From Halorussus halobius (GTDB taxonomy: Archaea > Halobacteriota > Halobacteria > Halobacteriales > Haladaptataceae): a DNA stretch of 64,000 nucleotides. Below are positions 1 to 64,000 of the stretch, piece by piece. The DNA is taken from positions 1,054,001 through 1,118,000 of the forward strand of contig NZ_ML219773.1 of the NCBI RefSeq assembly GCF_004765805.1, written 5' to 3'. Below the pieces are notes generated by a model. The model was given only the letters and a program-made list of their open reading frames with translations. It did no database searches and was not told the origin of the DNA. Each line of letters begins with the position of its first letter. Position 1 is the stretch's first letter. The position numbers were made by a program, and so were the translations under genes.

Positions 1-418
1 CGGGCTCGAACTCGCTGGTCTGGAGGAGCTGGAGCGTCGCGGTCCGGACCTCCCCGGCGTCGCGGTCGGTGACGTACTCGTAGGCGCGCTCGATGGAGCC
101 GCCGGTGTCGGCGATGTCGTCGATGACGAGCACGTCCTTGCCCTCGACGCTCCCCTCGGGCATCGGATACCGGATTTCGGGGTTGCCGGACTTCTCGGCG
201 GTCCCGACGTAGTGTTCCATCTTGAGACTCGTCAGGTCGTCGAGCCCGAGGAAGTCACAGATACACCGCCCGGCGAACCACCCGCCGCGAGCCAGCGCCA
301 CCACCACGTCGGGCTCGAAGGAGTCGCGCTTGACCCCGTCGCTGACGTCCCGGCAGAGCCCGTAGATGTAGTCCCAGTTCGTTATCGTGCACTTGAACTC
401 GTCGGGGAGTTCGCTCAT
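1..418 (-). CDS. Phosphoribosyltransferase, C-terminus cut by window edge
   Basis: This is the first 139 residues of a type I phosphoribosyltransferase, which joins PRPP to a base or cleaves a nucleotide; the rest lies outside the window. The PRPP loop is clear at residues 96-108 (VLVIDDIADTGGS), preceded by the conserved basic stretch ALARGGWFAG at 41-50. The start ATG at 418 fits the family, because only a few residues precede the first conserved block. The substrate base cannot be decided from this fragment. Haloarchaea carry several such short enzymes annotated as purine or hypoxanthine PRTases. It is divergent to the NYN gene. Confidence 0.85.
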   Translation of the reverse strand, partial: MSELPDEFKCTITNWDYIYGLCRDVSDGVKRDSFEPDVVVALARGGWFAGRCICDFLGLDDLTSLKMEHYVGTAEKSGNPEIRYPMPEGSVEGKDVLVIDDIADTGGSIERAYEYVTDRDAGEVRTATLQLLQTSEFEP

Positions 419-586
419 ACCAACTCGGGTGTCGCACGTCTTCGCACTTAACCGTTTACAGGTGTGGTTGCGGGCTCGTCCCCGGCGATTCGGACCGAGC
501 CGCCGGGTGCGCTGGTCTTCGCCCGCCGGGCGACTGACCGCGTCGGCGTACAAGTCTTTTTACCGCAGGCGGATGCAACGTCTGCT

Positions 587-1084
587 ATGACCGAGATACA
601 CCCCCACCAGCGGGTCGCCGTCCTCGCGGACGCCCAGAACCTCTATCACACGGCCCAGAGCGTCTACAGCCGGAACATCGACTACTCGGCGCTGCTCGAC
701 AAGTCCGTTCAGGGTCGGGAGCTGACCCGGGCCATCGCGTACGTAATCCAGGCCGACAGCCCGGACGAGGAGCGGTTCTTCGAGGCGCTGGAGGACATCG
801 GCTTCGAGACCAAGATAAAGGAACTCAAGACGTTCGGCGACGGCTCGAAGAAGGCCGACTGGGACGTGGGGATGAGCCTCGACGCGGTGACGCTGGCCAA
901 CCACGTCGACGCGGTCATCCTGTGTACCGGCGACGGCGACTTCTCGCGGCTCTGCTCGCACCTCCGCCACGAGGGCGTCCGCACGGAGGTCACGAGCTTC
1001 GAGGAGTCGACCTCCGAGGAACTGATTCAGGCTGCAGACTCGTTCATCGACATGTCCGAACGACCCGACACCTTCCTGCTGTAG
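587..1084 (+). CDS. NYN domain protein (LabA/DUF88-type putative ribonuclease)
   Basis: A 165-residue PIN-like NYN domain protein, a family of metal-dependent RNases or RNA-binding regulators. The acidic site residues are visible: D15 in LADAQNLY, D91 and D93 in DWDV, and D116 and D118 in TGDGDF. The open frame extends upstream to 464, but the ATG at 587 is preferred. A TATA-like CTTTTTAC lies about 30 bases upstream, as expected for a leaderless haloarchaeal transcript, and the extra N-terminal residues do not look conserved. It is convergent with the small membrane gene downstream, with two bases between their stops. The RNA target is unknown. Confidence 0.8.
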   Translation: MTEIHPHQRVAVLADAQNLYHTAQSVYSRNIDYSALLDKSVQGRELTRAIAYVIQADSPDEERFFEALEDIGFETKIKELKTFGDGSKKADWDVGMSLDAVTLANHVDAVILCTGDGDFSRLCSHLRHEGVRTEVTSFEESTSEELIQAADSFIDMSERPDTFLL

Positions 1085-1086
1085 AC

Positions 1087-1257
1087 TCAGACCGGCCGGC
1101 CGTCTTCGCCGGCCGTGCCGCTCAGGAGCGCGCCGGCCGCGAGTCCGAGGACGGCGACCGCCGAGACCACGTAGGAGGTGAACGTCTGCTGGGTCGCCAC
1201 CGCGAAGATGACGACGCCGAACACGACCAACAGCAGGGCACCGATTGTCTCTCTCAT
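1087..1257 (-). CDS. Small two-helix membrane protein
   Basis: A 56-residue protein made of two hydrophobic helices (about 5-22 and 29-46) with a short charged tail. I do not recognise a family. The start at 1257 is preferred over a longer frame beginning near 1299, because a TTTATTAG box lies 25-30 bases upstream of it, consistent with a leaderless transcript. It converges on the NYN gene. No function can be inferred beyond membrane location. Confidence 0.6.
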   Translation of the reverse strand: MRETIGALLLVVFGVVIFAVATQQTFTSYVVSAVAVLGLAAGALLSGTAGEDGRPV

Positions 1258-1460
1258 CGTGGGCCCAAGTACTCGCTCGAAGCTAATAAATCGACCCATA
1301 ACCGCGGGGCGACGACGTGAGGAATCGTGACCTTTCGTCGACGTCTCTCGGTTCCTGTTACCGAGTCCCACTATCGGGGCGGTCGGGTCGGTCCCCGTCG
1401 GTGGGCGTCGCTCGGCCCGAGAGCGAAGCCTTTTCGCCGACCGACTCGAACCGGTGACGG

Positions 1461-1958
1461 ATGACCACGCGCGAGACCGACGACGGGGCCGACGACCTGC
1501 CGCGACTTCGCACCGTCGCCGACTACCAGTTCGGGCCCGGCGTCGGCGCGGCGCTGTTTCCCGAGAGCGAGCGACTGACGGTCCGGCGCTCCTCGTCCGG
1601 GCGGCCCCAGCAGGTCCTCGCGGACGCCGGGCGAGTGGTGACCTACGGCACCGACGGCCGGTTCACGCTGGGGCTGGAAGGGGGCCGGCGGCTCGCGGCC
1701 GCGCTCGACCCGCCGGCGGGCCGCGTGACGGTCGGCGACGAGAGCGACCCGTTCGTCAGGGACGGCAAGAACGTCTTCGCCAAGTTCGTCTCGCGGGTCG
1801 GGCCGGAGGTCCGGCCGGGCGACGAGGTCGCGGTGGTCCACCGCGACGGGGGGCTGCTCGCGGTCGGCCGGGCCGAGCTCTCGGCCCGTTCGATGGCCGA
1901 CTTCGACACCGGGATGGCGGTGCTGGTCCGGGAGGGTGCGGGCGACGAGCCGGTCTGA
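1461..1958 (+). CDS. PUA domain RNA-binding protein
   Basis: A 165-residue protein whose C-terminal half (about 85-155) reads as a PUA domain: VTVGDESDPFVRDGKNVFAK, then RPGDEVAVVHRDGGLLAVGRA. Archaeal proteins with this layout are related to the PUA end of archaeosine tRNA-guanine transglycosylase and are thought to bind RNA. The N-terminal part resembles the pre-PUA region of those enzymes, but no catalytic barrel is present. The gene sits just upstream of NAC and the tRNA methyltransferase TrmI, a context of RNA and ribosome function. The exact role is not known. Confidence 0.75.
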   Translation: MTTRETDDGADDLPRLRTVADYQFGPGVGAALFPESERLTVRRSSSGRPQQVLADAGRVVTYGTDGRFTLGLEGGRRLAAALDPPAGRVTVGDESDPFVRDGKNVFAKFVSRVGPEVRPGDEVAVVHRDGGLLAVGRAELSARSMADFDTGMAVLVREGAGDEPV

Positions 1959-2018
1959 CCCCGGCGGCGGTCGGTCCGCTCCAACACGCTTATCCCCTCA
2001 CGTTCCGACGCTTGGAGT

Positions 2019-2423
2019 ATGTTCGGAGGAGGCGGCGGGGGCCTCGATCCCCGCAAGATGAAGCAGATGATGAAGCAGATGGGCATCGACGTCGACGAAC
2101 TCGACGCCGAGGAGGTCGTCATCACCAAGAGCGACGGTGAGCAACTGTACTTCGAGGACCCCGACATCACCGTGATGGACGCCCGGGGACAGGAGACCTA
2201 TCAGGTCGTCGGCGAGGCCCAGAGCCGCGAGGCCGATGCTGGCGCTGTAGGGGACGCCAGTGCGGTCGAAGCGGGCGCGGACGCGGCGGCCGGCGACGAC
2301 GCCATCCCGGACGACGACGTCGAAATCGTCGCCCAGCGCGCGGGCGTGCCCGAAGACGAGGCCCGCGAGGCGCTCGAAGCCACGGACGGCGACCTCGCAA
2401 ACGCGATTCAGCGCCTAGAGTGA
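2019..2423 (+). CDS. nac: Nascent polypeptide-associated complex protein (NAC)
   Basis: A 134-residue archaeal NAC homologue, which as a homodimer binds ribosomes near the exit tunnel and contacts new chains. It has the glycine-rich start MFGGGGGGLDPRKMKQMMKQMG, the NAC beta-barrel segment (about 28-65, VVITKSDGEQLYFEDPDITVM) and a C-terminal UBA domain (about 97-134, VEIVAQRAGVPEDEAREALE). The linker between them is longer and more acidic than in non-halophiles. Its stop overlaps the GTG start of trmI by four bases, so translation is probably coupled. Confidence 0.92.
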   Translation: MFGGGGGGLDPRKMKQMMKQMGIDVDELDAEEVVITKSDGEQLYFEDPDITVMDARGQETYQVVGEAQSREADAGAVGDASAVEAGADAAAGDDAIPDDDVEIVAQRAGVPEDEAREALEATDGDLANAIQRLE

Positions 2424-3151
2424 CGGTCCTGCTGGTCCACGGCGACCGGGAGTACCTGCGCGAACCCGGCGAGGAGCTCCAGACCGACCTCGGCGTACTC
2501 GACGTGCCCGCCGACGTCGAGCCCGGCACCACGCTCGAGACCCATCTGGGCGAGCCCTTCGAGGTCCGGCCGCTCCGGGGTCCGGACCTGTTCAACCACT
2601 TCGAGCGCACCGGCGCGCCGATGATGCCCCGCGACGTGGGGCTGGTCGCGGGCCACACCGGCGTCGCCCGGGGCGACCGCGTGCTCGACGCCGGCACCGG
2701 GACGGGCGTGCTCGCGGCGTACCTCGGCCGGATGGGCGCGGACGTGACCACGTTCGAGCGCGACCCAGACTTTGCCGAGGTGGCTCGCGAGAACATGGCA
2801 CTCGCGGACGTCCTCGACCGCGTGGACGTGCGCGCCGGCGACGTGACCGAGGCGCTCGACGCCGGCGACCTCGACGGTCCCTTCGACGTCCTCACGCTCG
2901 ACACCGAGGACGCCCCGAGCGTGGTCGCCCGCGCACCCGACCTGCTGGTCGACGGCGGGTTCGTCGCGGTGTACTCGCCGTTCGTCGAGCAGACCCGCGA
3001 AATCGTCGCGGCCGCGCGCGAGGCCGGACTCGCGGACGTCGAGACGCTCGAAACCATCCAGCGACACATGGACTTCGACGACCGTGGCTCGCGGCCCTCG
3101 ACTGCGGGCGTCGGTCACACGGGATATCTGACGTTCGCACGGCGGTCGTAG
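2420..3151 (+). CDS. trmI: tRNA (adenine-N1)-methyltransferase, TrmI family
   Basis: A 243-residue class I SAM methyltransferase of the TrmI/PCMT-like group, which in archaea makes m1A at tRNA positions 57/58. The N-terminal beta domain (1-60) is followed by PMMPRDVGLVAGHTGVARGD and SAM motif I VLDAGTGTGVLA at 88-99. The acidic ribose-binding residue follows in TFERDP. The C-terminus has the catalytic-region HTGYLTFARR. It starts with GTG inside the stop of nac (GTGA overlap). The NAC-TrmI pairing is a common haloarchaeal arrangement. Confidence 0.88.
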   Translation: MTVLLVHGDREYLREPGEELQTDLGVLDVPADVEPGTTLETHLGEPFEVRPLRGPDLFNHFERTGAPMMPRDVGLVAGHTGVARGDRVLDAGTGTGVLAAYLGRMGADVTTFERDPDFAEVARENMALADVLDRVDVRAGDVTEALDAGDLDGPFDVLTLDTEDAPSVVARAPDLLVDGGFVAVYSPFVEQTREIVAAAREAGLADVETLETIQRHMDFDDRGSRPSTAGVGHTGYLTFARRS

Positions 3152-3197
3152 TTGCGAGGGCGGCGCGTTCGTGCGCGGGCGGCGGGAGACGCGGGTT

Positions 3198-3512
3198 CTA
3201 GTTGTCGTCTTCGCGCCACTTGTGCTCGCACTCGGTGCAGATGAAAAAGCGCGTCTCGCTCTCGTCGGCCGACCGAATCTGTTGCATGTACCACCGCGCC
3301 TCGTCGTGCCCGCAGTTCGGACAGTGGGCGTCGGTCACGGGGAGCGCGCTGTTCTCCTCGTCGCCGGTCTCGATGACCTCGCTCTCCTCCTGGTCGTCGG
3401 TGACGGTGTAGTTCGCGGCGTCGTCCTTGGGTTCCTCGTAGCCACAGCTCCCGCACACCCACAGGCCGTCCTCGGCTTTCATCATCGAACCGCACTCGTC
3501 GCAAAACTCCAT
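3198..3512 (-). CDS. tfs: Transcription factor S (TFS, TFIIS-like cleavage factor)
   Basis: A 104-residue archaeal TFS, which makes backtracked RNA polymerase cleave its transcript. Two zinc ribbons are intact: C4/C7/C20/C23 at the N-terminus and C64/C67/C92/C95 at the C-terminus. The catalytic acidic pair of the C-terminal hairpin is D83-E84 (RSADESETRFF). The open frame runs far upstream to 5492 only because of GC-rich bias; the ATG at 3512 gives the normal family length. The linker (30-58) is acidic, as is usual in halophiles. Confidence 0.93.
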   Translation of the reverse strand: MEFCDECGSMMKAEDGLWVCGSCGYEEPKDDAANYTVTDDQEESEVIETGDEENSALPVTDAHCPNCGHDEARWYMQQIRSADESETRFFICTECEHKWREDDN

Positions 3513-3668
3513 TGGTGGCACGACGTAGCTGGCGTGGCAAGTTAAGCGCCCCGTTTTCGCCCCGGACGCGCCCCACGCCGGCCACACTGTCGAGTCGGCG
3601 ACGACTCCGCGAGCGAGAACTTTCCCGAGTATAAAGACGTAAGACCGGCGGTCGCACACCGGACACGT

Positions 3669-4460
3669 ATGCAACCCCGGTTCGTCGGTCGGCTCGGCGT
3701 GGCCGACGCCGTGACCTCGGCCAACGCCGCCCTGGGCTTTCTCGCGGTCGTCGCGGCCACCGTCGACCCGGGACTGGCGGCCCGACTCGTCCTGCTCGCG
3801 GCCATCGCCGACGGGCTCGACGGCGTGGTGGCCCGGAAGCTGGGGAGCACGCCCGCCGGCGAGTACCTCGACTCGCTCGCCGACGTGGCGTCGTTCGGCG
3901 TCGCACCCGCCGTGCTGGTGTTCGCGGTCGCGCGCGGTCGGTGGAGCCTCGCCGAGCCGTCGCTGGCCACGGCGGCGACGTTCGCCGTCCCCGCGCTGTT
4001 CGTGGCGATGGCGGTCGTCCGACTCGGGCTCTACACCGCCTACGACGTGGGCAACGCCCACACCGAGGGCGTCCAGACCACGCTCGCGGGGACGGTTCTG
4101 GCCGCCGCCGTGCTCTCGGGCACGACCGACGCGGGCGTCCTGCTCGGAGCCACCGGCGCGTTCGCAGTGCTGATGGTAGTCGACGTCACCTACCCGGACC
4201 TGTACGCCCGGGACGCGCTGGCGATGGGTGGCCTGCAGGCGCTGGCGGTCCTCGTTCCGACCGCGCTCGGCGGCGCGTTCCCGCGACTCCTGCTCGGGGC
4301 CGCGCTCGCGTACCTCCTGCTGGCCCCGCGATTCTACTGGCGCGAACTCCCCGACTCGTCCGCCGACGCGGTCCGCGACGAACCGGTCGACGGCGACGAC
4401 CGCGAGTCCGAGCGCCTCGACGCCGAGGGGTCCGACGCCGGCACGAGCCACGGCGACTGA
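3669..4460 (+). CDS. pssA: CDP-alcohol phosphatidyltransferase, archaetidylserine synthase type
   Basis: A 263-residue membrane enzyme that transfers a CDP-activated archaeol to an alcohol, probably serine, to make a polar lipid. The CDP-alcohol transferase signature D-G-x2-A-R-x7-G-x3-D-x3-D is complete, from D51 through G64 and D68 to D72. About six hydrophobic helices follow, and the C-terminal 35 residues are an acidic cytosolic tail. The opening MQPRFVGRLGVADAVTSAN is typical of the PssA group rather than the inositol or glycerol types. A GTATAAAG box lies about 37 bases upstream of the ATG. Confidence 0.85.
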   Translation: MQPRFVGRLGVADAVTSANAALGFLAVVAATVDPGLAARLVLLAAIADGLDGVVARKLGSTPAGEYLDSLADVASFGVAPAVLVFAVARGRWSLAEPSLATAATFAVPALFVAMAVVRLGLYTAYDVGNAHTEGVQTTLAGTVLAAAVLSGTTDAGVLLGATGAFAVLMVVDVTYPDLYARDALAMGGLQALAVLVPTALGGAFPRLLLGAALAYLLLAPRFYWRELPDSSADAVRDEPVDGDDRESERLDAEGSDAGTSHGD

Positions 4461-4541
4461 GGACCGGGCTCGGCGACCGGCCGGACCGTTCCCGAGGTGG
4501 AAGGGAAACGCTCTTGAAGCGTACGCACGGAGGTTCGACCA

Positions 4542-4578
4542 TATGAGTCCGGTAAGCGAAACGGGGGCGGACGAATGA
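4542..4578 (+). other. Possible 11-codon upstream ORF before the HEAT gene
   Basis: An ATG at 4542 opens a short frame encoding MSPVSETGADE. It ends in a TGA that overlaps the ATG of the HEAT-repeat gene by four bases (ATGA at 4575-4578). It may be a translated leader that couples initiation of the HEAT gene, or simply chance. Nothing marks it as a functional peptide. Confidence 0.2.
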
Positions 4579-5873
4579 GCGACGAGGGCGAGGACAGCGA
4601 CGTCGAGAGCGAGGCGGCGGACGCCGAGGACGAGACCGCCGACGAGGAGGCGGTCGAGCCAGTACTCTCGGAGGACGAACTCGACGCCGAGTTCGACCAG
4701 GCCGAGTCGGACCTCGACGCGGCCGAGACCGAGGCCGACCTCGACGACGTCGAGACCGCGCTCGACGACGTCGAGGGCCACCTCGAACGCGCCGACCTGC
4801 CCGACCCCGACGACGACGAGGAAGACGGGCCGCGCGCGGCGTTCGAGGACCGGCTCTCGGAGCTCCGTGCGGACCTCGAGGCCGAGCGGGGCCCGTACGC
4901 CGAGGACGTCGTCGAGGACGCCTCGGCGGCCGGGACGACCGTCGAGGACACCGAGTGGACCGACGCCGGTCGGGATGAACTGGCCGACGCGGTCGAGACG
5001 TTCGTCGCGGACGTCGAGGCGGCGCTCGGCACCGACCTCGGCGTGACGGTCACGCCGGCGGTCGAGGACCTCGCCGGCGCGATAGAGGACGCGGCCGTGG
5101 CGGTCGGCGAAGCCGGCCTCGACCCCGACGCGGACGCCGAGACCGTCGCCGACCTCGTGGCCGCGACCGAGGCGCTGGAGGCCGGCGTGGCGGACGCCGA
5201 GGAGTGGGACGACCTCACCACCCGCGAGCAGTTGCAGGCCCAGGGGTACTACGAGGTGCTCGACCACCGCAAGGACTACCCGCCCGAGTGGCACGCGCTC
5301 AAGGTCTGGGAGAAGCGCAACCGCGCCGACATGGTGTTGCTCGCGCTCGACAGCTTCGAGTCGAACTTCATGGAGGAACACTGTCTGGACGCGCTCGTCC
5401 GGATGGGCCATCCGGACTCGCTCGACGCCATGACCGACCGCGCCGGGCGTCGCGACGAGGACGCCATCCGCATCCTCGGCAAGATCGGCCACGAGGACGG
5501 CCTCGACGCCGTCCTCGAATACGTCGACTCGGACCCGGGCCTCGCCAAGCCGGCGCTCACGGCCGCCGGCGAGATCGGCAGCGAGGAGGCCACCCAGGAC
5601 GTGGCCAACCAGCTCGCAGCCGACGACGCGTCGGTCCGCAGCCGGGCGGCGCGCGCGCTCGGGCTCATCGGCGACGCGCGAGCCATCGACCCGCTGGCCG
5701 ACGTGCTCGACGGGGACGACGCCGACGAGGTGCGGGCCAGCGCGGCGTGGGCGCTCAACCGGATCGGCACCGAGCGGGCGCTCGACGCGGTCGCCGAGTA
5801 CGCCGACGACCGGTCGTACCTCGTCCAGAGCGAGGCCGAGAAGGCGGGGACCGAGCCGGAGCCGGCCGCGTAA
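4575..5873 (+). CDS. HEAT-repeat protein with long acidic N-terminal region
   Basis: A 432-residue protein. The first half (about 1-215) is an Asp/Glu/Ala-rich region likely to form long helices. The second half (about 240-425) holds at least five HEAT or PBS-lyase-type repeats, recognisable as repeated units such as LVRMGHPDSLDAM, ILGKIGHEDGLDAV, ALGLIGDARAIDPLA and ALNRIGTERALDAV. Such repeats form protein-binding superhelices. The partner is unknown. It could be a scaffold or a phycocyanobilin-lyase-like fold without enzymatic role, which is the usual case in haloarchaea. The start overlaps a tiny upstream frame. Confidence 0.8.
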   Translation: MSDEGEDSDVESEAADAEDETADEEAVEPVLSEDELDAEFDQAESDLDAAETEADLDDVETALDDVEGHLERADLPDPDDDEEDGPRAAFEDRLSELRADLEAERGPYAEDVVEDASAAGTTVEDTEWTDAGRDELADAVETFVADVEAALGTDLGVTVTPAVEDLAGAIEDAAVAVGEAGLDPDADAETVADLVAATEALEAGVADAEEWDDLTTREQLQAQGYYEVLDHRKDYPPEWHALKVWEKRNRADMVLLALDSFESNFMEEHCLDALVRMGHPDSLDAMTDRAGRRDEDAIRILGKIGHEDGLDAVLEYVDSDPGLAKPALTAAGEIGSEEATQDVANQLAADDASVRSRAARALGLIGDARAIDPLADVLDGDDADEVRASAAWALNRIGTERALDAVAEYADDRSYLVQSEAEKAGTEPEPAA

Positions 5874-6013
5874 TCGCCGCGTACTCCGAGCCTCCCGTTT
5901 TCAGTACGACATTGACCCGCCCGTCGACGGAGTAGTGTGACGATACTGCGACCGGGCCCAGGTTACCTCTCCAATAACAATGAGACGTTCGTACGTTGTA
6001 ATACGCGGGTCCA

Positions 6014-6169
6014 ATGTCGTTCGACGCGGAACCGCTCGGCCGCTGTCCGGAGTGCGGGACGGAGATCGCGCCGGACTTCCTGCTCATCGAGTACGAGTCG
6101 GGGGGTCGGCCCACGCGCTTCGCCGAGTGTCCGGACTGCCGGGACGTGGTTCACCCCTCGGCCGACTGA
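6014..6169 (+). CDS. Small two-CxxC zinc-ribbon protein
   Basis: A 51-residue protein starting MSFDAEPLGRCPECGTEI and ending with CPDCRDVVHPSAD. The two CxxC knuckles, at residues 11-14 and about 41-44, should bind one zinc. Haloarchaea carry many such single-ribbon proteins of unknown role. A TTGTAATAC sequence just upstream may be the promoter. The reading frame is full-length, with a normal start and stop and typical codon use. Confidence 0.65.
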   Translation: MSFDAEPLGRCPECGTEIAPDFLLIEYESGGRPTRFAECPDCRDVVHPSAD

Positions 6170-6205
6170 GACGCGATTCGCGTCGGTTCGCGCCCGCCCT
6201 CCGGG

Positions 6206-6448
6206 TCAACCCAGCAGCGCCGCGACGAACTGGAGCGCGAACGAGACCGCGACGAGGAACGCGCCCACGCGGCCGGCCCACGTGTGCTCGACGACTTCGC
6301 CCGGCGAGATGTCGACGCTGTAGTCGTTGTACTCCTGGCTGTACTCGACGTAGCTCGGGAGCTGGAAGAACTCGAAGAAGACGAGCGCGGCCCCGAGCGC
6401 GCCCAACGCGTACCCGGCGAGTTCGAGCGCCGCCACCAGTTCGACCAT
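6206..6448 (-). CDS. Small two-helix membrane protein
   Basis: An 80-residue protein with two hydrophobic helices (about 4-27 and 60-79), joined by a polar loop rich in tyrosine and acidic residues (SYVEYSQEYNDYSVDISPGE). The start at 6448 is supported by a CTTTTTGC box about 25 bases upstream on the minus strand. It is divergent from the PLD-like gene, and the two promoters share the 80-base gap. No family was recognised; it is probably a conserved haloarchaeal protein of unknown function. Confidence 0.65.
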   Translation of the reverse strand: MVELVAALELAGYALGALGAALVFFEFFQLPSYVEYSQEYNDYSVDISPGEVVEHTWAGRVGAFLVAVSFALQFVAALLG

Positions 6449-6527
6449 ACTGACACCCCCGAACCTGTCGAGCAAAAAGCCTCCGGTCCCCGAGGGTTTA
6501 AATCCGAAGACGCGACGAAAGCCCCCC

Positions 6528-8318
6528 GTGCGCCCCTTCACCCTCCCGGCTCCGGCCGGGCGACTCGCGCTCGGTCTCGCGGTCCTGCTCGCCGTCCTCG
6601 CCGCGGGTCCGCCGGCGGTATCGGTCGCGGCGGCACCCGCCTCGACAGCGTCGACGCCCGCCACGGTTGCGGGGGTGTCACCGGCCACCGTCCCCGGCAA
6701 CGCCTCGACGGTCGCCCCCGGAAAGGGCGCGAGTGGGGACACTCCGAACGCATCGGCTGACCACTCGAGCGACGCGCCGACTCTCGTCGCGCTCTACCCG
6801 AATCCCGCGACCGACGGCGACGCCGGGGAGTTCGTGGCGGTCCGCTTCCCGAACGGGACCGACGCCTCGGACTGGTCGCTCGACGACGGCGAGTCGACCG
6901 TCCCGCTGCCGAATTCGACCGTCTCAGGCCGAGTGGCGGTCTCACCCGACCCCGAGGTCGCCCGAAACCGGACCGACCTGCGCGTCCTCGGACTCGACGC
7001 CGACCTCTCGCTGGCCAACGGGGGCGAGACCGTGCGACTGACCAGTGGCGACACCGTCGCCGACGTCGCCGAGTACGACGACGCTCCCACGGGCGAGCGC
7101 TGGCACCGGACGCCAGCGGACCAAGACGACTGGACGTGGACGCCCCTCGGCACGACCGACTTCGCGCTCGAGCGGTCCGGCCCCGCGAGCGCTCGGGCGT
7201 TCGTCCTCCCGGACTCCCCGGAGGTCCCCGTGGAGACGCTCCGGCGGGCCGACGACCGCCTGCTGGTCGCCGGTTACACGTTCACCTCCGAGCGCGCGGC
7301 CGACGCGCTCGCGGACGCGGCCCGGCGCGGCGTCGAGGTCAGGCTGCTCGTCGACGACGCACCGGTCGGCGGCCTCGCACGCAGGGAGGCCGAACTGCTC
7401 GACTCACTGGTCGCGCGCGGGGTCGCGGTCCGGGTGCCGGACGGCCCGCTCGCGCGATACCGGTTCCACCACGCCAAGTACGCCGTCGCCGACGACCGGG
7501 CGCTGGTGCTGACCGAGAACTGGAAGCCGGCCGGCACCGGCGGCCACGGCAGTCGCGGCTGGGGCGCGGTCGTTCGCGACGGGGCGACCGCCGACCGACT
7601 CGCGGCGGTGTTTCGGGCCGATGCCGAGTGGCGCGCGGCGGTGCCGTGGTCGGAGTTCCGGAAGGGCGAGCGCTTCGAGCCGACCAACGCGACCGACGAG
7701 TCGTACCCCGAGGAGATTCCGCCCGCGAACGTCACCGTCGAGTCGGCCGGGCTACTGGTCGCGCCCGACCACGCCGAGTCGTCGCTGGTCTCGCTGCTCG
7801 ACGCGGCCAACGAGTCGCTCCGGGTCCAGCAGGTCGAGATCGGCGACCGGCGACAGCCGTTCGTGCGCGCGAGCCTCCGGGCCGCCCGACGAGGCGTCGA
7901 CGTGCGAATCCTGCTCAGCAGCCCGTGGTACGCCGAGGAGGACAACCGCGCGCTGGTCGAGTGGCTGAACGAGCGCGCCGACAGCGAGGACCTGCCCCTT
8001 GACGCCCGCCTCGCGAATCCCCGAGGTCGCTACGAGAAGATTCACGCCAAGGGCGTGGTCGTGGACGGCGAGGCGGCGGTGGTCGGCAGCATGAACTGGA
8101 ACAACAACTCCGCGCGGAACAACCGGGAGGTCGGGCTCGTCTTACGCGGCGAGGAGCCGGGCGCGTATTACGCCGACGCCTTCGACGCCGACTGGCGGGC
8201 GAGCGCGGGCGGGCCTGCGGGCGGCGAGCGGTTCCCGGTCGGCCTGCTCGTGGCGGTAGCCGTCGGGGCGCTCGCCGCGATACTGTACGCCAGACGCGAG
8301 GTGGTGTTCGAGAACTGA
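6528..8318 (+). CDS. Exported, membrane-anchored phospholipase D-like protein with lamin-tail domain
   Basis: A 596-residue protein. It has an N-terminal signal peptide (about 1-36) and a Thr/Ala linker. A lamin-tail-like beta domain follows (about 85-190, starting LVALYPNPATDGDAGEFV), then two PLD repeats and a C-terminal membrane helix (about 568-588). HKD motifs are seen near residue 313 (FHHAKYAVADDRALV) and near 503 (KIHAKGVVVDGEAAVVGS followed by MNWNNNS). PLD-type enzymes act on phosphodiesters of lipids or nucleic acids. The signal and anchor place this one outside the cell. The GTG start is supported by a GTTTAAATC box 25-30 bases upstream. Confidence 0.82.
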   Translation: MRPFTLPAPAGRLALGLAVLLAVLAAGPPAVSVAAAPASTASTPATVAGVSPATVPGNASTVAPGKGASGDTPNASADHSSDAPTLVALYPNPATDGDAGEFVAVRFPNGTDASDWSLDDGESTVPLPNSTVSGRVAVSPDPEVARNRTDLRVLGLDADLSLANGGETVRLTSGDTVADVAEYDDAPTGERWHRTPADQDDWTWTPLGTTDFALERSGPASARAFVLPDSPEVPVETLRRADDRLLVAGYTFTSERAADALADAARRGVEVRLLVDDAPVGGLARREAELLDSLVARGVAVRVPDGPLARYRFHHAKYAVADDRALVLTENWKPAGTGGHGSRGWGAVVRDGATADRLAAVFRADAEWRAAVPWSEFRKGERFEPTNATDESYPEEIPPANVTVESAGLLVAPDHAESSLVSLLDAANESLRVQQVEIGDRRQPFVRASLRAARRGVDVRILLSSPWYAEEDNRALVEWLNERADSEDLPLDARLANPRGRYEKIHAKGVVVDGEAAVVGSMNWNNNSARNNREVGLVLRGEEPGAYYADAFDADWRASAGGPAGGERFPVGLLVAVAVGALAAILYARREVVFEN

Positions 8319-8324
8319 ACGCGG

Positions 8325-10229
8325 TCAGTCGTCCTGCTCGTGGCCGACCACGGTGCTCTGGAGCTCCTCGTCGAGTTCGGCGTCGGCCATCTTCTCGACC
8401 AGGGTGTCGAGCACCTCCTCGCGCATGCCGGGCACGAACTTGATGGAGCCGACGACGAGGTGGCCGCCGCCCGAGACGCCGCCCCCGACGACCTCCTCGT
8501 CGAGTTCCGACACCATCTCGGGGATGTCGAGCCGGACGCCGTCGCTCCGGAGGACCGCGAAGTCCGGGCCGTAGCCGATGGTGATGACGGGGTCGCCCGT
8601 CTCCTGGACCTTCCGGTCGTGTATCTCGCCGGTGGTCTTGCCCGGCGCGGGGAAGGTGAACCGGTGGGCGTGGTTCTCCACGTCGACGCGGTAGAGGTGG
8701 GCGTCGCTCTCCAGCCGCTCGTGTTCGACGTGGGGCATCGCGGCGTCGAGCTGGTCGTCGACCTCCGAGCGGGCGGTCTCGGCGAGGAACTCGACCAGTT
8801 CCCGGTGGCGCTGCTCGTCGTCGCTGCCGACGTTGAGCACGTCGTTGATGAGGTTGCGGCCCGCGTCGTACTTGAGCCAGTGGGCCTCGTAGTCGAGCGC
8901 CTCGCCGACGTCCCGGAGGAACGACTCCTCGTACCCCTCCGACTCGGCCAGTTCCACGTAGTCGGTCATCGCGTCGGCCTTCGAGCGGTCGCACAGCCCC
9001 GCGACCGCCGGAACGTGACGGAGTTCCTCGGTGATCGGCGGCCATATCATCCGCGCCAACTCGACGCACATCATTCCGGTCGTGATGCGGTAGTCCTCGT
9101 CGTAGAGGTACGGGTTGACGTGGGCGTCGACGTAGGGTTCGACCGCCTCGGGGTCGGGGTGGTGGTGGTCGACCACGACGATGGGGATGTCGTAGTGGGC
9201 CAGGTTCTCGTAGGCGGGCACGTCCTCGGCAGTGGACCCGTTGTCGAGCATCAACAGCATCGGGAGCTTCTGGCCGTGGCGGGCCTGGTCTTCGAGCGCG
9301 AAGTTGAGGTCCCGGGTCACGTCCTCCATCTCGTAGAAGGGAGCCTTCGAGGGGAGGCGCTTGAACAGGTGGCGCTTGGCCTCGGGGTCGTGGTGGGTCT
9401 GTTCGATGAACTTTTCGAGCGCGAGTTGGACCGGAATCGAGGCGCACATCCCGTCGCCGTCGGCGTGGTGACGAACCCGGATGGGTCGGCTCTCGAGGAC
9501 GGTCCGACGGAGCTGGCGGGCGACCGATTCGAGGTCGGGAAGCAGTTGCGCGAGCGCGGGCCACTCGACCAGCGGTTCCACGTCGTGTGGCTCGGCGCGC
9601 GCTTCGAGCGCTTCGGTGAGCCGCCCCCGTACCGCCTCGGCCTCGTCGCCGGCCAACACGTCGAGCGCGTCGACCTCGACCTGGAGGGCGTTGTCCCGCT
9701 CCTCGACGTCGCCGGTGATGCGAATCACGTCGTCGATTTCGACCTCGGGGTAGGCCCGGACGCCGGCCTCCTCGAACGCCGCGCAGGGGACGACGCCCGT
9801 CTCGTCGCTGACGTGGAAGATGGTCGGGCCGCCGGTCTGCTTGATCTGGACGACCTCGCCTTCGAGGTGGACGGTCGCGCCGATCTCGTCGCCGAGTTCG
9901 CCCGCGTCGGCCACGTCGTAGTCGTGGCCGACCGGTTCGGTCTCGTAGTCGTCGACGTCGACCGGGTCGAAGCTCAGGTCGCCGTTCTCCCGTATCTCGG
10001 TGAGTTCGACCACGAGGTCGTCCCCGACCGCGTAGCTCCCCTCGTAGGTCGACTCGTGGGCGAGTCCGGAGACCGACTCGGAGACGTCCACGAACACGCC
10101 GTAGTCGACCACGCCGTTGACCGTCGCGCGGTAGTAGTTGCCCTCGGAAACGTCCTCGACCGTACAGTCCGGGTCGAGGTCGTACACGACGGGCGGGCCG
10201 CCCTCACCGGAGTCGTCGTCAGTGGTCAT
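8325..10229 (-). CDS. DHH-family phosphoesterase with S1 and OB-fold domains (RecJ-like nuclease)
   Basis: A 634-residue protein with an N-terminal S1 RNA-binding domain (about 25-90, YYRATVNGVVDYGVFVDVS), an OB-fold (about 105-195) and a DHH catalytic domain. RHHADGDGM lies near residue 255 and the DHH motif VVVDHHHPD near 350. A DHHA1 domain with GGGVSGGGH lies near 585. The motifs are intact, so it should be an active single-strand nuclease or phosphoesterase of the archaeal RecJ-like type. Haloarchaea have several paralogues. The ATG at 10229 is preferred to the longer frame because a CCTTAAAATC box lies about 28 bases upstream. Confidence 0.88.
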   Translation of the reverse strand: MTTDDDSGEGGPPVVYDLDPDCTVEDVSEGNYYRATVNGVVDYGVFVDVSESVSGLAHESTYEGSYAVGDDLVVELTEIRENGDLSFDPVDVDDYETEPVGHDYDVADAGELGDEIGATVHLEGEVVQIKQTGGPTIFHVSDETGVVPCAAFEEAGVRAYPEVEIDDVIRITGDVEERDNALQVEVDALDVLAGDEAEAVRGRLTEALEARAEPHDVEPLVEWPALAQLLPDLESVARQLRRTVLESRPIRVRHHADGDGMCASIPVQLALEKFIEQTHHDPEAKRHLFKRLPSKAPFYEMEDVTRDLNFALEDQARHGQKLPMLLMLDNGSTAEDVPAYENLAHYDIPIVVVDHHHPDPEAVEPYVDAHVNPYLYDEDYRITTGMMCVELARMIWPPITEELRHVPAVAGLCDRSKADAMTDYVELAESEGYEESFLRDVGEALDYEAHWLKYDAGRNLINDVLNVGSDDEQRHRELVEFLAETARSEVDDQLDAAMPHVEHERLESDAHLYRVDVENHAHRFTFPAPGKTTGEIHDRKVQETGDPVITIGYGPDFAVLRSDGVRLDIPEMVSELDEEVVGGGVSGGGHLVVGSIKFVPGMREEVLDTLVEKMADAELDEELQSTVVGHEQDD

Positions 10230-10339
10230 TCTTGGAGTGATTTCGGTTCGGCCGATTTTAAGGGTTTGCAACTGGACCCGCGGGGCCGCTCGTCTCGCGT
10301 TCCGTGAGGCATATGTCGGTCGCCTCCCGAGTGTCGGAC

Positions 10340-10771
10340 ATGGACCGCCGAACCTTCCTCGCCGGCGGCGCGGGCCTCGCGTCGGTCGGCTTCGCGGGCT
10401 GTAGCGCGTTCACCGGCACCAGCGCCAGCGCCGACGAGGACGACTACGACGTGGGCATGGGCGCGGCGTTCTTCCGGCCGGCCGAGCTCGAGGTCGCGGC
10501 GGGCGAGACGGTCGTCTGGCGCAACACGGGCAACCGTCGTCACACGGTCACGGCCTACGAGGGCCGGTACCCCGACGGGGCCGAGTTCTTCGCCTCCGGG
10601 GGCTACGACGACGAGGCGAGCGCCCGCGAGGGGTGGCGGGACGGCTTCGGCGGCGCAATCGAGTCGGGCGAGGAGTACGAGGAGACCTTCGAGGTGCCGG
10701 GAACCTACCACTACTTCTGCATCCCCCACGAGCCGTCGGGGATGGTCGGCCAGGTCGTGGTGACGGAGTAG
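10340..10771 (+). CDS. hcp: Halocyanin-like blue copper protein, Tat lipoprotein
   Basis: A 143-residue membrane-anchored copper protein that carries electrons on the outer face of the membrane. It begins with a Tat signal (MDRRTFLAGGAG) and a lipobox ending in C21 (GFAGC), so it is probably lipidated. The type 1 copper ligands are H68, C127, H130 and M135 (YFCIPHEPSGM). An in-frame ATG at 10313 would add nine residues, but placing the twin arginine close to the start supports 10340. The gene is divergent from the DHH nuclease gene. Confidence 0.88.
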   Translation: MDRRTFLAGGAGLASVGFAGCSAFTGTSASADEDDYDVGMGAAFFRPAELEVAAGETVVWRNTGNRRHTVTAYEGRYPDGAEFFASGGYDDEASAREGWRDGFGGAIESGEEYEETFEVPGTYHYFCIPHEPSGMVGQVVVTE

Positions 10772-10823
10772 CGAGTCGAACCGCGATAAAACGAGAATCG
10801 AATCGAACCGCGAAAGGCCGCGT

Positions 10824-11459
10824 TCAGACCTCGACTTCTTCCTCGTCGACGTCCACCGAGGTCTCCTCCTCGGCGGCGACCTCCTCGGGCCGCGCTTCCA
10901 TCGTCGCCTTCTGGACCTCGACGCGCCGGAGCGGGTAGATGGTCTTGGCGTCGCCGTAGATGGCCGAGGAGAGCCGACCCTCGACCACGCTGTCGATGAG
11001 GGCCTCGAAGGTGCGGTCCTCGGCGGCCTCCTCGACGATGTCGACCATCGTCTCGCGGATGGCCTTCTCCTGGCTCGCGTCGGCGCTCTTGGTGGTGAAC
11101 GCCACCGGCTGAATCTGGACGCGGTAGTCGTCGGTGGTCAGCACCGTGACGTACGCCTCTATCTTCGACGCGCCACGCCGCACCAGGCTCCGCAGGTAGT
11201 CGCGGGTGAGTTCGTGCTTGATGAACTCGGTGTAGGCCGCGTCGCTCCCCACGTCGTTTATCTTGAACGTGAGCTTGGTGTTGTTCTCGCTGGAGTCGCC
11301 TTTCAGCTCGCCCAGCGTGGTCTCGACGTTGCGACCGACCACCTTCTCGGGCTCGTCGGCGGGCGTGCCGCCGAGTTCCTGTCGGTCGAACTGCTGTGGC
11401 GCGTGGATGGTGTACCAGCGCTTCTCCTGTTGCTGCTTGGATACGCTTCGTTCGCTCAT
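10824..11459 (-). CDS. rps3ae: 30S ribosomal protein S3Ae (eS1)
   Basis: A 211-residue small-subunit protein of the archaeal and eukaryotic eS1 family. The start is MSERSVSKQQQEKRWYTIHA, followed by the family blocks NDVGSDAAYTEFIKHELTRD, RRGASKIEAYVTVLTTDDY and IYPLRRVEVQKA. The C-terminus is an acidic Glu/Val tail. Its ATG overlaps the stop of pcc1 by four bases (11456-11459). It is the last gene of the rps15/RecJ-like/pcc1/rps3ae operon. Confidence 0.95.
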   Translation of the reverse strand: MSERSVSKQQQEKRWYTIHAPQQFDRQELGGTPADEPEKVVGRNVETTLGELKGDSSENNTKLTFKINDVGSDAAYTEFIKHELTRDYLRSLVRRGASKIEAYVTVLTTDDYRVQIQPVAFTTKSADASQEKAIRETMVDIVEEAAEDRTFEALIDSVVEGRLSSAIYGDAKTIYPLRRVEVQKATMEARPEEVAAEEETSVDVDEEEVEV

Positions 11460-11791
11460 TGGTCGTGTGTAGTGTCTGTCTGGGTATCCGCGTGTCGGTT
11501 GGCGTGCTGTGCTACGTCTCGGGCCACCGCGAGGTTGACCGCGTAGTCGTCGACCGTGGTCCGGAGACCGCCGGTCGTCGACCGCTCGACGGTCGTGACG
11601 ACGGTTCCGGGACCGTCGGCCTCGCGTTCGACGCGCGTCTCGATCTCCGGCGTGTTGTCCGGCCGGACCGCCGCCGCGACGATGTCGGCGTCCGCCAGCG
11701 TCGTCCGGAGCGTCGCCGAGCGCGTGGCTCCGGTCGTCGCGTCGCCACGCGGCGGCGAGCCGTCGTCCGAGGCCGAGCGCTCGTCGGTCAC
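11456..11791 (-). CDS. pcc1: KEOPS complex subunit Pcc1
   Basis: A 111-residue subunit of KEOPS, the complex that makes N6-threonylcarbamoyl-adenosine at tRNA position 37. Pcc1 is its dimerisation subunit and recalls CTAG/Pcc1 proteins by the segment TLADADIVAAAVRPDNTPEI. A central region follows (VTTVERSTTGGLRTTVDDYAVN). It has a 25-residue Ser/Gly/Asp-rich N-terminal extension. Translation starts with GTG inside the stop of the upstream RecJ-like gene (GTGA overlap) and ends inside the start of rps3ae, so three genes are stitched together. Confidence 0.85.
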   Translation of the reverse strand: MTDERSASDDGSPPRGDATTGATRSATLRTTLADADIVAAAVRPDNTPEIETRVEREADGPGTVVTTVERSTTGGLRTTVDDYAVNLAVARDVAQHANRHADTQTDTTHDQ

Positions 11792-12984
11792 GTTCCGGCC
11801 TCCCGGAACGCCGCGAGGAACTCCCGCGCCGCGGTCTCGGCGTCGAATCGGGCGTAGCCCCGGCGGGCGGTTCCGCCGCCGCGACCGCCGACCTCGGCGG
11901 CCGCCTCGGTCATCGCCGCGCCGACGTCGGCGGCCTCGACTGCGGCGGCGGCGGCCGCCGACTCGGTCACGACGAGCGCGACCGGTTCGGGCGACCGGAA
12001 GTCCCGGACGAGTCGGGCGACCGTCTCGACCGGCGCGTCGTCGGTCCGGAGGGCGAACAGGCCGTCGTACCGGCCGGTCGTTCCCTCGCGCAGGGTCGCG
12101 TGGGCGCGCTCGGCGTGAGCGCGCCACGCGTCGAGCGCGTCGGCGCGCACGTCGTGACCGAGCGCCAGCGCGACGCCCGTTCCCGGTCGCTCGCGCGCGA
12201 CCGCCGCCAGCACGTCGGCGTACCCCTCGACCGTGGCGAACGCGTTCGCGCCCGACTCGCGGTCGGCTCCGACGGCGTGGGGGGCGAGCGCGCGCTCGAC
12301 CGCCTCGGCCGCCCGGTCGGTCGCGGCCTCGTCGCCCGCGACCGCCAGCGCGTACTCGGCGGCGACGGTCCGGCGGGCCGACTCGTCGAGGTCGACCGGG
12401 AGGTCGAGCTCGGCCAGCGCGGCCTGCGCGGCGTCCGGGTCGCCCGAGTAGTCGGCGTGAGCCAGCGTCGAGTGGGCCAGCCCGTCGGCCAGGTCGTCGG
12501 TCGGGACGCCCACGCCGGGACGGCGCTCGACGCCGGCCTCGCGGGCCGCCTCGAGGACGTGTGCGGTCTCGCCCGCGCCGGGCGGGCGTTCGGCCGCGAC
12601 GACGCCAGCCAGCGCCAACATCGGGTCCGGTGTGGCGTCGAGTTCGCGGGCCGCGTCGAACGCAATCACGCTCGTCGGCGTCGCTTCGCCCGGCAGGTGG
12701 ACGTCCGCGCTCGGGTCGAGTCCCACGCCGACGGTCGCGTCCGCGTCGCTCGCGTCGTCGTCCGGGTCGGCGTCGGCCAGCGTCTCGCCGAAGCGACCGA
12801 CTCGGACCTGATACGGCACGTCGCGGGCACCGCAGGCGCGTGCGAGCAGGCCGGCCGCCGCGAGGCAGTCGCCGTCGGCACGCGCGAGGACGCGGACGAA
12901 GCCGGCCTCGCGCAGTGCGGCGGCCGCGTCGCTGGCGGCGGGGGCTGGCTCGTCGCCCGTTTCGCGTCGGCCCGAGGCTGACAT
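11788..12984 (-). CDS. RecJ-like DHH-superfamily protein lacking the DHH motif
   Basis: A 398-residue protein related to archaeal RecJ-like proteins. A motif I-like segment survives (VRVLARADGDCLAAAGLLAR, about 29-48), as does a DHHA1-like glycine cluster near the C-terminus (EVGGRGGGTARRGYARF). I see no DHH triad, and the usual second aspartate motif is replaced by VGVGLDPSADV, so metal-dependent catalysis is doubtful. Its likely role is a structural or inactive partner of an active RecJ paralogue. It lies between rps15 and pcc1; the gap to rps15 is zero and it overlaps pcc1 by four bases. Confidence 0.75.
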   Translation of the reverse strand: MSASGRRETGDEPAPAASDAAAALREAGFVRVLARADGDCLAAAGLLARACGARDVPYQVRVGRFGETLADADPDDDASDADATVGVGLDPSADVHLPGEATPTSVIAFDAARELDATPDPMLALAGVVAAERPPGAGETAHVLEAAREAGVERRPGVGVPTDDLADGLAHSTLAHADYSGDPDAAQAALAELDLPVDLDESARRTVAAEYALAVAGDEAATDRAAEAVERALAPHAVGADRESGANAFATVEGYADVLAAVARERPGTGVALALGHDVRADALDAWRAHAERAHATLREGTTGRYDGLFALRTDDAPVETVARLVRDFRSPEPVALVVTESAAAAAAVEAADVGAAMTEAAAEVGGRGGGTARRGYARFDAETAAREFLAAFREAGT

Positions 12985-13452
12985 CTACTCGTCGAGCAGC
13001 TCCTTGGCCGTCTCGTACGAGTACGAGAAGCCGGCGTCGAGTTCGTCGCCCCGGTAGTAGTCCACGAGCCGACGGACCTTCGACTGGGTGTTCTGGAGCG
13101 CCCGCTTGTTCTGGGCGTCCTGGGGGTTCTCGTCCATGTGCTCGCGCAGGCGGACGGCCCGCTCCATCAGGTTCCGGAGGTCCTCGGGCAGGTCGGGGTC
13201 GGCGTCGTTCTCGTCGAGAATCTCGGTGACCTTCTTGCCGGTCGCCAGCTTCACGTCCGGGACGGGCGTGCCGGTCACGCCCTCGTCCCGAAGCTTCAGG
13301 CCGATCTCGCTCGGGCTGTGGCCCTGTTCGGCGAGTTCGACCACGCGGTCCTCGACGGCGTCGGCGTCTACGTCGCTCCACTCCGGCGGTTCGTCTGCCA
13401 CGGGTTTGTCCGAGTCGGACGACCCGCGGCGTCGGGTGTGCATTCGTGCCAT
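12985..13452 (-). CDS. rps15: 30S ribosomal protein S15 (uS15)
   Basis: A 155-residue archaeal-type S15: MARMHTRRRGSSDSDKP at the N-terminus, then the family blocks HSPSEIGLKLRDEGVTGTPV and the rRNA-binding helices ending VRRLVDYYRGDELDAGFSY. The frame is open to 13530, but MARMHTRRRG is the conserved archaeal start. It is the first gene of an operon with the RecJ-like protein, pcc1 and rps3ae, in which the next start codon follows the stop directly. Confidence 0.94.
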   Translation of the reverse strand: MARMHTRRRGSSDSDKPVADEPPEWSDVDADAVEDRVVELAEQGHSPSEIGLKLRDEGVTGTPVPDVKLATGKKVTEILDENDADPDLPEDLRNLMERAVRLREHMDENPQDAQNKRALQNTQSKVRRLVDYYRGDELDAGFSYSYETAKELLDE

Positions 13453-13744
13453 GGTTGTCTGATTGGAACTGCACAGGCCGCTAAATCGCGTTCCTGTGGC
13501 GTGCTGGTGCGTCCGGGTGACGCGGCGCACGTCCGCAATCCCGAGCCACTGAAAGAGCGAGGCGTCGCGCCTCGGCGTGGCGAGTCAGATTTGCGGCTGT
13601 GCTGTTCCCGTGTCCGGAACCAGCGCACCCGTGACGGTAAGGCTTACGGAACCGCCGTGCCCGGCGACCTGTCGCCGCCTCCGAGTTCCAGTCGAGCTTT
13701 CCGCGACCGGAGTACCCTTCCGGGTCGCGGCCGTACTCCGGGCC
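13453..13744. other. Intergenic region between rps15 and the MDR gene
   Basis: This gap of 292 bases lies between two divergent genes and must hold both promoters. I see no convincing open frame, RNA gene or repeat in it. The only open frames are GC-bias extensions of the neighbours. Confidence 0.5.
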
Positions 13745-14764
13745 ATGTCGGAAACCAATCGAACGTTCCTGCTGGCGAATCGCCCCGAGGGCCGACCCGA
13801 CCGCGACACCTTCGAGTTGGTCGAGCGCGAGGTGCCCGACCCCGGTCCCGGCGAGGCGCTGGTCCGCACCCTGTACCTCTCGGTCGACCCCTACATGCGG
13901 GGTCGGATGGACGACGCCGAGTCGTACGCCGAGCCGTGGGCGGTCGGCGAACCCCTCCGAGCGGGCGTGGTCGGCGAGGTCGTCGAGTCGAACGGCGCGG
14001 GCTTCGAGCCGGGCGACGTGGTCGCGGGCGACCTCGAATGGGCCGACTACGCCACCGCGCCGGGCACCGACCTCCAGCCGGTCGACCCCGACCTCGCACC
14101 CGTCTCGACCGCGCTGGGCGTCCTCGGGATGCCCGGCCGGACCGCCTACTTCGGCACTCGCGAGGTGGCCCAACCCGGTCCGGGCGACACCTTCGTCGTC
14201 ACGGGCGCGGCGGGCGCGGTCGGGTCGGTCGCGGGCCAGATAGCCGGTCTCTCGGGCGCTCGCGTGGTCGGGTTCGCCGGGTCCGACGAGAAGGTCGCGT
14301 TCCTCGAAGACGAACTCGGCTTCGACGCCGGCATCAACTACAAGGACACCGACGACTACCGGGGTGCGCTCGACGAGGCGGCCCCGGAGGGCGTGGACGC
14401 CTACTTCGACAACGTGGGCGGTCCCATCACCGACGCCGTCTTCTCGAAGCTCAACGTGGACGCCCGCGTGGCGGTCTGCGGCCAGATTTCGCTGTACAAC
14501 GCCACGGAGATGCCGACGGGACCGCGCAAGCTCCCGACGCTGGTCCAGAAGCGAGCGCGGGTCGAGGGCTTCCTCATCGGTGACTTCGCAACCCGGTTCG
14601 AGCAGGCGACCCGGCGGCTCGGTCGGTGGATTTCGGAGGGGAAGATACAGTACCGCGAGACGGTGACCGAGGGGTTAGAGAACGCGCCCGACGCGTTCCT
14701 CGGGCTGTTCGAGGGCGAGAATATCGGCAAGCAACTCGTGAAGGTCGGCGAGCGCGACGCGTAG
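13745..14764 (+). CDS. NADPH-dependent 2-alkenal/one reductase-like MDR oxidoreductase
   Basis: A 339-residue zinc-free medium-chain dehydrogenase/reductase of the leukotriene B4 dehydrogenase/CurA type, which reduces activated C=C bonds with NADPH. Family landmarks are the substrate loop LSVDPYMRGRM (about 48-58) and TALGVLGMPGRTAYFG (about 119-134). The nucleotide-binding loop is VTGAAGAVGSVAGQIA (about 149-164), and DAYFDNVGGPITDAV follows near 220. No catalytic or structural zinc ligands are present. The true substrate is unknown. The start is the ATG after the long shared upstream region. Confidence 0.85.
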   Translation: MSETNRTFLLANRPEGRPDRDTFELVEREVPDPGPGEALVRTLYLSVDPYMRGRMDDAESYAEPWAVGEPLRAGVVGEVVESNGAGFEPGDVVAGDLEWADYATAPGTDLQPVDPDLAPVSTALGVLGMPGRTAYFGTREVAQPGPGDTFVVTGAAGAVGSVAGQIAGLSGARVVGFAGSDEKVAFLEDELGFDAGINYKDTDDYRGALDEAAPEGVDAYFDNVGGPITDAVFSKLNVDARVAVCGQISLYNATEMPTGPRKLPTLVQKRARVEGFLIGDFATRFEQATRRLGRWISEGKIQYRETVTEGLENAPDAFLGLFEGENIGKQLVKVGERDA

Positions 14765-14824
14765 AACGCGGCTCCGATTACCGGCGACACCGTCCCGACG
14801 ACCGGCGCGAACTCGACTGGGAGG

Positions 14825-15859
14825 TTAAATCCAGCCCTCGCGCCGGAGCAGTTCCCCGTTCAGCACCGCCGCGCCCGCCGCGCCCCGGATGGTGTTGTGC
14901 GCCAGACAGTTGTACTGGACGCCGGCCGGCGTCTCCTGGACGCCGCCGGCCGCGACCGCCATCCCGCCGCCGAGCGTCCGGTCGAGCCGGGGCTGGGGTC
15001 TGGCCGGGTCGTCGAACACCTCGATGAGCCGGTCGGGCGAACTCGGGAGGTCGAGGCCCTCGACGGCGAGGAAGGCGTCCTCGACTTCGGCGGCGGTCAC
15101 GTCCCGGGCGGTCTCGGCCCAGACGTTCTCGAGGTGGCCGTCGATGGTCGGCACGCGGTTGCACGACGCCGAGACCTCGGCGTCGTGGTGGGCCAGTTCC
15201 GCGCCGTCGAACGTGCCCAGGAGCTTGCGCGACTCGGTCTCCATCTTGTCCTCCTCGCCGCCGATGTGCGGGATGACGTTGTCGATGATCTCCATCGAGG
15301 AGACGCCCGAGTAGCCCGCACCGGAGACGGCCTGCAGCGTCGAGACGTGGACGCGTTCGAGTCCGAACGAGTCGAGCGCCGCCAGCGTCGGGACCATCGT
15401 GATGGTCGAGCAGTTGGGGTTCTTGACCACCGCGCCGTCCCACCCGCGCTGGTCGCGCTGGACCTCCAGCAGGTCGAGGTGGCCCGGATTGATTTCGGGA
15501 ATCACGAGCGGGACGTCGTCGGCCAGTCGGTCGTTCGAGGAGTTCGATGAGAGGACGTAGCCCGCCTCCGCGAAGTCGGGTTCGACCTCGCTCGCCACGC
15601 CCGAGGGCAGCGACGAGAACAGCAGGTCGACGTCGTCGGGCACCGGCTCGGGGTCGGTCTCGCGAACCGTCAGGTCGGCCACCGACGACGGAATCGGCGC
15701 GTCGACCCGCCACTTTGCGGCCTCCTCGTAGGGGAGGCCGGCGCTCGCGTCGCTCGCAGTTACCGCCGCCAGTTCGAACTCCGGGTGGCCGTCCAGCAAC
15801 TGGACGCATCGCTGGCCGACCGCTCCGGTCGCACCGAGAATACCGACTCGTACGGTCAT
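14825..15859 (-). CDS. asd: Aspartate-semialdehyde dehydrogenase
   Basis: A 344-residue enzyme that reduces aspartyl-4-phosphate to aspartate semialdehyde, at the branch to lysine, threonine and methionine. The N-terminal NADP site is VGILGATGAVGQR (5-17). The catalytic cysteine is C150 in KNPNCSTI, followed by the typical block AVSGAGYSGVSSM. The length fits the archaeal and fungal-type subfamily. It is convergent with the MDR gene and transcribed away from rps17e. Confidence 0.93.
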   Translation of the reverse strand: MTVRVGILGATGAVGQRCVQLLDGHPEFELAAVTASDASAGLPYEEAAKWRVDAPIPSSVADLTVRETDPEPVPDDVDLLFSSLPSGVASEVEPDFAEAGYVLSSNSSNDRLADDVPLVIPEINPGHLDLLEVQRDQRGWDGAVVKNPNCSTITMVPTLAALDSFGLERVHVSTLQAVSGAGYSGVSSMEIIDNVIPHIGGEEDKMETESRKLLGTFDGAELAHHDAEVSASCNRVPTIDGHLENVWAETARDVTAAEVEDAFLAVEGLDLPSSPDRLIEVFDDPARPQPRLDRTLGGGMAVAAGGVQETPAGVQYNCLAHNTIRGAAGAAVLNGELLRREGWI

Positions 15860-15986
15860 CGTCGGGACTGGGGTCTACGGTAGCAAAACGGTTTGGATAC
15901 CACGGGTTGTTGCACGCGGTGGGCGAGGCCGACGACGGCCACCCGGGAGTCGCTCGGAGAGCGCCGGTACGAATCGCAGAAAGACG

Positions 15987-16160
15987 CTACTGCTTGCGCG
16001 TGACGTAGCCCGCGATCTGGTTGCGGACGCCCTTCGACTCGATGTTGGTGAGCTTCGTGACGCTCTCTTTGTTCTGGTCGAAGTCGGCCGTGAACGCTTC
16101 GGGGTAGCGGTCGAGCAGGATGGTGCCCGTCTTCTTGACGTAGTCGGGTTTGATCGGCAT
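15987..16160 (-). CDS. rps17e: 30S ribosomal protein S17e (eS17)
   Basis: A 57-residue small-subunit protein of the archaeal and eukaryotic eS17 family: MPIKPDYVKKTGTILLDRYP, then the conserved FNQNKESV-like block (DFDQNKESVTKLTNI) and SKGVRNQIAGYVTRKQ. A longer frame exists upstream, but the start at 16160 matches the family. It is transcribed in the same direction as asd with about 127 bases between them, probably from its own promoter. Confidence 0.93.
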   Translation of the reverse strand: MPIKPDYVKKTGTILLDRYPEAFTADFDQNKESVTKLTNIESKGVRNQIAGYVTRKQ

Positions 16161-16300
16161 GCCGAACAGTCGACGCCGGGAAACCAAGTGCGTTGCGGTC
16201 TCGGGCGGTCGGGGCCCGCGGCGTCGAATCGACAACTCCTATGGGACCGACCCCGTAGCTCGCCCGTGCGTTCGGTTCACGCCCAGTGAGTGTTCACCCG

Positions 16301-16735
16301 ATGTACGACACCATCCTCGTTCCGACAGACGGCAGCGACGGCGCGGCCGCCGCCACGGCGAACGCGCTCGACCTCGCGGCGACGTACGACGCGACGGTTC
16401 ACGTCCTGTACGTCGCCGACGTTCGGATGAGTCCGGTCAGCGCCGACATGGACGACGAGGCGGTCGCGGACCTCGTCGACGAGTCGGACGCCGACCCGAC
16501 CGCCCCGATACTCGACCGGGCCGACCGGGCCGACGTCCCGGCGGTGAGCGCGGTCCGCCACGGCGTCCCCCACGAGGCCATCGTCGCGTACGCCGACGAC
16601 CGCGACGTCGACCTCGTCGTGATGGGAACGCACGGCCGAACCGGACTCGACCACGCCCTGCTCGGGAGCGTGACCGAGCGGGTCGTCCGGACGAGCGACG
16701 TCCCGGTGCTGACGGTGCCGACAGGCGACTCGTAG
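16301..16735 (+). CDS. usp: Universal stress protein family
   Basis: A 144-residue single-domain UspA protein, an ATP-binding stress or signalling protein. The ATP motif G-2x-G-9x-G-S is complete (G109, G112, G122, S123), and the N-terminal ILVPTDGSDGA (5-15) is standard. The ATG at 16301 is preferred to an in-frame GTG 15 bases upstream, because MYDTILVPTDGS is the usual family start. The role of the individual paralogue cannot be told. It is convergent with the VTT membrane gene. Confidence 0.9.
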   Translation: MYDTILVPTDGSDGAAAATANALDLAATYDATVHVLYVADVRMSPVSADMDDEAVADLVDESDADPTAPILDRADRADVPAVSAVRHGVPHEAIVAYADDRDVDLVVMGTHGRTGLDHALLGSVTERVVRTSDVPVLTVPTGDS

Positions 16736-16769
16736 GGCGCGTCGCCCGCTCGGCGTCCCGACGCGGCGG

Positions 16770-17453
16770 TCACCGACCGTCGAGCAGCGACAGTATCCGG
16801 TCGCGGTTCACGAGCCCCCAGATGGACGACACCGCCAGCACGACGAGCAGTATCACGGCCGCGAGGACGTTCTCGTCGGCGAAACTCGCGCCGGACACGT
16901 TCACGACGACGTAGGCCGGGGCGCGCCCGACGAGTGCGAGGACCACGAGCTTCCACAGGTCGACGTCGGTCAGTCCCGCGACGAAGCAGACGGCGTCGTC
17001 CGGGAGGCCCGGGACGAGGAACACGACGAAGAGGCCGCCGAGCCCCGCGCCCGCGACGAACTCGTCGAACCTCGCCAGCGCGTCGTCGCTGATGACGGTC
17101 TCGACGAACGGCCGGCCGTACCGCCGCGACAGCCAGAACGCGACGAAGCTCCCGATGGCGAGACCGACGAGGCTGTACACCGACCCCCAGACGCTGCCGA
17201 ACAGGTAGCCGCTCACGAGGCCGGTCACCTGCCCGGGAATCGGTGCGACCACGACCTGGAGGGCCTGGAGCGCGACGAACGTGACCGGAGCCAGCGCGCC
17301 GAAGCCGGCGACGAACTCGCGGAGCGCGGCCGCGTTCGTGAGAAACGGGGCGTAGGTCCGCACGAGCGCCACGAGCGCCGCGAACCCCGCGAGGACGGCG
17401 ACCACCGCGAGACCGACCCGTCGCCGTGCCGCCGGGGACTCGAAGACGTTCAC
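16770..17453 (-). CDS. VTT-domain (TVP38/TMEM64/DedA-like) membrane protein
   Basis: A 227-residue protein with about six hydrophobic helices. The VTT core reads FVALQALQVVVAPIPGQVTG, then SLVGLAIGSFVAFWLSRRYG and FLVPGLPDDAVCFVAGLT, which matches the TVP38/TMEM64 family of membrane transporters or scramblases. The paired proline-containing re-entrant loops (APIPGQ and PGLPDD) are both present. The substrate is unknown; family members have been linked to lipid movement. It is the only gene in this small minus-strand unit. Confidence 0.85.
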   Translation of the reverse strand: MNVFESPAARRRVGLAVVAVLAGFAALVALVRTYAPFLTNAAALREFVAGFGALAPVTFVALQALQVVVAPIPGQVTGLVSGYLFGSVWGSVYSLVGLAIGSFVAFWLSRRYGRPFVETVISDDALARFDEFVAGAGLGGLFVVFLVPGLPDDAVCFVAGLTDVDLWKLVVLALVGRAPAYVVVNVSGASFADENVLAAVILLVVLAVSSIWGLVNRDRILSLLDGR

Positions 17454-17521
17454 TGTCGGGACTCAACGGGTTCGTTTCGGAGCCGCCGACGAAAGTATTC
17501 CGCTTCCCGAGCGGTTCGGGC

Positions 17522-18163
17522 TCACTCGTCGAGGTGGCTCCGGAGCCGGTCGAACGCCCGCTCGACCCGGCGGTCGCCACACGTCCGCCCGACCGCCTCG
17601 AAGTACGCCAGTCGGTCCCGCAAGGTCGACTGGTCGTAGGCGTCGACCCCGAGCCGCGAGGCCGCGACCGTGGCCTCCACGACCGCGTTGAACCCCCGCG
17701 AGACGGTCGGGACGGTCTCGCACTCGACGGCCGCCTCGCGGGGTCGAAGCTCCCACTCCTCCCACTCGGTGCCGCCGGACTCGCCCGCGTCGACCCGCTC
17801 GGCGGCTACTTCGGCCCACGCGTCGGCGCTCGCGAGTACCGGCTCCTCGATTTCGTAAATCGAGAGCGCGGCGTCCGCGAAGTCCACGGGGTCGCGGGTG
17901 AACTGGACGTAGCCGCCGCCCCGCCGGTGGAAGTTGCGTCGGGTTCGGGTGTTGCCCCACGTCCGCGCGGTGACGGCGGCGGACTCGCCGGGTTCGTCCG
18001 GCGAGTCCGGCGATTCGGGCGGATGGAGGCCCAGCGCGGCGACGTTCCACAGGTCGTTCGGGCTGAGCGTCGTCACGACCGACTCGGTGACGCCCCGGAA
18101 CGCGACCGGCCAGCCGGCGTCCTCGGACTCGGGGCCGGACCCGCCGTCTTCCCGGTCGCTCAC
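17522..18163 (-). CDS. DUF447 family protein (flavin-binding split-barrel type)
   Basis: A 213-residue protein that reads as DUF447. Recognisable blocks are TLSPNDLWNVAALGL, NTRTRRNFHRRGGGYVQFT and DPVDFADAALSIYEIEEP, followed by a helical end with AVVEATVAASRLGV. Known structures in this family have a flavin-reductase-like split barrel; the reaction is not known. It starts with GTG inside the stop of the CitG-like gene (GTGA overlap). It is the last gene of an operon that begins with cofD. Confidence 0.78.
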   Translation of the reverse strand: MSDREDGGSGPESEDAGWPVAFRGVTESVVTTLSPNDLWNVAALGLHPPESPDSPDEPGESAAVTARTWGNTRTRRNFHRRGGGYVQFTRDPVDFADAALSIYEIEEPVLASADAWAEVAAERVDAGESGGTEWEEWELRPREAAVECETVPTVSRGFNAVVEATVAASRLGVDAYDQSTLRDRLAYFEAVGRTCGDRRVERAFDRLRSHLDE

Positions 18164-19020
18164 ACCGTCACCTCCCCGCGTTCGAGGGCGACGAACAGGC
18201 CGGCCGCCGTGAGGTCGGCGGTCGTGCCGGGGTTGACGCCGTCGGCGACCAGCGACTCCGCGAACGCCGCGACCACCTCGGGACCGCCTTCGAGCGCCTC
18301 CTGGGCCCGGACGCGCACGCTCTCGGCGGTCTTCGTGCCGTGCTGTTTCGCGACCAGCGTGTCGGGTTCGCGGGCGAGCAGTTCGAGGTACACCTGCGCG
18401 GCCTTCGCCGAGGCCGGAACCGAGTCGGGCAGGTCGGCGAGCCGGTCGGCCGCCCGGAAGGTGCGCTCGAAGCCGCCGGTCCACTCGGCGGCCACGTCAT
18501 CGTCGTCGTCGCCGAGCGCCAGCACGTCGGACAGCGTCGCGTCGCGCTCCTCGACCGCCGGAATCGCGTCGCTCCCACGGCGGACGTCGAGGGTCTGGGC
18601 GTCCTCGGGCGGGTCGTCGACGAACACGTCGGCGTGGTCGAACGCCCGGTAGAAGTTCGCGGCGTCCTCGGTCGTCGTCGCCTCGACGACCCGCGTCGCG
18701 TCCTCGGGCGAGAGGTCGCCGGAGCCGCTTTCCCCGCCGGAGGCCGCTGCCCGGACTAGCGGGACGAGCAACAGGAGCGCGCCGAACTGGGTGTTGCCGC
18801 CCCGTTGGCGACTCATCCCGGCGACAGCGCGCTCGAACGCCTCGCCCACGGGCGCGCCATCCTCGGCCGCGCGCAGACCCGACCCCGACCCGACCGCGCC
18901 CGCGAGGAAGTGCTCGAATCGCAGGTCCGGGAAGTCGCGCTCGCGGTCGACGTTCCCCGGCTTGGGCGTGCCCGCCACCTCCAGCAGGAGCGCGAGCTGG
19001 GCGTTCTCGGCGGGCGTCAT
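18160..19020 (-). CDS. Triphosphoribosyl-dephospho-CoA synthase-like (CitG family) protein
   Basis: A 286-residue protein of the CitG/MdcB family, which in bacteria makes triphosphoribosyl-dephospho-CoA from ATP and dephospho-CoA. The N-terminal signature LEVAGTPKPGNVDRERDF (14-31) and QRGGNTQFGALLLL (about 71-84) are clear. The C-terminal block VNPGTTADLTAAGLFVAL is also present. No citrate or malonate lyase genes are nearby, so the archaeal version probably serves another pathway. It is stitched to its neighbours by start/stop overlaps on both sides. Confidence 0.8.
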   Translation of the reverse strand: MTPAENAQLALLLEVAGTPKPGNVDRERDFPDLRFEHFLAGAVGSGSGLRAAEDGAPVGEAFERAVAGMSRQRGGNTQFGALLLLVPLVRAAASGGESGSGDLSPEDATRVVEATTTEDAANFYRAFDHADVFVDDPPEDAQTLDVRRGSDAIPAVEERDATLSDVLALGDDDDDVAAEWTGGFERTFRAADRLADLPDSVPASAKAAQVYLELLAREPDTLVAKQHGTKTAESVRVRAQEALEGGPEVVAAFAESLVADGVNPGTTADLTAAGLFVALERGEVTV

Positions 19021-19823
19021 CGCGGCACCTCCCGCCGCTCGCGCTCGCCACGGTCGGCCCGCCCGTTCCCGGCCACACCGTCCCGGCCGCGCTCGGCGAA
19101 CCAGCCGTCGACCGCACTCCGGACCCGCCGGAGGACCGCCGGGTCGTCGCTCGGCCGGCCGACGCTCACCGCGTCCGCGCCGTAGGCCAGATACTCGCGG
19201 ACCGACGCCTCGTCGCGCACCTCGTTGTTGGCGACGACGAACAGGTCGGCCGCGTCGGCCACGTCGGCGACGACCGACTCGGAGTCCATCGCGTCGACGT
19301 GGACCGCGTCGGCTCCGGCGTCGGCGACGACGCGGGCGACCTTGGCGAGGTCGACGCCCGGCACCTCGGCGCGGACCTTGACGCTCACGTCGGCCCCTTC
19401 GCCGGTTGCGGCCGCGACCTGCTCGGCGAGTCGGTCGGGGTTCCCGAGCAGGGACTCGCCCGCGCCGGCCGCGCACATCTCCGCCTGCCGGCAGTGGGCG
19501 TTGAGTTCGAGGACGGCGTCGCGGTCGGCACAGATTCGCGCGACCGCCCGAATCGGCGGCAGCGATGCTGACCGGACGTTGACGCCCGCCCGGAGGTCGG
19601 CGTCGGCGAGCGCCGCGAGTTGGCGGTCCGCGAACGCGACCGGGTCGTCGGGCAGGAACTCCACGCGGTCCCGGTCGACCATCTTCCGGGCGGCCTCGCG
19701 AGTGGGTTCGTCGAGCGCGACGCCGCCGAGCAACGCCGCGCCCGCGAATCGCTCGCCGGTTTCGGCCCACGCGGCGTCCGACCGGCCGCTGAGGCTGGCG
19801 AGCGCGAGTCTGGGTTCGAACAT
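19017..19823 (-). CDS. Dihydrouridine synthase-like TIM-barrel protein (MJ1100-type)
   Basis: A 268-residue TIM barrel similar to flavin-dependent tRNA-dihydrouridine synthases, but shorter. Seen motifs are LELNAHCRQAEMCAAGAGESLL (the DUS-like substrate cysteine region), VSVKVRAEVPG and DAVHVDAMDSE. VVANNEVRD and YGADAVSVGRPS follow. A DUS normally has an extra helical RNA-binding domain after the barrel. Here only a short polar tail follows, so it may act on a small molecule. The ATG start overlaps the stop of cofD by one base (TGATG). Confidence 0.72.
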   Translation of the reverse strand: MFEPRLALASLSGRSDAAWAETGERFAGAALLGGVALDEPTREAARKMVDRDRVEFLPDDPVAFADRQLAALADADLRAGVNVRSASLPPIRAVARICADRDAVLELNAHCRQAEMCAAGAGESLLGNPDRLAEQVAAATGEGADVSVKVRAEVPGVDLAKVARVVADAGADAVHVDAMDSESVVADVADAADLFVVANNEVRDEASVREYLAYGADAVSVGRPSDDPAVLRRVRSAVDGWFAERGRDGVAGNGRADRGERERREVPR

Positions 19824-20863
19824 CACGCCACCTCCCCGGTCGGCTCCGGCGCTCGCCCGACCAGTTCGAGCGCGTCGGCGACCGCTTCCGCCACGCACTC
19901 GGCGTCGCGTTCGTCGGCCATCTCGGTGTCGGTCCGAACGACGGGGCGGTCGAGGTCGGTGCCGTCGGCCTCGTCCAGCACGAACGCGTCGGCGAAGGGG
20001 TAGGCCGCCGCGACGCCCCGCGTCGAGGGGTCGTAGCCCACTGCGTCCATCAGTTTCGCGGCCGGGCCGGAGAACACCTCGTCCTCGACGAACGGCGAGA
20101 CCGCGACCACGGTGGCGTCGCGGAGCGCCTCGCGCAGGGCGTCGATGGCGACCATCGGCCCGATGCTGGTGACGGGGTTCGAGGGCCCGATTACGACTGG
20201 CCCCGCCGCGATGGCGTCGAGCGCGGCTGGCGAGGGGTCGGCCGCGTCCGCGCCCCTGAAATCCACGTCCGCGACTGCGGGGTCGGCGCGGTGGGCGACC
20301 CAGAACTCCTGGAAGTGCATCTCGTCGGCGTAGTCGGATTGGGCGTCGGTGCGGACGATGCTCGCCACCGGGTCGTCGCTCATCGGCACCACGTCAACGG
20401 GCGCGTCGAGCGCGCCCGCGAGCGTGCGCGTGACCTCGGTGAGGCTGTGGCCCTCGTCGAGCAGACTCGTCCGCGTGAGGTGGACCGCCCGGTCGCGGTC
20501 GCCGATCTCCATGAACTCCCCGACCCCCGAGAACCGCCGCCAGTCCGCGAGGTCGCGGCCGGCGGTCTGGGCCTCGTCGGGCAGGTATCGCGGCCCCGCG
20601 TCGAGGTCGGCGGCGTCGGCGAGCGCGCGCAACTCGTCGTGGGTCTCGGTCGTGTCGTCGGCGATGCCCCACCACCGCTCGCGGTCGAGCAGGTCGCCCT
20701 GCTCGAACAGCACGGTGTCGACGTCCGGGCAGACGAGCAGACCGCCCAGTTCCACGTCGTCGCCGGTGTTGGCGACCACGGTGGTCTCGGCCGAGTCGAA
20801 GACGGAGTCGGCTCCCGCGAGGAGTTTCGGGGTGCCGGTGCCCCCGGAGAGGAACGTCGTCAT
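19823..20863 (-). CDS. cofD: 2-phospho-L-lactate transferase (coenzyme F420 biosynthesis)
   Basis: A 346-residue CofD enzyme that joins the lactyl-phosphate (or related) moiety to Fo in making F420. Conserved motifs are [14 protein letters not shown] (4-17), [20 protein letters not shown] and DTVLFEQGD near 50. [14 protein letters not shown] follows near 225. A CATTTACC box on the minus strand about 28 bases upstream supports the start at 20863. It is the first gene of an operon with the DUS-like, CitG-like and DUF447 genes. Confidence 0.92.
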
Positions 20864-20960
20864 ACCCGGACGTGCGTGTTCGGAGGGGTAAATGGTTGTG
20901 CTGTTCGGTGGATGCGTAGGTGATTGTCGTTGCGTACACGTGAGCTGGCGCAACCTTCCA

Positions 20961-21118
20961 CCCGGCGCGCGTTGGCGCGGCTTCATGCCGCGCCAGCATT
21001 CGCGCGAGGGACGAGCATCGCAGGCCGAAGGCCGAGAAGCGCAGGAGGCTGGGGAGGTGTGAGGTTGCGTTGCCGTGCAGTGCGGTTGCGGTTTCTCATT
21101 TGCCTCGGCAGTAGCTAG
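20961..21118 (-). repeat. Structured repeat element, copy 1
   Basis: Reading on the minus strand from 21118, the element has a core CTAGCTACTGCCGAGGCAAA, then an AACCGCAACCGC stretch and ACCTCACACCTCCCCAGCC. A GGCC-TTC-GGCC hairpin, a TCCCTCGCGCG segment and a terminal hairpin follow. The terminal stem TGGCGCGGC (20987-20995) pairs with GCCGCGCCA (20973-20981), around loop ATGAA. It ends in CGCGCGCCGG. The same order of parts is found at 21159, 31681 and 50375. It is probably noncoding. Confidence 0.75.
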
Positions 21119-21185
21119 CTTCACGATTCAGTCGACCGTTATTCTGGGTTCATTTAAACTAGCTACTGCCGAGGCAAATGAGAAA
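21092..21185. repeat. Perfect 27 bp inverted repeat
   Basis: The arms 21092-21118 and 21159-21185 are exact reverse complements of 27 bases, with a 40-base spacer. The arms are the cores of repeat copies 1 and 2. The spacer contains an AT-rich CATTTAAAC sequence that could serve as a TATA box. If transcribed, the RNA would form a long hairpin; as DNA it could extrude a cruciform or be a recombination end. Confidence 0.85.
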
Positions 21186-21275
21186 TCGAAACCTCACACC
21201 TCCCCAGCCTCCTCACTCCCTCGCTGCGCTCGGTCGTTCGTCCCTCGCGCGCGTTGCTCGCGCGCGCCGGAGTGG
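21159..21275 (+). repeat. Structured repeat element, copy 2
   Basis: This copy has the core CTAGCTACTGCCGAGGCAAA, then AACCTCACACCTCCCCAGCC, a CGCTGCGCTCGG segment and GTTCGTCCCTCGC. It ends in a hairpin CGCGCGCG-TTGCT-CGCGCGCG (21246-21266) running into GCGCCGGAGTGG. It lacks most of the AACCGC tract of copies 1 and 3, and is shorter. Confidence 0.7.
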
Positions 21276-21431
21276 GACAACCTCAAAAGCAGGAGTCAAC
21301 GAAAACGGCGGGGACCGTGGCGAAGTGAATCTAGATTTTGGAGCCACTCGTTGACGCAATCGAAGGGTCCGTTTCGCCGCCGTAACGCAGCCGGCACGTG
21401 AACTTATCACCTCGTCCACGCTACGGGGGGT

Positions 21432-21593
21432 ATGGACTGGCGAATCGTCGTCGCCGGATTCGTCGTGAGCGTCGGATTCGTCGTCGGCTGGATGGAGTTC
21501 GGCACGCTCGGCGGGGCGGTTCTCTCGGTCGTCTTCGTCTCCGGGCTGTTCCTCGCCGACTGGGCTATCGACGAGTACATCTACGAGGTGTAA
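21432..21593 (+). CDS. Small two-helix membrane protein
   Basis: A 53-residue protein, MDWRIVVAGFVVSVGFVVGW, then a second hydrophobic helix and the tail DWAIDEYIYEV. The two helices cover most of the protein. A GAACTTATC box lies about 28 bases upstream of the ATG, so the transcript is probably leaderless. No family is recognised. It is likely a conserved haloarchaeal small membrane protein. Confidence 0.6.
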   Translation: MDWRIVVAGFVVSVGFVVGWMEFGTLGGAVLSVVFVSGLFLADWAIDEYIYEV

Positions 21594-21676
21594 ATCGAGT
21601 CGTTCCGAGTACTCTCACCGTCGTTCGACCGATCTCCTCCCCGCGCTTTTTATACCAAGACGGCGAAACGCGGAAT

Positions 21677-22918
21677 ATGAAGACCATCAAGGACAGCGTC
21701 CACGACCACATCGAGGTCGAGGGCGTGGCTCGGGAACTGCTGGACGCGCCCGCGGTCCAGCGGCTCCGCCGCATCAAGCAGCTCGGGCCCGCCCACCTCG
21801 TCTACCCCTCCGCGAACCACACCCGGTTCGAGCACAGCCTCGGGGTCTACTACCTCGCGTGCGAGGCGCTCGACCACCTCGGGATTCAGGGCAAGCGCGC
21901 CGAGCGGGTCCGGGCCGCCGCCATCCTCCACGACGTCGGCCACTGCCCGTACAGCCACGCCATCGAGGAGGTCGTCCACCGTCACACCGGCAAGTACCAC
22001 GACGACGTCCACGAGCTCCTCGCCGACAACAAGGTGGGGGAGGTGCTCCGCGACCACGGCCACGCGCCGGACGCCATCGCGGACCTCATCGCTGGCGAGG
22101 GACGACTGGGCCAGCTCGTCGCGGGCGAGCTCGACGTCGACCGGATGGACTACCTCGTGCGCGACGCCCACCACACCGGCGTCCCGTACGGCACCATCGA
22201 CCACGCCCGACTGGTCCGGGAGCTGACGCTGGTCGACGACGAACTCGTGCTGGCGGCGGGCAACGTCCCGACCGCCGAGAGCCTGCTGCTGGCGCGCGCG
22301 CTGATGAACCCGACCGTCTACAACCACCACGTCACCCGCATCGCGCGGGGCATCCTCCAGCAGGCCACCGAGCGCCTGCTGGAGGCCTCGGACGTGACCC
22401 CCGAGCGGCTCCGCCGGATGGACGACGCCGACCTCCTCGTGGCGCTGCGCGAGACGCCCGAGACCGCCGAGTTCGCCCGGCGGCTGAGCGACCGCGACCT
22501 CTACAAGCGGGCGGTGTGGGCCGAGATGGGCGACGTGCCCGAGGCGGTCATCGACGCCGACCACGCGACGCTCCGGGAGTTCGAGGCCGACGTCGCGGCC
22601 GACGCCGGCGTCGACCCCAGCGAGGTCATCGTCGAGGTGATGGCCCGTCCCGGCATGACCGAGTCCGAGTCGCGGGTCGTGGTCAACGGCGAGATACGGC
22701 GGCTCGAGGAGCAGTCGGCGCTGGTGGCCGCGCTCCAGCACGTCCAGCGCGCCCAGTGGCGGCTCGGCGTCTACGCGCCCCGCGAGGCCACCGACGCGGT
22801 GGGCCACGCCGCCGAGCGCGTGCTCGGACTCGAGACCGACGGCGCGCTCGTCAACGAGGTCCGGACGCCGGGGACGCCCACGACGCTCGACGAGTTCGGG
22901 TCGCCGCCGGATAACTGA
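21677..22918 (+). CDS. HD-domain phosphohydrolase (SAMHD1/dGTPase-like)
   Basis: A 413-residue HD superfamily protein. The metal site is visible as H53 (HTRFEHSLGVYY), H85-D86 (ILHDVGHCPYSH) and D155 (GELDVDRMDYLVRDAHHTG), the layout of dNTP triphosphohydrolases and SAMHD1. It probably hydrolyses nucleotides and may help control dNTP pools; the substrate is not proven by sequence. A TTTTTATACC box about 27 bases upstream of the ATG supports the start and a leaderless transcript. Confidence 0.88.
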   Translation: MKTIKDSVHDHIEVEGVARELLDAPAVQRLRRIKQLGPAHLVYPSANHTRFEHSLGVYYLACEALDHLGIQGKRAERVRAAAILHDVGHCPYSHAIEEVVHRHTGKYHDDVHELLADNKVGEVLRDHGHAPDAIADLIAGEGRLGQLVAGELDVDRMDYLVRDAHHTGVPYGTIDHARLVRELTLVDDELVLAAGNVPTAESLLLARALMNPTVYNHHVTRIARGILQQATERLLEASDVTPERLRRMDDADLLVALRETPETAEFARRLSDRDLYKRAVWAEMGDVPEAVIDADHATLREFEADVAADAGVDPSEVIVEVMARPGMTESESRVVVNGEIRRLEEQSALVAALQHVQRAQWRLGVYAPREATDAVGHAAERVLGLETDGALVNEVRTPGTPTTLDEFGSPPDN

Positions 22919-23005
22919 GTTCGACGGCCGACTCCGCCCGGTGTCGGACGCTCGGCGGACGAACGAATGGGGAGCTTCAAGGGCGTTCCGGCGCATCCCG
23001 AACAC

Positions 23006-24019
23006 ATGATTGTCGAGGGGACCGTACTCCGAGGCCCCGAGTTCGAACCGGTAGCGGGCCGCGTCGTGGTCGAAGACGGGGAGATAACCGCAGTCGAGGA
23101 GGCGTCGGTCGACTCCTCGAAGGTCGTGGTGCCGGCGTTCGTCAACGCCCACACCCACATCGGCGACTCGATCGCCAAGGAGGCCGGCGGCGGGCTGAGC
23201 CTCGACGAACTCGTCGCGCCGCCCGACGGCCTCAAACATCGGCTGCTCCGGCAGGCCGACCGCGAGGAGAAGGTCGAGGCCATGCGCCGGTCGGCCCGGT
23301 TCATGCAGCGGACCGGCACCGCATCGTTCCTCGAATTCCGGGAGGGCGGCGTCGAGGGCGTGTACGCGCTCCGGGAGGCGGTCGAGGGGCTGGATATCGA
23401 CCCCGTGATACTGGGGCGCGAGACCGTCGACGCCATGGCGGCCAGCGAGGGGTTCGGCGCGAGCGGCGCGCGCGACGCCGACTTCTCGCGCGAGCGCACC
23501 GCCACCGCCCGCGAGGGCAAACTGTTCGGCATCCACGCGGGCGAGCGCGACGCCGCCGACGTCAACCCCGCGCTCGACCTCGACCCCGACTTTCTGGTCC
23601 ACATGGTCCACGCCGAACCGCTCCACCTCGACCGCGTCGAAGACAGCGGTGTCCCGGTGGTGGTGTGTCCCCGCTCGAACCTCGTCACCGACGTCGGGGT
23701 CCCGCCCATCGCGGAGCTGGTCGAGCGCACCACGGTCGCGCTGGGCACCGACAACGTGATGCTCGACAGCCCCTCGATGTTCCGGGAGATGGAGTTCGCG
23801 GCCAAACTCGCCGACGTGAGCGCCCGCGAGGTGCTCCGGATGGCGACGCACAACGGCGCGAAAATCGCCGGGCTCGACTGCGGAGTCATCGAGGAGGGAC
23901 GCCCGGGGAAGCTCCTCGTGCTCGACGGCGATTCGGACAACCTCGCGGGCGCGCAGGATGTGGTCCGCGCGGTGGTCCGGCGGGCCGGAGCCGGCGACGT
24001 CGCGGACGTGGTCCTGTAG
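23006..24019 (+). CDS. Amidohydrolase-family metal-dependent hydrolase
   Basis: A 337-residue amidohydrolase of the cytosine-deaminase/chlorohydrolase-like group. Metal ligands are H49 and H51 (NAHTHIGD), a histidine in [10 protein letters not shown], another in HMVHAEPLH and the aspartate in LGTDNVMLD. The C-terminal [11 protein letters not shown] and [11 protein letters not shown] complete the family pattern. A frame open from 22967 is extended by 13 residues, but [10 protein letters not shown] at 23006 is the natural start. The substrate is unknown. Same-strand neighbour of RNase J but separated by a 385-base gap. Confidence 0.82.
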
Positions 24020-24404
24020 GCGACCCCGACGACCGACCGGAGGTCGACTCGCGCGAGTCGCTCGGCCCGACGCTCGCATCGGTGGCCGGTTGTTTCCGCT
24101 TTCGTTCGCGCCGTACCAACTCGAATCCCGGGACGTCGGTGGGCCGCGCCCAATCCCGGCAGTTTTTATTACCGGGACGCGTAACCCAAGCATAGACCGT
24201 TCGCTCGCGGGACGTGGCTTCGGCCGCCGCGGGGTCCCTCCACGGCTGCAAGACGCCGGGCGGGGGCCGCGACGCCGCGAGCAGGTTTACGTGCGTACGG
24301 ACGCCGCGTGGCGCTGCCCCGACGGGCAGTCCCGCGTTGCCGCCGCGGCACGGCGTGGCTCCGTCAGGGAACGCGACGCGGCTTTGCGTACATACGGTGA
24401 AACT
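24020..24404. other. Long leader or RNA-bearing gap upstream of RNase J
   Basis: This 385-base gap has a strong TATA-like box (AGTTTTTATTACC, about 24160-24172). If used, transcription would start near 24190, about 215 bases before the RNase J start codon. The transcribed part is GC-rich with several possible hairpins, for example CGACGGGCAGTCCCG. It contains no ORF I can support. It could be a long 5' leader or a separate small RNA. It lacks the landmarks of RNase P RNA or SRP RNA. Confidence 0.45.
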
Positions 24405-25757
24405 ATGGAAATCGAAATCGCAACAATCGGCGGATACGAGGAAGTCGGACGGCAGTGTACTGCCGTGCGCGCAGGCGACGACGTGGTCATCTTCGACATG
24501 GGGCTGAACCTGTCGAAGGTGTTGCTCCACGACAACGTCGAGACAGAGAAGCTGCACAGTCTGGACCTCATCGACATGGGGGCCATCCCGGACGACCGCG
24601 TGATGTCGGAGCTCGAAGGCGACGTGCAGGCCATCGTGCCGACCCACGGTCACCTCGACCACATCGGGGCCATCTCGAAGCTGGCCCATCGGTACGACGC
24701 GCCGATAGTCTCCGCGCCGTTCACCATCGAACTGGTGAAACAGGAGATTCAGAGCGAGGAGAAGTTCGGCGTCGAGAACGACCTCGTGAAGATGGACGCG
24801 GGCGAGACGATGTCCATCGGCGACTCCGGACAGGTCGAGTTGGAGTTCGTCAACGTGACCCACTCCATCATCGACGCCATCAACCCCGTTCTCCACACGC
24901 CGGAAGGGGCCATCGTCTACGGCCTCGACAAGCGGATGGACCACACGCCGGTCATCGGCGACCCCATCGACATGAAGCGGTTCCGCGAGATCGGCCGCGA
25001 GGGCGAGGGCGTGCTGGCGTACATCGAGGACTGCACCAACGCGGGCCGGAAGGGCCGCACGCCGAGCGAGTCGGTGGCGCGCCGCCACCTCGAAGACGTG
25101 ATGCACTCGGTCGAGGACTACGACGGCGGCATCGTGGCGACCACCTTCTCCAGCCACATCGCCCGCGTCAAGAGCCTCGTGGAGTTCGCCAAGGACATCG
25201 GGCGCGAACCCGTCCTGCTGGGCCGGTCGATGGAGAAGTACTCGGGCACCGCCGAGCGACTCGACTTCGTGGACTTCCCCGAGGACATGGGGATGTTCGG
25301 CCACCGCAAGTCGGTCGACCGCACGTTCAAGCAGATAATGAAGGAGGGCAAGGAGAACTACCTCCCCATCGTCACGGGCCATCAGGGCGAGCCCCGCGCG
25401 ATGCTCACCCGCATGGGCCGGGGCGAGACGCCCTACGACCTCGACAACGGCGACAAGGTCATCTTCTCGGCCCGCGTGATTCCGGAGCCGACCAACGAGG
25501 GCCAGCGCTACCAGTCCGAGCGCCTCCTCAAGATGCAGGGCGCGCGCATCTACGACGACGTCCACGTCTCGGGCCACCTCCGCGAGGAGGGCCACTACGA
25601 GATGCTCGACGCGCTCCAGCCCCAGCACGTCATCCCCGCCCACCAGGACATGAAGGGCTTCTCGCCGTACGTGGACCTCTGCAAGAGTCAAGGGTACAAG
25701 CTGGGCCGGGACCTCCACGTCACCAGCAACGGCAACCTCATCCAACTGGTCGAGTGA
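24405..25757 (+). CDS. rnj: Ribonuclease J (archaeal beta-CASP exonuclease)
   Basis: A 450-residue metallo-beta-lactamase/beta-CASP nuclease of the archaeal RNase J group, which degrades RNA 5' to 3'. Motifs are [18 protein letters not shown] at the start and the metal motif THGHLDHIG (H81, H83, D85, H86). THSIIDAI follows, then the beta-CASP segment [26 protein letters not shown], and [11 protein letters not shown] and VIPAHQD near the end. The frame is open far upstream, but the ATG at 24405 is the conserved start. It is four bases from idsA, a linkage often seen in haloarchaea. Confidence 0.93.
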
Positions 25758-25761
25758 GAAC

Positions 25762-26817
25762 ATGACGGACGCGAGCGCCGGGACGCTGGAAGCGCAGGTG
25801 ATGGGCGCGGTCGAACAGCGACGCGAACTCGTCAACGAGGCCATCGAGACCGACCTCCCCGTCGAGGAGCCCGAGCGCCTCTACGAGGCCGCCCGCTACC
25901 TGCTCGACGCGGGGGGCAAGCGCCTGCGACCGACCGTCCTGTTGCTCGTCGCCGAGGCGCTCGCCGATATCGACCCCGAGGCGGCCGACTACCGCGACTT
26001 TCCCGCGTTGACGGGGGGAACGGTCGACGTGATGTCGGCGGCCGTCTCCATCGAGGTCATCCAGTCGTTCACGCTCATCCACGACGACATCATGGACGAC
26101 GACGACCTCCGGCGGGGCGTGCCGGCGGTCCACCGCGAGTACGACACCTCGACCGCGATTCTGGCGGGCGACACGCTCTACTCCAAGGCGTTCGAGATAC
26201 TCGTGGAGGCCGAGGCCGCCCCCGAGCGCATCGTGGAGGCGACCGACGTGCTGGCGACGACCTGCACCAACATCTGCGAGGGGCAGGCCCTCGACATCGC
26301 GTTCGAGGACCGGACCGACGTGTTGCCCGCGGAGTACCTCCAGATGGTCGAGGACAAGACCGCGGTCCTCTACGGTGCCTCGGCGACCATCCCGGCCATC
26401 CTGCTGGGTGCCGACGACCGGACGGTCGACGAGCTCTACCGGTACGGCATCGACGTGGGCCGGGCGTTCCAGATTCAGGACGACGTGCTCGACCTGACGG
26501 TGCCAAGCGAGAAGCTGGGCAAACAGCGGGGCAGCGACCTCGTGGAGGACAAACAGACCCTCATCACGCTCCACGCCCGCGAGCAGGGCGTCGACGTGGA
26601 CTCGCTGGTCGAGACCGACGACGTCGACGCCGTCACCGAGGCGGAGATCGACGAGGCGGTCGCCCGGCTCGAAGACGCCGGGAGCATCGACTACGCGACC
26701 GACAGGGCCCAACAGCTCGTCTCGACGGGCAAGGACCGGCTCTCGGTCCTCCCGGACAACGAGGCCCGCGAACTGCTCGAGGGCATCGCCGACTACCTCA
26801 TCGAACGCGGGTACTGA
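25762..26817 (+). CDS. idsA: Geranylgeranyl (polyprenyl) diphosphate synthase
   Basis: A 351-residue trans-prenyltransferase that builds C15 to C20 chains for archaeal lipids and carotenoids. The first aspartate-rich motif is HDDIMDDDDLRRG (about 109-121) and the second is QIQDDVLDLT (about 238-247). GGKRLRPTVLLL near 52 binds isopentenyl diphosphate. The start is five bases after the RNase J stop, so the two are likely co-transcribed. Confidence 0.93.
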   Translation: MTDASAGTLEAQVMGAVEQRRELVNEAIETDLPVEEPERLYEAARYLLDAGGKRLRPTVLLLVAEALADIDPEAADYRDFPALTGGTVDVMSAAVSIEVIQSFTLIHDDIMDDDDLRRGVPAVHREYDTSTAILAGDTLYSKAFEILVEAEAAPERIVEATDVLATTCTNICEGQALDIAFEDRTDVLPAEYLQMVEDKTAVLYGASATIPAILLGADDRTVDELYRYGIDVGRAFQIQDDVLDLTVPSEKLGKQRGSDLVEDKQTLITLHAREQGVDVDSLVETDDVDAVTEAEIDEAVARLEDAGSIDYATDRAQQLVSTGKDRLSVLPDNEARELLEGIADYLIERGY

Positions 26818-26952
26818 CCGGGACGGTCGTCCCCGGCGCTCGTTCTCGGCGACGGACGAATCGCTCGACAGCAGCGTGAGAGAAATCGATGTCGGCCGCC
26901 CGCGGGTGACAAGCGCCGGCGGGGCGGAACTACTCGTCCTGTGGGGGAGAAA

Positions 26953-27354
26953 CTACTCGTCCGGGAACTCCTTGTAGTGGGTGTGTTCGAGATACTCTTC
27001 TATCGTCGGCTGTCGCCAGTAGCGGACGGCGTCGCTACGAGCGTCGTACTCCACGACGTCGGCGTCGGCGAGTCGGGGCAGATGGACCTCGCGGAGCCCG
27101 TCCGCGACCTCGCGGCGGAGCGACTCGGCGAGTTCCGACTCGCCCGCCCGGGCCTCCAGCATCGCCACCTCGTCGGCGAGGCTGCCGACGTCGGTGAGTC
27201 CGTCCTCCGTGCCGACGAGCGCGTACATCGCGTAGCGGCGACGGCGGTCCGCCAGCAGGTCGAACACCGTGTCGAACGAGGGCGTTCTGACCGCGCGACC
27301 GCTTCGGAGGGCGTGGTCGCTCTCTCGGCCCGACCTGACTGAATCGTTGCTCAT
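26953..27354 (-). CDS. Winged-helix regulator-like protein (DUF7344 type)
   Basis: A 133-residue protein with one winged-helix domain (about 27-115). FDTVFDLLADRRRRYAMYAL is the first helix pair, LRREVADGLREVHLPRLADA leads to the recognition region, and DVVEYDARSDAVRYWR is the wing. This pattern is shared by a large haloarchaeal group of small HTH proteins. The N-terminal 20 residues are polar, and the frame extends upstream to 27411 without a better start. The target genes are unknown. Confidence 0.78.
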   Translation of the reverse strand: MSNDSVRSGRESDHALRSGRAVRTPSFDTVFDLLADRRRRYAMYALVGTEDGLTDVGSLADEVAMLEARAGESELAESLRREVADGLREVHLPRLADADVVEYDARSDAVRYWRQPTIEEYLEHTHYKEFPDE

Positions 27355-27492
27355 CGCGGGTGACCTCCACCACCAGGTTCCGCCAGCGGGGACAACAAAC
27401 CCATGCCTCAACAGTTAGGTACGCCGGGGAGAGAGTGTCAGATGCCGAACGATAGGGGTCTGGACGGTCCCGGGGCGGACGCGCCGGCCGAC

Positions 27493-29205
27493 TCAGGGGT
27501 CGAGATACGTCCCGACGAGCTTGCGCTGTGCGGCCTGGAGGTGCTGGTGGAGCGTCGGCGAGGAGATGCCCAGCGAGTCGGCCACCTGCTCGCCGGTGCT
27601 CCCGCGGGGGTACTCGTAGTACCCCGCGAAGTAGGCGGTCTGAAGTGCGGTCCGCTGTTTGTCGGTCAGGTCCCGGTCGAGCGTCCCCCGGAACTCCGCG
27701 GCGGTGTACACCGGCCGGTCGACCTCCTGCTTGCTCGCGAGCTCGGCGTCGGGGTAGGTCGTCCGGAACCCGTCGACTATCGACCGGACGTCCGCGTCCG
27801 CCGACGCCTCCGCGACGTACCGGGCCGTGCCGCCCTCCGCCACGGCCCCCGTGACCACCGCGCCGGCCGTCAGAAGCCGGTCGACGCCCGACCACGTCAG
27901 GTCGAGTTCGAGCAGCCCGCCGTCGCCCTCGTCGGTCACGACCCGGCGGTCGTCGGTCGCGCCCAGCTCGCCGAGCCGACGGGCGACGGTCCCGGCCGAC
28001 GCGCCCTCGACCGCGACGTACTCGAGGACCCGGTCGTCGGAGACGGGAACGACGCCCTCCAGCTCGAACCGGGCGTCGAGTTCCGCGGAGAGACTGGCGA
28101 ACGCCGACCGCTGGCTGTCGACCCGGAACTCCAGTTCGACCGCGGTGTCCGACAGCAACAGGTTCCGGTTCCGGACCGCGTCGATGGCGAACGAGACGAG
28201 CTCGCCCAGCGTCTCCAGCGCGGTCAGTTCCCGGTCGCCGAACGCCCCGCTGCATCCGCCGCTTACGCCCAGCACGCCGTCGTTCGTGGAGCCGTGCGAC
28301 AGCGGGACCAGCGCCGCCGCCGCCATCCCGAGGTCGAGCATGATCTCGCGCTCGCGCTCCGAGAGGACGTCCGTCTCGGCCACGTCCGAGACCACCACCG
28401 ACTCGTCCTCGCTCACGACCCGGGCCAAGGAGTTGTCCTCGTCGGCCCGGGTGCTCGTCGCCGCCACGAGGGGCGCTATCTCGTCGCGGTCGACGCCCTC
28501 GACCACGCTGGGGTCGGTGCACTCGTCTTTGACCCACGGACCGCCGACCCACGCGAACTGATACAGCGCCGAGTCGGCCAGTCGCTCGCAGACGACGCGT
28601 TCTATCTCCTCGCGGCTCGCCGACCCCACCAGCGACTGGAGGACGTCGTGGACGAGGTCGTTGACGCGACTCAGGCGGTCGAGTTCGTCGGCCCGCGCGG
28701 CGGGTTCCCGCTCGACGACGACGCCCGTCGCGGGGGCTGGGGCGGCCGCGACCGCCCGGTCGACGCGCTCGCGGAGGCGTTCGCCGCCGACCGACTTGGG
28801 CAGGTAGTCGGTGACGCCCCGACCGACGGCCTCGCTCGCGAGCGCCTCGCTGCCGGAGTCGGTGTAGAGCACGAACGGGAGGCCGGGGTGGCGCTCCCGG
28901 ACGACTTCGAGCAGGTCCAGCCCGTCGGTCTCGGGCAGGTCGTGTTCGCTGACGACGCAGTCGACGGTCCGGGGCGACGCGAGCCGGTCGAGCGCGACCC
29001 CGCCGGTGGGGACGGCCGACACCGCCACGTCGTCGGCCGCCGACAGCGTCGACGGCGGGTCGGCGTCGTCGACGTAGAGGACTCGAATCGCGGACTCGGG
29101 CGGCTCGACGACCCGCGCGTCGGCGGCCGTCCCGGCGTTCCGGGTCGAGCCGTCGCGGTCGGACTCGGCCGTCGGTCGCACCGGGGTCGGCTGCTCCGAG
29201 GTCAC
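27493..29205 (-). CDS. Bat-type regulator: receiver-like, GAF and HTH-10 domains
   Basis: A 570-residue haloarchaeal regulator. Order of domains: a polar N-terminus; a response-regulator-like domain (about 40-150, IRVLYVDDADPPS and CVVSEHDLPETDGLDLL); a GAF domain (about 175-325); a Bat-type beta domain (about 330-500); and the C-terminal HTH-10 DNA-binding domain (TDKQRTALQTAYFAGYYEYP, then LGISSPTLHQHLQAAQRK). In the receiver the phosphoacceptor position is E-H-D, so phosphorylation is uncertain. It probably senses redox, light or a small molecule through GAF, like bacterio-opsin activator. The GTG start follows an ACACTTTC-like promoter region. Confidence 0.85.
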   Translation of the reverse strand: MTSEQPTPVRPTAESDRDGSTRNAGTAADARVVEPPESAIRVLYVDDADPPSTLSAADDVAVSAVPTGGVALDRLASPRTVDCVVSEHDLPETDGLDLLEVVRERHPGLPFVLYTDSGSEALASEAVGRGVTDYLPKSVGGERLRERVDRAVAAAPAPATGVVVEREPAARADELDRLSRVNDLVHDVLQSLVGSASREEIERVVCERLADSALYQFAWVGGPWVKDECTDPSVVEGVDRDEIAPLVAATSTRADEDNSLARVVSEDESVVVSDVAETDVLSEREREIMLDLGMAAAALVPLSHGSTNDGVLGVSGGCSGAFGDRELTALETLGELVSFAIDAVRNRNLLLSDTAVELEFRVDSQRSAFASLSAELDARFELEGVVPVSDDRVLEYVAVEGASAGTVARRLGELGATDDRRVVTDEGDGGLLELDLTWSGVDRLLTAGAVVTGAVAEGGTARYVAEASADADVRSIVDGFRTTYPDAELASKQEVDRPVYTAAEFRGTLDRDLTDKQRTALQTAYFAGYYEYPRGSTGEQVADSLGISSPTLHQHLQAAQRKLVGTYLDP

Positions 29206-29336
29206 GTTCTAAATGCGCGATACACGCCCGGAAAGGAAAGTGTATTGGTCAACTGTGATACGTCTCCGCGCGGCGAGACCCCGGACTCGGTTCGAATCCG
29301 GTCCAGTTTTCCCCGGGACGCTCGAATCGGTCGCCA

Positions 29337-31067
29337 ATGAACGACGAACTGCGAGCGCGCGTCGAGCGCGAGGTCGAGACCCACGCCCTCGTCAACGCAG
29401 TCAAGCACGGCAGCGAGGCCGACGTGGGCGCTATCATGGGACCGCTGATGGGCGAGAACCCCGAGTTCCGCGAGCACGGCGACGAGATTCCGAGCGTCGC
29501 CGGCCCGGTCGTCGCGGAGGTCAACGGTCTGAGCGCCGACGAGCGCCGCGAGCGTCTGGCCGACCTTGCGCCCGACCGGCTCGAAGCACTGGAGCGAGAA
29601 GACGAGGGCGACGACACGGTCCTGCCCGACCTGCCCGCGGTCGACGAGTACGACGAGATACGGATGCGGCTCGCCCCGAACCCCAACGGGCCGTGGCACA
29701 TCGGCCACGCCCGGATGCCGGCGGTCATCGGCACCTACGCCGAGGAGTACGACGGCGAGTTCGTCGTCCGGTTCGACGACACCAACCCCGAGGCCGGCGT
29801 GGGCCGGCCCATCCCGTGGGCGTACGACGAGATTCTGGACGAGGTCGAATATCTGGGGTTCGAGCCCGCCGAAGTGTACCGGGCCAGCGACCGGCTCGAA
29901 ACCTACTACGACCACGCTCGGGACCTCATCGAGAAAGGCGGGGCCTACACCTGCTCGTGTTCGGGCGAGGCGTTCTCGGAGCTGAAGAACTCGGCCGAGG
30001 CGTGCCCGCACCGCGAGAAGGACCCCGAGACCACGATGGCGGAGTTCGAGGCCATGGTCGACGGCGAGTACGAGTCGGGCGAGATAGTCCTACGGGTCAA
30101 GACCGACATCGAACACAAGAACCCGGCGCTCCGGGACTGGGTGGCGTTCCGCATCATCGACACGCCACACCCCCGCGAGGCGGCCGAACAGTTCCGATGT
30201 TGGCCCATGCTCGACTTCCAGTCGGGCGTCGACGACCACCTGACCGGCGTGACTCACATCATCCGGGGCATCGACCTGCAGGACTCCGCGAAGCGCCAGC
30301 AGTTCGTCTACGACTACTTCGGCTGGGAGTACCCCGAAGTGGTCCACTGGGGCCACGTGCAGGTCGACGAGTACGACGTGAAGATGTCGACCTCGACCAT
30401 CCGGGAACTCATCGAGTCGGGCGAACTGGACGGCTGGGACGACCCGCGCGCCCCCACGATTCCGAGCGTCCGCCGCCGGGGGATTCGGGGCGAGGCGCTC
30501 GTGGACGCCATGGTCGAACTCGGGACCTCGACCAGCAACGTCGACCTCGCCATGAGTTCGGTGTACGCCAACAACCGCGAACTGATAGACGACGACGCGG
30601 ACCGCTACTTCTTCGTGCGCCAGCCCAGCGCGGAGTTCACGGTCACGGGAGACGCGCCCGACGCCGCCCACCCGCCCGTCCACCCCGACCACGACGAGCG
30701 GGGCACTCGGGACATCGACCCCGGTAATCGGGTCAGCATCGAGGAAGCCGACGTGCCCGCGGACGGCGAGCGCGTCTGGCTCAAAGGCTTCGGGTGTTTC
30801 CGCAGGGACGGCGACGAACTCGACTACGCGGGCGACGACATCGCGGCGGTCCGCGAGGAGGGCGTCGACGTCATCCACTGGGTGCCGGCCGACTCGTCGA
30901 CCCTCACGCAGATGCGCCACATGGACGGCGACGTGGTGGGCTACGCCGAACCGGGACTCCGCGAGGCCGACCCCGACGAGATGGTCCAGTTCGAGCGCGT
31001 GGGCTTCGCCCGCGTCGACCGTCAGGAGGCCGACGACGAGACGGTCGTCTACTTCGCCCACGAGTAG
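29337..31067 (+). CDS. gltX: Glutamyl-tRNA synthetase, archaeal type
   Basis: A 576-residue class I synthetase that charges tRNA-Glu and, in archaea, tRNA-Gln for later amidation. Motifs are PNPNGPWHIGHAR (HIGH near 120) and DVKMSTSTI (KMSKS-like, near 348). The N-terminal archaeal and eukaryotic extension is present (about 1-100), and the beta-barrel anticodon domain follows (RVSIEEADVPADGERVWLKG). FDDTNPEAGVGRP lies between the two motifs. The T-arm-like TTCGAATCC about 50 bases upstream is not part of a tRNA. Confidence 0.95.
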   Translation: MNDELRARVEREVETHALVNAVKHGSEADVGAIMGPLMGENPEFREHGDEIPSVAGPVVAEVNGLSADERRERLADLAPDRLEALEREDEGDDTVLPDLPAVDEYDEIRMRLAPNPNGPWHIGHARMPAVIGTYAEEYDGEFVVRFDDTNPEAGVGRPIPWAYDEILDEVEYLGFEPAEVYRASDRLETYYDHARDLIEKGGAYTCSCSGEAFSELKNSAEACPHREKDPETTMAEFEAMVDGEYESGEIVLRVKTDIEHKNPALRDWVAFRIIDTPHPREAAEQFRCWPMLDFQSGVDDHLTGVTHIIRGIDLQDSAKRQQFVYDYFGWEYPEVVHWGHVQVDEYDVKMSTSTIRELIESGELDGWDDPRAPTIPSVRRRGIRGEALVDAMVELGTSTSNVDLAMSSVYANNRELIDDDADRYFFVRQPSAEFTVTGDAPDAAHPPVHPDHDERGTRDIDPGNRVSIEEADVPADGERVWLKGFGCFRRDGDELDYAGDDIAAVREEGVDVIHWVPADSSTLTQMRHMDGDVVGYAEPGLREADPDEMVQFERVGFARVDRQEADDETVVYFAHE

Positions 31068-31103
31068 ACTGCGTGCCGGCGTACTGATTCTCGACACGGG
31101 CGC

Positions 31104-31248
31104 GCTCGGTGACGCCTTCCACGGGTGGATGCGCTCGACGAGACTGACCACGATAGCGTGCGCTCGGTGACGCCGACCACGAGGGGATGTGCTCGGTGAC
31201 GCCGACCACGAGGGGATGTGCTCGGTGACGCCTTCCACCGGAACGCGC
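31104..31248 (+). repeat. 29 bp tandem repeat array, five units
   Basis: Units begin at 31104, 31133, 31162, 31191 and 31220, exactly 29 bases apart, each starting GCTCG. Typical content is CTCGGTGACGCCGACCACG; the second unit is the most diverged and the third and fourth are nearly identical. A sixth, out-of-register copy starts near 31274. The 29-base period is not a multiple of three, which argues against a protein repeat. Confidence 0.85.
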
Positions 31249-31453
31249 CCGAGGAACCGAACCGCCGGGGTGCGCTCGGTGACACAGCCACCGAGGGCGG
31301 GACTGAAAGGGGCCGCCCGCTCGCGTTCAGTTCAGTCGTCTCAGCGACCCCTATCCTCGCGCGGGCTGTGCGGAGAGCGCGAGGATATGTCGCTGAGCGG
31401 CCTCCTCGTGAGCGAAGCGAACGAGGGCTCGTCGGAACTCGCTTCCGACGGCG

Positions 31454-31616
31454 GCGAGCGGGCGGGGGCTTTCGGGGCGTCGTTCATCACGACAGTCAAG
31501 ACGCGACCGACCGAGCCAACGATACACAGCGAGCGGGCGGGGGCTTTCGGGGCGTCGTCTCGATACGTTCCAAAAGTAATAGTGGCGTCTCGTAGCGAGC
31601 GGGCGGGGGCTTTCGG
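31454..31616 (+). repeat. Three direct copies of a GC-rich 22-30 bp repeat
   Basis: Copies of GCGAGCGGGCGGGGGCTTTC lie at 31454-31483, 31529-31558 and 31595-31616. The first two are identical over 30 bases and the third over 22. Their spacing, 75 and 66 bases, is divisible by three, and one forward frame reads ERAGAFGAS in the first two and ERAGAFG in the third. The reverse complement resembles a dispersed repeat at 48097 and 61420. Confidence 0.8.
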
Positions 31617-31680
31617 AAAAGAAGCACCTCCGAACTTCGGTCCTCGTCCTCACGAACCCCGAACTGAACTTCGGTGCGAA

Positions 31681-31838
31681 GCTAGCTACTGCCGAGGCAA
31701 ATGAGTGCCCGCACCGCAACCGCAACCGTGACCGCGACCGCGCCTCGTCCTCCCCAACCGCCTGCGATGCTCACTGCGTTGCGCTTCTCGGCCCTCGCAC
31801 GCTTTGGCGCGAGATGAACTCGCGCCAGCGCGCGCCGG
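31681..31838 (+). repeat. Structured repeat element, copy 3
   Basis: The core TAGCTACTGCCGAGGCAAAT is followed by CCGCAACCGCAACCG, CCTCCCCAACCGCC, GCGCTTCTCGGCCC, and the terminal hairpin TGGCGCGAG (31805-31813), loop ATGAA, CTCGCGCCA (31819-31827). It then ends in GCGCGCGCCGG. Compared with copy 1, the loop is identical and the two inner stem pairs changed together. Confidence 0.75.
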
Positions 31839-31946
31839 AACGGGTGGACGACCATCGCGGAATCGTCCGTTGAACCATCGCGGAATACGAAGTTCGCCCC
31901 GAAGCACGCGCACGATCGACACGCCATCGCGGAACCTCCGAACCCC

Positions 31947-32033
31947 TCACCACCACTCCTCGTCGTCCGCCCACGGGACGTAGAGTCGGACCGTCGCGGG
32001 CTCCGAACAGCCGTCGTCGGCGCACTCGGTCAT
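31947..32033 (-). CDS. Very small protein or truncated zinc protein after tmcA
   Basis: A 28-codon frame, MTECADDGCSEPATVRLYVP, then WADDEEWW. It lies 23 bases after tmcA on the same strand. The MTxCAxxGC start with two cysteines looks like the first half of a small haloarchaeal zinc protein. The expected second cysteine/histidine pair is missing, and the frame stops next to CCATCGCGGAA repeats. It may therefore be a gene truncated by repeat insertion. As an intact gene it would be unusually short. Confidence 0.35.
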   Translation of the reverse strand: MTECADDGCSEPATVRLYVPWADDEEWW

Positions 32034-32056
32034 CCGGCCGCCCGACGCGCTCGCGG

Positions 32057-34354
32057 CTAATCGGTGTACCGCCGCTTTTCGGCCATCGCCGCCTCGCCGC
32101 CGTACCGGTCGACCAGCGGTTCGTAGGCGTCACCGAGCGCGCGCATGCACTGGCCCGCCGAGTGGAAGCCGAGTTCGTCGGCCACCGCGGGCCAGGGGTG
32201 GCCCTGCAACGCCTTCCGGACCAGCAGGCGCTCGGCGCGGGCGTCGAGCAGTCCCTCCCCGTCGACGAAGTACCGGAGCGCGACCCGGCGGAAGGGGCGT
32301 GGCGCGGCGTCGTACAGCCCCGGCCCGTACGCGCTCGCCGCGACCGCCCGCCAGTCCCACGCCGAGAGGTCCAACTCGACCGGCGCGTCGACCGTCCGGA
32401 GCAGTTCCCGCACCACGTCGGGGTCGGCGTCCCGGAGCGGGTCGGCCAGCATCGACGCGACCCGCGAGCCGAACCACTCGGCGTGGCGGTCGTGGAGTCC
32501 AGCGCCCGCCTCGGTCAGGGGGTCGAGCAGGAGCGCCGAATACTCCCCGCTTGCGTCGTTGCGCGTGGTCGAGAGCTGCACCGCGCGATAGCCGTTCGAC
32601 CGCCAGAACCGCAGCAGGTCGGGCGTCGCGCCGAACCCCGTCCCGAGCCAGTCGAACTCGCCTTCGAACTCCCCGCGAACCTCCGCGAGCAGGCGCGACC
32701 CGAGTCCGCGCGAGCGCACGGCGTGGTGGGTGGCGATGCGCAGCACGCGTAACCCCGTCGGACTCCCGGCGTCCTCGTCGCGGAGCTGGGAGGTCAGCAC
32801 GTCCGGGAGCATGTTGCCCCGCACCCGACCGCCCTCGTACATGTGTTCGCGCACGTCGGCGGGCAGGTCGCCCTCGCGCGCCAGCAGCGCCACGGCGGCG
32901 ACGTGGCCCGCTCGGGCAGACGACTCGCCGTCGACCACCAGCGCCCGGACCGCGAGGTTGGGCGCGTCGAGGACCCGCGCGAGGTCGTCGGGCTCGGTCC
33001 GGTAGTGAGCCAGCACGAGCAGGCCGAACGCCTCCCGGAGCAGGCTCTCGTCGGCCGCCAGTTCGGCGGGCGAGAGCGCGCGGTAGTCGACCGACTCGGG
33101 CGTCGCGTCCGCGACTACCTGCGCGACCGGCGGCCGGGCGTCCAGCAAGAGCGCGCGGAACGCCCACGTCTCCACGGGGTCGCCCGCAGCGTAGCGAATC
33201 GGCTCGTCGAGTCGCGTCTCGACGACCGCGTGGTCGCCGTCGGCGAGTCGGTCGCGGAACCGGACCGAGAACCCTCGACCAGCGCCCTCGTAGCCGTGGA
33301 CCGTCGTGGTGAACGCCAGCTTCCGAGCGGCCAGAAACCGTTCGAGCAACCGGACCGGGAGCGCGGCCGCCTCGTCCACGAAGACCGCGTCGGGAGCGTG
33401 CCCCTCGCTATCGAGCGACGCGACCGCTGCGGTGGGTTCGGCGAACCGAACTCGGCCGCCTCCGTCGACGGTGACGGTCCGGGGCGGCTCGTGGTCGGCG
33501 TCGAACTCGCATCCGACCGACGCCAGCAGTGCGGCCGCGCGGACGAACACCTCGCGGGCGCTCCGGTACTCCGGGGCCGTCACCAGCACGTCCGCGCCCT
33601 CGGCGGCGAGGCTGCCGGCGGCGATGCCCGCCGCGCTCGACTTCCCCCTGCCCCGGTCGGCGTCGACGACGACTGCGGTCGGTTCGGACTCGCCCGCGTC
33701 GCCACCCCGCAGGGCTTCCAGTTCCCGAACGACCGCCCGCTGGTCGTCGGTGAGACAGGCCGCGTACGCCTCGTCCGGGAAGCCGCGGTCGGGTGGGGAC
33801 GTGGTGGCGTCCGGAGCCCCGCCAGCGAGTCGCGGTGCCGGACGGGTCAGTCCGTCGCGCTCGACCACTCCGGCGTCGGCGTCGACGACCGCGACGCCGG
33901 GATGCGTTCGCAGCGTCTCGGCGAATCGCCGCCGGAAGCGCCCGGTCACGTCGGCGAGGTCGGCGGGCGGCACCGCCAGCGACTCGTCGAACTCGGTCCT
34001 GCGGCCGGGCAACTCCTCGAGCGGCGGGGTCAGGACGACGAACAGGCCGCCGCCGTCGACCGCGCCGGCGAGCCGACCCACCGCGTTGGGCCGGAAGTCG
34101 GCGTGGGCGTCGTACACCACGCAGTCGCGGGTGGTGCCGAGCAGTCGGTCGGCGCGTCGCGGCCCGACCTGCTCGCATCCGAGGTTCCCGGTGCCGACGA
34201 GCGTGGTCGCCCCGCGGTCGATTCCGGCCGCGTCGAGCGCCCGGGCGGCCGCCTCGTAACAGCCGTCCCGGTCGCCCGCGAGCGCGAGCAGTCGGCGCTG
34301 GTCGGTCGCCGCCGCCTCCTCGCGGAGCGCGGCGGCGACCTCGGCGAGGGTCAT
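32057..34354 (-). CDS. tmcA: tRNA(Met) cytidine acetyltransferase
   Basis: A 765-residue enzyme that acetylates cytidine 34 of elongator tRNA-Met using acetyl-CoA and ATP. It has an N-terminal DUF1726-like domain (1-150), an RNA-helicase-like ATPase with Walker [14 protein letters not shown] (about 233-245) and [13 protein letters not shown] (about 331-343). The GNAT acetyltransferase domain follows ([19 protein letters not shown]), then a C-terminal tRNA-binding domain. The ATG at 34354 is preferred over an upstream TTG. The extremely GC-rich overlapping frames on the other strand are not genes. Confidence 0.9.
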
Positions 34355-34484
34355 GTCCGGAGGTTGCGTCGAGACGGGCAAGGGCGTTGTGCATCCGCGC
34401 CGGTGGGGCGCGACTGGCGTCCCCGGACGCGGCGGCCGTCCCCCTCCGAGGGTTTATCTATCGCACGCTCGTACTGTCGAACTC

Positions 34485-35468
34485 ATGACCGGGCCGATCC
34501 GCCAGCGAGAGCGAGGGGCCGACCGGGGGGAAACCGAACGCGATGGGACCGAACGCACCGAATCGGGGGGCGTGCGGACCTGTCCCGAGTGCGAGGCCGA
34601 CTCGCTCGTGTCGGACGCTGGCGGGAGCGAACTGGTGTGCGAGGACTGCGGGCTCGTGGTCGAGGAGAACAACGTCGACCGTGGGCCGGAGTGGCGGGCG
34701 TTCAACCACCAGGAGCGCCAGAACAAGAGCCGGGTGGGTGCGCCGACCACCCAGACGATGCACGACAAGGGGCTGACGACCACCATCGACTGGAAGAACA
34801 AGGACGCCTACGGACGGTCGCTCTCGTCGGAAAAGCGCAGCCAGATGCACCGCCTGCGCAAGTGGCAAGAGCGCATCCGGACGAAGGACGCGGGCGAGCG
34901 CAACCTCCAGTTCGCGCTGAGCGAACTCAACCGGATGTCGTCGGCGCTCGGCGTCCCAAAGTCCGTACAGGAGGTGGCGTCGGTCATCTATCGGCGGGCG
35001 TTGAAGGAGGACCTCATCCGGGGCCGGTCCATCGAGGGGGTCGCGACCGCCACGCTGTACGCCGCCTGCCGCAAGGAGGGCATCCCCCGCAGTCTAGAGG
35101 AGGTCTCGGAGGTCTCGCGGGTCGAGCGCAAGGAAATCGGCCGCACCTACCGCTACGTCTCCCAGGAGCTCCAGCTCGGGATGGAGCCGGTCGACCCGAA
35201 GAAGTACGTGCCCCGCTTTTGCTCGGAACTCGACCTCCCCGAGGAGGTCCAGAGCAAGGCCAACGAAATCATCGAAACCACCGCCGAGAAGGGATTGCTG
35301 TCGGGCAAGTCGCCGACGGGGTACGCGGCCGCCGCCATCTACGCCGCCTCGCTGCTCTGTAACGAGAAAAAGACCCAGCGCGAGGTCGCCGACGTCGCCC
35401 AGGTCACCGAAGTCACCATCCGCAACCGCTACCAGGAACAGATCGAGGCCATCGGACTTTACAACTGA
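34485..35468 (+). CDS. tfb: Transcription initiation factor IIB (TFB)
   Basis: A 327-residue TFB, which bridges TBP and RNA polymerase at the promoter. It has an N-terminal zinc ribbon (C33, C36, C52, C55) and the B-reader region [20 protein letters not shown]. Two cyclin folds follow (about 125-215 and 225-320), ending in the promoter-reading helix [19 protein letters not shown]. Haloarchaea have several TFB paralogues with different promoters. A GGTTTATCTA box 25-33 bases upstream supports the start. Confidence 0.94.
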
Positions 35469-35510
35469 GAGCCCGTAGGGCGGCCTAACGTGACCGTGGG
35501 GAGTGTCCGA

Positions 35511-35804
35511 ATGGGAAACGACGACGAGTTCGAGCGGCGACTCATCGAGGAGTTCGGGGCCGACGCCGGAGCGGCGCGAGTGGTCGCGCGACAGGTCCGG
35601 GACCTCTCGGACTCGGGGCAGTTCGAGGCCGACATGGCCCGCGAGTTGACGGCGTCGGTCGCGGTCGAGAACCTCCGCGACGCGCCGGACGGACTCGCGC
35701 TCCCCGAGCGGTGGAACTGGTGGGTCGGCGCGCTCGAACTCGCCTACGGCGGCTACGACCGGTTCCGGGTCCTGCGGTGGACCGGCACGTCCGAAGGGTC
35801 GTGA
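35511..35804 (+). CDS. Small conserved haloarchaeal protein of unknown function
   Basis: A 97-residue soluble protein, MGNDDEFERRLIEEFGADAG, with an amphipathic helical first half and a tryptophan-rich segment (PERWNWWVGALELAYGGYDRF). No family is recognised. The ATG at 35511 is preferred to an upstream GTG, because a GGCCTAACG promoter-like box lies about 28 bases before it. It follows tfb on the same strand with 42 bases between. Confidence 0.6.
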   Translation: MGNDDEFERRLIEEFGADAGAARVVARQVRDLSDSGQFEADMARELTASVAVENLRDAPDGLALPERWNWWVGALELAYGGYDRFRVLRWTGTSEGS

Positions 35805-35831
35805 CCCGGCCGACTCGCGAACGACGAGCGG

Positions 35832-36596
35832 TCAGAGCATCCCGGTCGGGAGTCCGCCGGTCGCGCCCAGATACGCGCCGTAGAACTGGACCGCGTTGAA
35901 CGCGCCGTGTATCAGCGACGGGACCACGAGGTTCTCGGTCCACTCGTAGGACGCCCCGAGGACCGGCGAGAGGACGAACAGGATGCCCAGATACGCCAGC
36001 CGGCCGCCGCCCGTGACCGAGAAGACGTGGATGGCGGCGAACACGAAGCTGGCGACCACGATGGCGACCCACGGGCCGAACGACTCGCGGAGCCGGCCCT
36101 GCACGACGCCCCGATACAGCAGTTCCTCGCCCGGGCCGATGAACAGGAACGAGAAGGGCACGAGCAGGAGGTAGACCCGCGGGTCCTGCTCGCCGAACTG
36201 CTCGATGGTGTTCGACCCCGACTCGATGCCCAGCACGGTCAACAGCCCCGAGACGACGACGAGGCCGGTGAACAGCAACACGGTGCCGCCGACCGCCCAG
36301 CCCAGGTCCCGGAGGGTCGGCACCCGCGCGCGAAGGAAGCCGAGCCCCCTGTCGGTGTACGACAGGTACGCGAGCGCGAAGCCGCCGAACGCCACGCCCT
36401 GACCCATCACGGCCGAGAGCGCGACGAGCAGCGTCGGCCGCTCCAGCAACTGGATGCCGACGAACGCGAGCACTCCCATGGCGACGCCGACCACCACGGT
36501 CGCGAAGAGGTAGCCGCCGACGCCGAGCGCGCTGGCCGCGAGCAGCGCGCGGACCGGCGAGCCGGCGGGTGAGACGTCTTCCTGAACTCCGTCCAT
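35832..36596 (-). CDS. CPBP-family intramembrane metalloprotease
   Basis: A 254-residue membrane protein with about seven to eight helices. The CPBP (CAAX protease/bacteriocin-processing) motifs are present: GPGEELLYRGVVQGRL (the EExxxR motif), FVFAAIHVFSVTGG (histidine motif) and SLIHGAFNAVQFY near the end. These supply the glutamates and histidines of the active site. The substrate is unknown. In prokaryotes such enzymes are tied to prenylated-peptide processing or self-immunity; no bacteriocin gene is seen nearby. Confidence 0.85.
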   Translation of the reverse strand: MDGVQEDVSPAGSPVRALLAASALGVGGYLFATVVVGVAMGVLAFVGIQLLERPTLLVALSAVMGQGVAFGGFALAYLSYTDRGLGFLRARVPTLRDLGWAVGGTVLLFTGLVVVSGLLTVLGIESGSNTIEQFGEQDPRVYLLLVPFSFLFIGPGEELLYRGVVQGRLRESFGPWVAIVVASFVFAAIHVFSVTGGGRLAYLGILFVLSPVLGASYEWTENLVVPSLIHGAFNAVQFYGAYLGATGGLPTGML

Positions 36597-36620
36597 ACTG
36601 GTCGAGAGTACGCACTCGAC

Positions 36621-37076
36621 TCACTTGAATGTCGCACAGACCGCCTCGCGGGCCGACCACGGCCCGCGAACGTACCGGGTCGGGTCGCGCTCGACCGCGA
36701 ACGCCCGCACGACGAGTACCAGCCGTCCCTCGGGGACGGTCGCGCGCAACACCGGCCCGCGAGAGGTCGCGGCGACGTACGGTGGGGCCGCGACCGGCGA
36801 CGCCGGCAGCGAGAACCCCGCGGCGCGCACCGCGCCCGCGAGGACGTCGGGCAAGCGCGCCCACGCGTCCCGAACGTCGAGTTCGGCCCGGAGCGGGCCG
36901 GCGACCTCGCCGGGGTCGCTGGTCGCCGGCCCGTCCCACGAGTCGGCCACCGAGTCGGCACAATCGAGGACGGCTTCGACCGTCTCGGCGTGTGCGTCGC
37001 GGACGTGCCGTCGGGCGAGTTCGGCGGGGTCGGGGGCGTCGTCTGCCACGCGACCCGGTTGCGTGCCGGAGGACAT
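36621..37076 (-). CDS. Conserved haloarchaeal protein of unknown function
   Basis: A 151-residue protein. The N-terminal half is helical and acidic (DPAELARRHVRDAHAETVEAVL) and the C-terminal half is beta-rich (RGPVLRATVPEGRLVLVVRAFAVE). I do not recognise the family. The start at 37076 sits about 25 bases from an AT-rich TTACGTTTT element that seems to be shared with the divergent membrane gene at 37135. Confidence 0.6.
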   Translation of the reverse strand: MSSGTQPGRVADDAPDPAELARRHVRDAHAETVEAVLDCADSVADSWDGPATSDPGEVAGPLRAELDVRDAWARLPDVLAGAVRAAGFSLPASPVAAPPYVAATSRGPVLRATVPEGRLVLVVRAFAVERDPTRYVRGPWSAREAVCATFK

Positions 37077-37134
37077 ATTCCCGGCGATGCCGCGTCGAAA
37101 ACGTAATCGTTCCCGCGTCCACACGCCGACACGG

Positions 37135-37473
37135 ATGAACGGTTTCCGCGCGCTGGACCTGACGTTCGGCCTCTCGCTGGCGTTCGCCGTCCTCGTTTTG
37201 CCGCTGGCGTCGTCGGTCGGGCGGACCGAACTCGGACTCGTCGCCGGACCGGTCGCGTCGGCCCTCGTCGCGGTCGGGATTCTCGCGCGGACGCCCACGC
37301 TCGAAAACGGGGCCGTCTGGCGGTTCGGCGGGCTGACGTTCCTCGTGGCGGCCGGCGTCCACCTGCTGGCCGGCACCGGCGCGAACGCCGGCGAGGCCTC
37401 GCCCGCGGTGGTGGTCGGCGTGTGGGTCGTCGCGGTTCTCGCGGCGGGCGCCGTGGTCGCGCGCCGGCGCTAA
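37135..37473 (+). CDS. Four-helix membrane protein of unknown function
   Basis: A 112-residue protein with four hydrophobic stretches (about 8-26, 32-50, 64-80, 90-108) and almost no loops. It ends in the basic VARRR. No family is recognised. The ATG at 37135 is preferred over longer upstream frames because of a TAATCG-containing AT-rich element about 27 bases upstream, shared with the divergent gene. It is convergent with gnaD, with three bases between stops. Confidence 0.6.
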   Translation: MNGFRALDLTFGLSLAFAVLVLPLASSVGRTELGLVAGPVASALVAVGILARTPTLENGAVWRFGGLTFLVAAGVHLLAGTGANAGEASPAVVVGVWVVAVLAAGAVVARRR

Positions 37474-37476
37474 TCG

Positions 37477-38718
37477 CTACGCTTCGTCGAACAGTTCCTC
37501 GCCGGCGACCATCCGCTTCTCGACCACGTCCATGTCGAGGGTGACGCCCAGCCCCGGCTTCTCGGGAATCTCGATGGAACCGTCCTCGATGACGTCCTCC
37601 TCGACGAGGTCTTCCCACCAGCCCAGTTCGTAGCTGTGGTACTCGACCGCCAGCGCGTTCGGGATGGCGGTGCCGACGTGGGCGGAGGCCATCGTGGCGA
37701 CCGGCGAGGAGACGTTGTGCATCGCCACCGGCACGTAGTAGGTGTCGGCCATGTCGGCTATCTTGCGGGTCTCGCGCATCCCGCCGGTCTTGGGCAGGTC
37801 GGGCGCGACGACGTCGACGGCCTGCTCCTCGATGAGCCGGCGCTGGCCGTGCTTGCGGTAGACGTTCTCGCCCGCCGCGATGGGCGTGGTCGTCTCGTGG
37901 GTGACGCGGGCCTGCACGTCGTGGTTCTCGGGCGGGACGGGGTCTTCGAGCCACCAGACGTCGTACTCCTCCACCGCGTCGGCGAGCCTGCGGGCGCTCC
38001 CGGCCGAGAACGTCCAGTGGCAGTCGAACGCCACGTCCGCGCGGTCGCCCACGCGCTGGGTGACCGCCTCCACGATGTCGACCTTGTGTCCTATCTCGGG
38101 GTTGCGGAGGTGGCGGTTGGCGCGGTCCTTCTCGTGGCCCGAGGGCACGTCGAGGTCGAACTTCAGTGCGTCGTAGCCCAACTCCTCGACCACGCGCTCG
38201 GCCTCGTCGGCGCAGGCCTCGGGGTCGGCCTCGTCGGCGGTGTGACAGTCGCAGTACACCCGGACCTCGTCGCGGTACTTGCCGCCCAGCAACTGGTAGG
38301 CCGGGAGGTCGAGCACCTTGCCCGCCAGGTCGTGGAGCGCGATCTCGATGCCGGAGATGGCGGTGACGGTGACGCCCTCGATGGAGCCCTCGCCCGACAT
38401 CTTCTGTATCAGGTGCTCGTAGAGTCGGTCGATGTCGAGTGGGTTCTCGCCGACGAGGAACGGTCGCATCCGCTGTATCAACTCGGGGACGCCCGCGCCC
38501 CAGTAGGCCTCCCCGGTGCCGACGACCCCGGCGTCGGTGTACACCCGCACCAGCGTCCACGGAAAGTTGCCGTCTATCATCGTGGTCTGGACGTCGGTGA
38601 TCTCGAGGTTGCGCGGCCCCGGCGCTCGCTCGGCCCGACAGCCCATCGTCTCCGCCGAGAGGTCCCGCATCGTGTACTCGGCGTTCGGGTCGTGCAACTC
38701 CGCGTAGTTCCTGACCAT
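37477..38718 (-). CDS. gnaD: D-gluconate (sugar acid) dehydratase, enolase superfamily
   Basis: A 413-residue mandelate-racemase-type enzyme, probably dehydrating D-gluconate (or D-galactonate) to KDG in the semi-phosphorylative Entner-Doudoroff pathway of haloarchaea. Metal and catalytic residues lie in FDCHWTFSAG (D near 228), WWLEDPVPPEN (E near 256), AAGENVYRKHG (E near 283) and VAMHNVSSPV (H near 332). The start MVRNYAELHDPNAEYTMRD fits my memory of haloarchaeal gluconate dehydratases. A pentose-acid dehydratase is an alternative. The small membrane gene lies nine bases upstream on the same strand, and kdgA is upstream of that. Confidence 0.82.
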   Translation of the reverse strand: MVRNYAELHDPNAEYTMRDLSAETMGCRAERAPGPRNLEITDVQTTMIDGNFPWTLVRVYTDAGVVGTGEAYWGAGVPELIQRMRPFLVGENPLDIDRLYEHLIQKMSGEGSIEGVTVTAISGIEIALHDLAGKVLDLPAYQLLGGKYRDEVRVYCDCHTADEADPEACADEAERVVEELGYDALKFDLDVPSGHEKDRANRHLRNPEIGHKVDIVEAVTQRVGDRADVAFDCHWTFSAGSARRLADAVEEYDVWWLEDPVPPENHDVQARVTHETTTPIAAGENVYRKHGQRRLIEEQAVDVVAPDLPKTGGMRETRKIADMADTYYVPVAMHNVSSPVATMASAHVGTAIPNALAVEYHSYELGWWEDLVEEDVIEDGSIEIPEKPGLGVTLDMDVVEKRMVAGEELFDEA

Positions 38719-38727
38719 GCGAAACTG

Positions 38728-38925
38728 TTACTCCGCTCCAAGTAAAAGCTTGGAGGCTTCGATTCGCGGTCCGACCGCCGGCACGAGCACGAGGTACGCG
38801 CCAGCGGCCGTGAGCGCGACCGCGAGCGGGAGGCCCTCGACCGATAGCGCACCCGCCACGGCGACGAACCAGAACTGGCCGCCGAGCATCGTCCGCTTGT
38901 TGACCGGAGGTGCTTGGATGGACAT
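38728..38925 (-). CDS. Small two-helix membrane protein linked to gnaD
   Basis: A 65-residue protein, MSIQAPPVNKRTMLGGQFWF, with two hydrophobic helices (about 14-31 and 34-52). It ends nine bases before the start of gnaD on the same strand, so the two are probably one transcript. The upstream region holds a palindrome overlapping a promoter (39021-39051). No transport family is recognised. Confidence 0.6.
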   Translation of the reverse strand: MSIQAPPVNKRTMLGGQFWFVAVAGALSVEGLPLAVALTAAGAYLVLVPAVGPRIEASKLLLGAE

Positions 38926-39020
38926 GGCTACTGGTGGTCAGTTTCCGTTCTCGTTTCCGCACCCGGGGACTGAGACCGCGCGCGACCGAACGGGACGTCC
39001 CCCGGCACGGAAACGGAGGA

Positions 39021-39052
39021 TGTCAACATTTGACATGGAACGGCATTAAATC
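39021..39052 (-). promoter_or_regulatory. Candidate operator palindrome and promoter for the gnaD operon
   Basis: A perfect inverted repeat TGTCAA-CAT-TTGACA lies at 39021-39035. On the minus strand an AT-rich GATTTAATG box lies at about 39044-39052, so the palindrome sits between this TATA-like box and the expected start site near 39020. This placement suits a repressor binding site controlling the small membrane gene and gnaD. The regulator is not in the window as far as I can tell. Confidence 0.5.
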
Positions 39053-39139
39053 TTCCGACCGTTTACCGCCGTACAACGGAGCGAAACGGTCGGCTCGGAC
39101 CGCGCCGGAACGCTCGGACGCGGCTCCCGCCCGGACTCC

Positions 39140-40096
39140 TCAGAGCAGGTCCAGTTCCGAGAGGTCGGTCGCCAGCGCCTCCCGGTCGTCGTCGTCCATC
39201 GTCCGGAGGGGACGCCGGAGCGGGCCGGGCGAGAAGCCGACGTCCCGGAGGTCGAGCGCGGTCTTGACTCCCGCCATGTAGGGCCCGCGCTTGAGTGCGT
39301 CCCGGACGTCGTACACCCTGCTCTGTAGCTCCCGGGCGCGGTCCTCCTCGCCCGCGTCGTACGCCTCGTAGAGGTCCACGACCAGTTCCGGGAAGACGTT
39401 GGCGACCGCGCTCACCATCCCGGTACAGCCGACTTCCAGTCCGGGGAACAGCAGCGAGTCCGACCCCGCGAGGAAGGTCAACTCCGGGTGAGCGTCGATT
39501 GCCTGTCCGAGCCACGGCACGTCCTTGCTGGAGTCCTTCAGCCCGGCGATGCCGTCGATTTCGGCGACATCGGCCAGCGTCTCCAGCGACAGCGAATTGC
39601 CGGTCTTGCTCGGGATGTGGTAGACGTACACCGGGAGGTCGACCGACTCGGCCACCCGCCGGTAGTGAGCGACTGTGGCCTCGCGGTCCAGCGGGTAGTA
39701 GTAGGGCGTGACCACGACCACGCCGTCCGCGCCCGCCATCTCGGCGCGCTCGGCGTGGCCGACCGTCTCGCGGGTGGACGGCGCGCCCACGCCGGCGATG
39801 ACCGGGGCGTCGTCGCCGACGGTCTCGACGACCGCCTCGACCACGTCGTCGCGCTCGTCGGGGGTCAACAGCGGGAACTCGCCGTTGGTCCCCAGCGGGA
39901 AGACGCCGTGCGCGCCGCGGTCCACGACGAACCGCGCGTGGGCCGCAGTCGCCTCGTAGTCGACCGATTCGTCCTCGTCGAACGCGGTGACGGTCGGCGG
40001 AACCACGCCGTGGAGGTCGAGCGGGTCGTTCTCGCCGGGGTCGGGTGCCCCGCCCGAGCGAGTCTCGGATTCGGCGTCGGGTGCGTTCTCCACCAT
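39140..40096 (-). CDS. kdgA: DHDPS/N-acetylneuraminate-lyase family aldolase (KDG aldolase-like)
   Basis: A 318-residue class I aldolase of the DapA/NanA family. The Schiff-base lysine is near 186 in GLKDSSKD and the catalytic tyrosine near 157 in YVYHIPSKTG. GTNGEFPLL carries the substrate-binding loop (usual form GTTGE). Next to a sugar-acid dehydratase, cleavage of 2-keto-3-deoxy-(phospho)gluconate is the likely job. Dehydration of a keto-deoxy-pentonate (XacE-like) is also possible. A CTTAAG box about 25 bases upstream supports the start at 40096. Confidence 0.8.
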   Translation of the reverse strand: MVENAPDAESETRSGGAPDPGENDPLDLHGVVPPTVTAFDEDESVDYEATAAHARFVVDRGAHGVFPLGTNGEFPLLTPDERDDVVEAVVETVGDDAPVIAGVGAPSTRETVGHAERAEMAGADGVVVVTPYYYPLDREATVAHYRRVAESVDLPVYVYHIPSKTGNSLSLETLADVAEIDGIAGLKDSSKDVPWLGQAIDAHPELTFLAGSDSLLFPGLEVGCTGMVSAVANVFPELVVDLYEAYDAGEEDRARELQSRVYDVRDALKRGPYMAGVKTALDLRDVGFSPGPLRRPLRTMDDDDREALATDLSELDLL

Positions 40097-40188
40097 ACCC
40101 GACCCGTCGAGGGCCGCGTCCTTAAGCGGTGGCGTCTCGGCGCGTTTCTTTTTCGCTAGTGAGTAAACTTTTAGTCTCTGGGGCCGCG

Positions 40189-40196
40189 AGGAGGTG
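40189..40196 (+). promoter_or_regulatory. Strong Shine-Dalgarno sequence
   Basis: GAGGAGGTGAC sits directly before the ATG at 40199, about five bases from GGAGGTGA. Most starts in the window are leaderless or have no such sequence. A GTAAACTTTTAG promoter-like box lies some 30 bases further upstream (about 40163-40173). It marks the start of the ubiquitin-like gene. Confidence 0.65.
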
Positions 40197-40198
40197 AC

Positions 40199-40471
40199 AT
40201 GAACGTCACGGTCAGGCTCACGGGCAGCCTCGTCGCGCGGACCGGCACCCGGGAGGCCCGCGTCGCGGTGCCCGAAGACGCGACGGTCGCGGACGTCGTC
40301 GAGCAACTCGCGGCCGAGTACGGTCCCCAGGTCCGGGCGGGCGTGCTGGACGGCGAGCGACTGCGCTCGGACACGGTGGTCGTCCGCGAGTCGGTCGACT
40401 CCACGGAGACGCTCTCGACCGGGAGTTCGCTGGAGAACGGCGACACGGTGCGATTTCGACTGAGCGCTTGA
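40199..40471 (+). CDS. Ubiquitin-like MoaD/ThiS-type protein without C-terminal diglycine
   Basis: A 90-residue beta-grasp protein: MNVTVRLTGSLVARTGTREA, then ATVADVVEQLAAEYG and GDTVRFRLSA. The fold matches MoaD, ThiS and archaeal SAMP proteins, which carry sulfur or are attached to proteins through a terminal Gly-Gly. Here the sequence ends RFRLSA, so neither activity is expected unless the end is processed. It may be a non-modifying relative. The start is fixed by a strong Shine-Dalgarno sequence. Confidence 0.7.
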   Translation: MNVTVRLTGSLVARTGTREARVAVPEDATVADVVEQLAAEYGPQVRAGVLDGERLRSDTVVVRESVDSTETLSTGSSLENGDTVRFRLSA

Positions 40472-40635
40472 TTCGGCGTCGGTGGGGACCCGACGCCGTA
40501 ACTTCCGACGCTACCGGCGACAAATTTCACCCGAACGTTTGAGCGTTCCGTCACTTTCTTCTCGGGGGAGCGAAAGAATCGGGGTATGCCCGCGTCCGCG
40601 CATCGCCACCGACCCGCCAGCCCCCGAAGTCAGCC

Positions 40636-41271
40636 ATGAAAATCGAGTGGGAACTGGTCGCCTTCGCGGTGCTGTTGGTCGGACTCGCGGCGAATCCGGT
40701 CTGGCTCTATCCGGACGACGCCGACTCGACCGCCGAGTACCGGGCGGTCGAGGTCACCGACGAGAACCGCTACGAGTTCGTCATGAACCATCCCGACGTG
40801 CTGGAGTGCAACGGCGTCGTCCACGAGCGGACGTGTGGGTTCGAGGCCGCCGCGCGCGACGGCGGCGTCACCGTCGACGCGGACGCGACCCAGTACGCCA
40901 CGAGTCGGGAGTACCAGTTCGTTGCCTTCCCACTGGAGACCTACCGGACCGCGATGGCCGAGGACGACGGTGGCGTCCGACTGACGTTGGAACGGGTCAC
41001 GATGCGCCAGATCGTGGCCGACCTCGCGTACCCGTACGCTCGTGCCAGCGACCCGGCCAAAACGGTCGTCGACGAGGGAACTGCGGTCGTCGACCACGGC
41101 GTCCCCGACCGCGACCTGTTCGTCGGCCGGGGCGACCGCTACTACTATCTCGACTACCTCGGGACGCCGGGGCCGCCGCTCCACGGCTGGCTTTCCGAGG
41201 TTCGGTGGCTCATGTGGCTCGGCACCGTCCCGCTGTCGGTCGGCGCGGCGTGGCGGTGGAGCACGGCGTAA
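40636..41271 (+). CDS. Membrane-anchored protein of unknown function
   Basis: A 211-residue protein with an N-terminal hydrophobic helix (about 7-24), an acidic domain of about 150 residues on one side of the membrane, and a second helix near the C-terminus (about 190-205). The domain has two cysteines in CNGVVHERTCGF, possibly a disulfide if extracellular. No family is recognised. It is convergent with the HAD gene. Confidence 0.6.
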   Translation: MKIEWELVAFAVLLVGLAANPVWLYPDDADSTAEYRAVEVTDENRYEFVMNHPDVLECNGVVHERTCGFEAAARDGGVTVDADATQYATSREYQFVAFPLETYRTAMAEDDGGVRLTLERVTMRQIVADLAYPYARASDPAKTVVDEGTAVVDHGVPDRDLFVGRGDRYYYLDYLGTPGPPLHGWLSEVRWLMWLGTVPLSVGAAWRWSTA

Positions 41272-41289
41272 CGACGACGGCAGTTCCGC

Positions 41290-42567
41290 TTACTCCAGAC
41301 TCGCGAGCCGGTTCAGCGCGAAGATGGTCCGCAACACGTCCCCGGCCTTCCCCCGGTCGAACACCAGTTCGTCGGTCCGGATGACGTGGTCGAGTACCTC
41401 CCGCGAGGCGTGTTCGGGCGCGGCCGCGATGCCCGCGTCCTCGGCGTCGACCCACTCCATCACCCGCAAATCGCTCTTGGAGTCGCCCAGCACGGCCGCG
41501 AACGGGTCCTCGACGCCCAGCACCTCGAACGCGGCCTCGACCCCCACCACCTTGTTGAGTTCGAGGCTCCCGATTTCGGCCGCGTCGGCCTCGTAGTAGG
41601 CCACGTCGACGCGCTCGAACAGGTCCAGTACCGCGTCGGGGGTCTCGTCGCCGACCGTTTCGGCGTCGGGCATCTCGCCCCGGGATTCGAGCACCGAGCG
41701 AATCTCGGGGTCCTCGTCGGCGTAGTAGGCCCGCGCCCACTCGCCGGGCGCGTCCGAATCCGCGCCCGCTCCGTCGTCGACCGCCGCGCCGACTTCCTCG
41801 GCGACCGCCTCGCCGAGCAGGTCGAGTTCGTAGACCAGCGCGCGGTCGATTATCCCGCGAGCGTCGTCGCTGCCCGTCTCGAAGTTGGGCTTGAGCGTGA
41901 CGTTGAACTCGTTGCCCTGGAGGTGACAGCCCCGGCGTATCTCGGCCGGCGCTTCCGAGAGGACCCGCGAGCGCACCGCGTCGAAGACGCCCCGCACCGT
42001 CGCGTCGAGGTCCTCGTACAGCAGTCGCTTGGTGTCCGCGCCGTGGCCGGGCGTGAACACGCCGGTCCCGGCCTCGTAGACGATGCTGAGGTCCCCGGAG
42101 TGGACCATCTCGTTGCCCAACCCCTGAATCGCGAACCCCTTGACGTTCTCCAGGGTCTGGCCGGTACAGACCACGATGGGCACGTCCGCCTCGTGGAACT
42201 CGGTCAGCAGGTGGAGCGTCTCGCGGGGAATCTCGTTGTCGGTGCCGCCCGCCGACCGCAGGGTCTCGTCGACGTCGAGCACGAGGACGTTCACCCCCCG
42301 GCCGTGCTTGGCGTGGAGGTCGAGCGCGCCGAACGCCTGCTCGCGGGTCGCCCGCGCGGCGAGGTCGGCGAACGTCTCGCCGGTCTCGGGGAACGCCTCG
42401 CGGACCTCGTCCTTGCGCCCGGCCAACTCGTCGCTGGCCTCCTGCCAGCGTTCGAGGGCGACCCGCGAGTCGACCGGCGGGAACAGGTCCACCAGGTCCT
42501 GGAACGCCCGGAGGGTGGCCGCGTCGAACTCGTCGTAGAGCCGGTAGAGCTGGTCGTACCGCTGCAT
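41290..42567 (-). CDS. HAD-superfamily hydrolase
   Basis: A 425-residue protein with HAD motifs: motif I VLVLDVDETL (nucleophile D98, D100), motif II VPIVVCTGQT, and motif IV VLGDSKSDLRVM near 375. The 90-residue N-terminal helical region and the acidic insertion near 240-290 (AAVDDGAGADSDAPGE) are additions to the simple HAD core. The substrate is unknown. It could be a phosphatase on a sugar phosphate or nucleotide. No close operon partner is present. Confidence 0.8.
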   Translation of the reverse strand: MQRYDQLYRLYDEFDAATLRAFQDLVDLFPPVDSRVALERWQEASDELAGRKDEVREAFPETGETFADLAARATREQAFGALDLHAKHGRGVNVLVLDVDETLRSAGGTDNEIPRETLHLLTEFHEADVPIVVCTGQTLENVKGFAIQGLGNEMVHSGDLSIVYEAGTGVFTPGHGADTKRLLYEDLDATVRGVFDAVRSRVLSEAPAEIRRGCHLQGNEFNVTLKPNFETGSDDARGIIDRALVYELDLLGEAVAEEVGAAVDDGAGADSDAPGEWARAYYADEDPEIRSVLESRGEMPDAETVGDETPDAVLDLFERVDVAYYEADAAEIGSLELNKVVGVEAAFEVLGVEDPFAAVLGDSKSDLRVMEWVDAEDAGIAAAPEHASREVLDHVIRTDELVFDRGKAGDVLRTIFALNRLASLE

Positions 42568-42662
42568 AGCGACACTGGGTCGCTATCGGGGATAAAGGTC
42601 CGGGTCGCTCCGGAGCCATCCAAATCGGCTTAAGCGAGAACGCCCAATCTCTCGACCGAAAC

Positions 42663-42950
42663 ATGGCCGACGGAACCGACCGCGTTCGCGCACACGTCTT
42701 CGTCTCCGGCACGGTACAGGGCGTCTACTACCGAGCGAACACCCGCGACGCCGCCCGGGAGTGCGGGGTGGACGGCTGGGTCCGGAACCTCGACGACGGC
42801 CGGGTCGAGGCCGTCTTCGAGGGGCCCGAGGACGCCGTCTCGGGGATGGTCGAGTGGAGCCACGAGGGCAGCCCCGCAGCCAGCGTCGACGACGTCGACG
42901 TCGAGTACGGCGCTCCGAAGGGCGAAGACGGGTTCCGGGTCCGGCGGTGA
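42663..42950 (+). CDS. acyP: Acylphosphatase
   Basis: A 95-residue enzyme that hydrolyses acylphosphates. The catalytic loop HVFVSGTVQGVYYRANTR contains R24, and the catalytic asparagine N42 lies in GWVRNLDDGRVEA, the family pattern. A CGGCTTAAGC box about 30 bases upstream supports the ATG. It is convergent with guaB. Confidence 0.93.
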   Translation: MADGTDRVRAHVFVSGTVQGVYYRANTRDAARECGVDGWVRNLDDGRVEAVFEGPEDAVSGMVEWSHEGSPAASVDDVDVEYGAPKGEDGFRVRR

Positions 42951-42987
42951 CGTCGGGTCTCCGACCGGTCGAAGCGCCGTCAGTCCG

Positions 42988-44481
42988 TTACTCCGTGGGA
43001 CTGTAGTTTGGCGCTTCGTCCGTTATCATCACGTCGTGGGGATGGCCCTCGGTCTGGCCCGCCGTGGAGACGCGGACGAACTCCGAGCGCTCCTTGAACG
43101 CCGGGATGGTCCCCGCGCCGACGTAGCCCATGCCCGACTGCATCCCGCCGACGAGCTGGTGGAGTTCGGATTCGAGGCTGCCCTTGTAGGGTTCGGCGGC
43201 CTCGATACCCTCCGGGACGTACTCCTCGTCGTCCTCGGGGTCGTCCTTGAGGTAGCGGTCGCCGTCGCCCGACTGCATCGCGCCGACCGAGCCCATGCCC
43301 CGGTACTGCTTGTACTTCTTGCCGTCGATGGTGATGACCCGTCCGGGCGCTTCGTCGGTGCCCGCGAAGTACGAGCCCAGCATGACCGCGTCCGCGCCCG
43401 CCGCGATGGCCTTGATGGCGTCGCCCGAGTACCGGATGCCGCCGTCGGCGATGACCGGCACGTCGTGTTCGGCCGCCACGTCCGCGACCTCCGCGACGGC
43501 GGTGATCTGGGGCATGCCAGCGCCCGAGACGACTCGGGTCGTGCAGATGGAGCCGGGTCCGATGCCGACCTTGATGCCGTCGGCGAAGTCCACGATATCC
43601 TCGGCGGCCTCGCGCGTGCCGACGTTGCCGACCACCACGTCGGCCCCGACTGCTTCTTTGATTTCGTGCGCGCCCTCGATGACGTTCCGGTTGTGGGCGT
43701 GCGCACAGTCGATGAAGACCACGTCGACGCCGGCCTCGTCGATCGCGACCGCGCGGTCGGTCTCGAAGGGACCGACGGCCGCGCCCACGCGAAGGTGACC
43801 GTCGTCGTCGCGGACGGCCTCGCCGTACTCGCGGCGCTGGAGGATGCCCTGCATGGTGACCAGCCCCGTCAGTCGGTCCTCGCCGTCCACGATGGGGACG
43901 CGCTCTATCTTGTGCTCGTACATGAGTTCGAGCGCCTCGCGCGCGGTCACGTCCTCGCCGGCCGTGATGACCTCGTCGGTCATGGCCTCCCGGACCTCGT
44001 CGCGGTCGCCGACCTCCAGGTACGGCCGGATGTCCGTGCCCGAGATGATGCCAAGCACCTCGTCGTCGTCGCTGACGACGGGCGCGCCCGAGACTCCTCG
44101 GCGGTCCATCATGGCGTCGACCTCCCGGACGGTCTGGTCGGGGTCGGCGGTCACCACGTCCCGGATGACGAGTTCGTCCGCGCGCTTGACGCGCTCGACC
44201 TCGGCGACGACCTCCTCGACGTCCATGTTGCGGTGGAGCACGCCCAGCCCGCCCTCCCGGGCCATCGCGATGGCGAGTTCGCTCTCCGTGACGGTGTCCA
44301 TCGCGGCCGAGAGCACGGGGACGTTTATCTCGACGTTGGTCGAGACGCGAGTCGAGACGTCGGCCTCGTCGGGTTCGACCCGGCTCTCCTTGGGTCGCAA
44401 CAGTACGTCGTCGAACGTCAACGCCTCCGGGACGCGGAGCTTGTCGGTGAACTGTCCCGTTCGGTCAGAATTGCTCTCCAT
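42988..44481 (-). CDS. guaB: Inosine-5'-monophosphate dehydrogenase
   Basis: A 497-residue enzyme that oxidises IMP to XMP, the committed step to GMP. The barrel is split by a pair of CBS domains (about 100-215). The catalytic cysteine loop is GIGPGSICTTRVVSGAG (cysteine near 312), and the flap has YRGMGSVGAMQSG. The C-terminus contains YVGAGTIPAFKE. Numbers and length fit the standard enzyme. The start at 44481 is the first ATG of the conserved frame. Confidence 0.95.
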   Translation of the reverse strand: MESNSDRTGQFTDKLRVPEALTFDDVLLRPKESRVEPDEADVSTRVSTNVEINVPVLSAAMDTVTESELAIAMAREGGLGVLHRNMDVEEVVAEVERVKRADELVIRDVVTADPDQTVREVDAMMDRRGVSGAPVVSDDDEVLGIISGTDIRPYLEVGDRDEVREAMTDEVITAGEDVTAREALELMYEHKIERVPIVDGEDRLTGLVTMQGILQRREYGEAVRDDDGHLRVGAAVGPFETDRAVAIDEAGVDVVFIDCAHAHNRNVIEGAHEIKEAVGADVVVGNVGTREAAEDIVDFADGIKVGIGPGSICTTRVVSGAGMPQITAVAEVADVAAEHDVPVIADGGIRYSGDAIKAIAAGADAVMLGSYFAGTDEAPGRVITIDGKKYKQYRGMGSVGAMQSGDGDRYLKDDPEDDEEYVPEGIEAAEPYKGSLESELHQLVGGMQSGMGYVGAGTIPAFKERSEFVRVSTAGQTEGHPHDVMITDEAPNYSPTE

Positions 44482-44786
44482 GTAAGCCGAACGTAGCCCC
44501 CGGTCAAAAACGTTGCGAGATGATGTACCGGGCCCCGGTCAGTCGTGGGTATGATACGCATGGTCGTGGGAACGCCAGGGCCCCGTCGGGCCGGCGTCGG
44601 CCGGCGTGTCGTTCGAACCGGAGTTCGGCTCGGACCGATATCAGATTCGTTACCTGAAGATGGTCGGTTGAAGGCGTGACTAACCGAGAATTCTATGCCG
44701 CTTATACGTACGGCGGTGTGGTATCTCTGTTGAGTGGGGTTCTCTCTCACGCAACGTTTATGCTCGGAACGCGTTTTGGAACGGAT
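44482..44786. other. Gap of 305 bases upstream of guaB
   Basis: The gap holds the guaB promoter side and several AT-rich segments (GCTTATACG near 44700, ACGTTTATGC near 44755). A GC-rich palindromic stretch (GGGCCGGCGTCGGCCGGCG) is near 44590. I see no RNA gene. The TATA-like ACGTTTATGC could drive the doubtful frame at 44787. Confidence 0.4.
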
Positions 44787-44999
44787 ATGGACTCTACCAG
44801 TCCCATCGCATCGGGCATCGCCGGTCAGACGAGCGTCGACTCCGGCAACTTCTTCAAACCGAACGATTCGATGGGATTCCGTACACTGGTAGAGACGACC
44901 TTCGTGGGACGACGGTGTGACCTCGGACGCGACTCGGGCCACCGCAGGCACCGCCACTCCCATCACCGTTTGGCCGATGGTCACGGCCGGGCCAGCTAG
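44787..44999 (+). CDS. Doubtful 70-residue frame
   Basis: A frame starting MDSTSPIASGIAGQTSVDSG with a basic, histidine-rich C-terminus. An ACGTTTATGC box 25-30 bases upstream would fit a leaderless start. The C-terminal half (RRHRHSHHRLADGHGRAS) does not look like a haloarchaeal protein, which argues for a frameshifted remnant or chance. The overlapping frame from 44917 gives another unconvincing peptide. It ends five bases before the DUF5794 gene. Confidence 0.25.
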   Translation: MDSTSPIASGIAGQTSVDSGNFFKPNDSMGFRTLVETTFVGRRCDLGRDSGHRRHRHSHHRLADGHGRAS

Positions 45000-45004
45000 C
45001 CCGC

Positions 45005-45868
45005 ATGAGCAGTTCCCAGCACCCCGTCGCGCTCCGACTGGAGCGACAGGTGGGCGGCGCGACGAAGCTACTGGCCACGGTCATGTGCCTCCCGCTGGTC
45101 GACGGCATCTTCCCCGCGCTCGTGCTCGCGGGCGAGCTCGACGACCCCATCGGCATCCTGCAGGTCGGCCTGCTGGTGTTCGGCGGGAGCGCCACGGTCG
45201 CGGTCATCCTCGCGGAGATGGACGGGACGCCCCGCGAGCAGGCCAGGACCGTGCTGGCGGTCGGCACCGGACTGGTCGCGATCGCGGCCGTGGAGGCGGC
45301 GTTCGCGCCGACCATCGCGAGCGCGCTGGACCTGGTCATCTTCGAGCGGTTCGCCGCGCTGGTGATGGCGGCCATCGCGGCCAAGACCGCGAGCGCGCGC
45401 ATCGGCGAGTACCTGCCCGGCCCCTCGGTCATCGTGGGCCTCGGACTGGTCGCCAGCCTCGACCCCGGGGGCTTCGAACTCGTGCTGGTGCCCGACTACG
45501 GGCTGGTCCTCCGGGCGGTCGCCGCGGCCGGGTCGGGCGTGGCGTTCGCGCTCGCGGTCGCGCTGACCGCCCCGTATCTGCGCGAGGTCGTCCACATCGA
45601 CCGCTTCCGGTTCGGCAGCGCGGTCGCGCTGGGCCTCCTCCCGCTGAGCATCGTGAACCTCGCGCCCGACAACGCGCCGCTGGCGGTCCTCGTGGTCACG
45701 GGCCTGCTCGCCTACGACCCCGGACCGCCGGACGCCGCCGTCGAGAGCGGTGGAACCGACGACGCACCTGCGGAACCGCAGACGGTCGCCACCGACGGCT
45801 CCGGCGACGACGAGGACTCGGGCATCGATTTCCCCGCGTCCGAGGACGAGCGCGAACCGTGGCTCTGA
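45005..45868 (+). CDS. DUF5794 family multi-helix membrane protein
   Basis: A 287-residue protein with about seven hydrophobic helices between residues 20 and 235, then a 50-residue acidic cytosolic tail. The start MSSSQHPVALRLERQVGGAT and the RLERQVGG motif fit the haloarchaeal DUF5794 group as I recall it. Function is unknown. The neighbouring small zinc protein belongs, I think, to DUF5795. Confidence 0.7.
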   Translation: MSSSQHPVALRLERQVGGATKLLATVMCLPLVDGIFPALVLAGELDDPIGILQVGLLVFGGSATVAVILAEMDGTPREQARTVLAVGTGLVAIAAVEAAFAPTIASALDLVIFERFAALVMAAIAAKTASARIGEYLPGPSVIVGLGLVASLDPGGFELVLVPDYGLVLRAVAAAGSGVAFALAVALTAPYLREVVHIDRFRFGSAVALGLLPLSIVNLAPDNAPLAVLVVTGLLAYDPGPPDAAVESGGTDDAPAEPQTVATDGSGDDEDSGIDFPASEDEREPWL

Positions 45869-45970
45869 TCTCCTGATCTTTTCTCGAGTATACCGACCCA
45901 CGAACCATCCTCCCTGTAGAGTCCGTATCGGACGGGAAGGCTTACCCGACCGGGCCGCCATCGTCCCGAC

Positions 45971-46198
45971 ATGGCCGACAATCGCGTCGTGCAGGGTCGG
46001 ATGGTGACGCCCGAGAGCCTCGCCGAGATGATAGAGGACGGGGACGTGATGGACGCCGAGTCCATCGCCGACGCCGACCGCGAGTGTCCCGACTGCGGTG
46101 GCGACGTGCTGGAAGTGGGCTACATGCCGGGCGTGACCGAGTTCGTCACCGGCTGGAAGTGCCAGGACTGCGACTGGGCCGAAACCGACCGGGAGTGA
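45971..46198 (+). CDS. DUF5795-type small zinc-ribbon protein
   Basis: A 75-residue protein, MADNRVVQGRMVTPESLAEM, with one zinc ribbon: CPDCGGDVLEVGYMPG followed by WKCQDCDW. The four cysteines are intact. The pattern matches a small haloarchaeal family of unknown role, remembered as DUF5795. A GGCTTACCC box lies about 30 bases upstream of the ATG. Confidence 0.75.
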   Translation: MADNRVVQGRMVTPESLAEMIEDGDVMDAESIADADRECPDCGGDVLEVGYMPGVTEFVTGWKCQDCDWAETDRE

Positions 46199-46221
46199 GT
46201 TCGGAATTCGAGTGTAGTTGG

Positions 46222-46259
46222 GATATCAATCGACGAGGGGTTCAAATCCCTCCGACCCC
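46222..46259 (+). repeat. Partial copy of tRNA-Trp 3' half upstream of the gene
   Basis: The 38 bases at 46222-46259 match 46474-46511, the end of the intron plus the 3' exon of tRNA-Trp, at 34 of 38 positions, in the same orientation. The T-arm TTCAAATCCCTC and acceptor CGACCCC are intact. No 5' half is present, so it cannot be a working tRNA. It may be an old attachment-site or duplication scar. Confidence 0.8.
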
Positions 46260-46332
46260 GCTGCTTTCGACGATGCCGAGGACCCCGGGAAACCGAAATC
46301 CCTTTAGGCGGGATAGACCAACGAAATCCTGC

Positions 46333-46512
46333 GGGGTCGTGGCCAAGTCAGGGATGGCGACTGACTCCAGAGGCGACGCGCCCGGGACGAGACTCCAGCT
46401 GATATACCGAGCGACCGACTGATCATCGGCTCGCGACGACGACCCTCTGGAGTTCCGAGGCGCAGACACCGGAGATATCAGTCGATCGGGGGTTCAAATC
46501 CCTCCGACCCCA
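46333..46512 (+). tRNA. trnW: tRNA-Trp (anticodon CCA) with intron
   Basis: The exons are 46333-46370 and 46477-46512. Acceptor stem GGGGTCG pairs with CGACCCC, and A73 is at 46512. The D stem is GCCA with TGGC, the anticodon stem ACTGA with TCAGT, and the T arm GGGGG-TTCAAAT-CCCTC. The anticodon CCA is at 46367-46369. CCA is not encoded at the 3' end. The 106-base intron lies between positions 37 and 38, the standard archaeal site. A CCCTTTAGGC box is about 30 bases upstream. Confidence 0.93.
46371..46476 (+). ncRNA. tRNA-Trp intron with C/D-box guide for C34
   Basis: Within the intron, CTCTGGAGT (46445-46453) is the exact reverse complement of ACTCCAGAG (46364-46372), which spans the anticodon loop and splice site. 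Counting five bases up from a D-like box CCGA (46455-46458) gives 46450, which pairs with C34 (46367). This fits known haloarchaeal tRNA-Trp introns that guide 2'-O-methylation of C34. A second antisense stretch CGACTGAT (46416-46423) is complementary to the exon around U39, but a D' box there is unclear. A C-like box CTGATAT is at 46399. Confidence 0.75.
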
Positions 46513-46650
46513 CTTTTCGCGGCTCGCAACACCGCGAGCGACTTCCATGTCGCTCGCTTTTCCGCGGGTCGCAAGAATGAATCGTCGAGGGATTTGGACT
46601 AGGCCAGAGGCACGCCCGCGCAACGAAGTGAGCAGGAATGTCTGACCGTA

Positions 46651-46672
46651 GTTCACAATTCCTCCGACCCCA
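46651..46672 (+). repeat. Partial copy of tRNA-Trp 3' end downstream of the gene
   Basis: The sequence GTTCACAATTCCTCCGACCC, plus CA, resembles the end of the tRNA gene (GTTCAAATCCCTCCGACCCCA) with one insertion and one substitution; the last 12 bases match exactly. It lies just before the AT-rich island. This is the position expected for the displaced 3' end left when an element integrates into a tRNA gene. Confidence 0.55.
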
Positions 46673-46675
46673 TTA

Positions 46676-47400
46676 CTTCATCGTGTTATTCCAATCCATA
46701 GGTGGTATAGGTGAGCCATGGAGCTGTCCATTGACTCCTCAAAAGTATTAATCTATCGTGGATAACCTGTCTAAGTATAAACTCGGGTATACCAAAGCGA
46801 TTAATGTACTTGTTTGCTTCTCCGATAGTATGAACTCTCAAGATATCTCGGAAGACGATTTACTCTATGCTGCTTATCAAGTAAAAGAAGCATCAGACCG
46901 TCTCAAAAGAGCAAAAGATCGGGTCTTTTTAGCGGATGCGGATGTTGATCCAGAGAATATTTCTATTGAAGATTTGAATAAATTTGCAATGTAATCCGAT
47001 GCAACAAATCTAATACTTGACTTGCAATTATGCATCGAACTTTCTGTAAAGTCGATGTTTCTAGCACTTGGCATCAAACATCCAGAGCGACATCATATTA
47101 CTTTTGAGGATAAAACAACAAAGGGACTCTTGGAAAACGTACCGGATGGCTTCGAAAAAGGAGATGACTTCCCGAGAGCAATTTTCTTAACTCAATTTTG
47201 GCATCGATTTTATGAACTCACAAAATATGGAGTCCCAAAGCTAGGTATCAAGCCTATAGATATAATCGACAGATCTGACGCGGAGAAAGCAATTAATGAC
47301 GCGGAATATTGTGTAAATCTGGCAAACGAACTAGTACAGCATCAAACCGAGGAACATGACGTTGAAATTCCCGCATTTCGGTTAGGATATTAAATTCGAA
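46676..47400. mobile_element. AT-rich island next to tRNA-Trp, probably a foreign remnant
   Basis: From about 46676 to 47400 the base composition drops sharply, to AT-rich DNA with codons such as AAA, ATT and TTA that the neighbours avoid. The island begins directly after a partial tRNA-Trp 3' end and contains a broken HEPN-like gene. No integrase is present, so if it was an integrative element, only a piece is left. The right end is not clearly marked by a repeat. Confidence 0.5.
46758..47393 (+). pseudogene. HEPN-like protein gene interrupted by a TAA stop
   Basis: A single reading frame of 212 codons is split by one in-frame TAA at 46992-46994. The part before ends NKFAM and the part after begins SDATNLILDLQLCIELSVKS, with no frameshift. 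The second part has the helical pattern of HEPN domains (QLCIELSVKSMFLALGIKHP, then a C-terminal helix EKAINDAEYCVNLANEL). HEPN proteins are often toxin RNases or nucleotide-binding partners of MNT antitoxins. I see no RxxxxH active site and no partner gene. It may also be read as two separate peptides, but that is less likely. Confidence 0.55.
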
Positions 47401-47495
47401 AGCTGGGATTCGGATCTTTCTTACTAGCCGACTCGTCATCACGGAGTGCCACAACAACCACTACTCTCCAACCCCAGCGTTTCAACGAGAATCGA

Positions 47496-48035
47496 ATGAC
47501 TCCACAATCGCTCGCTGCGTGGCTCGCCAAACACAGCAACGCGCCGAAGACAGCCCTCAAACCCATCGCCAGCAGACTCGGCGTCCCGACGAACTACCTC
47601 GGCGCGGCGCTGTTCGCGGGCCAACTCGCCTACGAGAATCAGGACGCCATCGTCGAGTACGCCAGCAAGGGCGGCATCACGGTGGGCGAGTTCCTCCACG
47701 CACAGGCCCGCGAGCGCTACGGCGCGAACCACCCGCTCACCCAGCATCTCGGCGAGAACGTCGACGCTGTCTCGGAGGCGTTCGAGGGCACCGAGGCGGA
47801 AGCGCGCACCTTCGCCGAGTTCTACCGCCGGTACAGCACTGTCGAGCGCGAGCATCGTCTGCGCGACGAATTCGACCGGGACGTTCTCGATTCCAGCGTC
47901 GGAACTGTCGCGGACCGACTGCCGGGCCGGGATTCGCTCCCCGGACGCGACTCGGTTCCGGACCTCCCTGATATCCTCGGGTCCGACGCCGACGCGGACG
48001 AGGCCGTCGACATTCCGGTCGTCGACTCGTCGTAA
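47496..48035 (+). CDS. Protein of unknown function with disordered tail
   Basis: A 179-residue protein whose first 90 residues look helical (MTPQSLAAWLAKHSNAPKTA and LAYENQDAIVEYASKGG). It has an acidic linker and a Ser/Asp/Gly-rich tail with PGRDSLPGRDSVPDLPD, likely disordered. The GC-rich codons match the chromosome, in contrast to the preceding AT-rich island. I do not recognise the family. The upstream gap includes CTTACTAGCC, a possible promoter. Confidence 0.55.
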   Translation: MTPQSLAAWLAKHSNAPKTALKPIASRLGVPTNYLGAALFAGQLAYENQDAIVEYASKGGITVGEFLHAQARERYGANHPLTQHLGENVDAVSEAFEGTEAEARTFAEFYRRYSTVEREHRLRDEFDRDVLDSSVGTVADRLPGRDSLPGRDSVPDLPDILGSDADADEAVDIPVVDSS

Positions 48036-48096
48036 CCGTTTGGAGACGGTTCTCGGGGGTTTTCGGGACACGCTTCGGTGACGCTGTCGAAACAAC

Positions 48097-48162
48097 GTCC
48101 TCGAAAGCCCTCGGCGCGCTCGCCCGTTCAGCCCGCCAGGACGGTGATTGATTCACCGAGCG
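48097..48162 (+). repeat. Dispersed repeat, copy at 48.1 kb
   Basis: The segment begins GTCCTCGAAAGCCCTCGG and ends GATTGATTCACCGAGCG. It aligns over most of its length with 61420-61476, though copies differ by small gaps. It lies in the 165-base gap between the 3' ends of the unknown gene and the MetE-like gene. The GAAAGCCC-CG-CCCG part also resembles the reverse complement of the triple repeat at 31454. Confidence 0.7.
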
Positions 48163-48199
48163 AAACCAGCGGTTGGTCGTGCTTGTCTCGATACGACGG

Positions 48200-49327
48200 C
48201 TATTCCAGTCGCTCGGACGCCAGCGCCGCACCTTCCGAGAGCGCTTCCAGCTTCTTCCACGCGATGGCCGGGTGGACGAAGTCCGCGCCCAGTACCGTCT
48301 CGAACCCGCAGTCCGCGCCCGCGACGACGCTCGAGGGGTCGCCAACGACGTCCGCGAACCGCTCTATCTGGTTCGCTATCACGTCGGGGTTCTCGACGAT
48401 GTTGGTCTTGACGTCCACGACGCCCGGCACGAGCGACCAGCCGTCGGGCAGCGGGTGCTCCTCGAAGGTTTCGTACTCGTGGCGGTGCCGGGGGTTGGCG
48501 GCCTCGACGATGAGCCCGCTCACGTCGGCCTCGTAGAACAGGTCGATTACCTCGTCCAGCGCCACGTCGTGGTGGTGCGGACCCGGATAGTTGCCCCAGC
48601 AGGCGTGCATTCGGACCTGCTCGCTCGGCACGCCGTCGAGCGCGCGATTGATGGCCTCGACGTAGGTCCGGACGTGGTCGCGGAACTCGTCTACGTCGGC
48701 GTCCGCGAACGTGATGGTGAACGCCGCGAGCAGTTCGGGCGCGTCGATCTGGAGCCGGAACCCGTTGTCGGCGATGATGCGGTACTCGGTGTTGAGCGCC
48801 TCGGCGAGGTCGAACAGGTACTCCTCGGTCGAGTCGTGGTACGCCGATTCGGTGAACCGGAGGACCGCGCCGGGCGACGGCGCGGTGTGGAACCGGTCGG
48901 CGAACGAGACGCCCTCGGCCTCGATGGCGTCGTCGAGGCGGTCCAGTTCGGCCCGAAGCTGGTCCTCGCCGACGTACTCGATGGGGTCGGTCAGAATCGG
49001 CCCGCCGATGTTGTCCTTGTCGCCGAACAGCTCCTCGGCGAACTCGGGGAAGTCCGCGAGGTCGGCCGGGAGGTCGCGCTCGGCGAACTCGTCGCTGTAG
49101 CCCGAGAGGCGATTCGTCACGCCCACGGAGTAGGCGAGTCGCGCCTGTTCGCCGTTGTTCGCAACGTCGATGCCCGCCTCGGACTGCTTGCGCACGACTT
49201 CGCGTACGGCATCGGTGACCGCGTCGTCGAACGTCTCGTCGTCGACCGACTCGGCGTCGGCCAGCAGTTCCTGAAGCGACGCCGGTCGCGGCAGGCTCCC
49301 GACGTGCGTGGTCTGGATGTCGGTCAT
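48200..49327 (-). CDS. metE: Cobalamin-independent methionine synthase (MetE C-terminal type)
   Basis: A 375-residue protein of the short archaeal MetE family, which transfers a methyl group to homocysteine. Seen motifs are TTHVGSLPRP (6-15), RMHACWGNYPGPHHHDV, IVEAANPRHRHEYETF, and GADCGFETVLG near the end. The zinc ligands are the histidine and cysteine in HACWGN, the glutamate in VEAANPRH and the cysteine in ADCGFE. Haloarchaea usually have two such genes in tandem; only one is here. A GGTAATACG box lies about 25-30 bases upstream. Confidence 0.87.
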   Translation of the reverse strand: MTDIQTTHVGSLPRPASLQELLADAESVDDETFDDAVTDAVREVVRKQSEAGIDVANNGEQARLAYSVGVTNRLSGYSDEFAERDLPADLADFPEFAEELFGDKDNIGGPILTDPIEYVGEDQLRAELDRLDDAIEAEGVSFADRFHTAPSPGAVLRFTESAYHDSTEEYLFDLAEALNTEYRIIADNGFRLQIDAPELLAAFTITFADADVDEFRDHVRTYVEAINRALDGVPSEQVRMHACWGNYPGPHHHDVALDEVIDLFYEADVSGLIVEAANPRHRHEYETFEEHPLPDGWSLVPGVVDVKTNIVENPDVIANQIERFADVVGDPSSVVAGADCGFETVLGADFVHPAIAWKKLEALSEGAALASERLE

Positions 49328-49481
49328 GTGCGGTCACGTTCGCACGACGACTGGGTAATACGTAGCGTAGTGGCAAAACTAACTCGTATCGGCGCGGAAT
49401 CGCCGGCCCGAAACGACAGCGGTGCGGACGCTCCACGCCGACACCGTAACGTTCTCACGCCGGCGACCTGATACGTCGTGC

Positions 49482-49892
49482 ATGAAGTCGCCCGAACACG
49501 CCGTCCTCGGGGCGCTCGCGTCGGGGCTGCTGGTGGTCGCGCTCCCCGCCTCGGTCCCGCTGGAGGCCGCCCTGCTGTTCGGGTACGGCCTCGCGCTCTC
49601 GGTGTTCGTCGACCTCGACCACTTCCTCGTCGCGCGCTACCACGCGGGCGACTGGACGCACCTCCGGCGGTGTCTCGCCGACCCGGTGTTCGCGTTCACC
49701 GACCAGGAACAGGTGTTCGAGGGCGTCGACACCCGGACGCTCGAAGTCCAGCGATTGCTGAGTCACCTGCTCGTGGGCGGTGGGCTGGTCTGTGGGCTGG
49801 CGCTGGTTCGGCCGGTGTACGCGGCGTTCACCGCGGGAGTGCTGTACGTTCACGTCGTCGCGGACGTGCTTCGGGACGGGGAGATCGTCTGA
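49482..49892 (+). CDS. Multi-helix membrane protein of unknown function
   Basis: A 136-residue protein with four hydrophobic stretches (about 9-26, 29-46, 90-107, 110-127). Conserved-looking polar patches include SVFVDLDHFLVARYHAGDW (HxxxxH-like, with D/H residues inside the membrane region), and LSHLLVGGG follows. This pattern resembles small metal-dependent hydrolase-like membrane families (YdjM/YfhO type), but the match is uncertain. The start at 49482 is the first ATG of the family-length frame. Confidence 0.6.
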   Translation: MKSPEHAVLGALASGLLVVALPASVPLEAALLFGYGLALSVFVDLDHFLVARYHAGDWTHLRRCLADPVFAFTDQEQVFEGVDTRTLEVQRLLSHLLVGGGLVCGLALVRPVYAAFTAGVLYVHVVADVLRDGEIV

Positions 49893-50021
49893 GGGTACAG
49901 TGCAGCAGTCGGGCCCGATGGAGTGTTCTCGCAGCGAAATATATTCACCAGTAGATAGTAGCACGGATGCATTATCTGACTGGAGGTATGAAATCCCCGA
50001 TAAGTACAGAGAGTGTACCTC

Positions 50022-50231
50022 TCATATCACTCTGGAGTCACGGTTGCGTAAACCGAGATACAGGAGGAAGAACAGATACCCAACGATGTACACAGAGGAA
50101 GCGAGCGCCCAAACGAGGGCGTGTTTTGTTTCCCAATTCCGCCGTTTCGCATCCCGATATACGTAGATAGCGAGAAGCAGGGGAAAGAATGCAAACACGA
50201 AGTGTGCTAACTCGACTTCCCAACTGAGCAT
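50022..50231 (-). CDS. Small membrane protein in AT-rich DNA
   Basis: A 69-residue protein, MLSWEVELAHFVFAFFPLLL, with two hydrophobic helices and a basic segment between them (YRDAKRRNWETKHALVW). The gene and its flanks are AT-rich relative to most of the chromosome, hinting at transfer. A GCATATTTATATGG element about 30-40 bases upstream is a clear promoter and supports the start at 50231. The lines of the YRDAKxR motif occur in many short haloarchaeal membrane proteins of unknown function. Confidence 0.65.
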   Translation of the reverse strand: MLSWEVELAHFVFAFFPLLLAIYVYRDAKRRNWETKHALVWALASSVYIVGYLFFLLYLGLRNRDSRVI

Positions 50232-50730
50232 CAGGTGGCCGTACTGTTCGATTCCTAACCATATAAATATGCACTCCGTACGTACCGAACCCGCATTCTC
50301 GATTTCGGAGTTCCGGCTGATACAGAAACCATGCTATCGACTACTGTTACAACGAAGTAGAACGGTCGAGCGAAGCTAGCTTCTGCCGGGGCCGATGAGT
50401 AACCGCACAGCACCGCGACGGCGGACCTCACGCCGCCCAAGCCTCGGCGAGCGCCTGAACGCCGTCGGACAACCCGCGTCCGACGAGCAGTCGGTCGCTT
50501 CGCTCCCGACGACGCGCTCGCCTCCCTCGCGCGTTCTGACGCGGCCACTTGCGGGCCGCGTCAGCGCGCGCCGAGAGCAAGGTCGGGTCAGTCTGCGCAG
50601 GACGAAACATCGCCGGGCCGGCACGGTTCCGTCGGGGGGCCAGTACGCGCCACGAAGCGCGACCTCGAACGCGAATCGCGCCGTCGCGCGGTCCGGACGA
50701 TTTATCCGGGCTCGGGCCACAGTCGGGCGT
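50232..50730. other. Gap upstream of dinB with structured repeat
   Basis: This 499-base gap starts with the AT-rich promoter of the small membrane gene, continues through about 100 bases of mixed composition, and then holds the fourth copy of the structured repeat element (50375-50573). It ends with the dinB promoter (GATTTATCCGG, near 50700). No other gene is seen. Confidence 0.65.
50375..50573 (+). repeat. Structured repeat element, copy 4 (diverged)
   Basis: The core reads GCTAGCTTCTGCCGGGGCCG, with several changes from the other copies, then ATGAGTAACCGCAC. ACCTCACGCCGCCCAAGCC, CGCTTCGCTCCCG, CTCCCTCGCGCG and a terminal hairpin CTGACGCGGCC-ACTTGCG-GGCCGCGTCAG (50536-50564) follow. It ends in CGCGCGCCGAG. 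The order of parts is the same as in copies 1-3, with a longer stem and different stem bases. Confidence 0.7.
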
Positions 50731-52176
50731 ATGTCCGGTGGAGCCACGCTCCCGGGGACGCCCGACGACGAGGGCGAGGACCCCGTCGTGCTCCACGTCG
50801 ACATGGACTGCTTCTACGCCGCGTGCGAGCGCAAGCGCGAGCCCGAGTTGCGGGGCGAGCCGGTCGTGGTCGGGATGGGCTACGAGGACGGCGAGAACCA
50901 CGGCGCGGTCGCCACCGCGAGCTACGAGGCCCGCGAGTACGGCGTCGAGAGCGCGCAGGCCATCTCCACCGCGCTCGAACGGCTCCCCCGGAAGGCGGTC
51001 GCCGAGGAGCCCGACTCGGACGTCGACCCCGAGGAAGCGGGCCACTACCGGCCGGTCGACATGGACTATTACCAGTCGGTCGCCGAGGAAGTCAAGGCGA
51101 TACTCCACGACTCGGCCGCCGTGGTTCGCGAGGTCAGCATCGACGAGGCGTACCTCGACGTGACCGACCGCACCTCGTGGGAAGTCGCGGCGGGGTTCGC
51201 CCGCCACGTCAAACACCGCATCGACCGCGAGGTGGGCGTGACCGCCAGCGTCGGCGTCGCGCCCAACATGTCGGCAGCTAAAATCGCCAGCGACCACGAC
51301 AAGCCCGACGGACTCGTCGTGGTCGACCCCGGCGAGGTGGCGTCGTTCCTCGCGCCCCTCGACGTGGCCGAAATCCACGGCGTCGGTCCCGTCACGGCCC
51401 GCAAACTCCGGGAGATGGGCGTCGAGACCACGGGCGACCTCGCGGCCGCCGACCGGAGCGCCCTCGAAGCCGAGTTCGGCGAGCGCGGCGCGGAGATGCA
51501 CCGCCGGGCGCGCGGCGAGGACGACCGCGCGGTCACGCCCACGGGCCGGCCCAAGAGCCTCTCGCGCGAGTCGGCGTTCACCGAGGCCACCGACGACGAC
51601 GAGCGCAAGCGCGAGCAGGTCCGCGCGCTCGCGGCGGCGGTGGCCGACCGCGCGAGCCGGAAGGGTGTCATGTACCGCACTATCGGCGTCAAGGCCGTGA
51701 CGCCGCCCTACGACGTGAACACCCGAGCGAGGTCGCTGCCCGGCCCCGTGGACGACCCGGACCTGGTCGAGGAGGTCGCGCTCGACCTCCTGACGGAGTT
51801 CGCCGGCGAGCCGGTCCGGAAGGTCGGCGTTCGGGTCTCGAACCTCTCCTTTGCCGACGCCGAACAGGCCAGCCTCGGCGACGGATGGGAGCCGGCCGCC
51901 GACGAATCGGCCGCCGACGAACCGGCCGACCGCGACTCGACCGGCGAGGGCCGAACGACGGGGACCGACCGGTCCCGGAAGTCCGACCCGGCCGACGCCG
52001 CCGGACCGCCCGACGACGCCGGCCCGACCGGACAGCTTTCGCTGGACGCCGCGTGGGAGCCGGCCGACACGGAGGGGAGTACAGACGGGCACGGGCCGGA
52101 CTCGACTCCGGGCGCGGACGGGAACCCCGATTCGGACTCGGACCCGGAGGGCCAGTCGTCGCTCGCGGACTTCTGA
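50731..52176 (+). CDS. dinB: DNA polymerase IV (DinB, Y family) with long acidic tail
   Basis: A 481-residue translesion polymerase. Catalytic acidic residues are in LHVDMDCFYAACE (about 20-32) and REVSIDEAYLDVTD (about 133-147). The little-finger domain follows around 255-375. The last 100 residues form an acidic, low-complexity tail with two PCNA-binding-like motifs, GQLSLDAAW near 433 and QSSLADF at the very end. A GATTTATCCGG box about 30 bases upstream supports the ATG at 50731; the open frame to the left is not coding. Confidence 0.93.
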   Translation: MSGGATLPGTPDDEGEDPVVLHVDMDCFYAACERKREPELRGEPVVVGMGYEDGENHGAVATASYEAREYGVESAQAISTALERLPRKAVAEEPDSDVDPEEAGHYRPVDMDYYQSVAEEVKAILHDSAAVVREVSIDEAYLDVTDRTSWEVAAGFARHVKHRIDREVGVTASVGVAPNMSAAKIASDHDKPDGLVVVDPGEVASFLAPLDVAEIHGVGPVTARKLREMGVETTGDLAAADRSALEAEFGERGAEMHRRARGEDDRAVTPTGRPKSLSRESAFTEATDDDERKREQVRALAAAVADRASRKGVMYRTIGVKAVTPPYDVNTRARSLPGPVDDPDLVEEVALDLLTEFAGEPVRKVGVRVSNLSFADAEQASLGDGWEPAADESAADEPADRDSTGEGRTTGTDRSRKSDPADAAGPPDDAGPTGQLSLDAAWEPADTEGSTDGHGPDSTPGADGNPDSDSDPEGQSSLADF

Positions 52177-52407
52177 CGCGACGGGCCGCGCCGCGGAGTT
52201 CCGGCCCCGCTCTGCCTCAACAACCAGACTCAAGAGCGGCGGCGATAAGTTTCGGACGTGACCAACCGTGAACTGGACGAGTCGTAACGCGGGCGTCCGC
52301 CGGACGCCGGGCGCTCGCCGTCGCCCGGGCGCCCGCCCCGGTTCTGGCGACGGGAAACGCAGGGACCGCGACAGCCACACCGAGCCCAGCCCGAGCGGAG
52401 GCCGCCG

Positions 52408-53667
52408 ATGAACCGGAACGACCGCGCCATCGTGGGGCTGGTGATGGTCGCCCACGCGATGGTCCACACCTACGAGCTCTCGGTTCCCATCCTCGTGACC
52501 GTCTGGGTCGACCAGTTCGACGTGACGCGGGCCACGCTCGGCGTCGTCTTCTCGGTGGCCTACGGCATGTTCGGCGTCGGCGCGCTCCCCGCGGGCGTGC
52601 TGTCGGACGCGTACGGCTCCCGCAAACTCATCGTGGCGTGTCTGGCCGGGATGGGCGGGTCGTTCGCCCTGCTGAGCGCCGCGCCGAACGTACTGACCGT
52701 CGGAGTGGCGCTCGTGCTGTGGGGCGTCGCCGCGAGCGTCTACCACCCCTCGGGGCTCTCGCTCATCAGCAAGGGCGTCTCACAGCGGGGGAGCGCGTTC
52801 GCCTACCACGGGATGGCGGGCAACCTCGGCATCGCGCTCGGCCCGCTCTCGACCGCGGTCCTCTTGCTGTTTTTCGACTGGCGGACGGCCACGCTGTTGC
52901 TCGCGGCACCGGCGGCGCTCGGGGTCGTCTTCGCGCTGACCGTGGAGTTCGACGAGACGGCGGGCGTCGAGGCGTCGGCCGACGGCGGCGAACCCGGCGG
53001 CGCGGACGCCGAGTCCGGCGGCGACGCGCGGGCCAACGCCAGCGTCTCGTCGCTGTCGGAGTTTCTCGCCGACTCGAAGACGCTGTTCGCGGGCGCGTTC
53101 GTCCTCGTGTTCGGCGTCGTCGTCTTCTCCGGGCTCTACTACCGGGGCGTGCTGACGTTCCTGCCCGACATGCTGTCGAACCAGTCGGTGTTCGACCCCG
53201 TCGAGGTCGGGGCCCGCGAGATTCAGCCCTCGCGGTACATCTACTCCGGGCTGTTGATGATCGGTATCGCCGGCCAGTACGCCGGCGGGAAGCTCACCGA
53301 CCGCATCCGGGTCGAGCGCGGCATCACGGGCGCGTTCGCGTTGCTGGCGGTCGTCGCTCTCCTGTACGTGCCCGCGCTCAACGCCGGCGTCACCACCCTG
53401 CTGGCCGCCAGCGCGGTGCTTGGCTTCGCGCTGTTCGTCGTCCAACCGCTCTACCAGGCGGCGGTCGCCGAGTACACGCCGGCTGGGACGCGCGGGCTCT
53501 CGTACGGCTACACCTACCTCGGCGTGTTCGGGGTCGGCTCGCTGGGTGCGGGCGTCGCCGGGGCCGTCCTCGACCTCTTCGACCCGACCGCGCTGTTCGT
53601 CGTGCTGGCGGCGTTCGCGCTCGTCGCGACCGGGTTCGGAGCCGTCCTCTCGACGCGACAGAAATAG
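52408..53667 (+). CDS. MFS transporter
   Basis: A 419-residue transporter with 12 predicted helices and the family signature between helices 2 and 3 (GVLSDAYGSRKLIVACLAG, DxxGxRK-like). A cytosolic linker after helix 6 is acidic (EASADGGEPGGADAESGGDA). A GGAGG sequence lies about 10 bases before the ATG, so it is not clearly leaderless. The substrate is unknown. It is followed at once by a large inverted repeat. Confidence 0.85.
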   Translation: MNRNDRAIVGLVMVAHAMVHTYELSVPILVTVWVDQFDVTRATLGVVFSVAYGMFGVGALPAGVLSDAYGSRKLIVACLAGMGGSFALLSAAPNVLTVGVALVLWGVAASVYHPSGLSLISKGVSQRGSAFAYHGMAGNLGIALGPLSTAVLLLFFDWRTATLLLAAPAALGVVFALTVEFDETAGVEASADGGEPGGADAESGGDARANASVSSLSEFLADSKTLFAGAFVLVFGVVVFSGLYYRGVLTFLPDMLSNQSVFDPVEVGAREIQPSRYIYSGLLMIGIAGQYAGGKLTDRIRVERGITGAFALLAVVALLYVPALNAGVTTLLAASAVLGFALFVVQPLYQAAVAEYTPAGTRGLSYGYTYLGVFGVGSLGAGVAGAVLDLFDPTALFVVLAAFALVATGFGAVLSTRQK

Positions 53668-54306
53668 TCGAGTGCGGTTGCGGGTGCGGTGGCGGTGGTT
53701 GCGGATGTGGTGGTTGCGGGTGCGGTCGCGGATGCGGATGCGGTTGCGGTTCTCATTGGCTCAACGATAGTTGCGGTCGTCGCGGTCGCGGTGGCTGATG
53801 CGGTTGCGGATGCTGTTGCAGAGGCAGTCGCGGATGCGGCTCTCATCGGCTCAACGATAGCAGTGGCGCTCATCGACTCGACGATAGTCCCGGACGCTGC
53901 TGCGGCCGGTGGCAGAAGCGGTTGCGGTCGTGGGCGCGGTCGCAGGTGATAGGTACTCTACGGAACCGGACGCCGCAACTACCACGGCAACCGCAGCCGC
54001 GACCGCCGCTACTCTTGAGCCAGTGAGGACCGCAACCGCAACAGCACCCGCGACTGTTACCACGGCCGCAACCGTCTCTATTCTTGAGCCACTGAAGACC
54101 GCAACCGCGACCGCCACCGCAACGGCACCCAAAACTGCCACCGCACCCGCGACAGCGACCGCTACTCTGCTTGAGCCAGTGAGAACCGCAACAGCATCCG
54201 CGACGGCGGCGTCGCCGGAAACGCTCGACTCGGCCCCGGAATCCCGTCAGCGTCGAAGGCCCGACAGTTTATGAGGTGTGCGCGAGAGGTACCCCGCAAC
54301 GAACGC
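53668..54306. repeat. Giant imperfect inverted repeat of GCGGTT/AACCGC units
   Basis: Between the MFS and HerA-like genes, the left half (about 53675-53890) is built of GCGGTTGCGGAT-type hexamers with three copies of a TCTCATTGGCTCAACGATAG-like unit (53751, 53841, 53869). The right half (about 53990-54205) has AACCGC units and three inverted TTGAGCCAGTGAGA-like units (54015, 54084, 54171). The outer arms near 53735-53766 and 54171-54205 pair over about 34 bases. The ORFs here give Ala/Val/Thr-rich peptides and are not called. The HerA-like promoter (CAGTTTATGAG) lies at the right end. Confidence 0.8.
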
Positions 54307-55839
54307 ATGTCGCAGGAGACCATCGACGTGGCCGAGGTGAGTGAGGGGGTTGGCGGGACCGCCGGCGACCCCGGCGACCCCGTGAAACTACCCGTCGTGG
54401 AGGTGCTGACCGGCCGCGCGTTCATCACCGGCAAGTCCGGGTCGGGGAAGTCGAACACCATGAGCGTCGTCGCGGAGAAGCTCTTGGACGGCGGATACCC
54501 GGTAATGATCGTGGACACGGACGGGGAATATTACGGTCTCAAAGAAGAGTACGAACTTCTACACGCCGGGGCCGACGACGAGTGCGACATCCAGGTCGAA
54601 CCCCAGCACGCCGAGAAGCTGGCGTCGCTGGCGCTGGAGGACAACGTCCCCATCATCCTCGACGTGTCGGGGTATCTGGACGAGGACGACGGCAAGGAAC
54701 TCCTGAAGGCGGTGGCCCAGCAGCTGTTCGCGAAGGAGAAGAAGCTCAAGAAGCCGTTCCTGATGGTGGTCGAGGAGGTCCACGAGTACATCCCCGAGGG
54801 CGGCGGGATGGACGAGTGCGGCCGGATGCTCATCAAGATCGGCAAGCGCGGGCGCAAGCACGGGCTGGGCATCGCAGGCATCAGCCAGCGCCCCGCCGAC
54901 GTGAAGAAAGACTTCATCACGCAGTGTGACTGGCTCGTGTGGCACCGACTCACGTGGAACAACGACACCAACGTCGTCGGGCGGATTCTGGGCAACGACT
55001 ACGCCGACGCCATCGAGGACATGGGCGACGGCGAGGCGTTCCTCACGACCGACTGGTCCGAACAGACCCGCCGGGTGCAGTTCCACCGCAAGCAGACGTT
55101 CGACGCCGGGGCCACGCCCGGCCTCGACGACTTCGAGCGCCCGGACCTCAAGTCGGTCAGCGACGACCTCGTGAGCGACCTCCGGGAGATAACCGAGGCC
55201 GAACAGCGCCAGGAGGACCGCATCGAGGAGCTCGAAACGGAGCTCCAGCAGCGCGAGGAGCGCATCACCGACCTCGAACGCCAGCTGGAGGAGGCCCGCG
55301 AGATGGAGGAGGTCGCCGACAAGTTCGCCAAGGCGATGCTCGACACCTCGCGCAACCGGCGCGCGAACCCGTACGTCGACACCGGGGGCGGGCGAGTGGT
55401 CGGGCACGACGGGCGCGCCGGCCAGCCCCGGCAGGCCGACCTCGGCGGGTTCGACCGGAGCGACGCGACGGAAGCCGAGACGGACGACGACGCCACCGAC
55501 GGCTCGGGCGAGCGCGACCCGCTCGACGCCGTCCGCGAGGAACTCGACGCGCTCGACCCGGTCGAGCGCGCCATGTTGGCCCACTACCTCCGGGAGGGGC
55601 CGGCGACTCCGGTCGAGGCCCACGCCGTCGCGGGCGGCTCCGACGACCGCGAACTCGCGTACAATCACAACCGGACGCTCCGCCGGCGCGGGTTCGTCCA
55701 GCACGCGGGCGGCGGCGAGTACGTCGCCGCGCTCCCGAGCCTGCTCGCGGCGCTGACCGACGGCGAGATGGACGACGACCGCCGGACCGAGGCGCTGGCC
55801 GAGGTGGCAGAGGAGCTCCCGGACGTGGAGTCGGCGTAG
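54307..55839 (+). CDS. HerA/FtsK-like P-loop ATPase with coiled coil and winged helix
   Basis: A 510-residue ATPase of the HerA/DUF87 group, of the kind that pumps or translocates DNA. Walker A is GKSGSGKS (42-49); Walker B with its acidic follow-up is FLMVVEEVHEYIPEG (about 150-164). ISQRPADVKKDFITQC is the family sensor region. A coiled coil (about 285-345) and a C-terminal helix-rich domain (about 415-490, RAMLAHYLREGPATPVEAHA) follow. Haloarchaea have several such ATPases with no nearby NurA; none is seen here. The start at 54307 is supported by the promoter CAGTTTATG about 40 bases upstream. Confidence 0.82.
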   Translation: MSQETIDVAEVSEGVGGTAGDPGDPVKLPVVEVLTGRAFITGKSGSGKSNTMSVVAEKLLDGGYPVMIVDTDGEYYGLKEEYELLHAGADDECDIQVEPQHAEKLASLALEDNVPIILDVSGYLDEDDGKELLKAVAQQLFAKEKKLKKPFLMVVEEVHEYIPEGGGMDECGRMLIKIGKRGRKHGLGIAGISQRPADVKKDFITQCDWLVWHRLTWNNDTNVVGRILGNDYADAIEDMGDGEAFLTTDWSEQTRRVQFHRKQTFDAGATPGLDDFERPDLKSVSDDLVSDLREITEAEQRQEDRIEELETELQQREERITDLERQLEEAREMEEVADKFAKAMLDTSRNRRANPYVDTGGGRVVGHDGRAGQPRQADLGGFDRSDATEAETDDDATDGSGERDPLDAVREELDALDPVERAMLAHYLREGPATPVEAHAVAGGSDDRELAYNHNRTLRRRGFVQHAGGGEYVAALPSLLAALTDGEMDDDRRTEALAEVAEELPDVESA

Positions 55840-55841
55840 CC

Positions 55842-57236
55842 TTACTCGCCGTCGATTCCGGTTATCTCGAAGCGCGTGCCGCCCTCGCGGCTCTCTGCGA
55901 CCGATATCGACCACCCGTGGGCGTCGACGATCTCCGCGACGATGTTCAGCCCCAGCCCGGTCCCGTCGTCGCTCGTCGTGTAGCCGTACTCGAACACCGC
56001 CTCGCGCTCGGTCGGGGGGATGCCCGGGCCGTCGTCGGCGACGAAGAAGCCGTCCTCCAGCGCCCCGACCCGGACCGTCGCGTCGGTTCCGGCGTGCTCG
56101 ACGGCGTTGCTGAACAGGTTCTCGAACACGTGGTCGACCCGGCGCGGGTCGGCCTCGACGACGCGACTCGACTCGACGTGCAGCGTCGCCGTCGGCGTCT
56201 CGACGTACCGCCAACACTCAGCGGCGACCGACTCCAGTTCGACCGGTTCGAGGGACTCGGCCCCGTACCCCTTTCGGATTATCGCCAGCGTGTCTTCGAG
56301 GATGTCGGCCATCCGGGTGTGGGCGTCCTCGACGTGTTCGAGACACGAGACGTCGCCGCGCTCGCGCGCGACCTCGACGTATCCCTCGGCCACGTTCAGG
56401 GGATTTCGGAGGTCGTGGGACAGGACGTGCGAGAGCTCCTTGAACCGGTCGAGCTGTCGCTTCAGGTCGCGCTCGTACGCCCGGCGCTCGGAGATGTCCC
56501 GGACCAGCGCGATCACGACCCGACGGTCGTTGAGGTCGGTGTCCTGAAGACTCATCTCGACGGGCAGGTACTCGCCGTCGGTCGTCTCGATGCGGAGGTC
56601 CGAGCCGTCGGGGAGGCGGCCGAACACCGAGCCCTCCGGGTCGAACTCCCGGCCGAACAGGTCGCGGTAGCGCTCGCACTGCCCGGACGGGTGGAGGTCG
56701 GTGTGGGTCCGCCCGACGAGGTCGTCCTCGGGAGCGCCGATCAGCTCGGTCGCACGCTCGTTCACTTCGAGCACCTCGCCCGTTTCGGCGCTCACGACGA
56801 ACGCCGCGTCCGGTGCGGTTTCGAGGAGCGTCCGGTACTTGCGTTGGAGCCTCTCTCGCTCGGAGATGTCGCGGACGACCGCCATCACCTCCGTCGACCC
56901 GTCGTCGGCGTCCAGCGGGCTGAGGCTGATGTCGACCGGAAACGTCGACCCGTCCTTCCGCCGCGCGCGCAGGGACAGCCCCGCACCCATCGGTCGGGAC
57001 CGGGGGTCGTCGACGTACGAGTCGACCTTCTCGGCGTGTCCGTCGCGGTTGCACTCGGGGACGAGTCGCTCTACCGGCTCGCCCTGGAGTTCGGACGGTT
57101 CGTAGCCGAACAGGTCTGTCACGCGGTCGTTGGCTCGAACGACGTTCCCGCCGTCGTCGACGACGACGATCGCGTCCGGGGCGGCGTGGAAGTAGGCTGC
57201 GAACCGTTCGTCATCGGCGGAGCGTGCTGAAGTCAC
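55842..57236 (-). CDS. PAS-domain sensor histidine kinase
   Basis: A 464-residue soluble sensor kinase. Two PAS domains (about 12-125 and 130-255) are followed by the dimerisation/H box LSHVLSHDLRNPLNVA (phosphohistidine near 272) and an HATPase domain. The N box is VFENLFSNAVEHAG near 365, the G1 box FVADDGPGIPP near 395 and G2 DDGTGLGLNIV near 420. No membrane helix is present. The GTG at 57236 is used as start, because an AATTAAACC promoter lies 38-45 bases upstream and an earlier GTG would lie before the transcript start. No response regulator is adjacent. Confidence 0.85.
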   Translation of the reverse strand: MTSARSADDERFAAYFHAAPDAIVVVDDGGNVVRANDRVTDLFGYEPSELQGEPVERLVPECNRDGHAEKVDSYVDDPRSRPMGAGLSLRARRKDGSTFPVDISLSPLDADDGSTEVMAVVRDISERERLQRKYRTLLETAPDAAFVVSAETGEVLEVNERATELIGAPEDDLVGRTHTDLHPSGQCERYRDLFGREFDPEGSVFGRLPDGSDLRIETTDGEYLPVEMSLQDTDLNDRRVVIALVRDISERRAYERDLKRQLDRFKELSHVLSHDLRNPLNVAEGYVEVARERGDVSCLEHVEDAHTRMADILEDTLAIIRKGYGAESLEPVELESVAAECWRYVETPTATLHVESSRVVEADPRRVDHVFENLFSNAVEHAGTDATVRVGALEDGFFVADDGPGIPPTEREAVFEYGYTTSDDGTGLGLNIVAEIVDAHGWSISVAESREGGTRFEITGIDGE

Positions 57237-57405
57237 TGTTGGCTCGTCGTGCCTAGTTGGAACGACCACGGTGGTTTAATTGTTACCAAAGTGTCGTCGT
57301 CCCGGCGCTCCCGGCGGTCGGGCCGCCACGCGTCCGGGCCTGTCGATTCTCAGTCCGCGGGATTTCAGACGTACGTTTTTAGGTCCCCCGTACGGATGCT
57401 CACAC

Positions 57406-57876
57406 ATGCTAGTTCGAGAGCTGATGACCGAGTCGGTCGTGACCATCGAGAGCGGTGGCACCGTGCAGGAGGCGGCGGCCCAGATGCTCCGTCACGGCGT
57501 CGGGAGCGTCATCGTGACCCGCGAGGGAACGCCGGCGGGAATCGTCACGAAGTCGGACCTCCTGTACGCGGGCGTGGCCTCCGAAAAGCGGTTCGAACGG
57601 ATTCCGCTGGAGACGGTCGTGAGCCATCCGGTGGTGACCGTCGACCCCGACGACAGCGTCGAACGGGCCATGTCGCTGATGAAGGAGAACTCGACCAGAC
57701 ACCTCCCGGTGACCGCCGACGGCGAACTTCTGGGCATCGTCACGACGACCGACGTCGCGATCCACCACCGGAATCGCTCGGACGAGGTGGCGGCGATTCG
57801 ACGCGAGCAACACGGCGTGAGCGACGGCAAAGACGAGTCGACCGGCATCGAACGCAGCAATCGCATCCCCCAGTGA
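57406..57876 (+). CDS. CBS-domain-pair protein
   Basis: A 156-residue protein with two CBS domains: MLVRELMTESVVTIESGGT, then GTPAGIVTKSDLL, and a second half with VVSHPVVTVDPDDSVERAM and ELLGIVTTTDVAI. CBS pairs bind adenine nucleotides or SAM and act as energy sensors. A short polar C-terminal tail follows. An ACGTTTTTAGG box 25-33 bases upstream of the ATG shows a leaderless start. It lies between two sensor kinases. Confidence 0.88.
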   Translation: MLVRELMTESVVTIESGGTVQEAAAQMLRHGVGSVIVTREGTPAGIVTKSDLLYAGVASEKRFERIPLETVVSHPVVTVDPDDSVERAMSLMKENSTRHLPVTADGELLGIVTTTDVAIHHRNRSDEVAAIRREQHGVSDGKDESTGIERSNRIPQ

Positions 57877-57935
57877 GCGGCGTTCGGCGACCGCGCGACG
57901 GGACGCTTTTAGGCCGCCCCCGAGTACTGGAGCCC

Positions 57936-58208
57936 GTGAACACGCTGGCTCCGGCGGGCGAGGACAGGTGGCGACTGCCCCAGCACGCCCACGTCGTCGT
58001 CTACGACGAGCGCGAGCGGGAGCTGTTGACCGTCTACGACTGCGGGGCGGCCCAGAAACCGCCGTCGGCTCAGGTGCTCGGGAACCTGGTCCGGGTGAGG
58101 GCCGACCACGAACTGGACCGCACCGTCACGGGCTACGTGGTCCGGATGCGCGAAGCCGCGGTGCTGGAACGGCAGGGCGACGACCACTGGCTCATCGCGA
58201 GCGAGTAG
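57936..58208 (+). CDS. Small conserved protein of unknown function
   Basis: A 90-residue beta-rich protein starting GTG (57936): NTLAPAGEDRWRLPQHAHVV, then VYDCGAAQKPPSAQVLGNLV and RVRADHELDRTVTGYVV. It is rich in aromatic and charged residues, and no family is recognised. The CGCTTTTAGGC box about 27 bases upstream supports the GTG start. It is co-directional with the CBS gene upstream and the histidine kinase downstream. Confidence 0.6.
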   Translation: MNTLAPAGEDRWRLPQHAHVVVYDERERELLTVYDCGAAQKPPSAQVLGNLVRVRADHELDRTVTGYVVRMREAAVLERQGDDHWLIASE

Positions 58209-58271
58209 CCGGCCCGAACTACCAGTTCGCCCGAGCAAAAGCCCTATTCGCCTCCTTCTCGTACCGGAATC

Positions 58272-60650
58272 ATGGATTCGAGGCCGACGGAGGTCGTCGA
58301 GACGCTCGCCACGCTCGACCGACTCTGTGCGGAGTGCGAGCCGATAACGGCCAGCGACCTCGCCGACGAGTTCGGCTGCTCGCGGGGGGTCGCCGCCGAA
58401 CGGCTCGACCGACTGGCCGACCGGGGCGAGCTGAAGTGCAAGCGGGTCGACTCGGCGTCGGGTCGCACCGACGAGGGGGCGCGCGTGTGGTGGCGGCCCC
58501 CGGACGCGGGCGACCTCGACCGCGCGCGGTTCCGGTCGCTGGTCGAGGCGGTCGACGAGTACGCCATCTTCATGCTCGACCCCGAGGGCCGCGTCGTGAC
58601 GTGGAACGAGGGAGCCAGCCGCATCAAGGGCTACGACGCCGAGGAGATAATCGGCCGGCACTTCTCGGCGTTCTACGCCGACGGGGACGTCGCCGACGGA
58701 CGCCCCGAGCGCAACCTCGCGGCCGCCCGCGAGCAGGGCCACGTCGAGGACGAGGGCTGGCGCGTCCGCGCGGACGGCACGGAGTTCTGGGCGAACGTCC
58801 TCATCACCGCCATCCGGGACGACGACGGGGCACTCCAGGGGTTCGCGAAGGTTACCCGCGACATGACCGAGCGGCGCGAACACGAGCAACAGCTCCGCCG
58901 CGAGCGCGACCAGACCGCCCAGATTCTCGCGACCTCGCCGATTCCGATGTCGGTCCGGGACGCCGAGGGCGACGTGGTGATGGCCAACGAGCGGATGCAG
59001 GCGCTCCTCGAACTCTCCGAGGCGGAACTCCACGACGACGCGGAGGCCATCGCGGAGGTGGACGTCTTCGACCCGGACGGCGAGCCGGTCGGTCCCGACG
59101 AGCTACCCGCTCGGGAGGTCGCGGCGACCGGCGAACCCGTGTCCGACGTGAGCCTCGTCGTCGAGCAGTCGGACGGCGACCGGCGGTGGCTCTCGATGGA
59201 CTCGACCCCGGTGTTCGGCCCCGACGGCGACCTCGAGCGAATCGTGACCGCCGCCGAGGACGTCACCGAACTCAAGCAGCGCGAGCGCGAACTGGAGACC
59301 GAACTCGGCGAGATTCTGGGTCGCATCTCCGACGCGTTCTACGCGCTCGACGAGGAGTACCGATTCACCCACGTCAACGGCCGGGCCGCCGAACTTCTCC
59401 AGCGCTCCGAAGCGGAACTGCTCGGCGAGAACCTCTGGGACGTGTTTCCGGAAGCGGCCGAGCTACAGCCGGTCCGGGACAGCTTCCGGACCGCGATGGA
59501 GACCCAGGAGCCGACCAGCTACGAGGTGTACTTCGACGTGCTCGACATCTGGGTGGAGGCAAACGTCTACCCGTCCGAGACCGGCGTGTCGGTCTACTTC
59601 CGGGACGTCTCAGAGCGCATCGAACGCGAGCGAGACCTCCGCGAGTCCGAGCGACGCCACCGGACGCTCGCCGAGAACTTCCCCGACGGCATCGTCACCC
59701 TGTTCGACGACGACCTGCGGTACACGCTCGCCGCCGGGGAGGCGTTCGACAGGGTCGACGTCGCTCCCGAGGACCTCGAAGGGCGAACGCCCCGGCAGGT
59801 CTGGAACGACGAGGAGACGGCCGAGGCGCTCGACGCCGCGTGTCGAGCGGCGATCGACGGCGAACACGAGTCGGTCGAAGTCGAGTACGCCGACCGCGAG
59901 TGGATAATCTACGCGGTCCCCATCGCGGACGAGTCGGGCGACGTGTTCGCCGGGATGACCATGGCGCTGGACATCACCGAGCGCAAGGAGCGCGAGCGTC
60001 GGCTGGAACGGTTCGCCAGCGTCATCTCCCACGGCCTCCGGAACCCGCTGGAGATAGCCCAGATATACCTGAACATGGCGCGGGACGACGGCGACGCCGA
60101 CGACTTCGAACAGGTCGAGCAGGCGCTCGACAGGATGGAGACCATCATCCAGAACCTGCTGGCGACCACCGTCGAGGGGAAGACGGCGTCGCACTCGGAA
60201 CCGGTCTCGCTGTCGTCGGTGAGCCGGGACGCGTGGCGGAACGTCGAGAGCCGGAACGCGACCCTCGACGTCGCCGAGGACGCCGGAGCGGTGGTCGCCG
60301 ACGACGAGCAGCTACAGACCGCCCTGGAGAACCTGTTCCGGAACACCGTCGAACACGGGGGCGAGGACGTCACGGTCCGGGTCGGGCGGCTGGACGACGC
60401 CGAGAGCGACTCGCGCGCCGGCTTCTTCGTCGCCGACGACGGCCCGGGCATCCCCCCGGCCGACCGCGAGGCGGTGTTCGAGTACGGGTTCACCTCCCGG
60501 AGCGGCACGGGCATCGGGCTCGCGGTCGTCCGGGACGTCGTGGACGCTCACGACTGGCGCATCTCGGTCACCGACGGGCGCGAGGGCGGCGCGCGCTTCG
60601 AGGTTCGCGGCGTCGAGGACGGGCGCGAGGGCGGCCCCGGGGAGCAGTAA
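58272..60650 (+). CDS. Multi-PAS sensor histidine kinase with N-terminal HTH
   Basis: A 792-residue soluble kinase. It opens with a winged-helix-like segment (about 20-62, TASDLADEFGCSRGVAAERL), unusual for a sensor kinase. Four PAS domains follow (about 80-575; first YAIFMLDPEGRVVTWNEGA). The kinase core has ISHGLRNPLEIAQ (phosphohistidine near 586), N box LENLFRNTVEHGG near 685 and VADDGPGIPP near 722. The HTH may be DNA-binding or a dimer interface. No partner regulator lies next to it. Confidence 0.85.
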   Translation: MDSRPTEVVETLATLDRLCAECEPITASDLADEFGCSRGVAAERLDRLADRGELKCKRVDSASGRTDEGARVWWRPPDAGDLDRARFRSLVEAVDEYAIFMLDPEGRVVTWNEGASRIKGYDAEEIIGRHFSAFYADGDVADGRPERNLAAAREQGHVEDEGWRVRADGTEFWANVLITAIRDDDGALQGFAKVTRDMTERREHEQQLRRERDQTAQILATSPIPMSVRDAEGDVVMANERMQALLELSEAELHDDAEAIAEVDVFDPDGEPVGPDELPAREVAATGEPVSDVSLVVEQSDGDRRWLSMDSTPVFGPDGDLERIVTAAEDVTELKQRERELETELGEILGRISDAFYALDEEYRFTHVNGRAAELLQRSEAELLGENLWDVFPEAAELQPVRDSFRTAMETQEPTSYEVYFDVLDIWVEANVYPSETGVSVYFRDVSERIERERDLRESERRHRTLAENFPDGIVTLFDDDLRYTLAAGEAFDRVDVAPEDLEGRTPRQVWNDEETAEALDAACRAAIDGEHESVEVEYADREWIIYAVPIADESGDVFAGMTMALDITERKERERRLERFASVISHGLRNPLEIAQIYLNMARDDGDADDFEQVEQALDRMETIIQNLLATTVEGKTASHSEPVSLSSVSRDAWRNVESRNATLDVAEDAGAVVADDEQLQTALENLFRNTVEHGGEDVTVRVGRLDDAESDSRAGFFVADDGPGIPPADREAVFEYGFTSRSGTGIGLAVVRDVVDAHDWRISVTDGREGGARFEVRGVEDGREGGPGEQ

Positions 60651-60689
60651 CACCGCGCCGAATCGGGTCCGGGTATCGAGTCGCGGCCC

Positions 60690-61334
60690 CTACAGCGGCT
60701 CGACGAGGTCCGCCAGCGCGGCCTCGGGGTCGTCGGCCTTCGCCACGCCGCTGGCCAGCAGGACGCCCGCCGCACCCAGCTCGCGGGCCGCGGTCACGTC
60801 CTCGCCGGTCGAGATGCCCGCGCCGCAGTAGACCGCCACCGAGTCGTCGACCGCCTCGGCGGCCGCCACCGCGTCGGTCACGACGTCGGGGTCGGCCGTG
60901 CTGACCGGCGTCCCCGTGCCGATGAGTTCCGGCGGCTCGACCGCCACCGCGTCGGGGCCCAGCGTTGCGACCGCGCCGATCTGGTCGGGGTTGTTGGCGC
61001 AGACGCACGTCTCCAGTCCGGCGCGCTCGGCGGCGTCGAGCGCCGAATCGATGTCGGCGAGTTTCAGCCGGCGCTCGGAGTGGTTGAGCAGCGTGCCGGT
61101 CGCACCCGCCTCGGCGGCGGCCGCCGCGAGCGTCGACCCGGTGTGGCTCCCGTGGTCGACGGGGCTGACGTGCTGGGCCCACGTCTCGACGCCCGTCTCG
61201 GCCACGCGTTCGAGGTGGGCGGCCTGGGGCGCGACGCCGACGGGGACGCCCGAGGCCTCGCTCACGTCGCGGGCGGCCCGCGCTATCTCGACCGGGTCGC
61301 AGGGGTAGGCTTTCAGGTTGACGACGACTTTCAT
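60690..61334 (-). CDS. tpiA: Triosephosphate isomerase
   Basis: A 214-residue archaeal-type enzyme that interconverts dihydroxyacetone phosphate and glyceraldehyde 3-phosphate. Catalytic motifs are [11 protein letters not shown] (lysine near 8), [10 protein letters not shown] (histidine near 90) and [11 protein letters not shown] (glutamate near 134). [13 protein letters not shown] near 170 binds phosphate. The shorter length than bacterial enzymes is normal for archaea. The start at 61334 is preferred over an upstream ATG. Confidence 0.93.
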
Positions 61335-61419
61335 ACCCGAATCGACCGCCGCGCGGGACAAATAGGTTGCGAGAGCGGATACGGGTCGCGTTCAGAGACG
61401 CAGCGACGACTGGAATCGA

Positions 61420-61476
61420 GTCCTCGAAAGCCCTCGCCCGTTCATCCGCCAGGGACGTGGACTGATTCACCGAGCG
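61420..61476 (+). repeat. Dispersed repeat, copy at 61.4 kb
   Basis: The segment begins GTCCTCGAAAGCCCTCGC and ends GACTGATTCACCGAGCG. It aligns with 48097-48162, but lacks about ten bases in the middle. It lies 86 bases upstream of the tpiA start, on the opposite strand. Confidence 0.7.
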
Positions 61477-61599
61477 CACTCGGTCAGAGGTCGCGCTTAT
61501 CTGAACACGACCCACCAACCGAAGCGTGAGCTACAGCGACCAGCCGATACGAACTAGCAGTTCCTCCGCGAGCGAACGGACGTGAGCGAGCGGCCCAAG

Positions 61600-61852
61600 G
61601 GAGGACCACCGGAGGACAAACCACGTCCTCCGAGCCTTCGGTCACTCCGTTCCCGAAGACGACGGGACGACCGCCGCGTCTGCGGGAGCGCAGCGACCGC
61701 AGGCTCGTCAGAGCGACGCTCTGACGGTGGTTTTGGTCGAGCTTTTGCCGGGGAGCCGGGCGCGCGTCTCGTCGCACGCCCCGCGAGCGCACCGGAAGAC
61801 GAACCGCGTCTTCCGAGCCGTGGCTCACTTCGTTCGCCAAGACAGCAAAAGG
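61600..61852 (+). repeat. Two covarying hairpin segments
   Basis: Segment 1 has stem GGAGGAC (61611-61617) and GTCCTCC (61625-61631). Segment 2 has GGAAGAC (61794-61800) and GTCTTCC (61808-61814). Both have a seven-base loop (AAACCAC and GAACCGC), are preceded by a CACC or ACC, and followed by GAGCC then CACT. The fourth stem pair changes from G-C to A-T on both strands, a compensating change. Confidence 0.75.
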
Positions 61853-61858
61853 TCGTTG

Positions 61859-62377
61859 TTAATCTTTCCGCTTGACCACGTCGCCGAGCGTGTACTCGCC
61901 GGTCGACCCGCCGCCGCTCCACTCCGCGTCGTCGTCGGCCGAGCCGCCGGCCGTCAGCGAGAAGTCGAACTTGCGCTCGAGCTTGCGCTGGACCTCGTCG
62001 CTCGGGAGCACGTCGCCCCGTTCGAGCTTGCGGATGAGGCTGGCCTTCTCGTTGAGGTCGTCGGCGAGGTCCTCCTGGCTCAGGCCGGCGTCCTCGCGGG
62101 CGCTCCGGATGCGCTCGTCGTAGTCCTGGGCGAGCTCGTCCATGTCGTCGAACATGTCCGAGCGCCGGGTCTGGGACGACCCCGACGACCCGCCGGTCGA
62201 CGAGGACGACCCCGACGACGAGGAGGTCGAGTACTTCGTGGACGTGGTACTCGTCTCCTGGGTCTCGACCTCGGTCCCGAAGTCCGCGCAGTCGTCGCAG
62301 ACCTCCAACTCGGCCCCCTCGACCTTGACGGTCTTCGGGGACCCCGTCTCGGCACCGCACATCTCACACTGAACCAT
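61859..62377 (-). CDS. mbf1: Archaeal multiprotein bridging factor 1 (aMBF1)
   Basis: A 172-residue protein with an N-terminal zinc ribbon (C4, C7, C27, C30), a low-complexity Ser/Thr/Gly linker (about 38-68) and a XRE-type HTH (about 82-140, DYDERIRSAREDAGLSQEDL and RKLERGDVLPSDE). It binds the ribosome and/or the transcription machinery. The GGAATTTAAGAG box about 27 bases upstream supports the start at 62377. It precedes a repeat-filled gap and tpiA on the same strand. Confidence 0.9.
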   Translation of the reverse strand: MVQCEMCGAETGSPKTVKVEGAELEVCDDCADFGTEVETQETSTTSTKYSTSSSSGSSSSTGGSSGSSQTRRSDMFDDMDELAQDYDERIRSAREDAGLSQEDLADDLNEKASLIRKLERGDVLPSDEVQRKLERKFDFSLTAGGSADDDAEWSGGGSTGEYTLGDVVKRKD

Positions 62378-62490
62378 ACCCGTGGCTAGTTCTCGACCGC
62401 TCTTAAATTCCACGCCACGAGCGGAACCCGCGGAGGCCCGCGCGCCGCTGGGCGCTCGCGGAGAACGGGCGCTCGAAGCCGGGACTCCCC

Positions 62491-62739
62491 TTACCGCAGT
62501 CGGTCGTTCTGGTCCCGGAGGAAGCCAAAGCCCTGCTTGACCTCGTCGCTTCGTTCGAAGTACTTGAGGATTCGGCGACACTTCTCGCGCGAGAGCCGCG
62601 TCTCGCGCGTCAACTCGAACAGGGAGTCGACCTCCTCGGCGACCTCGAGGAACTCCTCCATCGTGATGTGTCTGTTCGCCGGGAGGATGTCGTCGAGGTC
62701 GACGTTGATGCCTGATTCGCCCGGTCGCTCGTTCGTCAT
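62491..62739 (-). CDS. Small protein of unknown function
   Basis: An 82-residue protein, MTNERPGESGINVDLDDILP, with helical segments typical of a small HTH-like or scaffold protein (EEFLEVAEEVDSLFELTRET and REKCRRILKYFERSDEV). No family is recognised. It lies between aMBF1 and the CDP-alcohol transferase on the same strand, separated from each by 60-115 bases, and probably has its own promoter near 62780. Confidence 0.6.
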   Translation of the reverse strand: MTNERPGESGINVDLDDILPANRHITMEEFLEVAEEVDSLFELTRETRLSREKCRRILKYFERSDEVKQGFGFLRDQNDRLR

Positions 62740-62798
62740 GTGAGCGCTCCGTTTGTTTCCGAAGAGGGGAAGGTTGAAAAAGCTAACTGTTCGCGGAA

Positions 62799-63407
62799 CT
62801 ACGACAGCGCCCGCCACGCGTAGTAGAACCGCTGGAGCGCCGTGAGGTGTCCCACGACGGCGAACACCGCGAGCAGCCATCCGACCGGCGACAGACCGGC
62901 GGGCGTCGCCGACACGAACGCCGCGAGCACGCCCGTCGCGCCCATCAGCGCGAGCCGGTCGGCGCGCCCGAGCAGGCCGCCGTACACCCTGTCGAGGTCG
63001 ACCGCCTGGGCCTGCGTCCCGAGGTAGGAGGTCATCAGCACGCCCGTTACCGCCGCCAAGCCGAGCGCGTAGCGGTCGATGCCCGCCGCCAGCCCGACGA
63101 TGACGACGACGTCGGCGTACCGGTCGAGGACGTGGTCGAGCAGGTCGCCGGCCTTCGAGTCGGTGCCGAGTTCGCGGGCCAGCGCGCCGTCCAGCAGGTC
63201 GAGCCAGCCGTTCAGGAACACGAGCAGCGCCGCGACGAGGTACCAGGCGGGGTCGGTGCCCGCGAGGTAGAACGCCGCGCCCGCGCCGCCGGCCAGCGCG
63301 AACGCCACCACGCTGACCGCGTCCGGGGTGAGCCCGAGTCTGGTCGACAGCGAGACGAACGGGCCGAGCAGCCGGTCGGCGACCGGGCGGAGCTGGTCGA
63401 GCGTCAT
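62799..63407 (-). CDS. pgsA: CDP-alcohol phosphatidyltransferase (archaetidyl-transferase)
   Basis: A 202-residue membrane enzyme of the CDP-alcohol transferase family. The signature runs from D73 (DLLDGALAREL) through G87, D91 and D95. Five to six helices follow. Candidate products are archaetidylinositol phosphate or archaetidylglycerol phosphate; the sequence alone does not separate them. Its ATG overlaps the stop of the kinase gene upstream by four bases, and the pair follow hisC, so lipid synthesis is tied to an AK6/hisC operon here. Confidence 0.83.
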   Translation of the reverse strand: MTLDQLRPVADRLLGPFVSLSTRLGLTPDAVSVVAFALAGGAGAAFYLAGTDPAWYLVAALLVFLNGWLDLLDGALARELGTDSKAGDLLDHVLDRYADVVVIVGLAAGIDRYALGLAAVTGVLMTSYLGTQAQAVDLDRVYGGLLGRADRLALMGATGVLAAFVSATPAGLSPVGWLLAVFAVVGHLTALQRFYYAWRALS

Positions 63408-63931
63408 AGGTACTCGACGAAGTCCACCTCCCCGGCGCTGGGGTCGCGCTCGCCCGCGAGGACGGCCAGAATCTCGGCCGCGACCGCCTCGGGGTCGCAC
63501 TCGGTCGCGTCTATCTCGTAGACGTTCTCGATGCCGTGTTCGCTCACGGCCGCCGAGAGGACGACGTCGAGGGCCTCGCTCTCCGCGTTTTCGGTGGCTT
63601 TCGCCTCGGACTCGCCGCGGTCGCGGAGGCGTCGCTCCAGTTCCTCGGGGTGACACCGCAGGACGACCACCCTGTCGACGTCGAGGTGGTGGGCGAGGTG
63701 CGACTCCACGAGCAGGTCGTCGCGGCCCGCGAGTCGCTCGCCGACCGCGTCGAGGTCGGCCACGAGGCTGTCGCGCTCGGCGTCGCGGTCGGTCCACAGC
63801 TCCTCGTCGCGTATCAGGTCGTTGAGGTGGACCACGTCGAGGTCGCGGTCCGCGAACGCCGGGTCGGCTTCGAGCGCCTCGACCGCCGTGGTCTTGCCCG
63901 TTCCGGGCGTCCCCGTGACCGCGACCCTCAC
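63404..63931 (-). CDS. AK6/Fap7-type adenylate kinase
   Basis: A 175-residue small P-loop kinase, archaeal relative of AK6/Fap7, which has adenylate kinase or ATPase activity and helps 18S/16S rRNA and S11 maturation. Walker A is GTPGTGKT (7-14), and DLDVVHLNDLIRDEELW is the family substrate loop. VESHLAHHLDVDRVVVLRCHPEEL and RLRDRGES complete the pattern. The GTG start at 63931 overlaps the stop of hisC (GTGA), and its own stop overlaps pgsA (ATGA). Confidence 0.88.
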   Translation of the reverse strand: MRVAVTGTPGTGKTTAVEALEADPAFADRDLDVVHLNDLIRDEELWTDRDAERDSLVADLDAVGERLAGRDDLLVESHLAHHLDVDRVVVLRCHPEELERRLRDRGESEAKATENAESEALDVVLSAAVSEHGIENVYEIDATECDPEAVAAEILAVLAGERDPSAGEVDFVEYL

Positions 63932-64000
63932 GAGGCGAGCACCTCGTTGAGTGCCGCGACCGCGCGCTCGGTCTCGGCCTCGGTGCCGCAAGTGATGCGG
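63928..64000 (-). CDS. hisC: Histidinol-phosphate aminotransferase, C-terminal end
   Basis: Only the last 23 codons are in the window, ending RITCGTEAETERAVAALNEV and then LAS. The motif RITCGT-ETE matches the end of HisC, the PLP enzyme of histidine biosynthesis. The stop overlaps the GTG start of the AK6-like gene. The assignment rests on this short stretch and on the usual haloarchaeal order hisC/AK6/pgsA. Confidence 0.7.
   Translation of the reverse strand, partial: RITCGTEAETERAVAALNEVLAS

Follow-up and report, generated by a model that had tools for sequence, protein, structure and literature searches.

A conserved haloarchaeal cofD operon appears to join F420 synthesis to part of a methanopterin-type one-carbon-carrier pathway

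The four-gene operon

The window, that is, the whole stretch of 64,000 nucleotides from Halorussus halobius analysed here, carries four open frames on its minus strand between positions 17522 and 20863: cofD, a DUS-like FMN barrel, a CitG-like gene and DUF447.

19823-20863, minus strand: cofD, 346 aa, F420-synthesis transferase adding a phospholactyl/enolpyruvyl side chain to Fo (TIGR01819, PF01933)
19823, minus strand: cofD stop and barrel start, 1-base overlap (TGATG)
19017-19823, minus strand: barrel, 268 aa, DUS-like FMN TIM barrel (PF01207, TIGR00736)
19017-19020, minus strand: barrel stop and citG start, 4-base overlap (ATGA)
18160-19020, minus strand: CitG-like (triphosphoribosyl-)transferase, 286 aa (PF01874)
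18160-18163, minus strand: citG stop and DUF447 start, 4-base overlap (GTGA)
17522-18163, minus strand: DUF447, 213 aa, GTG start (PF04289 and PF20766)

An overlapping operon of four genes had been proposed in the first-pass annotation, and the junctions, with overlaps of 1, 4 and 4 bases, bear this out. Among 80 named cofD loci from haloarchaea, 73 show all four genes in this order on a common strand, and cofD and the barrel are kept together in 79; these loci form a non-random sample, because they were picked by similarity to the cofD of H. salinarum. Adjacency of barrel, citG and DUF447 is also seen in many methanogens, and given these two observations chance is ruled out as the origin of the arrangement.

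CofD and the FMN barrel

The assignment of CofD to F420 synthesis follows from its family, the protein scoring 386.7 bits against the TIGR01819 equivalog (cut-off 257.45). The barrel protein matches Dus (PF01207) with 29.8 bits and TIGR00736 with 127.4 bits, the latter below the equivalog cut-off of 218.7. Its Dus catalytic domain retains the active-site Cys, and the invariant residues are AHCRQ, K149, R151, H175, N199-N200 and R223. The AlphaFold model (pLDDT 89, but very low over most of residues 249-268) has its best fold matches in DHODB, DusC and DPD. A C-terminal RNA-binding domain is absent from this protein, the tail of which is disordered in the model; the earlier description of a shortened dihydrouridine synthase without such a domain agrees with the length, the tail and the fold matches.

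We infer that the barrel, too, probably serves F420 synthesis. That it is the archaeal dehydro-F420-0 reductase (CofX, Bashiri et al. 2019), in which FMNH2 would reduce the enolpyruvyl C=C bond of the CofD product, is a possibility that we rate at rather less than even. According to PMC6450877, archaea require a separate reductase that has yet to be assigned, and the barrel is a candidate for this missing activity: its start overlaps cofD by one base, it remains beside cofD once citG and DUF447 are gone, and FMN-dependent reduction of conjugated C=C bonds is the chemistry of its fold class (DHOD, DUS, DPD). However, the gene lies apart from cofD in most methanogens examined, the barrel model misses some genomes likely to produce F420, and archaeal CofC/CofD have been argued to prefer 2-phospholactate (PMC8764529), in which case no reductase would be needed. 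Less probable again, and in our opinion unlikely, is that the protein is simply a tRNA dihydrouridine synthase whose gene shares a transcript with cofD without any metabolic link. The Dus Pfam match, the presence of DusC among the best folds and the retained catalytic Cys position would suit such an enzyme, but the lack of the RNA-binding domain in a protein of 268 aa with a disordered tail, the missed TIGR00736 cut-off and the position beside cofD in 79 of the 80 loci do not, nor does the methanogen barrel, which is fused to a methanogenesis-marker-9 domain and sited with citG, DUF447 and dmrX.

The CitG-like protein, DUF447 and their neighbours elsewhere

The CitG-like protein reaches 221.3 bits against PF01874 (cut-off 27), has a solved relative (3h9p) and keeps the KPG, N-T-x-x-G, D and PG-x-x-AD positions of E. 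coli CitG, with Gln replacing His in the N-T-x-F-G-A motif of the haloarchaeal proteins. Pfam family and conserved motif positions are thus common to this protein and the triphosphoribosyl-dephospho-CoA synthases CitG/MdcB; it nevertheless fails the NCBIfam CitG/MdcB equivalogs (23.7-23.9 bits, cut-offs 272-282), and in the tree E. coli CitG is set apart by a very long branch. Genes for citrate or malonate lyase were absent from the neighbourhoods read, which, together with these equivalog scores of about 24 bits, leaves a CitG serving a lyase unsupported. DUF447 scores above cut-off in both of its domains (DUF447_N 64.6 bits, DUF447_C 44.7 bits), has solved relatives (2iml, 2ptf, 2nr4) and contains residues that do not vary among the proteins of haloarchaea, methanogens and bacterial H4MPT islands.

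Methanogens have a barrel fused to TIGR03277, followed by citG, DUF447 and dmrX (TIGR02700, 328 bits), so that barrel, citG and DUF447 succeed one another as they do in the window, and in one genome (G021) cofD stands in front of the barrel, giving cofD-barrel-citG-DUF447-dmrX; the haloarchaeal barrel differs in having no Cys-rich methanogenesis marker 9 domain, and its cluster is not adjoined by dmrX. In bacteria, CitG and DUF447 occur in H4MPT islands alongside mptG, mch, fae and mtdB (Azoarcus KH32C, Phyllobacterium). The islands of methylotrophs for tetrahydromethanopterin/dephospho-tetrahydromethanopterin, which comprise mptG, mtdB, mch, fae, the CitG-like gene, DUF447 and a DmrB-type flavoprotein, thereby share MptG, the CitG-like protein and DUF447 with haloarchaea, whereas in the window cofD and the barrel come first in the operon, mptG is found at another locus, and haloarchaea have been described as folate users. 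The view of CitG and DUF447 as unplaced biochemistry does not survive these comparisons, since both belong to known bacterial tetrahydromethanopterin islands and adjoin dihydromethanopterin reductase in methanogens.

A further arrangement was found in genus g119 (Halarchaeum by flank identity), where the citG-DUF447 pair lies outside the cofD operon: three genomes possess an overlapping operon mer-citG-DUF447-mptG, which in at least two of them adjoins a split metE pair. In G290 the overlaps measure 4, 4 and 1 bases, and just upstream, in divergent orientation, stands the metE pair, which scores 512 bits against NF003317. The physical linkage of citG-DUF447 is thus to mptG in this Halarchaeum-type genus and to dmrX in methanogens, neither link being found within the window. 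In haloarchaea, cofE overlaps mer. The Haloferax volcanii counterparts are HVO_2628 for mptG, HVO_2479 for cofD and HVO_1937 for mer. Our literature search returned no earlier statement linking these genes, DUF447 only in two unrelated papers, and nothing joining 'triphosphoribosyl-dephospho-CoA synthase' with methanopterin.

Joint loss and the two modules

DUF447, CitG and MptG are absent from the same three of 28 haloarchaea (G028, G066, G121), which belong to a 147-genome Halobacteriota sample and are all 99% complete; throughout the haloarchaeal sample, CitG/DUF447 and MptG are either all present or all missing. Among 155 Halobacteria, the absence of CitG is confined to these three genomes. 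Within the taxonomic family to which G028 belongs (26 genomes), four genomes, the three already named and G297, lack both MptG and CitG, and these four have no Mer ortholog either. Halobacterium salinarum DSM 3754 (G121) has no MetE at all, while G028, Halodesulfurarchaeum formicicum HSR6 (G066; PMC5437934) and G297 have one MetE each without its weak partner. Weighing against the carrier proposed below, the co-loss amounts to two independent events, one in H. salinarum and one in genus g10.

Halobacterium salinarum and Halodesulfurarchaeum, without citG, DUF447, MptG, the Mer ortholog and the split MetE pair, have kept Mch and the cofD-barrel pair. Since citG-DUF447 is lost or relocated without cofD-barrel, the operon is composed of two modules, cofD-barrel and citG-DUF447, and does not behave as a single unit. 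Genome comparison shows linkage of citG, DUF447, mptG, mer and split metE, with cofD-barrel as a separate unit. A single four-gene pathway is therefore rejected: the phyletic patterns of the two pairs, expected to coincide if the genes formed one set, are independent. The idea of a linked deazaflavin or folate-like cofactor set came near the evidence as to the compounds, F420 and a methanopterin-type pterin, but erred in treating the separable pairs as one unit.

Mch, found in all 155 Halobacteria including the three losers, was rejected as a member of the module; being kept throughout, it is untied to a methanopterin-type carrier. Further evidence for such a carrier comes from S. acidocaldarius, in which MptG, CitG, DUF447 and MetE are present and Mch is absent. 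Thermoproteota and Thermococcales are known to have modified pterins. Weak MTHFR-family matches occur in 31 of the 155 genomes, 29 of these retaining CitG; a 518-aa form is found in genus g10 only, among the matches listed, and H. salinarum has no MTHFR-family match. A clean replacement of Mer by MTHFR is only partly supported.

A proposed methanopterin-type carrier in haloarchaea

We propose, with a probability of roughly two in three, that the operon joins half of the F420 pathway to half of a methanopterin-type one-carbon-carrier pathway feeding methionine synthesis, the two meeting at one enzyme. A methanopterin-type pterin serving as one-carbon carrier would be made by the CitG-like protein, DUF447 and an MptG homologue whose gene lies outside the operon. 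MptG would join an aromatic acid to ribose phosphate; DUF447, with its flavin fold, may catalyse a redox step such as the conversion of ribofuranosyl to ribityl; the second ribose (tri)phosphate, in alpha linkage, would be transferred by the CitG-like protein. F420-dependent Mer would load this carrier and bring it to the methyl state, and the methyl group would pass to methionine through the split MetE pair. Each of these reactions, and the existence of the carrier in haloarchaea, we infer from the genomic linkage. That most haloarchaea make such an undescribed pterin beside folate (MptG, CitG, DUF447) and use it in the methyl branch only (Mer, split MetE) is a tentative reading to which we give slightly less than even odds; the CofX role that the barrel may have in addition is less certain and lies outside these odds.

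This reading contradicts a published view, according to which haloarchaea have tetrahydrofolate as their carrier, methanopterin-specific enzymes are absent and the MptG homologue HVO_2628 is probably not an RFAP maker (Pfeiffer and Dyall-Smith 2021, PMC8305020), and so challenges folate as the only C1 carrier of Halobacteria. Most intact haloarchaeal mptG genes pass the TIGR00144 subfamily cut-off of 113.5 with about 130-171 bits; against the NF040726 equivalog the score is 158 bits, below the cut-off of 328. The residues D19 and R26 of MptG have been examined, and the methanogen D19N variant retains some activity (PMC6787355). Position 19, an invariant Asp elsewhere, is Asn in nine of ten haloarchaeal sequences and Thr in one; R26 is retained in all ten. 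Of the 60 columns invariant in methanogens and bacteria, 40 are conserved, R26 among them. Haloarchaeal Mer reaches 421.6 bits with NF002619 (cut-off 276) and 290.8 with TIGR03555 (cut-off 348.7). Most halophilic archaea have the archaeal split MetE as their only methionine synthase (Price et al. 2021, PMC7857596); beyond that study, its presence is tied here to that of MptG, CitG, DUF447 and Mer, a link that would give the enzyme a proposed pterin.

Alternatively, a repurposed MptG-CitG-DUF447 set might decorate folate, for example by ribosylation, or make some other aryl-ribosyl compound, with Mer and split MetE using the modified folate. The published folate assignment would fit this, as would the divergence of haloarchaeal MptG at D19, the Gln for His in CitG and the persistence of Mch in the losers. 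We nevertheless consider it improbable, at around one chance in five, in view of the retained MptG columns and R26, the tree, in which CitG and DUF447 were inherited along with the archaeal set, and their company with methanopterin genes elsewhere. A single F420 branch yielding a modified F420 is very improbable: cofD does come first at 79 of the 80 loci, with the four-gene order at 73, and the gene starts overlap, but citG-DUF447 disappears or changes place where cofD-barrel stays, joining mer and mptG instead, and bacterial methanopterin islands hold CitG and DUF447 without cofD in the stretch shown.

Under the methanopterin-type reading, four loosely annotated haloarchaeal genes become a testable pathway, in which DUF447 is the redox candidate and the CitG-like protein the candidate for attaching the second ribose of methanopterin, a step that matters for methanogens and methylotrophs too. 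An HD protein adjoining cofD was considered as the missing MptB and rejected, as it carries no methanopterin signal and just a weak dGTPase match. In a CitG search of plasmids, a single haloarchaeal plasmid matched.

Operon structure and gene order

The overlapping four-gene operon noticed in the first-pass annotation is correct; in the window, which is haloarchaeal DNA of 69% G+C, it reads:

17522-18163, minus strand, DUF447 protein (both DUF447 domains matched)
18160-19020, minus strand, CitG-like protein (CitG domain 221 bits; true CitG/MdcB equivalogs 24 bits only)
19017-19823, minus strand, DUS-like barrel (Dus 29.8 bits; archaeal DUS-like model 127 bits, under the cut-off)
19823-20863, minus strand, cofD (CofD equivalog 386.7 bits)

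Stops and starts overlap by 1, 4 and 4 bases (cofD/barrel, barrel/citG, citG/DUF447). An HD-domain protein and an amidohydrolase ('chlorohydrolase' model NF005552), at 21398-22918 and 22967-24019, adjoin cofD divergently, and both neighbours recur at two Halobacteriaceae loci (L056, L064). Among 80 named haloarchaeal cofD loci, which are the best matches to Halobacterium salinarum cofD and not a random sample, cofD is followed by the barrel at 79, and 73 show the complete four-gene order. Methanogens have barrel, citG and DUF447 adjacent without cofD, the barrel being fused to a methanogenesis marker 9 domain, and at L065 the dihydromethanopterin reductase gene dmrX (TIGR02700, 328 bits) is next in the row; in one genome from outside the haloarchaea, G021, the row reads cofD-barrel-citG-DUF447-dmrX.

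Two modules

The four genes had been proposed as one linked set, but their phyletic patterns split, in co-loss as in relocation, and the operon is two modules, cofD-barrel and citG-DUF447. According to profile searches, DUF447, CitG and the MptG family (beta-RFAP synthase, the first committed step of methanopterin synthesis) are absent from the identical three genomes among 28 haloarchaea within a sample of 147 Halobacteriota: G028 and Halodesulfurarchaeum formicicum HSR6 (G066), both of genus g10, and H. salinarum DSM 3754 (G121). Among 155 Halobacteria only these three lack CitG, all three keep cofD and the barrel as a pair with citG-DUF447 gone, and the co-loss amounts to two independent events; Mch is present in 155 of 155, losers included. 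Within the 26-genome family that includes G028, MptG and CitG are missing from one shared set of four genomes, H. salinarum and three members of genus g10, and in those four no ortholog of the methylene-H4MPT reductase homologue Mer was found, which elsewhere scores at least 285 bits. No Mer ortholog was found in the fragmentary genomes G292 and G295 either, yet MptG fragments and CitG are present there, and we read this as assembly gaps. The g10 genomes encode only one MetE and lack the weak partner next to which MetE lies in the other genomes, and no MetE-family protein was found in G121; H. salinarum requires methionine for growth.

The relocations point the same way. Three genomes of genus g119, whose DNA is 79-87% identical to that of named Halarchaeum, carry a four-gene operon mer-citG-DUF447-mptG, G291 in two copies:

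L060:8062-11442, mer-citG-DUF447-mptG
L061:5351-8752, mer-citG-DUF447-mptG
L062:8801-12186, mer-citG-DUF447-mptG
L063:5290-8674, mer-citG-DUF447-mptG

The two named Halarchaeum cofD loci (L148, L149), each from a different species, are without exactly the 1.5-kb citG-DUF447 stretch that the congener G289 (L064) keeps behind cofD-barrel. Genes of the relocated operon overlap by 4, 4 and 1 bases in G290, where a split metE pair lies just upstream and divergent; such a pair also stands beside both copies in G291. In the CitG tree the relocated copies fall within the haloarchaeal clade (100/100) and were thus moved, not imported; the tree leaves most of its deep forks unresolved, and the branch leading to E. 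coli CitG is very long. In other members of the class, cofE and mer overlap, so that, with cofD beside citG-DUF447, the F420 tail genes pair with the two halves of the proposed carrier pathway.

Methyl supply in the losers

Halodesulfurarchaeum encodes a 518-aa MTHFR-family protein, found only in its genus among the matches listed, and the following cluster is perhaps a replacement methyl route:

L177:4980-9847, AcsV-like corrinoid activator, MtrH-like methyltransferase, MTHFR-family protein and FolD (recognised by eye), side by side

These genes would fit a folate/corrinoid methyl route that stands in for Mer. In H. salinarum neither MTHFR nor MetE was found, and 29 genomes with the module kept also have MTHFR-family matches, so the Mer/MTHFR swap is not clean.

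The barrel

That the barrel is a shortened DUS-like protein without an RNA-binding domain, as first annotated, is borne out. Its AlphaFold model (pLDDT 89) matches three FMN enzymes that each act at a conjugated C=C, namely dihydroorotate dehydrogenase B, DusC and dihydropyrimidine dehydrogenase, and Cys111, K149, R151, H175, N199, N200 and R223 are invariant in 12 sequences. Because the barrel stays with cofD when the rest leaves, we suggest that it reduces dehydro-F420-0, for which Bashiri et al. predicted a separate archaeal enzyme, CofX (PMC6450877). Against such a role speak CofC/CofD assays favouring 2-phospholactate in archaea (PMC8764529) and the adjacency of the methanogen barrel to citG.

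A proposed carrier pathway

Methanopterin islands on Azoarcus and Phyllobacterium plasmids hold a CitG-like gene and DUF447 alongside mptG, mtdB, mch, fae and ligases, together with a flavoprotein in the place of DmrB. In the control Sulfolobus acidocaldarius, MptG, CitG, DUF447 and MetE were found and Mch was not, which fits the modified pterin known from Sulfolobus.

In the established CitG reaction, ATP donates a triphosphoribosyl group to dephospho-CoA in alpha linkage. Methanopterin and its bacterial dephospho form have a second ribose, also alpha-linked, on their arylribitol; we know of no enzyme assigned to its addition. Since the E. coli CitG positions KPG, N-T-x-x-G, D and PG-x-x-AD are kept, we infer that the CitG-like protein would add alpha-linked ribose phosphate to the arylribitol. 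DUF447, which has a flavin-reductase-like fold, would be a candidate for the redox step from ribofuranosyl to ribityl; its relatives of solved structure (2iml, 2ptf, 2nr4) have no known function. DUF447 proteins were suggested to help form cannulae in Pyrodictiaceae (2026; PMC13140500); the genomic links point to pterin metabolism instead.

Pfeiffer and Dyall-Smith regard tetrahydrofolate as the haloarchaeal carrier, methanopterin-synthesis-specific enzymes as absent and the MptG homologue HVO_2628 as probably without MptG function (PMC8305020). From the co-loss and the mer-citG-DUF447-mptG operon we argue that this homologue shares a pathway with CitG, DUF447 and Mer; neither proves its product to be a methanopterin, and folates may coexist with this carrier. 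Of 60 columns that do not vary among the methanogen and bacterial enzymes examined, haloarchaeal MptG (for example L163:8135-9076) keeps 40, including R26. Asp19, equally invariant in those enzymes, is Asn (9/10) or Thr in haloarchaea, so the substrate may differ; Methanothermobacter D19N MptG is still partly active, its KM for pABA being raised threefold (PMC6787355). In G000 the MptG gene occurs with identical scores on contigs C4 (61137-62081) and C7 (122627-123571, at the very end), probably an assembly redundancy.

Follow-up and report, generated by a model that had tools for sequence, protein, structure and literature searches.

A dispersed family of palindromic DNA dyads in the intergenic regions of Halorussus halobius

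The window, a stretch of 64,000 nucleotides of Halorussus halobius (contig NZ_ML219773.1, positions 1,054,001 to 1,118,000), contains four arms of a large palindromic element, which we lean towards reading as a REPIN/BIME-like, non-autonomous, mosaic DNA repeat whose copies are now mostly inherited at fixed positions. The data show that the unit was copied, that copies have traded palindromic modules, that the spacer has turned round between its inner repeats, and that a good part of the copies lies at the same place in two species. A preliminary description had listed four separate copies of a structured element, an interpretation that is partly supported. All four copies are present with the parts described, the core of copy 4 being a variant, and copies 3 and 4 do stand alone, but copies 1 and 2 together make up a single dyad with its arms head to head.

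Architecture of the dyad

The repeat unit, a dyad, measures about 255-580 bp, and its two inverted arms surround a spacer of mostly 23-40 bp. Each arm has a conserved inner core, made up of GCTAGCTACTGCC and a tail specific to the lineage. The arm further contains an ACCGC tract of variable size, a CTCCCCAGCC block, a palindrome that can be swapped and, at its end, the terminal hairpin; the tracts inside the arm vary from 16 to 146 bp. The features in the window are:

20955-21285, no strand: complete type-T dyad, with inverted arms on both sides of a central spacer (from sequence, fold and a core spacing of 65 bp)
20961-21118, minus: left arm (copy 1), with core, ACCGC units, CTCCCCAGCC block, inner palindrome and terminal hairpin
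20973-20995, minus: terminal hairpin of the left arm, TGGCGCGGC-ATGAA-GCCGCGCCA on the minus strand, stem halves 20973-20981/20987-20995 (from sequence and family covariation)
21107-21119, plus: left inner repeat GGCAGTAGCTAGC (from sequence)
21120-21157, no strand: central spacer, of a length near the family mode
21158-21170, plus: right inner repeat ACTAGCTACTGCC (from sequence)
21159-21275, plus: right arm (copy 2), with short ACCGC tract, CCTCACACCTCCCCAGCC, palindrome and terminal hairpin
21246-21266, plus: terminal hairpin of the right arm, CGCGCGCG-TTGCT-CGCGCGCG, stem halves 21246-21253/21259-21266
31299-31475, plus: type-G core, GGGACTGAAAGGGGCC, nested stems and GGGGGCTTTCG (from the structure of relatives)
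31681-31842, plus: solo arm (copy 3; locus L050), partner core upstream not found
31805-31827, plus: terminal hairpin of copy 3, TGGCGCGAG-ATGAA-CTCGCGCCA, stem halves 31805-31813/31819-31827
50375-50573, plus: solo arm (copy 4; locus L051), variant core TAGCTTCTGCCGGGGCCGATGAG and nested palindrome
50537-50563, plus: terminal hairpin of copy 4, TGACGCGGCC-ACTTGCG-GGCCGCGTCA, stem halves 50537-50546/50554-50563

With DNA parameters, the dyad at 20955-21285 forms a single long, side-branched hairpin (dG -132.4, z -15.3); the folds of copies 3 and 4, which have no partner arm, barely beat shuffled sequences (z -1.3 and -2.6, respectively). The stem differences previously described are confirmed: between copies 1 and 3 the two inner pairs changed on both sides while the ATGAA loop was kept, and copies 2 and 4 carry other stems (CGCGCGCG/CGCGCGCG and TGACGCGGCC/GGCCGCGTCA). 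The type-G core, which belongs to a related modular element, lies 206 bp before the solo arm of copy 3.

The core TAGCTACTGCCGAGGCAAATGAG is found exactly at 21095-21117 (minus), 21160-21182 (plus) and 31683-31705 (plus), with 0.00 exact matches expected (100 shuffles). A core search of the 3.93 Mb genome returned 85 cores, against 0 in the control. Thus, the four copies are members of a far larger repeat family, and further copies, whose presence had been named beforehand as a test, do exist. None of the 74 clusters lies inside a called gene (this genome; own simple gene caller), in keeping with the earlier proposal of a REP-like family that is dispersed between genes and has covarying hairpins. 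Flanking genes are in any orientation, with no fixed gene context. All 13 core pairs at most 110 bp apart are divergent, where 0.2 such pairs are expected at random, and their spacing is exactly 65 bp in 8 and 63-69 bp in 12. Among arms with at most 2 mismatches, 53 of 82 have a divergent partner at 45-110 bp and 3 a same-strand neighbour; core conservation is inflated in this set because loci were picked by core match.

Copying, inheritance in place and spacer inversion

Dyads L143 and L142 align across the whole unit, including the terminal hairpin on each side, and not beyond, with the inner palindrome swapped; copies thus share whole units amid unrelated flanks. Among 293 genomes, the strict dyad pattern is found only in Halorussus (7/293), and the type-T core pattern matches 0 viral contigs, so that a link to viruses was rejected. 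The outer arm recurs in two further haloarchaeal families, where it caps a core of another kind, and the type-G core, GGGACTGAAAGGGGCC...GGGGGCTTTC, is found in many genera. Copy numbers differ strongly among Halorussus congeners. Since one of them (G018) shows no match to either core pattern or to the hairpin model, the repeat family looks dispensable.

Comparison of H. litoreus with H. halobius placed 14 of 40 H. litoreus loci at a shared position, where about 2 are expected (assuming 1350 gaps). Of 17 pairs counted at first, L057/L144, L088/L137 and L070/L135 were dropped, as the gene they share is on different sides of the element, and the weak pairs L091/L134 and L061/L152 were left out. 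At these shared loci, alignment is lost in the spacers and in most intergenic flanks. In a pair of close species, the one further locus that was compared is occupied in both, and no empty site was seen. Concerted evolution of the cores is weak, with orthologous tails at 0.600 against 0.64-0.65 within species (n=10 arms, 5 of 6 locus pairs tried); inner-core identities are inflated, because dyads were admitted only when neither inner repeat had more than 2 mismatches.

Spacer length has its mode at 36 (14/37 and 9/31 dyads). In sequence the spacers are near random (identity 0.31-0.35 versus 0.25 shuffled) and share no strong common motif. Of 2145 spacer pairs, 56 exceed the maximum of three shuffled sets; the spacers form families, and a CRISPR-like origin as independent sequences was therefore rejected.

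These features bear on whether the dyad is instead a selected chromosomal site, in which the two inverted cores, set a fixed distance apart, would be bound by a host protein with a role in the nucleoid, replication, repair or termination, and the hairpins would be part of the site. A recognisable partner core retained by 53 of 82 strong arms next to near-random spacers, the preferred spacer length and the 14 loci common to two species, whose spacers do not align, would all fit such a site, as would the A/B arm polarity observed in H. litoreus (13/19 versus 8.3 at random, P 0.018; an arm-neutral pattern was used, replacing a search-core-biased version). Yet the core conservation is inflated by the search, a constant length can simply be inherited given that spacers form families, gene context is not fixed, and copy numbers differ strongly between congeners, one of which has no match at all. 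We therefore consider a host site unlikely.

Inversion was judged from flank-anchored or arm-anchored comparisons; counts of direct versus inverted spacers were not used, as element orientation is arbitrary. Two close species carry a 23-bp spacer in opposite orientations (22/23 bases), between nearly unchanged arms and within DNA that is otherwise collinear (3054-bp match, 93.7%), so that the segment between the inverted repeats occurs in both orientations at one locus in two species. A second orthologous group gave suggestive reversed spacer matches. Within H. litoreus, 5 of 15 related spacer pairs are flipped relative to arm type; at a second locus compared between close species the spacer is not inverted. 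A recombination site, as earlier suggested, is thus borne out in so far as the spacer flips between inverted cores, the direct case being one locus between two species.

Such flips could reflect invertible DNA, with a dedicated site-specific recombinase turning the spacer between the 13-bp inner repeats and perhaps switching transcription of the neighbours. The inversion between close species, the suggestive matches in the second group and the flipped spacers of H. litoreus paralogues would fit. However, spacers lack a strong common motif, the second close-species locus shows no inversion, and chloroplast genomes are described as showing hairpin-associated flips, in which 2-31 bp turn over between repeats of 8-18 bp (PMC5492656), so that no dedicated enzyme is needed; we give this explanation little credence. 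As in those chloroplast inversions, a loop between short inverted repeats flips between species (PMC5492656), but here the loop sits in a dispersed repeat family.

Hairpin covariation in DNA or RNA

The terminal hairpin covaries, with 6 of 8 pairs changing on both sides. Four of five covariation measures were reached by 0/500 shuffles and the fifth by 27/500, and values in slid controls are far lower. Non-canonical stem cells numbered 4 G-U versus 5 A-C in the first count and 4 versus 12 in the alignment count; when longer stems across the bulged junction were counted, the balance leaned the opposite way (7 G-U versus 2 A-C). As G-U cells are not clearly in excess, the covariation more probably arises at the level of DNA than of RNA. 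DNA palindromes can stay perfect through templated (strand-switch) repair or gene conversion. The earlier statement that the stems are direct evidence of selection is thus not supported in that form, and, more generally, covarying stems in a DNA palindrome do not by themselves point to RNA.

Transcription of the dyad, or of each arm, into a structured noncoding RNA would account for the strong covariation and for the one count in which G-T exceeds A-C. Against this stand the two other counts, the variable tracts of 16-146 bp in the arm interior and flanking genes in any orientation. Rfam 15 gave no match at gathering score over the elements. Sub-threshold matches to microRNA precursors were attributed to the long hairpin. 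The RNA reading was accordingly not preferred and is, in our judgement, rather improbable.

A tiny peptide, already regarded as the lesser alternative, is unlikely: the LICLGSS frame is the core read backwards, and although it is open for at least 60 codons in 53% of 98 arms (41% and 10% for the other two frames), core-to-block distances do not keep frame (20/28/28 over 76 arms, P 0.43).

Relation to known repeats and possible mobilisation

No paper describing this family was found in searches on haloarchaeal palindromic repeats, Halorussus repeats, REP/REPIN in archaea, haloarchaeal MITE/SMR and GACTGAAAGGGG, judged by title and start of abstract of the top-ranked matches. The closest likeness is to REPINs, which are REP doublets forming hairpins, described for bacteria with RAYT enzymes (PMC3116915), and to BIMEs. 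The family shares with both extragenic inverted doublets of a conserved short core (PMC3116915), a less conserved spacer of near-constant length (core conservation here being partly search-selected), compensatory stem changes and solo copies; mosaic modules recall BIMEs, and the preferred spacing of the divergent pairs (13/13 within 110 bp, 12/13 at 63-69 bp) recalls REPINs. Unlike these, the Halorussus unit is archaeal, much larger, equipped with extra tracts and terminal hairpins, and shows spacer inversion. The sequence GTAG, which in bacterial REPs is described as an unpaired tag (PMC3733652), is part of GGCAGTAGCTAGC here; this places it in the inverted repeat, and in the fold it is paired to the partner arm.

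The transposase differs as well. Y1_Tnp (PF01797; RAYT/IS200) gave 0 matches in H. halobius and in H. litoreus, the two core-richest genomes; an IS200/RAYT link was therefore rejected for these two and the family is not counted among REPINs. PF01797 is present in 10 of 18 Halorussus genomes and absent from 8. Four hairpin-rich congeners (G015, G019, G022 and G027) have Y1_Tnp, and Y1 enzymes may thus have played a past role. None of the 3 TnpB loci of H. halobius carries either core or the CTCCCCAGCC block, so that a TnpB link was also discarded; one has a lone 9-bp CCTCGCRCG match. Of the features earlier envisaged, a transposase link was not seen in the Y1_Tnp and TnpB searches, nor were target-site duplications at the assumed ends, where flanks matched by 1.52 on average over 25 dyads, against 1.45 (sd 0.24) after shuffling. 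The true ends are uncertain, as similarity (GTGGAA) seems to continue outward beyond them.

Short, non-coding, multi-copy and with terminal inverted repeats, the dyads also resemble MITEs, but no target duplications were seen at these uncertain ends, and no parent transposon has come to light from the Y1_Tnp and TnpB searches. Among haloarchaeal repeats, SMRs are described as having inverted ends unlike known transposons, with SMR-A of about 110 bp targeting PATEs (PMC3119063); by description, both SMRs and PATEs resemble our family as dispersed, transposase-free repeats (PMC3119063). A PATE-like remnant of an IS200/IS605-type transposon would match the Haloquadratum walsbyi PATEs, which are described as numerous elements that lack a transposase, carry palindromes near their ends and show no target duplication (PMC3119063). 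PATEs are, however, described as lacking terminal inverted repeats and sharing IS605-type ends (PMC3119063), whereas the whole Halorussus dyad is an inverted repeat; with no Y1_Tnp in H. halobius and neither core nor CTCCCCAGCC block at its 3 TnpB loci, such an origin is most improbable.

For the favoured REPIN/BIME-like repeat, copying would proceed via a single-stranded or cruciform hairpin form, processed in trans by an enzyme, and most copies today would be inherited in place. Templated repair or gene conversion could keep the palindromes perfect; gene conversion is reported to be efficient between chromosome copies in Haloferax volcanii (PMC11276520). Spacer flips may be a by-product of recombination or replication across the 13-bp stem, and solo arms may be remnants, as argued for REP singlets (PMC3116915). 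Against this reading, no mobiliser, no target duplication at assumed ends and no empty site were found, and positional conservation would equally fit a host function.

More broadly, and tentatively, haloarchaea might have their own RAYT-independent REPIN-like system. Its elements would combine a common outer arm with exchangeable cores, of type T in Halorussus and of type G in many genera; a DNA-hairpin-processing enzyme would spread them, and recombination at the inner repeats would flip their spacers. A comparable archaeal family, in which the two genomes richest in cores yielded no RAYT, would imply that this architecture arose or persists with another mobiliser, or that the host keeps the family. 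The inverted spacer in a close species pair, the match-free congener and the core swap between families make the question directly testable.

Inverted arms as the repeat unit

All four copies of the preliminary description were recovered in the window on inspection of the sequence. As separate units, however, only copies 3 (31681-31838) and 4 (50375-50573), both on the plus strand, stand, as solo arms, while copies 1 (20961-21118, minus) and 2 (21159-21275, plus) are the two inverted arms of a single dyad, enclosing a central spacer:

20955-21285, arms inverted: dyad of copies 1 and 2, whose DNA folds into one long hairpin bearing side branches (-132.4 kcal/mol, z -15.3)

The solo arms fold barely better than shuffled sequences. 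Across the 3,933,954-base H. halobius genome, a pattern for the Halorussus core (type T) matched 85 sites with up to 2 mismatches, and the reversed control pattern matched none. Thirteen core pairs lie within 110 bp of each other (0.2 expected for random positions) and every one is divergent, with a spacing of 63-69 bp in 12 (exactly 65 in eight) and of 106 bp in the other. When 6 mismatches were allowed in the partner, a divergent one was present 45-110 bp away for 53 of 82 arms, and a same-strand neighbour for 3. Thus, the unit is a dyad of arm, spacer and arm. Two more core pairs, at 361 and 395 bp, are arranged tail to tail.

Reading outward, an arm consists of AGCTAGCTACTGCC, a variable tail often ending in ATGAG, an ACCGC-like tract whose length varies greatly, GCCTCACNCCTCCCCAGCC, one of several alternative palindromes, CCCTCGCRCG, the terminal hairpin and GCGCGCGCC. 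These parts are not complete in every arm; a candidate terminal anchor was present in 99 of 122 arms with up to 6 mismatches, some of them spurious. The distance from core to CTCCCC block ranges from 16 to 146 bp and shows no reading-frame preference (frames 20/28/28, P 0.43; 76 arms). Minisatellite-like tandem arrays have grown from ACCGC tracts, spacers or adjoining sequence at six H. halobius loci (L002, L017, L022, L028, L044 and L045). At two others, L084 (contig C4) and L096 (contig C7), spacer and cores are identical and the flanks similar, which would point to a duplicated segment.

Distribution, genomic place and a second core

The dyad pattern was also observed in H. litoreus HD8-51 and H. 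aquaticus XZYJ18. In its strict form it matched 7 of the 293 genomes of the order, and all seven are Halorussus (one genus among 87). Within the family, 28 genomes were compared, and the H. halobius-like core is abundant only in H. halobius (85) and H. litoreus (73), the remainder having 0-12, often with different tails. When genomes were searched with a covariance model built on the terminal block, nine of the ten sampled Halorussus genomes gave at least 29-53 matches, a lower bound because no more than 53 candidates were scored. G035 and G121, from two other families, gave 13 and 12, and the remaining genomes among the 117 gave 0-3. The tenth Halorussus genome, G018, gave no match among 150 candidates scored.

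Arms of this kind cap a different core (type G) in G035 and G121, composed of GGGACTGAAAGGGGC, a palindrome and GGGGGCTTTC; GACTGAAAGGGGC was present in 16 of the 26 loci examined, two of which overlap. With 1 mismatch, GGGACTGAAAGGGGCC was found in 42 of the 89 genomes and 21 of the 40 genera that were sampled, Halorussus among them, with 15 occurrences in H. halobius, 27 in H. litoreus, 85 in G011, 96 in G022 (the highest) and 0 in G018. The motif turned up in 4 viral contigs as well, and the type-T core pattern in 0. The window holds such an element:

31299-31475, plus strand: type-G element GGGACTGAAAGGGGCC...GGGGGCTTTC, 206 bp before solo arm 3

The common outer arm adjoins the type-G core in some H. 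halobius copies (L248, L249) and is absent at L250. In nine Halorussus copies, 17 of 41 predicted pairs are changed on both sides; nested covarying stems are combined with conserved unpaired stretches, and no Rfam family matched at gathering score. The type-G element may stand as a structured element by itself. At 31530-31620, the type-G core is followed by two more direct copies of GAGCGGGCGGGGGCTTTCG, a short tandem-like tail shared with other copies.

The repeats had been said to lie only between genes, and indeed none of 74 clusters in H. halobius falls inside a gene as called by simple codon usage. The flanking genes are convergent for 29 clusters, divergent for 21 and tandem for 23, one cluster being at a contig edge. 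Since 15 of 61 gaps in the window, and 3 of 22 long ones, are convergent, clusters seem enriched in convergent gaps.

Covariation in the terminal hairpin

Terminal blocks were gathered by anchors outside the hairpin, yielding 69 distinct blocks from H. halobius and H. litoreus loci, of which 68 were aligned and one was dropped as not hairpin-like. The covariation reported from the window copies extends to this set: 6 of 8 stem pairs are changed on both sides (48 cells) and 94.4% of cells are standard pairs, against 26.7-45.4% in slid controls. For four of five covariation measures, none of 500 shuffles reached the observed value; for the fifth, the number of further pair types, 27 of 500 did.

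RNA transcribed from one strand would favour G-U over A-C, so G-T and A-C counts bear on the RNA reading. G-T versus A-C cells numbered 4 versus 5 of 552 in a best-stem search; on the alignment they were 4 versus 12 of 540, or 4 versus 6 once the outermost pair was left out. Over longer stems across a bulged junction the count leaned the other way, 7 versus 2. These numbers are small and show no clear bias. Palindromes in DNA can undergo templated correction, and DNA-level selection or such correction would fit the covariation as well. The microRNA-precursor families that Rfam matched to the dyad below threshold (21082-21195; at best E 2.9e-06 and 38.8 bits, where the gathering score is 95) are a caution for automatic RNA annotation. 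Other Rfam and ARAGORN matches in the window were:

11548-11648: tRNA-Arg (ARAGORN)
13527-13611, minus strand: S15-Halobacteria ribosomal protein leader (Rfam, 66 bits)
46333-46512, plus strand: tRNA match spanning 180 bases (Rfam; no ARAGORN call), which suggests an intron-bearing tRNA

Copying, inversion and relation to REPINs

Alignments of paralogous dyads with related spacers, for example L143/L142, span hairpin to hairpin and stop there, and in this pair the inner palindrome of one arm is replaced, indicating that copying involves the entire unit and that modules are swapped between copies. Spacers form families, 56 of 2145 pairs scoring above the maximum of three shuffled sets and the rest being not recognisably related. 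Forty H. litoreus regions, covering 42 of its 73 core hits, were compared with 66 H. halobius loci; 14 share a position (nine by both flanks, five by one flank with the element on the same side), and three further pairs have a gene in common with the element on its opposite side. About 2 would be expected under random placing in some 1350 long gaps, extrapolated from the window (P 8e-5 for at least 9, 1e-9 for at least 14; with 900 gaps, 2e-3 and 2e-7), an expectation that a preference for certain gaps would raise. Among the blastn matches listed, flank similarity ends near genes in eight of the nine pairs that share both flanks, the exception being L043/L129, where it runs through the element. 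In 8 pairs compared, arms or dyads are present but the spacers look dissimilar.

Spacers can also be inverted. L097 (H. aquaticus) and L103 (G026, a close species) are collinear (93.7% over 3054 bp), yet the 23-bp spacer is inverted between nearly unchanged arms, 22 of 23 bases in one copy matching the reverse complement of the other. Reversed matches over the centre in a second orthologous group (L098, L101 and L110) are only suggestive because the repeats there are inverted anyway. In H. litoreus, an A-class arm is joined to a B arm in 16 of the 19 exact dyads; under strict A/B classing 13 of 19 qualify, where 8.3 would be expected at random (P 0.018). Relative to these arms, the spacers have opposite orientations in 5 of 15 related pairs, one dyad occurring in three of the five. 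A second locus of the H. aquaticus/G026 pair has the same orientation in both, which speaks against a frequent switch. Chloroplast genomes likewise show flips of small loops bounded by short inverted repeats (PMC5492656), so a dedicated recombinase is not needed.

The architecture closely matches that of REPINs (REP doublets), characterised in PMC3116915 as inverted pairs of a conserved core that lie outside genes, with a less conserved spacer whose critical features are length and hairpin capacity, and with common compensatory changes; singlets are interpreted there as remnants. A difference lies in the Y1-type transposase (RAYT) of bacterial REPs: a search for Y1 (PF01797) and TnpB found no Y1 in H. 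halobius or H. litoreus. We therefore use the name REPIN/BIME-like, BIME being a mosaic REP element, rather than REPIN. Y1 was found in 10 of 18 Halorussus genomes, and its presence is not coupled to the hairpins, since G015, G019, G022 and G027 have Y1 and at least 48-53 hairpin matches, while G011 and G013 are equally hairpin-rich yet lack it. Three TnpB loci in H. halobius carry neither core nor CTCCCC block, and in one of them a single 9-bp stretch matches the terminal anchor.

G018, without a match to the type-T core pattern, type-G motif or terminal-hairpin model, offers a natural negative control when gene content is compared and suggests that the family may not be essential to Halorussus. 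On the present analysis, we call the family a REPIN/BIME-like archaeal element, with a putative mobiliser, that would today be largely inherited in place.
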